Of a stretch of 24,711 bases of DNA, positions 1 through 24,711 are shown piece by piece. A program made the translations under genes and the position numbers. The stretch comes from a virus. The notes under the pieces were generated by a model. That model worked only from the letters and a program-made list of their open reading frames with translations. It did not search any database and was not told the DNA's origin. The stretch is taken from positions 1 through 24,711 of the IMG/VR virus record IMGVR_UViG_3300025577_000059. One strand, written 5' to 3'. The first letter of the stretch is position 1. Every line of letters begins with the position of its first letter.

Positions 1-264
1 TTAATGATTGCTTTAATTAGTAATGAACAGTTAGAAGGAATGAATCAAATAATGGTAAAGCAATTGAAGAATCGTTATAATGATCCAAGTAATAATAAAC
101 GGTTTGTCGTTGGAGTAGATAAATCTAAGATGCGTTTATATGATGTTGCTGACCCAACTCAAGATATATTAGATGATTCTAAAATAGCAGGAGCACAAGT
201 GGGTAATAGTGATGCCATGCATAACATTGGTAAGAACGTAGACTTCTCTGGTTTTAAAGTTTGA
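1..264 (+). CDS. 41: DnaB-family replicative helicase, C-terminal end (T4 gp41-like), 5' partial
   Basis: The reading frame is open from base 1 and stops with TGA at 262-264, so this is the tail of a gene that begins upstream. The first ATG, at 4, is probably internal. The visible part contains the pattern NQIMVKQLKNRYNDP followed by RFVVGVDKSKMRLYDV. This resembles the end of the gp41 replicative helicase of T4-like marine phages, where a QxKNRY segment and a VGVDR-like strand close the RecA-like core. gp41 is the hexameric 5'-3' helicase that unwinds the fork and works with the gp61 primase. The Walker motifs lie outside the window, so the call rests on remembered family similarity of the last ~86 residues. 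It is followed by a TATAAATA late promoter at 270-277, which suggests that a new transcription unit starts right after it. Confidence 0.6.
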   Translation, partial: LMIALISNEQLEGMNQIMVKQLKNRYNDPSNNKRFVVGVDKSKMRLYDVADPTQDILDDSKIAGAQVGNSDAMHNIGKNVDFSGFKV

Positions 265-269
265 AACTT

Positions 270-277
270 TATAAATA
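270..277 (+). promoter_or_regulatory. T4-type late promoter TATAAATA upstream of the AAA+ ATPase gene
   Basis: There is an exact TATAAATA, the T4 late promoter -10 element recognised by the gp55 sigma factor. It lies 22 bases before the ATG at 300, in the gap after the helicase stop. Counting from the T4 rule, the start would be near 283, giving a short leader of about 16-17 nt without a Shine-Dalgarno sequence. Confidence 0.7.
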
Positions 278-299
278 ACTAAAATTACTATTACACTAA

Positions 300-1856
300 A
301 TGGATATTAACAAACTAGGATTTAAGGATTTCGTATTAACTGAAGGTATTTCATCAGGCTCTATTGAGAAAGCTACCTTTTTAATGATTAAGTATTTAAA
401 AAAGAAGACGGGTTTAAACCTTTTCGCAATGCCAGAACTAGAGCAATATAAAGGATCTGCTGGTAAAGGATTTGGTTTACGTTTGTTCGCTAATAAGAAG
501 GGTATATCCGTTCGATTAAACTTCTCTTCAACAAGAGCTCAAACGAATGCATTAACCGGATTTGATGTTTGGTTAGGAGACGGTAAACCATCAACACGAG
601 TTGAGTTTGCTAATATGACAAGCGTTGTTAAAATCCTTCCTATTGTTGCTGAAATCATTAATAACAAAGGTTCAAACAGTAAAGTAGTTTATACTATTCC
701 AGATGGAGTTCCTTTAAATGAAGGATACGCATATGGAACAGATTCCATTCTTTTAAAAGAAGCAGCGGGAGCTGGTGATGTTCCTGCAATGTTTGACGAT
801 ATTGTTGATATGATTGTATCTCCTAACTTTTCAAAAGGGAAGATCTATAGGAAATATAAAAGTGCTGGAGTTAAAGTATTCGAAGCTCTTGAAGAAGTAT
901 ATCCAAAAAACATTACCAAGCAAGGCGTTAAATATGTATTTGACGGAAAGCCCGCTGTAGTACAAAAGATCAAGAAAGATAAATCTAAAATTCTTGAAAT
1001 GATTGGCGCTAACGAAGGTAAAGTAACTAAAGGGAGTGCTAAAGAAACATATGCTGATAATTCAAATGCAGATGAGCTTTTAAATGATAGAGAACGATTA
1101 AGTTTTGAAGCTCAGTTAGAAGATCTTGAGAATCTATTGAAACTAACCGTTAATGGCGCAGCGAACGCAATCTTTATTGCTGGGCGTGGCGGAGTTGGTA
1201 AAACATTTACAACCGAAAAGATTCTTGGTGAAATGGGTTATAGAGATGGAGCTGGTTACTTTAAGAACACTGGTTCTGCTAGTGCGGCTGGTATGTATTC
1301 CCTCTTATTTAAATATAAGAATGATATTATCTTCTTTGATGATAGTGACGATGCTCTTAAAGACCAAGAAAGCCGTAACCTTTTAAAAGCTGCAACCGAT
1401 ACCAAAAAGATTCGTAAACTCGTTTGGAACAAGATGGGTAAGAATGTTGCAGAGCCTGATGAAATGACTGACGATGAAATCCTTGATGCTGGATTAATTC
1501 CACGTTACTTTGAATTCACGGGCAAGATCATCTTTATCTCTAACCTTAAGATGAACAAGCTTGATCCTGATGGCGCACTAAGAACTCGAGCATTTATTAT
1601 TGATATTGATCCAACCGAAGGCGAAATTTACGACTTTATGGATAAGATTGTCGGTAAGATTTCTTTAGAAGAAGGTTTAACTCTTGATTTAACAGAACGT
1701 AAACGAGTAGTTGATCTATTAAGAAAAGGAAAAAGTAAGCAATCATCAAACCTTCGTAAGCTATCCCGTGGTTTAAATATGGCCGCTGGAGCTTTAAAAG
1801 CAGGTGTTGCCGTTGCCGATAAAGAGTTGGCTCGTATGATTGAAATTTACGCTTAA
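300..1856 (+). CDS. AAA+ ATPase with capsid-targeting-like leader
   Basis: This 518-aa protein has a complete AAA+ core: Walker A GRGGVGKT at residues 295-302, Walker B DIIFFDD at 342-348, sensor-1 IIFISN at 410-415 and a likely arginine finger RTR at 428-430. The ~280 residues before the core are of unknown function. The N-terminus MDINKLGFKDFVLTEG resembles the capsid-targeting leader of T4 internal proteins and contains a match to the prohead protease consensus (LTE/G at 15-16). Further matches lie at LNE141/G142 and LKE154/A155, so processing could separate an N-terminal domain from the ATPase. The gene is expressed from a late promoter and heads the late cluster. No partner is visible. 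It could instead be an ordinary cytoplasmic ATPase whose leader match is fortuitous. The ATPase call is firm and packaging is an inference. Confidence 0.85.
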   Translation: MDINKLGFKDFVLTEGISSGSIEKATFLMIKYLKKKTGLNLFAMPELEQYKGSAGKGFGLRLFANKKGISVRLNFSSTRAQTNALTGFDVWLGDGKPSTRVEFANMTSVVKILPIVAEIINNKGSNSKVVYTIPDGVPLNEGYAYGTDSILLKEAAGAGDVPAMFDDIVDMIVSPNFSKGKIYRKYKSAGVKVFEALEEVYPKNITKQGVKYVFDGKPAVVQKIKKDKSKILEMIGANEGKVTKGSAKETYADNSNADELLNDRERLSFEAQLEDLENLLKLTVNGAANAIFIAGRGGVGKTFTTEKILGEMGYRDGAGYFKNTGSASAAGMYSLLFKYKNDIIFFDDSDDALKDQESRNLLKAATDTKKIRKLVWNKMGKNVAEPDEMTDDEILDAGLIPRYFEFTGKIIFISNLKMNKLDPDGALRTRAFIIDIDPTEGEIYDFMDKIVGKISLEEGLTLDLTERKRVVDLLRKGKSKQSSNLRKLSRGLNMAAGALKAGVAVADKELARMIEIYA

Positions 1857-1862
1857 TAAATA
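1855..1862 (+). promoter_or_regulatory. Late-promoter-like box AATAAATA, 5 nt before ATG 1868
   Basis: AATAAATA overlaps the TAA stop of the preceding gene and ends five bases before ATG 1868. It differs from the T4 consensus only in the first base. If it works like a T4 late promoter, +1 would fall on the A of the ATG. Confidence 0.5.
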
Positions 1863-1867
1863 ATAAT

Positions 1868-3250
1868 ATGAAATCATTTCAAACTTTCTTAATTGAGGGA
1901 ACCAAGTTAACTCCCCGTGAATTAAAAAAACCAGCTACTGGAGGGCCGAACTCTGGAGTTTCTCGCCTTGAAATTCTTTCTAATAAAATTAGAAAACAAG
2001 AACCTTTAACTTTAGCAAATGGTAAAACGTTTATTGTGACTGATACTGCTGGAGCTTTATCTTCTATTGAACAATTTAGAAAAGACGGAATGGCTTTTAA
2101 ACTAATTGGAAAAAGCGGATCGGAAATTTCATCGTCGGATCTATTAAAAACGCTTGAGTTTGGTGGTGGTACTGGAGCTGGTGGTGGAACAAAAAATACA
2201 GCAATTGGAGAATCTGCTCAATGTGTATGGATGGCCGCAATGGTTGAAATTGGATATGATAAACCAATTGAAAGTTTTACTGATGAAGTATTAACTAAAG
2301 CGTTTAAAAAGGTAAGTGTTGGAAAAACTTCGTTAAAAGATATTTTAAGTATTGATGAGAGTTGGAAAACATCCTCATATTTAACAGCACACTTCGCAAT
2401 TAAAGAGCGTCTTATTGAAAGAGATATGACTTTTCATAGAGATGATTCTCTTATGAAAGAAATTTATAAAGCTAAAAACACAGCTTTTAAAAATAACGAT
2501 TTTAAACCACTTACAGATGATAAATGGAACCCAGGCGATATTTGGGTGGCTGATTCTGACTTTAAATTATCAGAATTAAAAACTTATACACTAGAAGGAT
2601 TTAATGATGATATACTCGACTTATATTTACAAAAGAGACTTGTTGGTATTTCATTAAAGAAAGTTTCTAAAGCAGTAAAAGGAGTTGAAAAAAATGTTAC
2701 TCGTCCACCAGAAACTGAAGATTACACATTTGTAGCAGGCCATATTAAAGCGTTAACACGAGGAGAATGGTATACAAGTAAAACTAATTATATTACTTAT
2801 ATGGGCGGGCAACTAGATATTAGAGCAAACACCGGTTTTGGTTCTCATAAAGTAGAAATTAAAGGTAAAGGCGCCAGAGGAGGCGGAGCTTCTTGGGGCG
2901 TTATGTCTGATGCTGCTAAAAGAATTTATCGAAAAGAACTTCCAAAAAATAATAAAATGAAAAAAGATGCTAAACTAATAGCATCTGGTGATAAAAGAGC
3001 AGTTCAAAATTTTACTAAGTTATTACAAACCGTGGATAAAAAAATATCCAATGCAGAAGTAATAGAAAAATTAGCAAGTCTTGGCAAAAACGCTGATATA
3101 TGGGTTCACGGTAAACTAGGTGGCCTTTATGTATTACAATTAATATCAAAAGGTGGCCAAAAGGCAAATAAGTTTATTACTCAGATAATTAACTATGCTG
3201 GTAGTTCTACTTCAGACTCAAGCGCATATATTATTCTAAAAGAGAAATAA
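1868..3250 (+). CDS. Large protein of unknown function with capsid-targeting leader; possible nuclease-like core
   Basis: This is a 460-aa soluble protein. It begins MKSFQTFLIEG, very close to the T4 internal-protein leader MKTYQEFIAEA, with a prohead protease match LIE/G at residues 8-11. A glycine-rich stretch lies at 99-107 (GGGTGAGGG), followed by GESAQCVW (114-121). Further on are KWNPGDIW (219-226) and LVGISLKK (258-265). The D224...SxK264 arrangement loosely recalls the PD-(D/E)xK nuclease core with Ser in place of Glu. That is a weak pattern argument and not a recognised family. The C-terminal half is basic. An AATAAATA late box lies 5 nt before the start and there is no Shine-Dalgarno sequence. 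It follows the ATPase gene by 11 nt and is probably co-expressed late. The function is unknown. A packaged, DNA-injected protein is the best contextual guess. Confidence 0.8.
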   Translation: MKSFQTFLIEGTKLTPRELKKPATGGPNSGVSRLEILSNKIRKQEPLTLANGKTFIVTDTAGALSSIEQFRKDGMAFKLIGKSGSEISSSDLLKTLEFGGGTGAGGGTKNTAIGESAQCVWMAAMVEIGYDKPIESFTDEVLTKAFKKVSVGKTSLKDILSIDESWKTSSYLTAHFAIKERLIERDMTFHRDDSLMKEIYKAKNTAFKNNDFKPLTDDKWNPGDIWVADSDFKLSELKTYTLEGFNDDILDLYLQKRLVGISLKKVSKAVKGVEKNVTRPPETEDYTFVAGHIKALTRGEWYTSKTNYITYMGGQLDIRANTGFGSHKVEIKGKGARGGGASWGVMSDAAKRIYRKELPKNNKMKKDAKLIASGDKRAVQNFTKLLQTVDKKISNAEVIEKLASLGKNADIWVHGKLGGLYVLQLISKGGQKANKFITQIINYAGSSTSDSSAYIILKEK

Positions 3251-3265
3251 TATTATTAGTATCAA

Positions 3266-3349
3266 ATGAAGATATTAACATTCATACTAATAGTTATAGT
3301 ACTAACCTCATGTGGCATTGCGCCTCCTGAGTGTATGATTGGGCATTAA
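3266..3349 (+). CDS. 27-aa micro-lipoprotein
   Basis: This small ORF encodes 27 residues. It has a Lys near the N-terminus, a hydrophobic run (ILTFILIVIVL) and a lipobox-like LTSC at residues 13-16. Lipidation at C16 would leave a 12-residue mature peptide, CGIAPPECMIGH, with a second Cys and a Pro pair. It sits between the 1868 gene and the converging structural gene, with its TAA at 3347-3349 directly abutting the minus-strand stop at 3350. No Shine-Dalgarno sequence is visible. Small lipoproteins in T4-like phages include outer spanins and superinfection-exclusion factors, but 12 mature residues is short for a spanin. The ORF itself is convincing because of the signal/lipobox layout. Its role is unknown. 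Confidence 0.5.
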   Translation: MKILTFILIVIVLTSCGIAPPECMIGH

Positions 3350-4930
3350 TTAATCTTCGACCCAAACCGCGGCCAAAGATACTCGAGCAAGACTTTCAGT
3401 TGATTGCACAATAAATGAAATGCTGCTATTTGGTGGAACTACAATTCTTAGATCCCCAAGATTAATCGAAGAACTTCCCCCGCCAGGTACTTCAAACATG
3501 TAAATTGGCAGATTGTTGTCAACTGTTGTGCTTACATCTCCTATAGTATCTGAATAATATACAGATGAATTTTCCTCGCTTCTTGTGTTATACTCAAGCT
3601 CAGGTAATCCATTAAAATTATAATATACTGATACAAGTACAGGCGTTCCAGCTGGATTTGTTAAGAATGCCGAATTAATATTTTTTAATAAAACTTCTCT
3701 AGTATTAATTTTATTCTTATAAATTAATCTATTATGTAAAGTTAATACATGATGATAATCATCTGCAGATAAGTTAGGGTTTTCATCATATGTAATTGAT
3801 GTAGCAGTTGGCAGTTTTGTATTTTCTATTAAACCTTCAATTGCGCCTAACATAGAACCACCTGATACATAAACATCAGTTCCAGTTCCACCTAAACTTG
3901 CAGCAATCCATCCAACCTTTAACGATGGGTTATCAACGTGAACATCATCATAATTATTTGCATATTTTATTTCATGGAAAACAATCATGTCTCCATTTAA
4001 CGGGTTTTCAATAGAGAATCTAATTTGCCCAGCACCAAGCCATCTAAAATTAATTTGGAAAACGTTTAATTTAGTTGGATTTAATATTGCTCTACTATAA
4101 CCATTACCATCAAGAGTATCACCATTAAAGTCTTCTTGGTATGTCCAATTATTAGTATGATTTACACCACCTTGAAGAACTGAAAGAGTAGCAGTAACGC
4201 CAGTTGAATCTGTATCAGAAAAAGAAAATGTTCCGGTTTTAGGCCCAACCCCAGTTGATAAAAAACAAACTTTATCAGCAACATATTCTAAAATCCAAAA
4301 ATCACTTATAATACCATGATGTATTTTTCTTGCCACATCATTGGCAGTATCTCCTGCTAAGACTGCAATAACAAAATCTTCATCATTTAATGTTACGGTA
4401 ATATTTCCAGATGTTGTGGCTGAATTACTAATAACAATATTATGAATATGGGCTTTACCTTTATTCTGTAAAAGAACTCCAAATTTATCACCATCAAAGC
4501 CAACCTGTATAGCTTGCTCTTGCGCAAAGAATCCCGCTCTTTGAGTATAACCGATGGCTCCTTCTGTAAATTGAGCAGTGAACCGTGTTAACGCGCCCTG
4601 CCCTGGTCTATATCTTACTGCTCTTTTTGATCTAATAACGCCATAACCACCCAATGAAGTTCCGGTTCTACATTCTAGTAAAGTGTTTGAGGCTATTGCA
4701 GATCCACTCTCAGATTCATAAGACTCAAATAGTCTTTCATCTAAACCATATAAACCATCCAATTGAAATACCGGCGTAATAGGAACACTCACATGTTCTC
4801 CAAATACGCTTACTGCTGAAGCGCTTGATGTTTTAACTGGATTACCATATTCATCAACCGCTAATGACGCCTCAAAAAGCGAGGTATTATCATTAAGATA
4901 ATTTTGAGAGGTTCTATTCCACTGGGCCAT
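3350..4930 (-). CDS. Virion structural / tail-fibre-like protein
   Basis: The start chosen is ATG at 4930 (MAQWNRTSQNYLND), because a TATAAATA late promoter ends exactly five bases upstream. An in-frame ATG at 4993 would extend through the promoter and into the divergent gene. The product is 526 aa, rich in Asn, Ser, Thr and Gly and poor in Lys, with many short beta-prone stretches and no enzymatic motif. RSKRAVRYRPGQGALTRF and the Gly-rich middle resemble large virion/fibre proteins of marine T4-like phages. It lies antisense within a cluster of plus-strand late genes and is expressed from its own promoter. Its stop abuts a micro-lipoprotein gene. It may be a fibre, baseplate or head-decoration component. 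The structural role is inferred from composition and remembered similarity. Confidence 0.65.
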   Translation of the reverse strand: MAQWNRTSQNYLNDNTSLFEASLAVDEYGNPVKTSSASAVSVFGEHVSVPITPVFQLDGLYGLDERLFESYESESGSAIASNTLLECRTGTSLGGYGVIRSKRAVRYRPGQGALTRFTAQFTEGAIGYTQRAGFFAQEQAIQVGFDGDKFGVLLQNKGKAHIHNIVISNSATTSGNITVTLNDEDFVIAVLAGDTANDVARKIHHGIISDFWILEYVADKVCFLSTGVGPKTGTFSFSDTDSTGVTATLSVLQGGVNHTNNWTYQEDFNGDTLDGNGYSRAILNPTKLNVFQINFRWLGAGQIRFSIENPLNGDMIVFHEIKYANNYDDVHVDNPSLKVGWIAASLGGTGTDVYVSGGSMLGAIEGLIENTKLPTATSITYDENPNLSADDYHHVLTLHNRLIYKNKINTREVLLKNINSAFLTNPAGTPVLVSVYYNFNGLPELEYNTRSEENSSVYYSDTIGDVSTTVDNNLPIYMFEVPGGGSSSINLGDLRIVVPPNSSISFIVQSTESLARVSLAAVWVED

Positions 4931-4935
4931 ACTTT

Positions 4936-4943
4936 TATTTATA
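4936..4943 (-). promoter_or_regulatory. Late promoter TATAAATA, minus strand, 5 nt before ATG 4930
   Basis: The plus strand reads TATTTATA, i.e. TATAAATA on the minus strand. It ends five bases before the ATG at 4930. By T4 spacing, +1 would be the A of the start codon. Only 2 bp separate it from the plus-strand AATAAATA at 4946-4953. Confidence 0.7.
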
Positions 4944-4945
4944 CA

Positions 4946-4953
4946 AATAAATA
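4946..4953 (+). promoter_or_regulatory. Late-promoter-like box AATAAATA, 5 nt before ATG 4959
   Basis: AATAAATA ends five bases before ATG 4959 and is back-to-back with the minus-strand late promoter at 4936-4943. The 28-bp gap between the divergent start codons therefore holds both candidate promoters. Confidence 0.5.
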
Positions 4954-4958
4954 ACTTT

Positions 4959-5393
4959 ATGAAGAGGATACGGGTATATGGTTGTTTGGACAAACCTAAG
5001 TTAAAAAAAGAAATACGTGAAGCTGCGTCTCTTTTTATTCAAGATCTTTTACCACGTAAACGCAAGTATGATATAACAATAACAATATCTTCAGGTTTAT
5101 CTAAAAAAGTAGGATCCTTTGGAGAATGCTGGTCATGGTCTCGTAATGAATATACAGTTAAGATCGACGGATCTCAAACAAAGGAAAATATTTTTAAAAC
5201 ACTTGCTCATGAATTTGTACACGTTAAACAATTCTCAGTTGGAGAATTAAAATTCTTAACTAAATTTGATGTTTGGCAAGGAACCGTATATTACCATGGA
5301 GCTAAATACGAAACTCTTCCATGGGAAAGGGAAGCAACTCAATATGAAAAAATTCTATATAACAAACATATTGTCAATAAAAGACAATTATAA
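4959..5393 (+). CDS. HExxH zinc metallopeptidase-like protein
   Basis: This 144-aa protein has a zinc-peptidase signature HEFVHVKQ at residues 84-91 (H84, E85, H88). A downstream PWEREA at 121-126 could supply the third zinc ligand (E123 or E125), the arrangement seen in small gluzincin or SprT-like proteins. The N-terminal ~75 residues are basic with beta strands (YDITITISSGL). No signal peptide or membrane segment is seen, so it probably acts in the cytoplasm or on virion proteins. It has no capsid-targeting leader. The gene diverges from the structural gene across 28 bp and stops inside the TATAAATA that precedes the ligase gene. Peptidase activity is inferred from the motif and its substrate is unknown. 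Confidence 0.75.
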   Translation: MKRIRVYGCLDKPKLKKEIREAASLFIQDLLPRKRKYDITITISSGLSKKVGSFGECWSWSRNEYTVKIDGSQTKENIFKTLAHEFVHVKQFSVGELKFLTKFDVWQGTVYYHGAKYETLPWEREATQYEKILYNKHIVNKRQL

Positions 5394-5396
5394 ATA
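5389..5396 (+). promoter_or_regulatory. Late promoter TATAAATA, 8 nt before ATG 5405
   Basis: There is an exact TATAAATA overlapping the end of the metallopeptidase gene (its TAA is 5391-5393). Eight bases separate it from ATG 5405, predicting a leader of about 3 nt. Confidence 0.65.
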
Positions 5397-5404
5397 CTAA
5401 ATAA

Positions 5405-6328
5405 ATGAAGTCCTTTAAAGAATATATTGGTGAAGCTGCTAAAACACAAAAGCAGTTCATTGCTCACCTTGATAAAATGCCACCACTCAAATTTCTTGAA
5501 CTTGCAAAACGTCTTGATAAAGAAATGGGCGGTGTTCTTTCAAAGGATAATGCTGAGATCAGAGAGAAGATGGATGGTTCAGCTCTTCGTATTGGTTTAG
5601 ATGAGAAGGGGCGATTCTTTGCTCAAACTTCTACATCGCCTTCATTTTTTAACTTTGGCGATTTTAGAAAGCGTTTTTCTAAGCATGGTGAAGAAGCCGC
5701 ACTTATGGGAGACAAGTGGGATGATATTTTTAAAATGATAAAGAGTGACTCCAAGGTTAATGCCATTCTTAAAAAGTATAATACTAAAAACGGTATTAAG
5801 GTTGTTGGAGAGATTATGTATCCTCCTCTTGGTATAGATCTAATTGATAAAATGCGATTTATTCGTATTGATTATGAGAAGAAAAAATTAGGTTCTGATT
5901 ATACCTTTGTTCCTTTTTATGTTATGGATAATGAAAATAATGTCCATCCGAAAGAAAAAGAAATCTTTAAAGAACTATACAAGATTTCAAATTCTAAACG
6001 CAAGTATGTTAATACCGTTGTTTTAAAGGATAGAGACATTAATATTAAAACGGATTTAAGTATTGTAAACAACGATCTTGTTAAGAAATATAAGAATTTA
6101 AACGCTGTATTAATATCAAGAAAACATATTGATCGTGAGTTAAAGGAAAAAATTAAAAACGAAATTTTACTTTTACAGCGTAAACTGGCCGCTAAAATAC
6201 TTTCATATGTTGATGGCGGTTTATTAGGAAAAGATTTTGAAGGTATTGTAATTAAACTTAGTGACGGATCACTAATCAAAATTATTTCTGATAAGTTTAA
6301 GAACACAACCTTTGATAAAAACCGTTAA
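5405..6328 (+). CDS. ATP-dependent RNA/DNA ligase-like nucleotidyltransferase with capsid-targeting leader
   Basis: This is a 307-aa member of the covalent nucleotidyltransferase (ligase/capping) superfamily. Motif I is K55-MDG-SALR62, where K55 would carry the AMP. A motif III-like GEIMYP lies at 135-140, motif IV DFEGIVIK at 277-284, and motif V-like LIKIISDKFK at 290-299. It ends just after motif V, so no separate OB-fold is obvious and it is closer in size to RNA ligases or minimal ligases. The N-terminus MKSFKEYIGEAAK matches the T4 capsid-targeting leader, with a protease match IGE/A at residues 8-11. It has its own TATAAATA promoter and no Shine-Dalgarno sequence. The likely reaction is sealing of nicked RNA or DNA; the substrate cannot be told. 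A ligase packaged in the head is a hypothesis. Confidence 0.82.
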   Translation: MKSFKEYIGEAAKTQKQFIAHLDKMPPLKFLELAKRLDKEMGGVLSKDNAEIREKMDGSALRIGLDEKGRFFAQTSTSPSFFNFGDFRKRFSKHGEEAALMGDKWDDIFKMIKSDSKVNAILKKYNTKNGIKVVGEIMYPPLGIDLIDKMRFIRIDYEKKKLGSDYTFVPFYVMDNENNVHPKEKEIFKELYKISNSKRKYVNTVVLKDRDINIKTDLSIVNNDLVKKYKNLNAVLISRKHIDRELKEKIKNEILLLQRKLAAKILSYVDGGLLGKDFEGIVIKLSDGSLIKIISDKFKNTTFDKNR

Positions 6329-6334
6329 TAAATA
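6327..6334 (+). promoter_or_regulatory. Late-promoter-like box AATAAATA, 8 nt before ATG 6343
   Basis: AATAAATA overlaps the TAA stop of the ligase gene (6326-6328). Eight bases separate it from ATG 6343, the same spacing as at 5405. It shares the string TTAATAAATAATAATAT with the box before ATG 1868. Confidence 0.5.
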
Positions 6335-6342
6335 ATAATATA

Positions 6343-7248
6343 ATGCTAGCATATAAACAATTTTTAGAAAATAAACGGCAGCTGTCTGAAGGTGGTAACG
6401 CTGTTAAAGGAGTCGGACCGATTAATCAAGAGAATTCTATTCCTACATATAATAAAATTCTTAGTGAGTTTTTGCCAAAGCTTAAACTTAAAGATAAGCA
6501 TGTAGCGAGTCTTGGCTCTACTGGTAAAAAAGGACCAAAGCAAACCTCAGGCGATATTGATATTGCTCTTGATGCTACCGAGCTTTTAAAATCAAATAAG
6601 ATTGACACATATGCAGATCTAATGGATTTTATTGTTGTTACAGTTAAATCTTTAGGATATGATTATAAAGATATGCGTAGTATTGGTATTGTTAGTATTG
6701 CATATCCAATTGTTAATGACGATAAGTTACAAGCAGATAAACTTGTTCAAGTAGACTTTATGGTTGTTGAAAATCTTAAACATGCAACATGGGCTTTTCA
6801 CAGTCCTTCATATCTTGAGTCCAATCTAAAGGGTTTATATAGAAACGAATTAAACTTTGCTGTCGCTAAATATGCTGGATTTAAAGTAACTGAAAGAAAC
6901 AAAGAAAGCAAAGAAGCCGTTACATGGCAGCGCTTTTGGTGGGATATTAAACGAGGCTTAAGTAAAGGAACACAAACTCGATTAAGTGCAAAGACTGGTA
7001 AAATTGTAAAAGGCACTAGACCGTTAACAAAAAACGATATTTCTGATGAGCCTGATGATATTGTTAAGTTCCTATATGGAGAGAAATATAAAGCAAGAGA
7101 TATTTTAACTTTTGATGATGCTCTTAATGCTATTATGAGTAATGATTTTCCTTATAAGAAACAAAGGAAGACTATTTTAAAAGCTGCATCCGAATCTATA
7201 CAAAAGAAAGGCTTCCCTATTCCGAAGCAAATGGCCAAATATATATAA
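6343..7248 (+). CDS. Pol-beta superfamily nucleotidyltransferase with capsid-targeting-like leader
   Basis: This 301-aa protein has the Pol-beta nucleotidyltransferase signature G58-S59 ... D71-I-D73, with a third carboxylate D138 in VQVDFMVV. These are the three metal-binding aspartates of minimal nucleotidyltransferases. The segment from about residue 150 to 230 (KYAGF, WQRFWWDIKRGL, LSAKTGKIVKGTRPL) looks like a basic helical domain that could bind nucleic acid. The N-terminus MLAYKQFLENKRQLSEGGN resembles a capsid-targeting leader with a protease match LSE/G at residues 14-17. It is expressed from a late box and follows the ligase by 14 nt. Transfer of NMP to an RNA, DNA or protein acceptor is plausible. 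The substrate is unknown and toxin-like MNT/HEPN behaviour is possible but without evidence here. Confidence 0.78.
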   Translation: MLAYKQFLENKRQLSEGGNAVKGVGPINQENSIPTYNKILSEFLPKLKLKDKHVASLGSTGKKGPKQTSGDIDIALDATELLKSNKIDTYADLMDFIVVTVKSLGYDYKDMRSIGIVSIAYPIVNDDKLQADKLVQVDFMVVENLKHATWAFHSPSYLESNLKGLYRNELNFAVAKYAGFKVTERNKESKEAVTWQRFWWDIKRGLSKGTQTRLSAKTGKIVKGTRPLTKNDISDEPDDIVKFLYGEKYKARDILTFDDALNAIMSNDFPYKKQRKTILKAASESIQKKGFPIPKQMAKYI

Positions 7249-7261
7249 CATATAACAAACG

Positions 7262-7957
7262 ATGGAAGAATTTCAAAAAAACGATATGGCTGAAGGCCGC
7301 TCATGGAAATCTATAGGACACTATACCGCAGATGGTAAAGAGTGGGCTGGAGATCAACATGCGCATAATGGTCAAATAATGACTGGTAAGACGCATGATA
7401 AAAATAGTGTTTACTTATATCATTATAAAGAATTATCTGCTGAAGTGAGAAAAAAAATCGATGCAGAAATTGAAGAAGCAGAAAAGGATTTACGCTTACG
7501 TGACCTTGAAGTTGTTGATCCAACCGATGGCAGTTGGGGCGATGAAATGGGCTTCTTAAATCGTCGATATATGAAACGTCATAATTCGTATGTTACTGAA
7601 GATTCCGAAGACGAATGCTATAGTGAAGCGTTAACTGCTATTCAACGAATTAAGCGTAGAGCGATAATGCGTAAAAGCAAAGCGGCTATTGCTCGTGGCC
7701 GACGTCGTTCTGAAAAGAAAAAACCAACACTTAAGGTAATGAAGAATAGAGCTTTGAAAGCTGCTAGGAACCTTTTATTTAAAAAGTTGGCGGGTAAACG
7801 ATCAAAAAATGAGTTGAGCTTTTCTGAAAGATCTAGAATTGAAAAGGTTCTATCAAAAAAACAAGGGAAGATCAAAGCGATTGCTAAAAAGATTTTACCA
7901 AAATTAATCCAAAAGGAAAAAGAGAAGCGCGCTAAAAAAGCAGCAGAAAAGAAATAA
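7262..7957 (+). CDS. Highly basic DNA-binding-like protein of the late cluster
   Basis: This is a 231-aa protein in two parts. Residues ~13-60 (SIGHYTADGKEWAG, HAHNGQIMTG) form a compact domain of unknown function. Residues ~125-231 are very Lys/Arg/Ala-rich (RRAIMRKSKAAIARGRRR, ALKAARNLLFKKL, IAKKILPKLI) and predicted helical. I recall this basic helical tail from marine T4-like phages. Such a tail would bind nucleic acid, fitting an internal head protein packed with DNA. The start MEEFQKNDMAEGRSW is a weaker leader, with MAE/G at 9-12. There is no clear late box or Shine-Dalgarno sequence just before ATG 7262, so it is probably read from the 6327 promoter. Its TAA overlaps the next ATG (TAATG at 7955-7959), indicating translational coupling to the HxGH enzyme. 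Confidence 0.72.
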   Translation: MEEFQKNDMAEGRSWKSIGHYTADGKEWAGDQHAHNGQIMTGKTHDKNSVYLYHYKELSAEVRKKIDAEIEEAEKDLRLRDLEVVDPTDGSWGDEMGFLNRRYMKRHNSYVTEDSEDECYSEALTAIQRIKRRAIMRKSKAAIARGRRRSEKKKPTLKVMKNRALKAARNLLFKKLAGKRSKNELSFSERSRIEKVLSKKQGKIKAIAKKILPKLIQKEKEKRAKKAAEKK

Positions 7958-8760
7958 TGAAATCATTTAAAACATTTATTAAAGAAAAGGAAGTCAAAAC
8001 ATTGGTGACTACCTTTGGCCGTTTTAACCCGCCACATGTTGGACACGCCGTAAACTTTAAAGAGTTAGCAGCAGCAGCTAAAAAAGAAAAAGCGGATTAT
8101 AGAATTTACTCTTCGCAGTCGCAGGACGCTAAAAGGAATCCATTAGGATATGAAGAAAAAATTAAATTTCTTAGAAAGCTTTTTCCTCAACACGCTCGTA
8201 GTATTTACTTAGACAAAAAGGTTAAAAACCCATTTGATGTTGCTAAACAAGCTTATGCAGATGGTTATGAGAAACTTGTTATTGCGGTTGGGCCAGATCG
8301 TGCGAACGAATTTAAAGATATGTTATTGAAATATAACAAAGAAGGTGGTATATTTTATTTTCCTGCCGGTATTGAAATTGTTGATACTGGAAAGGGTAAA
8401 AGGATTTCAAGCGCCACTCTTATGAGAAAGTCTGCAGAAAATAATGACCTTGCAACCTTTGCTAAAAATCTTCCTAAAACATTTAAAGAAGTTGAAAAGT
8501 TATTTAATGCAGTAAGGAAAGGAATGGGTTTAAAAGAATCTACCAACTTCCGCAAACATATTGATATAAATCCAAATGAAGCGCGTGAGCGTTTTTTCAA
8601 TAAGGAAATCTTTAATGAAAATGATAAAGTTATAAGTATAAAGGATAATAAAACTTATACTATTAAAGAGCGCTTTAGTAATTACGTTAGCGCAGCTGAT
8701 GGCACCACTATTAAAAAGTTTTTTATAACAGATATAATCCCTATTAATGAAAACCCTTAA
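7957..8760 (+). CDS. HxGH nucleotidylyltransferase (NMNAT/cytidylyltransferase-like) with capsid-targeting leader
   Basis: This 267-aa protein is a class I nucleotidylyltransferase. It has GRFNPPHVGH with H27-V-G-H30 at the N-terminus, VGPDRANEF at 111-119 and the R-ISSATLMR motif at 149-157, the pattern of NMN adenylyltransferases (NadM/NadR). The reaction would be transfer of AMP or CMP to a phosphate such as NMN. The first ten residues MKSFKTFIKE are a near-perfect T4-type capsid-targeting leader with an IKE site. The C-terminal ~75 residues (from KESTNFRKHI) form an extra domain with a small beta-barrel look (DKVISIKDNKTYTIKERFSNYV) not needed for catalysis. Translation is coupled to the basic protein by TAATG. 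NAD metabolism at the onset of infection is one reading, and the substrate is not proven. Confidence 0.8.
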   Translation: MKSFKTFIKEKEVKTLVTTFGRFNPPHVGHAVNFKELAAAAKKEKADYRIYSSQSQDAKRNPLGYEEKIKFLRKLFPQHARSIYLDKKVKNPFDVAKQAYADGYEKLVIAVGPDRANEFKDMLLKYNKEGGIFYFPAGIEIVDTGKGKRISSATLMRKSAENNDLATFAKNLPKTFKEVEKLFNAVRKGMGLKESTNFRKHIDINPNEARERFFNKEIFNENDKVISIKDNKTYTIKERFSNYVSAADGTTIKKFFITDIIPINENP

Positions 8761-8890
8761 ACTTATAATTTTATCTAGCTATATTTTTATTGGGACGTCG
8801 TGTGTTCGTCCTCACTCAATAAACCTGCAAATGGAACAACTTCCAGCCGAAGAATTAGAAACAACTTTAAACCTTAAATGGAAACTTTAA
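8747..8890 (+). CDS. 47-aa small lipoprotein
   Basis: This small ORF overlaps the end of the HxGH gene by 14 nt and ends 12 nt before the next gene. Its product starts MKTLKLIILSSYIFIGTSC. That is a two-Lys N-region, a hydrophobic stretch and a lipobox-like GTSC with the candidate lipidated Cys at 19. The 29-residue mature part is hydrophilic and acidic in its middle (MEQLPAEELETTLN). The layout fits a phage membrane-anchored lipoprotein such as an outer spanin, but no overlapping inner spanin gene is visible. The -3 lipobox residue is Gly rather than Leu, so lipidation is less certain than for the 27-aa peptide at 3266-3349. Confidence 0.5.
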   Translation: MKTLKLIILSSYIFIGTSCVRPHSINLQMEQLPAEELETTLNLKWKL

Positions 8891-8902
8891 CAAACAAATA
8901 AA

Positions 8903-11344
8903 ATGAAAAAACTAACAGATATTTTAGAAAACAAAAATGTTATCTTAGACGAGAATAGCGATGCTAGCTTAGAAATCCTATTAAACGAAGCGGATGCCAA
9001 ACCTCCAGAAAATACTGATGTTGGTATCGTTCTTTCAAGACTATCGGATATGATTTCAATGTCAGATGATTTGTATGATACTGCATCATCACTTGAAGAG
9101 ATTGATAAGGAAACCGCCGATACTGTTGAATCCACATATAATTCTATTGATGAGTTATACGCTATGTTTGATGATAAGTATGATATCTTTAGATCTGATT
9201 TTGATATGGGAGATATTGAAATGGATGAAGATTTCCGTATTAGTTTAGATGATCTATTAAATGAAGCAACTGATGAGTTATCAGAAGCATTCTTACGTTT
9301 GCCTGGCCATTTTATTAATAACGAATTATATGGAGTAGAACGAGATCTTAATACTTTTATTAAGGGTTTGAAAAATGGTAATGATGTTAATATGAAAGAG
9401 CTTAATAAAATCATTAAGATATTACAAAGCGCTAAGAAGGAAGTTAAGAAATTCAATAAGCCTGAAGATGTTCCTGTTAGTTTTCAATATAAAAAAGAAT
9501 CTATTGACATTAATGAGTATTTCTCTAAAGCTGACTTGAAACTTATTGATAAGATGTATGACAAGAAGGGTAACCTTACTCCATTGGGAAGAAAGGTAAT
9601 GAATCATGGTAAGAAGCCAGGTGATAAAGGTTATATCGAAGAAGCAACCCGTCGAAACCAAGGGCTTACTGATTTATTCCATAACCTTGCTGCAGTTGAA
9701 AGACAACTACGTCCTAACAGCCCTATTCACAGGTTAGTTGAAAAGACTGCTGAGGGTAATTATACTGCAGAATTTAAGAAGATGCAAAAATTGGTTGCTC
9801 CTCTTGTTAAAATGTGGGATGACATTGAAGCGGACTTAGACACAGACTACCCTCGCGAATCTATTGAAGAAGCTGGAGGTGATTGGGTTGTCGTTGATTT
9901 AAATACTAAGAAGGTTACGTATGTTAAATCATATGACGCTGCTTCAAAGTATGTGAAGAAGAACGGTGGAGTAATTGCAAGCGCTGAATATTATGCTGAT
10001 AACAAAAAGAAGTTTGAAAGTGTAGATATTAATGGAGCCACTGAATTAAATGAACGGGAAGATCTCTTTAAGAAATGGAAACAACCTAACAAAGGTAATC
10101 CATTTATGTTAGTTGGCGAAAAAATCGGGTTTGATGGTCCAGGCATGATGTTTGGTAAAAAGGATCCTAAGAAACCAATCATTGGTAAGGTAACTAAAGC
10201 CTCTGCATCCCAGTTAAGTGTTACTTGGGAAAATGCTAGCAATGACTTGGCACAACGATATAAGGTTATTAATTCCAATGAATTTGAACTTTTGAAATAT
10301 GAACGCTCAATGGCAATGGATTTACCGCGTGGTGTTATGTACGTGGTTCGTTTAAAGGATCGTTTCAGAGAAGAAAAGGAAATTATTGAAGAAGACAAGT
10401 ATACCGATCTTGGTTTAAGCGTATCCCATACTCTAAACATGGCTCAAACCTTTTGGTATAAGTTAGGCGGTAAAGCTCAAATTGATCAAAAGAAATATGC
10501 TAAGCTTGAAGCTGATTATGTTAAAAGAGGTAAAGTAAAAGTAAAGCTTGATGATATTGGTAAAGTTACATTCAAGAATGTAACACACCATCTGACATTT
10601 AAAGATAAGAGTAAAGCAATGTTCCACGTTTCTGATAAACCTGGCACACCAACCGTAATCGGAAACTTCGATGCTCTTGGTGTTAACGGTAAGCGCGGTA
10701 ATATGTTCCATTCTGCTATTAAAGATAGAGATCTTGATTTAACATTTACAGAATCCATCGAAGAAGCTAAAGTTCCTAAGACAATTGAAATATCGGTTGG
10801 TGCATCAATACAAGAAGTGAAGTATACAAAAAAATCTGATATCTGGGAGCCAAAGAATAAGAAATCCCTTAAGATAACAAAAGGCGGTGAATATGTGGTT
10901 GTAGATATTGAGGATAAGTATCGAAGTGGTCTTGCTTATATCTTTAAAGCGAATGATAAAACCTATATGATAAATCATAAGGAAGTCAAAAGAGTAAACG
11001 AATCCATTGAAGAAGCCGTTTCTAGTTCAGCACTTTCAATTCTAAAGAAGGTTGGTTTTAAAGAAGCTCCAGTAGATAAGACAACAACAAAGGTTGTTAA
11101 TTCTCTTTCTGGTAAAAAACTTAAACTGACTCAACTGTTTGGTATATCAATGCGAGCTGGCAAGTGGGCTGATATCTTTGTCGGTTCTACCGAAGATGGC
11201 AAATATTTTGTGGTTGATCCATCTGGAACTACTATCTTTAATAAAGAATCTGAGTTAGTAACTGCTTTAAAGTCTGCCGCACTTGGTGAATCTATCAACC
11301 ATTTTTTAAAGGGTGGTAAAGACCTTAACGACATCATTGGTTAA
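8903..11344 (+). CDS. Putative internal-head polyprotein with repeated prohead-protease-like sites
   Basis: This 813-aa protein has no recognisable enzyme motif. It is built from unrelated-looking segments joined by repeated linkers. The strongest linker is [KREN]ESIEEA-like: RESIEE/A at 323/324, TESIEE/A at 621/622 and NESIEE/A at 704/705. Variants are YIEE/A at 247/248, LLNE/A at 29/30 and at 121/122, LSE/A at 128/129, and ESVDINGA (~372-379). Each IEE/A or LNE/A fits the (I/L)-x-E consensus of T4 gp21-type prohead proteases. Cleavage would give pieces 30-121, 122-247, 248-323, 324-621, 622-704 and 705-813. Several pieces look like small beta domains (DWVVVDLNTKKVTYV, GEYVVVDIEDKY). The N-terminal ~120 residues are acidic. 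It is the last gene of the cargo cluster, with no late box of its own, followed by a palindrome at 11354-11378. Alternatives are a scaffold or a giant internal protein. Confidence 0.7.
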   Translation: MKKLTDILENKNVILDENSDASLEILLNEADAKPPENTDVGIVLSRLSDMISMSDDLYDTASSLEEIDKETADTVESTYNSIDELYAMFDDKYDIFRSDFDMGDIEMDEDFRISLDDLLNEATDELSEAFLRLPGHFINNELYGVERDLNTFIKGLKNGNDVNMKELNKIIKILQSAKKEVKKFNKPEDVPVSFQYKKESIDINEYFSKADLKLIDKMYDKKGNLTPLGRKVMNHGKKPGDKGYIEEATRRNQGLTDLFHNLAAVERQLRPNSPIHRLVEKTAEGNYTAEFKKMQKLVAPLVKMWDDIEADLDTDYPRESIEEAGGDWVVVDLNTKKVTYVKSYDAASKYVKKNGGVIASAEYYADNKKKFESVDINGATELNEREDLFKKWKQPNKGNPFMLVGEKIGFDGPGMMFGKKDPKKPIIGKVTKASASQLSVTWENASNDLAQRYKVINSNEFELLKYERSMAMDLPRGVMYVVRLKDRFREEKEIIEEDKYTDLGLSVSHTLNMAQTFWYKLGGKAQIDQKKYAKLEADYVKRGKVKVKLDDIGKVTFKNVTHHLTFKDKSKAMFHVSDKPGTPTVIGNFDALGVNGKRGNMFHSAIKDRDLDLTFTESIEEAKVPKTIEISVGASIQEVKYTKKSDIWEPKNKKSLKITKGGEYVVVDIEDKYRSGLAYIFKANDKTYMINHKEVKRVNESIEEAVSSSALSILKKVGFKEAPVDKTTTKVVNSLSGKKLKLTQLFGISMRAGKWADIFVGSTEDGKYFVVDPSGTTIFNKESELVTALKSAALGESINHFLKGGKDLNDIIG

Positions 11345-11353
11345 TCTATAATA

Positions 11354-11378
11354 AACCTTATATATATTATATAAGGTT
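11354..11378. promoter_or_regulatory. AT-rich inverted repeat (11-bp arms, 3-nt centre)
   Basis: The arms are AACCTTATATA and TATATAAGGTT around TAT, a perfect 11-bp inverted repeat between the polyprotein stop and ATG 11382. There is no U-tract afterwards, so it is not a standard terminator. It could be an operator, an RNA hairpin just before the start codon, or an AT-rich processing site. Confidence 0.5.
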
Positions 11379-11381
11379 AAT

Positions 11382-11753
11382 ATGACAAAGGAAAATAAAA
11401 AATTAAATTTAAACAATTTCTCATTATACGCAGCTCAACATTATACTAATCCAAGAGTATTAAACGTTGACGAATTTTATGAAGATTTGAATAAATTTAA
11501 ATATGTAAAAAAATTATTTACTAAATATAAATCCACCGGTGACTTAAAAGAAAGATTAATATTAAATCATATAATTTCAATATATAATGTTTTTAACATT
11601 GAGGCGGCAACTAAAATGTGCTTTTTTAAAATGGATGAAGAATCTTATCCTGCGTTAAAAACATTCTTGTTATACTTAAACTATATTCAAGAGCATGAAT
11701 TTATAAATATTCCATGTGATCTATACGTTGTAAAAAAACTAAATAAAATATAA
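11382..11753 (+). CDS. Conserved small myovirus protein, function unknown
   Basis: This is a 123-aa, mostly helical soluble protein. Its signature is FSLYAAQHYTNPRVLNVDEF, then NKFKYVKKLFTKY, LKERLILNHIISIYNVFNIEAATKMCFFK. I recall a family with this pattern in many marine T4-like phages, without an assigned function. It has no signal peptide, membrane segment or metal motif. It begins four bases after an 11-bp inverted repeat and ends five bases before the GTG of the next gene. An exact TATAAATA lies inside it at 11702-11709 and could serve the following gene. The gene call is firm and the function unknown. Confidence 0.72.
   Translation: MTKENKKLNLNNFSLYAAQHYTNPRVLNVDEFYEDLNKFKYVKKLFTKYKSTGDLKERLILNHIISIYNVFNIEAATKMCFFKMDEESYPALKTFLLYLNYIQEHEFINIPCDLYVVKKLNKI
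11702..11709 (+). promoter_or_regulatory. Possible internal late promoter TATAAATA
   Basis: An exact TATAAATA lies within the 3' part of the 11382 gene, 49 bases before the GTG at 11759. It is in coding sequence, in the codons for EFINI, so it may be fortuitous in AT-rich DNA. The spacing does not match the 5/8-nt pattern of the other late boxes. Confidence 0.25.
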
Positions 11754-11758
11754 AACTA

Positions 11759-12340
11759 GTGGGATTCTTATTCAAAGCAGCCGATACATTTTTTGCCTTA
11801 CGATTTTTAAGGTTATTAACCATGCCCTGGACAAAAACTGGAGCGTTTCAAAATGGTATTATAGACAAAGATGGTCGGGTAATTAAAAAGCCAGAGACTC
11901 CTAAGGAAAAGGAAGTGTATAACTTGTTTCATAAATTAGTTTTTAATATTAAACGGTTATTAAATAAACTTCCATTTGGAAAATCAACTATTGCCAGTTA
12001 TGCAGCCGGATTATATTTGATTAAGGAACATACCGGAATGTCAGAGCTATTAATCGGAGAGCTTCTAGAAGAAGCGTTTGGTTATAATCCAACAACCAAT
12101 ATTGATTTAAACGAAACCATTGAAGACTGCCAAATTCAATCTGGTAATTATATTTTAAATGAAAATTTGTTTTTTGCCAATGGCGATATGCTTGCTCCAA
12201 TGGGAAATGCAACGCTGACAATTAATGAAAGCTCTACTAATATGATTGGAACTATATTTAATATTCCAATTTATAAAGCAAAGGATAATAAAACCAACCA
12301 ATTCGTTTTGGTTACCACTAACAACATAACAAAAATATAA
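11759..12340 (+). CDS. Conserved myovirus protein of unknown function (193 aa)
   Basis: The start is GTG at 11759, chosen because the encoded beginning MGFLFKAADTFFALRFLRLL and the following MPWTKTGAFQNGIIDKDG and LVFNIKRLLNKLPFGK resemble a protein family I recall from T4-like marine phages. A shorter start at ATG 11822 (MPWTKTG) is possible. Residues 1-100 are helical and basic. The rest (from about 105) is beta-rich and acidic (NIDLNETIEDCQIQSGN, MLAPMGNATLTI). No catalytic motif is visible. The gene lies 5 nt after its neighbour and 2 nt before the next, forming a small co-transcribed group. A virion or head-assembly role is possible from context but not shown. Confidence 0.65.
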   Translation: MGFLFKAADTFFALRFLRLLTMPWTKTGAFQNGIIDKDGRVIKKPETPKEKEVYNLFHKLVFNIKRLLNKLPFGKSTIASYAAGLYLIKEHTGMSELLIGELLEEAFGYNPTTNIDLNETIEDCQIQSGNYILNENLFFANGDMLAPMGNATLTINESSTNMIGTIFNIPIYKAKDNKTNQFVLVTTNNITKI

Positions 12341-12342
12341 AA

Positions 12343-12675
12343 ATGGATATTAACGAGACAAACGAAGATACGCCAAGTATGACGACATCTACTACAGCAA
12401 CCACCGATGGAGGACCTTCTAAGAAAGGCTCATATAATCAATATAACCAAGGTGATAATTGGAAAATTTTTGATGTTGATACGGATTGCTTTGAAAAATT
12501 TAGAAGTGGACGTAAGAAGTTCGAAAGATGGGCCCGATTTTTAAACATGGACAATGAAACACATAAATCAATTTATGACTATGCTTCAAAGCATTCAAAA
12601 AATACTATAGTTTTGCGTTGTTCAGAATCAGGTGCTCTTCGTGCAATCAGGCGTCGTTCTAGCAACGGTCTGTAA
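12343..12675 (+). CDS. Small protein of unknown function (110 aa)
   Basis: The product has a low-complexity acidic/Thr-rich N-terminus (residues 1-35, including TTSTTATTDGGPSKKG). A compact C-terminal part follows: NWKIFDVDTDCFEKF, then GRKKFERWARFLNM, then HKSIYDYASKHSKNTIVLRCSESG, ending in a basic RRRSSNGL. No family is recognised with confidence. It starts two bases after the preceding stop and is the last gene before the nrdB promoter region. The disordered N-terminus plus basic end suggests an adaptor or nucleic-acid-binding protein, but nothing in the sequence decides this. Confidence 0.6.
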   Translation: MDINETNEDTPSMTTSTTATTDGGPSKKGSYNQYNQGDNWKIFDVDTDCFEKFRSGRKKFERWARFLNMDNETHKSIYDYASKHSKNTIVLRCSESGALRAIRRRSSNGL

Positions 12676-12692
12676 ATAACCACAGTTTGTTA

Positions 12693-12720
12693 TTTACAAA
12701 TCGCTTAGTTATGATATAAT
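12693..12720 (+). promoter_or_regulatory. Early sigma70-type promoter for nrdB-nrdA
   Basis: The -35 is TTTACA (12693-12698) and the -10 TATAAT (12715-12720), with a 16-bp spacer. The decamer TATTTACAAA around the -35 recurs at two other promoters (near 15775 and 19504). The start would be near 12727, about 60 nt before ATG 12789. The leader lacks a Shine-Dalgarno sequence. Confidence 0.8.
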
Positions 12721-12788
12721 TATACTATCATAACGAAATCAACCCGTGCCTGTAATAAGCACAAAACCACAAAACTATAGTAACCTAA

Positions 12789-13772
12789 ATGAGCAATCCC
12801 ACAATCTTTGATGAGCAGGTAAGCAGAAAGCCTAATCATTATCCATGGACCGAAGCCTTTATTGAAAGCATGCACAATGGCTTTTGGACTGATAAAGAAT
12901 TTAGTTTTAAAAGCGATATCCATCAATTTAAAACGGTCCTAACCGAACAAGAACAAGAGATTATTATTCGTGATCTAAGCGCGATTGGTCAAATTGAAGT
13001 TGCTGTAAAAACATTTTGGGCTAAGCTTGGAGAGAACCTTCCACACCCATCTCTACAGGATCTTGGCTATGTTATGGCCAATACTGAGGTTATTCATAAC
13101 AATGCTTATGAACGTCTTATTTCTATTTTAGATATGGAGGATGTGTTTGAAGAGAATCTTAAATTAGATTTTATTCAAGGACGAGTTAATTATCTTAAGA
13201 AGTATACTCACCGGTTCTATAAAGATAGTAAAAAACAATACTTATATGCTATTACCTTATTTACTTTGTTTGTTGAGAACGTTTCGTTGTTTAGTCAATT
13301 CTACGTTATTAACTGGTTTGCTCGTTATAGAAACGTTTTAAAAGACACTGATCAACAAGTAAAATATACTCGTAACGAAGAGCGTATTCACGCAATGGTT
13401 GGCATAAAAATCATTAATACTATTCGTGAAGAACTTCCTGAGTTATTTGATGAAGAACTTGAAGAGCGTATTGTTGCTGCAGCGCATGAAGCATTTAAAG
13501 CTGAATCTAAAATTATTGATTGGGTTGTTAATGGTATTGACGAAGAAGGTTTATCTGCTCCACTTCTAAAAGAGTTTATTAAGAATAGAATTAATGCAAG
13601 CATGGGTGATATTGGTTTTCAAAAGCCATTTGAAATTGACGAAAAATTGCTTGAATCTACTATGTGGTTTGAAGAAGAACTTCATGGTAATAATATGACT
13701 GACTTCTTCCATAGCAGACCTGTTGAATATTCTAAAAAGAGCCAATCTTTTGATGAAAGCGACTTGTTTTAA
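12789..13772 (+). CDS. nrdB: Class I ribonucleotide reductase small (beta) subunit
   Basis: This 327-aa protein houses the di-metal/tyrosyl radical cofactor that starts ribonucleotide reduction. The ligand pattern is clear: E100-xx-H103 with radical Tyr Y107 (EVIHNNAY), E163 in FVENVSLF, and E198-xx-H201 in EERIHAM. The first ligand, normally Asp in class Ia, looks like E70 in AIGQIEVAV. This is an alignment by eye and needs checking. The length is typical of NrdB/NrdF without long tails. It works with NrdA to make dNDPs in the host cytoplasm for phage DNA synthesis. It is the first gene of the unit after the TTTACA/TATAAT promoter, with nrdA starting 21 nt downstream. Its leader (about 60 nt, A/C-rich) shows no Shine-Dalgarno sequence. 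Confidence 0.93.
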   Translation: MSNPTIFDEQVSRKPNHYPWTEAFIESMHNGFWTDKEFSFKSDIHQFKTVLTEQEQEIIIRDLSAIGQIEVAVKTFWAKLGENLPHPSLQDLGYVMANTEVIHNNAYERLISILDMEDVFEENLKLDFIQGRVNYLKKYTHRFYKDSKKQYLYAITLFTLFVENVSLFSQFYVINWFARYRNVLKDTDQQVKYTRNEERIHAMVGIKIINTIREELPELFDEELEERIVAAAHEAFKAESKIIDWVVNGIDEEGLSAPLLKEFIKNRINASMGDIGFQKPFEIDEKLLESTMWFEEELHGNNMTDFFHSRPVEYSKKSQSFDESDLF

Positions 13773-13793
13773 TATGTATATATAATTTAACAA

Positions 13794-15458
13794 ATGATTG
13801 ATAACGAATTAAACATTGAATGGCTAAATCGCGATTCTCGTAAATTTCTTGAAAGAGGTTACTTAATTGAAGGCGAAACACCAGAACAAAGGATGCGTGA
13901 TATTTCTACTCACGCTGAAACACTTTTAGGTATTAAAGGGTTTGCTCTTAAATTTGAAGATTACTTACATAAAGGCTTTTATTCTCTTTCCAGCCCTATT
14001 TGGAGTAACTTTGGTAGAACTCGTGGTTTACCTATTAGTTGTTTTGGATCTTATATTGAAGATACTCTTGAATCTATAACAGGCCATAAGCTTGCTGAAA
14101 TTTCAATGATGACAAAACATGGCGGAGGTACATCTGCTTACTTTGGCGCATTACGTGGACGAGGCGCAAAGATTGGCGAAGATCAAGGGACAAGCACAGG
14201 CGCTGTTCACTTCATGGAACTATATGATAAGTTGATGAATGTCGTATCACAAGGGAATGTCCGCCGTGGATCCTTTGCAGCATATCTTCCAATTGATCAT
14301 CCAGATGTTGAAGAGTTTCTTAAGATCAGAGGAGACGGCCATGAGATTCAAGATATGTCAATTGGCGTTTGTGTATCAGACGACTTTATGAAAACAATGG
14401 TCGAAGGCGACAAAGAGAAACGTCGTATCTGGGGATTGGTTATCAAGAAACGTTTTGAAAGTGGTTATCCATATATCTTCTTTACGGATAACGTAGAAAA
14501 TCAAAAGCCACAAGTTTATAAAGATAAAGATAAACACATCCATGCAAGTAACCTTTGTAATGAAATTTACTTAAGTGCTGATAAAGATGAAAGTTTTGTA
14601 TGTAACCTCAGTTCATTGAACTTAGAAAAATGGGATGAGATTCAAGAGACTGATGCTATCGAAACATTGATTTATTTCCTTGACGCAGTAATGACAGAGT
14701 TCATTGATAAAACCAGAGGAATGCCATTTATGGATTGCGCCAGAAGATTTGCTAAAAACCAACGAGCTCTTGGATTGGGTGTATTGGGATGGCATAGTTA
14801 TCTTCAATCTAAAATGATTGCATTTGAAAGTCTTGAAGCTCAGTTACACAATACTCAGGTATGGTCAACGATTCGAACAAAGGCTGATAAAGCAACTGCC
14901 GAACTTGCTGAGATATTTGGTGAACCTAAACTACTTGAAGGTTATGGTAAAAGAAACTCAACGACATTGGCGGTTGCTCCAACGACTTCTTCTAGCTTTA
15001 TTCTTGGGCAAACCAGTCCAAGCATTGAACCACTTAATAGTAATTACTTTACAAAGGATTTGGCCAAGGGTAAATTCACATTTAAGAATTCACATCTAAA
15101 AGAATTACTAAGACAAAAGGGTATGGATACTCTTCAGGTTTGGAAAGACATCTTAGAGCACGGCGGATCTGTTCAACATATTGAAGGATTAACCGAAGAA
15201 GAAAAGGACGTATTTAAAACGTTCGGAGAAATAAGCCAAAGAGAGATTGTTCTTCAGGCAGCTCAACGCCAACAATTTATAGATCAAGGACAAAGTTTAA
15301 ATATTATGATTCACCCTAAAGCGAAACCAAAGGACGTAAACGAACTAATGATATTTGCATGGGAGAATGGGATTAAAGGTATGTACTATCAACGAAGTGC
15401 AAACCCTGCTCAGGAACTAGCTAGATCGTTGATGACATGCAAAACGTGCGAAGGATAA
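13794..15458 (+). CDS. nrdA: Class I ribonucleotide reductase large (alpha) subunit, compact form
   Basis: This is a 554-aa catalytic subunit. The key residues of the family are visible: C83 in GLPISCFGS (thiol pair), N-L-C255-N-E-I (thiyl-radical Cys with Asn/Glu), C270-NLSSLNL (partner thiol), Y531-Y532 (radical transfer) and a C-terminal C549-KT-C552 pair for re-reduction. It is much shorter than E. coli NrdA (761 aa). It has no N-terminal ATP-cone, so dATP feedback inhibition is probably absent, and the C-terminal pair is CxxC rather than CxxxxC. The partner NrdB is encoded directly upstream, and the thioredoxin at 22789 is a possible reductant. The downstream zinc-ribbon gene starts one base after the stop. 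Confidence 0.93.
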   Translation: MIDNELNIEWLNRDSRKFLERGYLIEGETPEQRMRDISTHAETLLGIKGFALKFEDYLHKGFYSLSSPIWSNFGRTRGLPISCFGSYIEDTLESITGHKLAEISMMTKHGGGTSAYFGALRGRGAKIGEDQGTSTGAVHFMELYDKLMNVVSQGNVRRGSFAAYLPIDHPDVEEFLKIRGDGHEIQDMSIGVCVSDDFMKTMVEGDKEKRRIWGLVIKKRFESGYPYIFFTDNVENQKPQVYKDKDKHIHASNLCNEIYLSADKDESFVCNLSSLNLEKWDEIQETDAIETLIYFLDAVMTEFIDKTRGMPFMDCARRFAKNQRALGLGVLGWHSYLQSKMIAFESLEAQLHNTQVWSTIRTKADKATAELAEIFGEPKLLEGYGKRNSTTLAVAPTTSSSFILGQTSPSIEPLNSNYFTKDLAKGKFTFKNSHLKELLRQKGMDTLQVWKDILEHGGSVQHIEGLTEEEKDVFKTFGEISQREIVLQAAQRQQFIDQGQSLNIMIHPKAKPKDVNELMIFAWENGIKGMYYQRSANPAQELARSLMTCKTCEG

Positions 15459-15459
15459 A

Positions 15460-15657
15460 ATGACAGACAAATATAGATGCATTCGGTGTAAAATTTCATA
15501 TGACGTTTTTTGGGACGATCGCGCAGAGATCTATTATTCAGGAGTAGAAGATACTGACGAAGACATCAATGACTTAACTGAATGCCACGAACCTGAGCAT
15601 TGCCCATTCTGCGGATCTCACCTTCATGACGATATGGTTAGTGATTTTGATGAATAA
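15460..15657 (+). CDS. Small zinc-ribbon protein
   Basis: This 65-aa protein has two CxxC knuckles, C7-IR-C10 and C48-PF-C51-G, separated by an acidic stretch (ites DTDEDINDL at 31-39). The arrangement is a classic zinc ribbon. It starts one base after the nrdA stop and an AAGGA lies four bases before the ATG, one of few Shine-Dalgarno-like sequences here. It may be a transcription or protein-interaction factor co-expressed with RNR. The very acidic body argues against direct DNA binding. The function is unknown. Confidence 0.65.
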   Translation: MTDKYRCIRCKISYDVFWDDRAEIYYSGVEDTDEDINDLTECHEPEHCPFCGSHLHDDMVSDFDE

Positions 15658-15662
15658 ATGCA

Positions 15663-15688
15663 TTTTCCTCACTAGTTTTGTGGGAAAA
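15663..15688 (+). terminator. Hairpin after the nrd unit, possible terminator
   Basis: TTTTCC-T-CAC pairs with GTG-GGAAAA, a 9-bp stem with one bulged T and the loop TAGTTTT, six bases after the zinc-ribbon stop. No U-run follows, so it is a weak terminator or an mRNA 3'-end stabiliser. Confidence 0.35.
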
Positions 15689-15691
15689 CTG

Positions 15692-15713
15692 ATATATTAT
15701 CCCAATATATTAT
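15692..15713. repeat. Tandem 9-bp direct repeat ATATATTAT
   Basis: ATATATTAT occurs at 15692-15700 and 15705-15713, separated by CCCA. It lies in the intergenic region between the nrd unit and the next promoter. It may be a pair of protein-binding half-sites, or chance in AT-rich DNA. Confidence 0.35.
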
Positions 15714-15747
15714 AGTCTTCAAACCCTTATTCTACGGGGGTTCCAGA

Positions 15748-15765
15748 ACAAAATGCACATTTTGT
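15748..15765. promoter_or_regulatory. 18-bp palindrome, candidate operator
   Basis: ACAAAATGCACATTTTGT is a perfect inverted repeat (8-bp arms, CA centre). It ends 11 bp before the -35 TTTACA at 15777. The position just upstream of a promoter and the symmetric form fit a dimeric regulator site. A 4-of-a-kind relative, AAATGTGC, overlaps the -35 region. Confidence 0.45.
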
Positions 15766-15776
15766 GAATTATTTTA

Positions 15777-15805
15777 TTTACAAATGTGCCTTTTTATGGT
15801 ATAAT
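15777..15805 (+). promoter_or_regulatory. Early sigma70-type promoter for the small-gene cluster
   Basis: The -35 is TTTACA (15777-15782), with a 17-bp spacer and a -10 TATAAT (15800-15805). It carries the shared decamer TATTTACAAA. It drives the 15852-17366 cluster through a C/A-rich, G-poor leader (ACCAACCAACC...ACCACCACAAA) with no Shine-Dalgarno sequence next to the ATG. Confidence 0.8.
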
Positions 15806-15851
15806 ATAACTACAGAGAGGGACACCAACCAACCCGATCAACCACCACAAA

Positions 15852-16076
15852 ATGTACAAATACACTTATACCGAACACCAGCAGAATCCCCCTTCACTTG
15901 GAGGCGATTGGGAATGCGGCACCGAGACCACGATCTGCTTCTCAAGAAGCCCAAAGAAGGCCTGTAAGTTGGATGGCACGGTTCTCCGCAAATTCGAGGG
16001 CGTCGATGGATGTCCAATCATGAGCTTCGAAAAGCTGGAGCTCAATGGTAAGGTCATTTTCGATCGCACTCACTAA
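15852..16076 (+). CDS. Small protein of unknown function, GC-rich codon use
   Basis: This 74-aa soluble protein is the first gene after the 15777 promoter. Its sequence begins MYKYTYTEHQQNPPSLGGDW and has four Cys at scattered positions (WECG, TICF, KKACKL, DGCPI). The pattern could bind a metal but is not a known knuckle. Its codon use is clearly richer in G and C than its neighbours (many GGC, ATC, GAG, CTC, CGC), suggesting recent acquisition or a need for high early expression. An overlapping frame at 15764-15967 begins upstream of the promoter and is rejected. The function is unknown. Confidence 0.6.
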   Translation: MYKYTYTEHQQNPPSLGGDWECGTETTICFSRSPKKACKLDGTVLRKFEGVDGCPIMSFEKLELNGKVIFDRTH

Positions 16077-16090
16077 TAACCAAAACGACC

Positions 16091-16171
16091 ATGATTCATA
16101 TAGCCGAACTTTTTACCGCCATTCTCATCCTCGCCGCATCATTCATTACTTTGATCGCTTTCACGGCCTAA
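16091..16171 (+). CDS. 26-aa single-TM micro-protein
   Basis: The ORF MIHIAELFTAILILAASFIT... is almost entirely hydrophobic (about 20 residues of one membrane helix) with only a Glu and His near the start. It lies 14 nt after the 15852 gene, ends 20 nt before the next, and shares the GC-rich codon style of 15852-16076. Small membrane peptides are common in early phage operons, where they may act on host membranes. Nothing shows what this one does. Confidence 0.45.
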   Translation: MIHIAELFTAILILAASFITLIAFTA

Positions 16172-16191
16172 CCACAACCAACTAATATATT

Positions 16192-16440
16192 ATGACAATA
16201 AAACCAAATCGCACTCACTGCTACAGATTTACTGTAGAGATGGACAATGAAGAAGATATGAAATCTCTGGCCACGTTCAGAAAATCATTCTATGGGACTA
16301 ACAAATATGTAAAATGTCAAGGCCGTTGGGGTGAGAATAACCCTAATTATAAAAGAAGCTGCAACTTCCTAGGACAGACGCGATCGTTCTGCCCAGTTTC
16401 ACTTGCCTCACATTGCGACGTTTACGTTTACTTTCGATAA
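16192..16440 (+). CDS. Small Cys-containing protein of unknown function (82 aa)
   Basis: The product starts MTIKPNRTHCYRFTVEMDNE and has a basic, Cys-containing middle (NKYVKCQGRWGENNPNYKRSCNF) and a C-terminal part with SFCPVS and SHCDVYVYF. It alternates charged and aromatic residues, suggesting a small beta-rich domain. It sits in the early small-gene cluster with no Shine-Dalgarno sequence; a 20-nt gap rich in ACCACAACCAAC precedes it. No family is recognised. Confidence 0.55.
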   Translation: MTIKPNRTHCYRFTVEMDNEEDMKSLATFRKSFYGTNKYVKCQGRWGENNPNYKRSCNFLGQTRSFCPVSLASHCDVYVYFR

Positions 16441-16443
16441 GAC

Positions 16444-16530
16444 ATGAATTTAATAAGAATCACCCTTATGACGATAGTCTGCGCCATCTTTTGGTACTGG
16501 GTAGTAAGATTAATATTACTAATTTTTTAA
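16444..16530 (+). CDS. 28-aa single-TM micro-protein
   Basis: This ORF begins three bases after the previous stop and ends one base before the next ATG, so it fills an otherwise unexplained gap. The product MNLIRITLMTIVCAIFWYWV... has a basic start, one hydrophobic helix with a WYW cluster, and a hydrophobic tail. It is a second micro membrane protein in the same cluster as 16091-16171. The tight packing is the main evidence that it is real. Confidence 0.45.
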   Translation: MNLIRITLMTIVCAIFWYWVVRLILLIF

Positions 16531-16531
16531 G

Positions 16532-16747
16532 ATGAAATCAATAATATTACAAAAACTATTAACTGAGTTTCCTCACTCACAGAATGTTGAAATCGACGGA
16601 AAGGTAAAGAGTATCCCAGAACTAACTGAGGAAAACTTTTGGACCTTAATTAAAAGCCACAACGAACTTGTTGAAAAGTTCAATTACGCTATTCACAATT
16701 TAAATACAGAGTGTAAAGAACTAAGAAATAAACTAAATCAAAAATAA
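16532..16747 (+). CDS. Small protein of unknown function (71 aa)
   Basis: This helical, soluble product begins MKSIILQKLLTEF. Its second half (EENFWTLIKSHNELVEKFNYAIHNLNTECKELRNKL) has heptad-like spacing suggestive of a coiled coil. It belongs to the early small-gene run between 15852 and 17366, one base after the TM micro-ORF. The leader lacks a Shine-Dalgarno sequence. The LTE near the N-terminus is not followed by Ala/Gly and the gene has no late box, so it is not counted with the capsid-targeted set. Confidence 0.55.
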   Translation: MKSIILQKLLTEFPHSQNVEIDGKVKSIPELTEENFWTLIKSHNELVEKFNYAIHNLNTECKELRNKLNQK

Positions 16748-16764
16748 AAACCATTAATTATATT

Positions 16765-16983
16765 ATGAAAAAAACAACCAGCGCTAAATTCGAAAAACTG
16801 AAAGCCAATATTGCTAAACTTGAACTTCAAAAGGGAGATAAAACTAACTTTGGCTCAGTTGTTAAAGTAGGCGAAACAGGAATCACTTTTAAGAATACAT
16901 ACTCACCAAAGACAAGAATCCTGTTTATCCAACGCAAGTTTGGAAGAAACGAATATGTATTGAATGACCTAATTAAACTTTAA
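16765..16983 (+). CDS. Small basic protein of unknown function (72 aa)
   Basis: The product has a Lys-rich helical N-terminus (KKTTSAKFEKLKANIAKLEL) followed by a beta-rich part (FGSVVKVGETGITFKNTYSP, RILFIQRKFGRNEYVL). It is basic overall and could bind nucleic acid, but no domain is recognised. It lies 17 nt after the previous gene and two bases before the next. AT-rich leader, no Shine-Dalgarno sequence. Confidence 0.55.
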   Translation: MKKTTSAKFEKLKANIAKLELQKGDKTNFGSVVKVGETGITFKNTYSPKTRILFIQRKFGRNEYVLNDLIKL

Positions 16984-16985
16984 TT

Positions 16986-17159
16986 ATGAAAGAAACAAAT
17001 TACACTACAAACATTAAGGCCGGTGATTCTGTGATGGTTAACGGTATGCAAATTATCGTTAATGAGAATTGCGGAAACGGCTGCTTTTATGGAACAGATT
17101 GTGATGGCGATGAGATCGAATTCGCCACCGAAGAAATCTTAGCAGTTGTTCCAGATTAA
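16986..17159 (+). CDS. 57-aa acidic protein, beta-barrel-like
   Basis: This ORF starts two bases after the TAA of the preceding gene. The product MKETNYTTNIKAGDSVMVNG is followed by MQIIVNENCGNGCFYGTDCDGDEIEFATEEIL. The alternating beta pattern with KAGDSVMV and CGNGCFYG looks like a tiny SH3/KOW-type or Cys-containing barrel. It is acidic. Tight packing on both sides (2 nt and 9 nt) supports it as a real gene. The function is unknown. Confidence 0.5.
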   Translation: MKETNYTTNIKAGDSVMVNGMQIIVNENCGNGCFYGTDCDGDEIEFATEEILAVVPD

Positions 17160-17168
17160 TATAATAAT

Positions 17169-17366
17169 ATGGAAAAGATAGAAGAGCTAAAACAAAAGTA
17201 TATTTTTGACCGTTTGGAATGCCTTAAGTGGGATTCAAAATATTACAAATATAAAAACACAAAGCTATCATCAGAGCTTGAAAAGAGCGAAGCTAAGCTC
17301 GTTGATATTTTAAAAGAGATTCGTGAACTTGAAAGTCTCCGTGTTAGACCAAAGAAAAATAAATAA
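17169..17366 (+). CDS. Small coiled-coil protein (65 aa)
   Basis: This is a highly charged, all-helical product (MEKIEELKQKYIFDRLECL, LSSELEKSEAKLVDILKEI) with clear heptad periodicity, ending in a basic RVRPKKNK. It is probably an oligomeric coiled coil. It is the last gene of the early small-gene run. Its stop codon lies inside an AATAAATA box that directly precedes the tmRNA-like RNA, so the end of this gene may double as a promoter. Confidence 0.55.
   Translation: MEKIEELKQKYIFDRLECLKWDSKYYKYKNTKLSSELEKSEAKLVDILKEIRELESLRVRPKKNK
17358..17365 (+). promoter_or_regulatory. Late-promoter-like AATAAATA just before the tmRNA-like RNA
   Basis: AATAAATA overlaps the TAA stop at 17364-17366, and four bases separate it from G17370, the first base of the acceptor stem. 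With T4 late spacing, +1 would be 17370-17371. The sequence is also just Asn-Lys-stop codons, so chance is possible. Confidence 0.35.
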
Positions 17367-17369
17367 AAC

Positions 17370-17438
17370 GGGGGTGTAAAAGAATTCGACGCTAGTTTCG
17401 GCTAACGGACCCGGGCGCGATACCCGGCACCTCCACCA
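17370..17438 (+). ncRNA. tmRNA-like mini RNA (tRNA-like domain only)
   Basis: This 69-nt element combines both ends of tmRNA. The 5' strand GGGGGTG (17370-17376) pairs with CACCTCC (17428-17434) in a 7-bp acceptor stem that includes a G3-U70 wobble, the alanyl-tRNA synthetase identity pair, followed by A73 and an encoded CCA. The 5' part reads AATTCGACG, the conserved D-region signature of tmRNA. The 3' part has GGAC then a perfect 5-bp T-stem (CCGGG/CCCGG) with a 7-nt loop. Between them only a short imperfect stem GCTAG/CTAAC with loop TTTCGG remains. There is no tag reading frame, no pseudoknots and no D-stem. The T-loop CGCGATA departs from the usual TTCRANT. A rho-independent terminator follows within 10 nt. 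It could be a decoy for SmpB/AlaRS, a degraded tmRNA, or a recombination remnant. Confidence 0.65.
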
Positions 17439-17446
17439 TTTAAAAT

Positions 17447-17486
17447 AAAAACACCCGCTCTGAATTAAACCAGGGCGGGTGTTTTT
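17447..17486. terminator. Bidirectional rho-independent terminator
   Basis: ACACCCGCTCTG pairs with CAGGGCGGGTGT (12 bp with one G-U) around an 8-nt loop, flanked by AAAA and TTTT that extend the stem. It has T-runs on both strands, so it ends the plus-strand transcript containing the tmRNA-like RNA and the converging minus-strand genes. Confidence 0.88.
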
Positions 17487-17503
17487 CTAAATATATATAT
17501 ATC

Positions 17504-17857
17504 TTACTTAACGTTTGGCTCGTCTTTTTCTGTTGAGTATTCTGCTAAAAACTCTCTTAATTCATTAATGTCATTTGCGTTTAAGCTCATGAATGTTCTT
17601 CGGGCCGAACCAGATGTGCGGCTTTCACTAACCTTTTCAATCTCTAAACATTTACGAGTGCCTAACTTTGATTCCAATTCATCAGGGCCAATAAATTCAA
17701 GAAGCTTAAATGTGGAGTTTGCATGTGTTCCTCCATCTTCCCATCCAGCCAATTCGGTTTTTTCAAGCAGAACCTTTGCTTCTTCTTTAATGGGTTTACC
17801 CTCAAGAATCGCCTTAGCCGCATCTTCAAGCCTTTTGTTTTTATTTGATAGATTCAT
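17504..17857 (-). CDS. MNLSNKN-leader late protein, paralogue A
   Basis: This 117-aa protein starts with the leader MNLSNKNKRLEDAAKAILEG shared with two neighbours. The leader ends in a prohead-protease match ILE/G (residues 17-20). The body contains FIGPDELESKLGTRK (55-69), which matches FAGPKDLEDKIGTRK in the 18196-18624 protein, so these two are paralogues over both leader and body. The C-terminus is acidic. It is the last gene of a minus-strand operon, three bases after the preceding stop, with no promoter of its own, and faces the bidirectional terminator. The function is unknown. A packaged head protein is suggested by the leader only. Confidence 0.68.
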   Translation of the reverse strand: MNLSNKNKRLEDAAKAILEGKPIKEEAKVLLEKTELAGWEDGGTHANSTFKLLEFIGPDELESKLGTRKCLEIEKVSESRTSGSARRTFMSLNANDINELREFLAEYSTEKDEPNVK

Positions 17858-17860
17858 ATA

Positions 17861-18199
17861 TTAAATTTTTTCTATTGAAGTAATGTTTGGATAGTTTGGT
17901 TTATTACTTAGAACTACTTTAACTTTATCTCCTGCTTTATACTTCTTGCTAAGCTTTGGATCAAAACCGAATTCGGCTTTCATACCGCTCTTGTTTTTCT
18001 TGTCATACCCTTTGAAAGTCATAACCCAGGCTTTACCAAACTTACCAGGCGATCTTTGAACTTGTGAAACGCTAGAAATCGTAAGATCCAATTCCTTTCC
18101 GAGATTCTTATTAAGAAAATCATCGTGAATAATTGCATTCTCACTCATAATTGCCTTTGCCGCTTCTTCAAGGCTGTTATTTCTATTTGATAAGTTCAC
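17861..18199 (-). CDS. MNLSNRN-leader late protein with unrelated body
   Basis: This 112-aa protein starts at GTG 18199, which overlaps the upstream TGA (GTGA), indicating translational coupling. Its first 18 residues MNLSNRNNSLEEAAKAIM follow the leader of its two neighbours, but the cleavage-like end is MSE/N rather than ILE/G. The body differs completely. It is a basic, beta-rich domain (LDLTISSVSQVQRS, KAWVMTFKGYDKKNKSG, YKAGDKVKVVLSNKPNYPNI) resembling a small OB- or KOW-like barrel that could bind nucleic acid. A shared leader on different bodies supports a targeting role for the leader. Confidence 0.66.
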   Translation of the reverse strand: MNLSNRNNSLEEAAKAIMSENAIIHDDFLNKNLGKELDLTISSVSQVQRSPGKFGKAWVMTFKGYDKKNKSGMKAEFGFDPKLSKKYKAGDKVKVVLSNKPNYPNITSIEKI

Positions 18200-18624
18200 T
18201 TGATCTTATTTAAAAGTTTTTGTAGAACGTCAACGTCAGACATATTAAGTTCAATATACTTTTTGCCAATTGTAATTTGTACCATTTTACGTGTACCAAT
18301 TTTATCTTCAAGATCCTTTGGACCAGCAAATTGTGTTAGTTCAGCATATTCATTGGCAGTTCTTCCAGCACTAGTCCAAGCTTTAATTTTAGTAGCTTCA
18401 TCAATTTCAACACCTTCTTTAATCTTTTTACCTTTAAGCTTCATTAAAACTTTAATGATAACCTTTGGGCCAAAGCCCGCTTGCATTAGAGCGTTATTAA
18501 TATCTTCCCAACGATAGGCGTCACCGTTAACTTCTTGAAGAGTTTCTTCAATTTCAATAGTGTTGCCTTCGAGAATTGCTTTAGCAACATTTTCTAAAGC
18601 TTCATTTTTATTTGATAGGTTCAT
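18196..18624 (-). CDS. MNLSNKN-leader late protein, paralogue B
   Basis: This 142-aa protein opens the operon at ATG 18624, 23 nt after a TATAAATA on the minus strand (with CATAAATA nearer). Its leader is MNLSNKNEALENVAKAILEG with ILE/G at 17-20. A middle segment (residues 36-70, AYRWEDINNALMQAGFG, KVIIKVLMKLKGKKI) ends at another protease-like site, GVEIDE/A at 76/77. The remainder includes FAGPKDLEDKIGTRK (99-113), shared with the 17504-17857 protein. It thus looks like a two-domain version of that paralogue with an internal cleavage site. The function is unknown. Confidence 0.68.
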   Translation of the reverse strand: MNLSNKNEALENVAKAILEGNTIEIEETLQEVNGDAYRWEDINNALMQAGFGPKVIIKVLMKLKGKKIKEGVEIDEATKIKAWTSAGRTANEYAELTQFAGPKDLEDKIGTRKMVQITIGKKYIELNMSDVDVLQKLLNKIK

Positions 18625-18633
18625 TGTTTATTA

Positions 18634-18641
18634 TATTTATG
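18634..18641 (-). promoter_or_regulatory. Second late-box-like CATAAATA, minus strand
   Basis: CATAAATA on the minus strand ends nine bases before ATG 18624, downstream of the exact TATAAATA at 18648-18655. Its position is close to the 5/8-nt spacing seen at other late genes. Confidence 0.35.
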
Positions 18642-18647
18642 TATAGT

Positions 18648-18655
18648 TATTTATA
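18648..18655 (-). promoter_or_regulatory. Late promoter TATAAATA for the MNLSNKN operon
   Basis: Exact TATAAATA on the minus strand, 23 bases before ATG 18624, in the gap between two minus-strand genes. It resembles the 270-277 promoter in spacing to its gene. Confidence 0.65.
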
Positions 18656-18659
18656 AAAG

Positions 18660-19034
18660 TTAATCCTTTTCAGCATCTGCGCCTTCACGAGTTTTCTTTG
18701 ACATTTTTATTGCCCAATCAACGCCAGGATCGCCACCCCAACCAAGCCAGGCCATATATCCATTATCTGTCCATGGGCGGTCTTTCTTTTCAGGGGAAAT
18801 TTTAGAGTTTTTTCTATGCCTATTAAATGATGCCATTCTTTTTAATATATCATAAGAGATCTCATCTCCATCAGCAAGTTGGCGAGCTCTTACCCATCCA
18901 GTGCGAGTCATTGCTTTAACTTCATTAGGGTATTGCTCTTTCCATTTAATAGCTTTCTTTGCAGCCGCAACCGCACCAGCAGGAGGCTGAAACTTTCTTT
19001 CTTCCTCTTTGATAAAATCTTTAAACGGGATCAT
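18660..19034 (-). CDS. Small phage protein with NGYMAWLGWGG domain and capsid-targeting-like leader
   Basis: This 124-aa protein begins MIPFKDFIKEEERKF, close to the T4-type leader, with a match to the IxE core (IKE at 8-10, followed by E rather than A/G). The body matches a small domain I recall from many phages: PPAGAVAAAKKAIKWKEQYP, then RTGWVRARQLADGDEIS, ILKRMASFNRH and PWTDNGYMAWLGWGG (88-101). The domain is often found near head or maturation-protease genes, but its biochemical role is not known to me. A TATAAATA on the minus strand ends eight bases before the ATG. It ends 35 nt before the MNLSNKN operon. Confidence 0.75.
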   Translation of the reverse strand: MIPFKDFIKEEERKFQPPAGAVAAAKKAIKWKEQYPNEVKAMTRTGWVRARQLADGDEISYDILKRMASFNRHRKNSKISPEKKDRPWTDNGYMAWLGWGGDPGVDWAIKMSKKTREGADAEKD

Positions 19035-19042
19035 ATTAATGT

Positions 19043-19050
19043 TATTTATA
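19043..19050 (-). promoter_or_regulatory. Late promoter TATAAATA, minus strand, 8 nt before ATG 19034
   Basis: The plus strand reads TATTTATA. It lies in the 37-bp gap between the divergent genes at 19034 (minus) and 19072 (plus), with the same 8-nt spacing as at 5405 and 6343. Confidence 0.7.
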
Positions 19051-19071
19051 ATGTTGTATATATAAATTAGA

Positions 19072-19485
19072 GTGTGGACATATAACGGTAAAGAATTTAC
19101 AACTGAGATGATCGAGGATTATGTTGGGTTTGTTTACTTGGTAACTTTCGATGATGGAATGAAATATATCGGAAAGAAAAAATTCTGGAGTAAGGTGACT
19201 CGCCCTCCGTTAAAAGGAAAGAAAAGAAAGCGCAGATCTTTAAAGGAATCTGATTGGAAAACTTACTGTGGATCAAGTGAAGCTGTTAAAGAATTGATAG
19301 AAGAGAATGGCTTAGATTCTGTCAAACGAGAGATATTACACTTATGTAAAGGAGCAGGAGAACTCTCCTACATGGAAACAAAGGAACAATTTGATAGAGA
19401 AGTTTTATTACGCGAGGATTATCACAATGGCATTATCGGCTGTCGTATTCATCATTCTCATGTAAAGCGGCTTAAAAAACAATGA
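19072..19485 (+). CDS. GIY-YIG-like nuclease
   Basis: This 137-aa protein starts at GTG 19072; no earlier in-frame start fits the divergent promoter region. Residues 19-34 read GFVYLVTFDDGMKYIG, a GIY-YIG pattern in which VYL (21-23) and KYIG (31-34) are the two signature strands. A basic loop (PPLKGKKRKRRSLKESDW) and YCGSSEAVKELIEENG follow. ETKEQFDREVLL supplies acidic residues that may include the catalytic Glu. The size suits a stand-alone homing-type or repair GIY-YIG nuclease, as in T4 seg genes, but the extra DNA-binding region is short. It is transcribed away from the late gene at 19034 and ends before the rnh promoter. Confidence 0.65.
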   Translation: MWTYNGKEFTTEMIEDYVGFVYLVTFDDGMKYIGKKKFWSKVTRPPLKGKKRKRRSLKESDWKTYCGSSEAVKELIEENGLDSVKREILHLCKGAGELSYMETKEQFDREVLLREDYHNGIIGCRIHHSHVKRLKKQ

Positions 19486-19505
19486 AATATAATGCAATAA
19501 TAGTA

Positions 19506-19534
19506 TTTACAAACCCTCAATTTTAGTATATAAT
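19506..19534 (+). promoter_or_regulatory. Early sigma70-type promoter for the rnh unit
   Basis: The -35 is TTTACA (19506-19511), with a 17-bp spacer and a -10 TATAAT (19529-19534). It carries the shared TATTTACAAA decamer. The expected start is near 19541, giving a leader of about 17 nt to ATG 19558 without a Shine-Dalgarno sequence. Confidence 0.8.
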
Positions 19535-19557
19535 ATTAATAACAAAGTAAACAATAT

Positions 19558-20427
19558 ATGATAATTATCGACTTCTCAGCAATATCAATCGCATCAGTAT
19601 TTTCTCAACCAGCAAATACTTTAGATGAATCCATGATTCGCCACTTTATTCTTAATTCATTAAGGATGTATAATGTAAAATACAGATCAGAATATGGCGA
19701 GATGGTTATCGCTTGCGACCATAAAAGTTGGCGCAAATCCGTTTATCCAGAATATAAAGCGTCTCGTAAAAAAACCCGAGAGAAAAGTAATATTGATTGG
19801 ACAGAAGTTTTTGGTATGATTGATAAAGTAAAACAAGAGCTTATGGAGTTTTTCCCTTATCCTGTGGTTCATGTTAATGGTGCAGAAGCAGATGATATTA
19901 TTGCTACACTTGTTGAAAGCACTCAGGAGTTTGGTAAACATGAAAAGGTAATGATTGTTAGTTCTGATAAAGACTTTATTCAATTGCAGAAATATTCAAA
20001 TGTTAAACAGTTTAGCCCAGGCCAAAAGAAAGCAGTTACCGATCCTTCTCCTGCGATGTATTTGTTCGAGCATGTTCTTAGAGGCGACGCTGGTGACGGC
20101 GTTCCAAACGTTCTATCAAGCGATGATACTTTTGTTACAGCAAAACGCCAAACTCCTTTAAGTAAAGTTAAGATTAAAAAATGGCATGAAGAATCAAAGA
20201 CTAAAGATCTAAAAGATGTCCTTGACGAAAATACATATAGGAATTACATACGTAACCAAACTATGATTGACCTATCAAAGATTCCCAGCGAAGTAGTGCA
20301 AGATATCCAAGCCGAGTATCAAAAAGAAGAAAACCAAAAAAATGATAATTCAAAGATACTGAATTATCTAATTCAAAATAGATGCAACCAGCTCGTAAAT
20401 TGTGCTGATGAATTCTTTATAAAATAA
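19558..20427 (+). CDS. rnh: T4-type RNase H (5'-3' FEN-1 family nuclease)
   Basis: This 289-aa protein is of the 5'-nuclease family that removes RNA primers from lagging-strand DNA (T4 RNase H is 305 aa). The metal-binding acids are in the expected order: D5 in MIIIDFSA, D54 in IACDHKSWRK, E110-A-D112-D113 in GAEADDIIATL, D137 and D139 in VSSDKDFIQL, and D177/D180 in RGDAGDGVPN, the helix-hairpin-helix entry. YKASRK (67-72) is the arch-like basic segment. It heads a unit with an early sigma70 promoter and is followed 10 nt later by a gene of a conserved phage family. It acts at the replication fork with the polymerase and ligase. Confidence 0.9.
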   Translation: MIIIDFSAISIASVFSQPANTLDESMIRHFILNSLRMYNVKYRSEYGEMVIACDHKSWRKSVYPEYKASRKKTREKSNIDWTEVFGMIDKVKQELMEFFPYPVVHVNGAEADDIIATLVESTQEFGKHEKVMIVSSDKDFIQLQKYSNVKQFSPGQKKAVTDPSPAMYLFEHVLRGDAGDGVPNVLSSDDTFVTAKRQTPLSKVKIKKWHEESKTKDLKDVLDENTYRNYIRNQTMIDLSKIPSEVVQDIQAEYQKEENQKNDNSKILNYLIQNRCNQLVNCADEFFIK

Positions 20428-20437
20428 TATAACAACT

Positions 20438-20899
20438 ATGAAAAACCAAACATCGAAAAAATTTGTAACGCGTTTACCGCATGAAACTCTTGAAAAAGTT
20501 CAGGCGTCCAATAATGTTAAAGATCGAGTAAAAATCCTACAAGATGATGCTACCTTTGCTTTGAAGACAATTCTTCAAGTTAACTTTAGAGAGGATATTA
20601 CTTTTGATTTTCCAGAAGGAGCGCCTCCTTATAAGAAAGATGAAAGCAATGTCCCTGGGCAACAATATAGATCTATTGAAAAATCAATTTCATCATTAAA
20701 AAATCTAGTAGCACAAAATAAAGCAGTTCCTACTTTTAAAAAAGAAGCAGGCCTTATTAGATTGCTAGAATCAGTTCATCCAAAAGATGCAGAGATTCTA
20801 ATTGCAATGAAAGATAAAGATCTTAAAAGTCTATATAAAGGTATTACTTTGTCAACCGTTCAAAAGGCATTTCCTAATTTAAAGTTAGTTGCAGAATAA
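20438..20899 (+). CDS. Conserved T4-like phage protein of unknown function (153 aa)
   Basis: The product is soluble and mixed charge. ETLEKVQASNNVKDRVKIL opens a helical region, then ATFALKTILQVNF, DFPEGAPPYK, and a C-terminal VHPKDAEILIAMKDKDL followed by LYKGITLSTVQKAFPNL. I recall this C-terminal pattern from an uncharacterised family common in marine T4-like myoviruses, next to replication genes. The function is unknown. It follows rnh in the same direction and its stop at 20897-20899 is one base before the next ATG at 20901. Confidence 0.7.
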   Translation: MKNQTSKKFVTRLPHETLEKVQASNNVKDRVKILQDDATFALKTILQVNFREDITFDFPEGAPPYKKDESNVPGQQYRSIEKSISSLKNLVAQNKAVPTFKKEAGLIRLLESVHPKDAEILIAMKDKDLKSLYKGITLSTVQKAFPNLKLVAE

Positions 20900-20900
20900 T

Positions 20901-21158
20901 ATGACATATGAATATACATGTTTAAGCTGTGAAGAACGATGGGATGGCCGTTATCCTGTAGATGATAGAGATATACCTTTAAGTGAGCCTTGCCCAAAAT
21001 GCGGAGTTGAAGGACAGGTTAAAAGAGTTCCAACCGCGGTTCGAGTTTCATATGAAGGTTTTCAAAGCCCTATTACAAGAGCTGGTGGAGAATGGAATGA
21101 CGTGCTTAAATCTATTAAAAAGGGAGCAGGTAAAAAATCCACTATTGAAACTAAATAA
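20901..21158 (+). CDS. FmdB-like zinc-ribbon protein
   Basis: ATG 20901 is preferred over an upstream TTG at 20889 that would overlap the preceding gene. The 85-aa product has C7-LS-C10 and C31-PK-C34-G, a zinc ribbon of the FmdB type (YTCLSCEERWDGRYPVDD). A short variable region follows (RVPTAVRVSYEGFQSPITRAGGEWNDV) with a Lys-rich end. Such small ribbons in phage operons are usually of unknown function and may modulate transcription or bind a protein partner. Its TAA shares a base with the next ATG (TAATG), so translation is probably coupled to the exonuclease. Confidence 0.72.
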   Translation: MTYEYTCLSCEERWDGRYPVDDRDIPLSEPCPKCGVEGQVKRVPTAVRVSYEGFQSPITRAGGEWNDVLKSIKKGAGKKSTIETK

Positions 21159-21871
21159 TGTCTCTACGATCTTTATTATCAAAACCAATTAGAGGGACTA
21201 CTTTTAATCATTTACCTACTTCAATTGGTTATGATGATTTGGTTTGCGAAACTAAAACATCTGGCAGAAAATATATAACTCCAGAAGGAACCGCATATCC
21301 AAGTATTACAACTGTTCTCGGTTCTTTAAGTAAAGAAGGAATCGAAGCTTGGAAGAAACGAGTGGGCGAAGAAGAAGCTAATCGAATTTGTCAACATGCA
21401 TGCACTCGTGGAACAGCTATGCATGAAGCTATTGAGAGATATCTTAATAATGAAGAAGACTGGTTTACTCCAAATGAGATGCCAAACGTTAAAGCGCTGT
21501 TTAATGCGGTTCGCCCGATTCTTGATGAAAGAGTAACTAATATATATTTACAGGAAGGCGCTCTTTATTCTGATCATTTAAAACTTGCGGGCCGTGTTGA
21601 TTGTATCGCTGAGTTTGATGGAAAGCTTTCAATCATTGATTTTAAAACCGCAAGACAAGCTAAGAAGAAAGAATATATTAGTAGTTACTTTATGCAAGCT
21701 TCTGCATATGCTATTATGTTTGAAGAAAGAACTGGTATACCAATAACACAAACAGTAATTCTAATGGCTGTTGATGATTCGCCCACACCAATCGTATTTA
21801 AAGAGAAACGCGATAACTATACAAAACAATTAATTGAAACTATACAAAACTACTATGACACAACCCGATAA
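21158..21871 (+). CDS. PD-(D/E)xK exonuclease (RecB/MGME1-like)
   Basis: This 237-aa protein has the RecB/Cas4-type nuclease motifs in order: GTAMHEAIE at 85-93 (H89), D148 in AGRVDCIAEF, D161-F-K163-T in IIDFKTA, and a motif IV Q180-ASA-Y184. These correspond to the metal-binding and catalytic residues of single-strand exonucleases related to mitochondrial MGME1. It probably degrades or trims DNA ends during replication or recombination. It is coupled to the zinc-ribbon gene by TAATG and overlaps the start of the ClpP-like gene by 17 nt, so these genes are likely one translation unit. It has no capsid leader and no late promoter. Confidence 0.85.
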   Translation: MSLRSLLSKPIRGTTFNHLPTSIGYDDLVCETKTSGRKYITPEGTAYPSITTVLGSLSKEGIEAWKKRVGEEEANRICQHACTRGTAMHEAIERYLNNEEDWFTPNEMPNVKALFNAVRPILDERVTNIYLQEGALYSDHLKLAGRVDCIAEFDGKLSIIDFKTARQAKKKEYISSYFMQASAYAIMFEERTGIPITQTVILMAVDDSPTPIVFKEKRDNYTKQLIETIQNYYDTTR

Positions 21872-22520
21872 CAATAAAAGAAATGAAAGTGAACCATCAT
21901 TAAAAGAAATAATATCGCCACGCCGTAACGATCCATTCGTTACTGACTATGGTACAATTTCTGATTTTTATATTTCATCTCAGATCGGTCCAGCTTCAGA
22001 TTATATTGATTGGTTTCAAAGGATTCGTGCATCTCGTGAATCGGATATTCTTCGCTTCCATATTAATTGCACCGGTGGGGATTTATTTACAACCATTCAA
22101 TTTATACAAGTTCTTTCAGAGACTAAAGCAACAGTTGTTATGTGTGTTGAAGGTTCGTGTATGTCAGCCGCAACTCTTCTATTTTTAATGGGAGACGAAT
22201 TTACAGTATCTGATCATAGTGTATTTCTTTTCCATAACTACTCAGGTGGTGTTGTTGGAAAGGGCGCAGAAATTTATCATGGAGTAATGCATGAAAGAAA
22301 ATGGACTGAAAAGCTATTACGTGAAGCTTATGAAAACTTTCTTACTGAGGAAGAAATTTCCCAACTTCTTGAAGATAAAGATATTTGGATGGATGCTCAA
22401 ACCGTCGTTACCAGGTTAAAAGAAAAAGGAACAAAGAGTGATGATACACTAGTCAAGCCAAAAAAGAAAACGTCTAAAAAGAAAACCACTAAGAGAAAAA
22501 CAATTAAAAAGAAATCATAA
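21855..22520 (+). CDS. ClpP-like serine protease with Lys-rich tail
   Basis: ATG 21855 (MTQPDNNKRN) is preferred over a TTG at 21834. The 221-aa product has the ClpP fold signature: HINCTGGDL at 69-77, catalytic Ser S104 in CMSAA, His H127 in LFHNYSGG, and a likely Asp D176 in EDKDIWMDA. ClpP enzymes form tetradecameric chambers fed by an AAA+ ATPase. A phage copy could pair with a host Clp ATPase or act alone. The ~20-residue C-terminal tail is almost only Lys, Thr and Ser (KPKKKTSKKKTTKRK), unusual for ClpP and suggestive of nucleic-acid or acidic-partner binding. It overlaps the exonuclease by 17 nt and the next gene by TAATG. It sits among early genes rather than head genes, so a prohead protease role is unlikely. 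Confidence 0.82.
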   Translation: MTQPDNNKRNESEPSLKEIISPRRNDPFVTDYGTISDFYISSQIGPASDYIDWFQRIRASRESDILRFHINCTGGDLFTTIQFIQVLSETKATVVMCVEGSCMSAATLLFLMGDEFTVSDHSVFLFHNYSGGVVGKGAEIYHGVMHERKWTEKLLREAYENFLTEEEISQLLEDKDIWMDAQTVVTRLKEKGTKSDDTLVKPKKKTSKKKTTKRKTIKKKS

Positions 22521-22789
22521 TGAAACATACAAATATTAATAAACCAGATTACCACTTTAAACGGCGCTTAGCTTTTGGTATATTGGATGCAGTTGGCAAA
22601 GAAGAGTTAGATGAATTTCAAAAGGAGATTATGATTGATATTTCGGCTGAGTATGAATTTATTAAAAACAAAACTAGCAATTTATCAAAAATGCAACGCG
22701 ATCAAATTGAACAAGCATATGTGGGTATTCAAAATACTTTAGCAAATCAAGAAGAAGACCAATTAAAAGAGGTGGAGGAAGAAGAGTAA
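22520..22789 (+). CDS. Small helical protein of unknown function (89 aa)
   Basis: The product is acidic and helical (RRLAFGILDAVGKEELDEFQ, EIMIDISAEYEFIKN, KMQRDQIEQAYVGIQNTL) and ends in EEVEEEE-like acids (LKEVEEEE). No family or motif is recognised. It starts within the TAATG at the end of the ClpP-like gene and ends in the TAATG of the thioredoxin gene, so it is translationally coupled on both sides. The acidic tail contrasts with the basic tail of the ClpP-like protein; an interaction is conceivable but not shown. Confidence 0.62.
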   Translation: MKHTNINKPDYHFKRRLAFGILDAVGKEELDEFQKEIMIDISAEYEFIKNKTSNLSKMQRDQIEQAYVGIQNTLANQEEDQLKEVEEEE

Positions 22790-23016
22790 TGAAAACTTTA
22801 ATATTAGCAACAAGTAAATTTTGCGGTCCTTGTAAACTTTTAAAAAGTGAGTTTGAAAAGAAAGGTATCGATATAGAATATAAAGATTCTATTGAAGATG
22901 TAAACTTTTTTATTGAAAATAAAATTAAAAGTGTGCCGACATTAGTGTTAATAAACGGTGATAAAATTATTGGAGCTGAAGCTATTATGAAAAGTTTGAA
23001 GGAACATTATATTTGA
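22789..23016 (+). CDS. Thioredoxin/glutaredoxin-like protein
   Basis: This 75-aa minimal thioredoxin-fold protein has a CGPC active site (C12-G-P-C15) and a cis-Pro P50 in KSVPTLVLING. It is as short as T4 NrdC or bacterial mini-thioredoxins. It would reduce the C-terminal cysteines of NrdA (C549/C552) during dNTP synthesis, although it lies 7 kb from nrdAB. GGAGG about 10 bases before the ATG, within Glu codons of the upstream gene, could act as a ribosome site in addition to the TAATG coupling. It is the last gene of the early unit. A weak AT-rich inverted repeat overlaps its stop. Confidence 0.85.
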   Translation: MKTLILATSKFCGPCKLLKSEFEKKGIDIEYKDSIEDVNFFIENKIKSVPTLVLINGDKIIGAEAIMKSLKEHYI

Positions 23017-23065
23017 TAAATAATATTATATCAAAGGTGACGTTGATATATTAATTCACTTATAA

Positions 23066-23073
23066 TATAAATA
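23066..23073 (+). promoter_or_regulatory. Late promoter TATAAATA, 5 nt before ATG 23079
   Basis: Exact TATAAATA, five bases before the fibre ATG, the same spacing as at 4930, 1868 and 4959. By T4 spacing, +1 would be the A of the ATG. Confidence 0.7.
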
Positions 23074-23078
23074 ATACT

Positions 23079-24711
23079 ATGTCAACCAATATCGATTTGC
23101 ATGCCGACAAAGGCAGCACTTTTTCTGTGGCCGTCAATGTTGAAAACAAAGACGGCTCTGCTTTTGATTGTACCGGCTACAATGTTAGAGGACAAGTTAG
23201 GAAAACTTATAAATCCGAATATGGAGTAAACCTTTCATGTGATTATATTGATCAAGCTGATGGTCTTATAGGTTTATCATTGACCTCAGAAGAAACCGCT
23301 GCTATGAAGGCCGGGCGGTATTATTATGATGCTGAGATTTTTAGTGACAGCGGCACAGTAATTAGAGTTTTAGAAGGTATCTTCGAAGTTAGCCCACGTG
23401 TTATTAGTGAGACTTCGGACTTGGGGCTGGGCGATAATACCGATCCAGTACCCGATTCGCATGCACTTAGGAGAGACAATCCTCATCAAGTTGCTCCTGA
23501 TCAAATTGGACTAGGCAACGTAGATAATACAGCCGATGCAACCAAACCCGTATCTGGACCAACACAAGCTGCTTTAAATTTAAAAGCAGATCAATTAACT
23601 ACATATACTAAAACAGAAGTTGATACAAAAGTTACTAATTTAATTGATTCCGCGCCCGGTGCATTAAATACTCTTAATGAATTGGCTGAGGCTCTTGGCG
23701 ATGACGAGAATTTTGCATCTACTGTCAACTCGGCTATTGCTAGTAATTCAAGTGGAATAACAGCTTTAAACAGTCATGCCTTAAGTAAAACCAATCCGCA
23801 TGATGTTTCTTTAGAACAGTTAACTGATGTTGATTTTCTTTCAAATCCGCCGGCGCAGGGCCAAGGTATTCTCTATGATACAGATTCTCAAACATGGGTA
23901 GCTGCAGATATTGAGGGTGGTACAGGAACAGGTGGCCCAGTAGAATTAACTGACCAAACTCATTCTATATATGTTTCTAAGACTGGTAATAATATTAACC
24001 AGGGTTTAAATATTGATGATGCAAAATTAACAATAACCAGTGCTGTGAATGCAGCGCAAACTTTAATAGCTGAACCAGGGTTTGTAGGAAGTGTAAGAAT
24101 TGATGTTTTAGATGGTGGCAGATACTTTGAAGGAAATGTAAACATTTCAGATAACATTCACGTGTTTGCGCCAACATCAACATTTATTGGAAACCTTACT
24201 ATTGGTAATAATTCATCCTGTGTTATTGATACTCATTATGCCGACACAAACACACCTGGCTCCACTTTAGTTAATTTTGTTAATGCAACAAATTCTTACT
24301 ATACTGCTAATACTTTAGATATGCGAGGTGAAGCCGGTTCACAAACCGGTGGCATTGGTATTAGGTCTGAACAGAGTATTAACAGGTGTAAAGTAAATAT
24401 TGGCGAGATTTATATTCCAACTGACGCAAAAGGATATCAAAGTGATGAAGACGGTAATTTAACTTTTGGCAGAGTAAATCTTACAGGCGATAACTCATTC
24501 GCGTTTTACTTATTTGGCGTAGATGGAAATGCAAAAACTGATATAACATGCGGGGAAATTATTGCATCTCCAATAGGCAGTAATACTATGGCCGTTTACT
24601 GTAATACTGATAATTCAAAAACAACTTTAATATGTGGCCAGATAGATGTAGCTAAAGTTTATTCTATACCAAAGGCAACAGCTGAACTTTATATAATTTG
24701 CCCTAAAATTA
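23079..24711 (+). CDS. Tail fibre / tailspike protein, 3' partial
   Basis: The frame is open from ATG 23079 to the window end (at least 544 codons). Residues 1-~120 (MSTNIDLHADKGSTFSVAV, GYNVRGQVRKTYKSEYGVN) form a virion-attachment-like beta domain resembling those of other marine phage structural proteins. The next part is typical fibre: NPHQVAPDQIGLGNVDNT, a coiled LNLKADQLTTYTKTEVDTKV, and LNTLNELAEALGDDENFAST. A second NPHDVSLEQLTDV repeats the NPHxV pattern. From about residue 290, short Gly/Asn-rich strands with repeating turns (GNVNISDNIHVFAPTSTF, IGNLTIGNNSS) suggest a pectate-lyase-like beta-helix that may bind or cut host polysaccharide. It has its own late promoter. The C-terminus is missing, so the receptor-binding end cannot be judged. 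Confidence 0.82.
   Translation, partial: MSTNIDLHADKGSTFSVAVNVENKDGSAFDCTGYNVRGQVRKTYKSEYGVNLSCDYIDQADGLIGLSLTSEETAAMKAGRYYYDAEIFSDSGTVIRVLEGIFEVSPRVISETSDLGLGDNTDPVPDSHALRRDNPHQVAPDQIGLGNVDNTADATKPVSGPTQAALNLKADQLTTYTKTEVDTKVTNLIDSAPGALNTLNELAEALGDDENFASTVNSAIASNSSGITALNSHALSKTNPHDVSLEQLTDVDFLSNPPAQGQGILYDTDSQTWVAADIEGGTGTGGPVELTDQTHSIYVSKTGNNINQGLNIDDAKLTITSAVNAAQTLIAEPGFVGSVRIDVLDGGRYFEGNVNISDNIHVFAPTSTFIGNLTIGNNSSCVIDTHYADTNTPGSTLVNFVNATNSYYTANTLDMRGEAGSQTGGIGIRSEQSINRCKVNIGEIYIPTDAKGYQSDEDGNLTFGRVNLTGDNSFAFYLFGVDGNAKTDITCGEIIASPIGSNTMAVYCNTDNSKTTLICGQIDVAKVYSIPKATAELYIICPKI

Follow-up and report, generated by a model that had tools for sequence, protein, structure and literature searches.

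Does a T4-like phage stock its head with enzymes that are delivered together with its DNA? This question is raised by a 24,711-nucleotide stretch of viral DNA (IMG/VR record IMGVR_UViG_3300025577_000059, positions 1 to 24,711; here called the window). An earlier note listed 11 of its genes as encoding proteins with short capsid-targeting leaders, with starts at 300, 1868, 5405, 6343, 7262, 7957 and 8903 on the plus strand and at 19034, 18624, 18199 and 17857 on the minus strand. All 11 ORFs are present at these starts, which serve as gene names below; that of 18199 has a GTG start codon. Because related-phage enzymes with the same tag are found in purified virus particles, this marine T4-like phage probably delivers a set of finished proteins into the host along with its DNA.

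In the T4 capsid-targeting leader (CTS), residues 4 and 7 act in targeting and residues 8 and 10 in processing, and gp21 cuts after L/I-x-E (as given in the available portion of PMC9026906). A strict form of this signal, M..[FY]..[FY][ILVM].E at a start codon among the first 31 codons, occurs in 4 of the 37 ORF-genes of the window (1868, 5405, 7957 and 19034) versus none of 132 internal methionines. With five phage genomes added to the window, the counts are 15/1,205 ORF-genes versus 0/5,036 internal methionines. The control proteins T4 IPII and IPIII are recovered; T4 IPI (MKTFKEFTST) is missed. The four window proteins have F/Y at position 4, F/Y at 7, a hydrophobic residue at 8 and E at 10. 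The leader of 300 is a shifted version of the signal, and that of 6343 is probably a shifted version with a partial match. The pattern was sought and not found in 7262, 8903 and the three remaining minus-strand genes, which have a different common leader (MNLSNK); these five are not classed as CTS members. The near-direct matches to T4 internal-protein leaders that had been described, for four leaders, hold. An (I/L/M)-x-E site, which had been noted in most of the proteins, ends by residue 20 in all 11, and in 8 of them such a site has A or G next. Among 185 other genes of G001, a near-identical relative of this phage (170.7 kb), the site lies within the first 20 residues in 49, with A or G next in 5, a comparison that is post hoc because the named genes were picked partly for this feature.

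Gene 300 (300..1856, plus strand) encodes a 518-aa P-loop ATPase-like protein (phrog_1250) with the leader MDINKLGFKDFVLTE/G (nt 300-344; the slash marks the predicted cut). Its orthologs carry a [FYL]-[KT]-x-[FY]-[LIV]...E leader in all 43 loci read (of 80 fetched). The 460-aa product of 1868 (1868..3250, plus strand; phrog_1462) has the leader MKSFQTFLIE/G (nt 1868-1897), the core of which is present in 37/37 close loci. In a distant clade the leader is absent from 10/10 loci, which begin at the predicted cut. The predicted structure of this protein has a pLDDT of 84, and residues 1-10 make up one of its three stretches with a pLDDT under 50. The model has no match in the PDB at an E-value of 0.001 or better, and the idea that the protein is a nuclease was abandoned.

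Gene 5405 (5405..6328, plus strand; leader MKSFKEYIGE/A, nt 5405-5434) encodes a 307-aa RNA-ligase-like protein, and neither it nor the 18624 protein has a relative in the phage records searched. Homology between the 5405 protein and the DUF6267 protein of C48C1 is unsupported (E-value: 0.013), so a ligase-like label for DUF6267 would rest on a KxDG motif. The 301-aa protein of 6343 (6343..7248, plus strand; leader MLAYKQFLENKRQLSE/G, nt 6343-6390) has no family match. Both of its Lak-phage homologs that were read lack the leader and begin at the predicted cut. A single-sequence structure of this protein was set aside (pLDDT 49.5), and homology to the virion protein S-CREM2 ORF156 is unsupported (E-value: 0.26). 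Since some homologs of 1868 and 6343 are leaderless and start at the predicted cut, the leader is a module.

Gene 7957 (7957..8760, plus strand; leader MKSFKTFIKE/K, nt 7957-7986) encodes a 267-aa homolog of T4-GC190 (phrog_395), predicted to be a cytidylyltransferase/NMNAT. Among its IMG/VR homologs, F..[FY][LIVM].E precedes the FGRxNPP motif in 61/80 and F..[FYW] is present in 79/80; the full leader core is lacking in 19/80. The remaining strict leader, MIPFKDFIKE/E, belongs to the 124-aa protein of 19034 (18660..19034, minus strand), part of phrog_2859. The enzyme names proposed earlier differ in footing: that of 7957 comes from a CTP_transf_like match above the Pfam cut-off (29.1 bits versus 21), ATPase and RNA ligase come from sub-threshold Pfam matches, and nucleotidyltransferase for 6343 comes from what is presumably a pol-beta-like motif.

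Most of these genes had been described as read from late boxes. For 6 of the 11, the 45 nt upstream contain the box [TAC]ATAAATA: as TATAAATA before 300 (270..277, plus strand), 5405 (5389..5396, plus strand), 18624 (18648..18655, minus strand) and 19034 (19043..19050, minus strand), and as the variant AATAAATA before 1868 (1855..1862, plus strand) and 6343 (6327..6334, plus strand). An upstream scan of 7262, 7957, 8903, 18199 and 17857 found no late box of their own. Exact TATAAATA is not above chance in the whole window (7 found versus 4.5 expected). In G001, [TAC]ATAAATA precedes 44/202 genes (2.2 expected), including 6/7 genes with an F..F leader versus 38/195 others (p = 4.7e-4).

The machinery that such leaders would need is encoded by G001, which has a Peptidase_S77 prohead protease (E-value: 1e-42), a T4_CASP scaffold (E-value: 2e-57) and a Gp23 capsid protein (E-value: 1e-132). 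The gp21, gp22 and gp23 types are read from this relative, the window being a fragment without those genes. In the proposed mechanism, proteins would be made late in infection bearing a brief tag at the N-terminus (core F-x-x-F/Y-[L/I]-x-E), which would bind the gp22-type scaffold core as the head assembles. At head maturation a gp21-type protease would cut after E, and the mature protein would stay in the head with the DNA and be ejected with it when the next host is infected. This cargo would comprise the P-loop ATPase-like, RNA-ligase-like and cytidylyltransferase/NMNAT-like proteins and a basic protein, along with what is probably another nucleotidyltransferase. The 8903 product, a proposed polyprotein, would be cut at several sites. 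Once injected, the cargo would most likely act early, in nucleic-acid or NAD repair and in counter-defence.

Independent support for packaging comes from virion mass spectrometry published for related cyanophages, five phages in all. In the S-CREM2 virion table, leaders are found on a SAM hydrolase (MKDFDSFLEE), a kinase with a GTG start (VKRFDAFLTEE), a Cas9-like nuclease (...RFASFMAEA) and a cytidylyltransferase (MKNFSSFLTEA). They are likewise found on the virion NMNAT of S-SCSM1 (MKSFLQFLKEA), the virion nucleotidyltransferase of S-SZBM1 (MRFRQFIIEA) and the virion T4-GC190 of S-SM1 (MKKFSAFLNEA). The S-CRM01 kinase, whose sequence was read here, has the leader MISFDQFLSEK; its presence in virions is as cited in PMC10665884. 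These tables agree with the earlier statement that the enzyme set is wider than that of classical internal proteins. The S-SZBM1 cytidylyltransferase is in the virion table, unlike the adjoining DUF6267 protein, which is leaderless (its Pfam match begins at residue 4). Degenerate leaders occur in the kinases of S-N03 and S-B68 and in two cargo genes of Melnitz, and the available text of the S-CREM1 paper names no NMNAT among 14 virion proteins.

The same tables could be explained by contamination, the proteins being abundant late cytoplasmic enzymes whose leaders have some other role or none. Carry-over is allowed for in both the S-CREM2 (PMC10665884) and the S-SCSM1 (PMC9602691) paper, and two orthologous small proteins with strict leaders, S-SCSM1_30 and S-SZBM1_191, are missing from the virion lists. 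Such carry-over is nevertheless an improbable explanation, as the S-CREM2 table is without DNA polymerase, ribonucleotide reductase and helicases yet holds four leader-bearing enzymes of different families, and the leader is conserved at the very positions on which the T4 signal has been shown to depend. Pooled over three proteomes, a leader core starting at residue 2-6 is found in 5/123 detected proteins versus 2/553 other ORFs (p = 0.003, uncorrected, for one of three patterns tried); for S-SCSM1 alone, the fixed pattern gives 1/47 versus 1/221 (p = 0.32). A leader position-weight score applied to whole proteomes fails to tell virion proteins from the rest (AUC 0.58, 0.48 and 0.47; one-sided p = 0.054, 0.64 and 0.72). 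Fixed patterns were used because most virion proteins are leaderless tail and shell parts and the score could be taken from many start positions.

Alternatively, the leader might serve to dock the proteins on some other late complex (clamp, tail, portal or membrane). In favour of this, the shared part is confined to about the first 10 residues, and the related phage HTVC008M, also of the Kyanoviridae, manages without such leaders (strict pattern in 0/190 ORF-genes). This explanation has little likelihood given that these leaders have the T4 CTS sequence, with IPII and IPIII caught by the same pattern, that the prohead-protease consensus closes the core at the point where leaderless homologs begin, and that leader-bearing enzymes are present in virions. 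The leaders are thus read as T4-type capsid-targeting propeptides on cargo that is packaged, trimmed by the prohead protease and injected, with a probability of roughly 0.8. Capsid targeting of 300, 1868, 5405, 6343, 7957 and 19034 is well supported by motif specificity, ortholog leader conservation (300, 1868 and 7957), leader-sized loss (1868 and 6343), the gp21 and gp22 types in the relative and the published proteomes. The evidence points strongly to packaging of the leader-bearing proteins in this phage; leader cleavage and cargo injection are inferred.

The other five named genes have leaders of another type, and their products may be targeted to the capsid too. Gene 7262 (7262..7957, plus strand) encodes a 231-aa basic protein (pI 10) with the weak leader MEEFQKNDMAE/G; it has homologs in the same position, themselves basic, in C48C1 (leader MLSFKQFVSE) and in Melnitz. 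The MNLSNK leader, distinct from the CTS and ending in an (I/L/M)-x-E site, is common to the minus-strand genes 18624 (18196..18624, 142 aa, MNLSNKNEALENVAKAILE/G), 18199 (17861..18199, 112 aa, MNLSNRNNSLEEAAKAIMSE/N) and 17857 (17504..17857, 117 aa, MNLSNKNKRLEDAAKAILE/G).

Gene 8903 (8903..11344, plus strand) encodes an 813-aa modular protein with seven [LI].E[AG] sites versus 1.15 expected, a result obtained in 16/100,000 shuffles; its copy in G001 has 7 versus 0.88 expected (1/100,000 shuffles). Among close relatives, whole blocks are gained or lost at joints, most of them ESIEEA, whose sequence is compatible with the protease consensus. On comparison of the copies, these joints are IEEA at residues 245-248 (9635..9646) and ESIEEA at residues 319-324 (9857..9874), 617-622 (10751..10768; opening a block missing from the other four copies) and 700-705 (11000..11017), all on the plus strand. 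One tentative reading is that 8903 is a modular cargo polyprotein, with small effector domains set on joints (mostly ES-I-E-E-A) that the prohead protease would cut inside the head, so that one gene would yield several injected proteins and relatives would swap effectors at the joints. This cleavable cargo train appears to be a new proposal here. The joints may equally plausibly be recombination seams or flexible linkers. Recombination is aided by repeats near domain borders, the protein lacks an F..F leader and is known here from its sequence alone, and a scan for these sites also places unrelated proteins high when run on S-CREM2 and S-SCSM1. Against seams or linkers, the joint copies differ at synonymous positions, and a genome-wide scan of G001 for [LI].E[AG] ranks the 8903 copy alongside the protease and scaffold; six of seven control motifs flag 0 genes, and a single different gene is picked out by the reversed motif.

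Earlier reports of cyanophage virions list kinases, NMNAT-like enzymes, a SAM hydrolase and a Cas9-like protein, and leave room for contamination. Leaders of the T4 targeting type would account for the entry of these enzymes and would offer a sequence rule for predicting which proteins abundant ocean phages inject. If 8903 is indeed a polyprotein, prohead-protease sites turn one gene into several delivered effectors, counter-defence cargo becomes easy to find and test, and 8903 together with three leader families would form a general system by which marine T4-like phages could deliver arbitrary enzymes.

What the system has in common with T4 IPI-IPIII and Alt is an N-terminal propeptide of 10-19 residues, with aromatic residues at positions 4 and 7, L/I at 8 and E at 10, a protease of the gp21 type, a scaffold of the gp22 type and cargo that varies. 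Unlike the T4 internal proteins, the cargo is mostly enzyme-like and includes a multi-site modular protein, there are extra leader families (MNLSNK and MSTEKYLLPNEKK), and ortholog leaders often have a few extra residues in front. The cyanophage virion NMNAT/cytidylyltransferase (T4-GC190), detected in S-SM1, S-SCSM1, S-SZBM1 and S-CREM2, is the homolog of 7957. No targeting leader is named for this enzyme or the virion kinases in the main text of PMC10665884 ("leader" and "targeting": 0 hits) or in PMC9602691 ("targeting" and "N-terminal": 0 hits). In phage P1, the N-terminal 30 residues of DarB send a reporter into the capsid (available part of PMC9024508); P1 differs in that no separate scaffold is identified, and the likeness to DarB is drawn without a signal-sequence comparison. 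The polyvalent proteins of Iyer et al. (2017) are also multidomain and thought to be injected with the DNA, but any processing described for them is by their own peptidase domain (available part of PMC5512222), whereas 8903 has prohead-protease-type sites between its blocks.

The 24.7-kb record is from a T4-like marine phage, and all 11 genes named in the earlier note are indeed open from their assigned starts (300, 1868, 5405, 6343, 7262, 7957 and 8903 on the plus strand; 19034, 18624, 18199 and 17857 on the minus strand). Several window proteins are 98-100% matched in G001, a 170.7-kb near-identical relative (IMGVR_UViG_3300025876_000006). G001 also carries head genes that are absent from the window, encoding a Peptidase_S77 prohead protease, a T4-type scaffold and Gp23. 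Leader-gene content differs between these close relatives (window 18624-18660 versus G001 133080-133733), as G001 has additional genes here, one with the start MISFKHFISEA. A NYFIYKCAFLWYNITTERDTNQ-like start is found at window 15764-15967 and elsewhere in G001 (30749; weaker likeness at 95307), and is possibly a shared or mobile 5' element. A large gene on the opposite strand inside the cargo cluster (window 3350-4993, minus) has no Pfam match, appears fibre-like by eye and has a late box directly upstream of an internal ATG.

The leader, which resembles the T4 capsid-targeting sequence (core F..[FY][LI].E, predicted cut after E), is real. Across the window and five phage genomes, 15 ORF-genes out of 1,205 begin with a strict T4-like pattern (an aromatic residue at 4 and 7, a hydrophobic one at 8 and E at 10, with a start within the first 31 codons), against none of the 5,036 internal methionines; the window alone has four in 37 ORF-genes. 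The same search recovered the controls T4 IPII and IPIII and missed T4 IPI. It also matches the start (MKTFKEFIKED) of T4 gp61.1, a 54-aa hypothetical protein whose gene adjoins that of the primase (T4 18966-19130, minus strand). All 37 close loci of 1868 orthologs retain the core F..F[LI].E[AG], with variation in the preceding residues. The same kind of core is present in all 43 orthologs of the 300 ATPase that were read (43 of at least 80), a few having L or Y for the first F. Among the 80 listed matches to 7957, F..[FYW] precedes an FGRxNPP motif in 79 and the full core does so in 61, most others being shorter (e.g. SFKQFxEE).

The leader is a module whose end is the predicted cut. All 10 loci of a distant clade of 1868 homologs, several of them almost the same in sequence, have an ORF with no more than 1-3 codons ahead of the ATG of MA[TN]NLG, which in leader-bearing relatives comes after the predicted cut. 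A TATAAATA box is directly upstream at nine of these loci; the displayed sequence of the tenth ended short. Alignments to 6343 homologs of Lak megaphages begin at residue 17 among the matches listed, and the two homologs read have an ATG at the alignment start, a few codons past a stop. The DUF6267 protein has an F..F leader in the phage records C48C1, Melnitz and L099. The S-SZBM1 version lacks a leader, its sequence beginning almost directly with the domain (match from residue 4), and that of S-SM1 opens with 20 residues that do not fit the leader pattern. AlphaFold gives a good model of the 1868 protein apart from three short stretches, the first of which is residues 1-10.

Published cyanophage virion proteomes provide an independent test. 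The virion table of PMC10665884 lists four S-CREM2 enzymes that are not encoded among the tail genes, and all four carry the leader: a SAM hydrolase, an APH/ChoK-like kinase, a Cas9-like nuclease and a cytidylyltransferase. Variants are found on the virion-detected ORF136 (F for L/I) and ORF13 (L for the first F). Two detected endolysins lack a leader and were set aside because they are encoded among tail genes. Leaders are also present on the NMNAT listed for S-SCSM1 virions, the cytidylyltransferases listed for those of S-SZBM1 and S-SM1, and an S-CRM01 kinase placed in the virion by the text of PMC10665884. With three proteomes pooled (50/52, 47/48 and 26/30 listed proteins placed on ORFs), 5 of the 123 detected ORFs have a core that starts at residue 2-6, compared with 2 of the 553 others (p = 0.003); two other core definitions gave 4 versus 2 (p = 0.012) and 6 versus 3 (p = 0.0017). 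The two undetected ORFs are orthologous small proteins, S-SCSM1_30 (44203-44535) and S-SZBM1_191 (18312-18629), with the strict leaders MKTFKQFMSESVNISGDF and MKSFKSFLSESVNISGDF, and are absent from both virion lists. A weight-matrix leader score over all proteins did not separate the listed virion proteins from the others. Among the open-licence papers listed, none links leaders of this kind to cyanophage virion enzymes in its title or the opening of its abstract.

The 8903 protein contains seven [LI].E[AG] sites against 1.15 expected (16 of 100,000 shuffles reach seven), and seven are also present in its G001 copy, where 0.88 are expected (1 of 100,000). Scoring covered the eight of 202 G001 genes that have at least three sites: the prohead protease, scaffold and 8903-protein copy ranked highest, and 0.005 was passed by a fourth gene as well (159997). 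No G001 gene was flagged by six control motifs (for one of these there was none to score), and reversing the motif flagged one different gene. In C48C1, the scaffold and protease come first. The scan is less clean in two further phages: the S-CREM2 ranking is headed by the protease and a long tail fibre, with a weak result for the scaffold (p 0.085), and the S-SCSM1 scaffold is third behind two other small proteins. Five copies of the 8903 protein (813, 624 and three of 626 aa) show four block differences, bordered by (ES)IEEA in three and by the variants ESVDI and IEED in one. Such features would fit a putative cargo train that is processed inside the head. Alternatively, the joints could be linkers.

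Two other leader families are present. MNLSNK genes number three in the window (18624, 18199 and 17857) and four in G001. Different paralogs have 9-17 of the first 20 residues in common, with the remainder 21-37% identical where it aligns. In one pair, G133080 and W18196 (window 18196-18624, minus), the cargo is common as well (51/78). The three MSTEKYLLPNEKK genes of G001 are alike in this, with 15-17 of 20 leader residues in common versus 22-30% for the rest. Each of the two leader types finishes at an (L/I/M)-x-E site or close to one. The same logic fits them, yet by sequence they are not T4 capsid-targeting leaders. Late boxes in G001 are upstream of 6/7 F..F-leader genes and of 8/17 leader genes of all types together. 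In 36 of the 44 G001 genes with a [TAC]ATAAATA late box, the box ends at most 9 nt before the ATG, a spacing that would make many of the late mRNAs all but leaderless.

The route proposed for cargo proteins is that the leader would carry the protein into the scaffold, the protease would trim the leader and the mature enzyme would exit with the DNA. The cargo types (NMNAT-like, ligase-like, ATPase-like and nucleotidyltransferase-like) suggest an early role in immediate NAD and nucleic-acid repair or in counter-defence. The cytidylyltransferase has a long additional region (L099 13080-15035; L004 14914-16866), which is DUF5824 in Melnitz and contains a P-loop-like GGPGSGKS motif in L099, so this cargo may combine two enzymes. 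In the nucleotidyltransferases of S-SCSM1 and P-SSM2 and in the Cas9-like protein of S-CREM2 (L123 9704, L005 11653 and L130 7704-10313), the leader is followed by an LGLxxDGHG...VA+T-like block, possibly a second shared cargo module.

The residues that define the strict pattern are the same as those reported for T4 IPIII, in which residues 4 and 7 matter for targeting and 8 and 10 for processing (PMC9026906). The window, C48C1 and Melnitz have homologous basic proteins adjoining the cytidylyltransferase (E-values: 4e-10 and 1e-8); two of the three Melnitz leaders are degenerate. A DUF6267 protein precedes the basic protein in C48C1 and Melnitz, whereas the window has ligase-like and nucleotidyltransferase-like proteins there. 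The window ligase-like protein has no clear homology to the C48C1 DUF6267 protein. The window start matches the P-SSM2 gp41 helicase gene, and both ribonucleotide reductase subunits are encoded after the cargo cluster. In the S-SCSM1 record, seven genes marked as virion proteins (89-93, 95 and 97) are flanked by a DnaB-type helicase gene on one side and by the primase and ribonucleotide reductase genes on the other, and the window cargo cluster likewise lies between helicase and ribonucleotide reductase genes.
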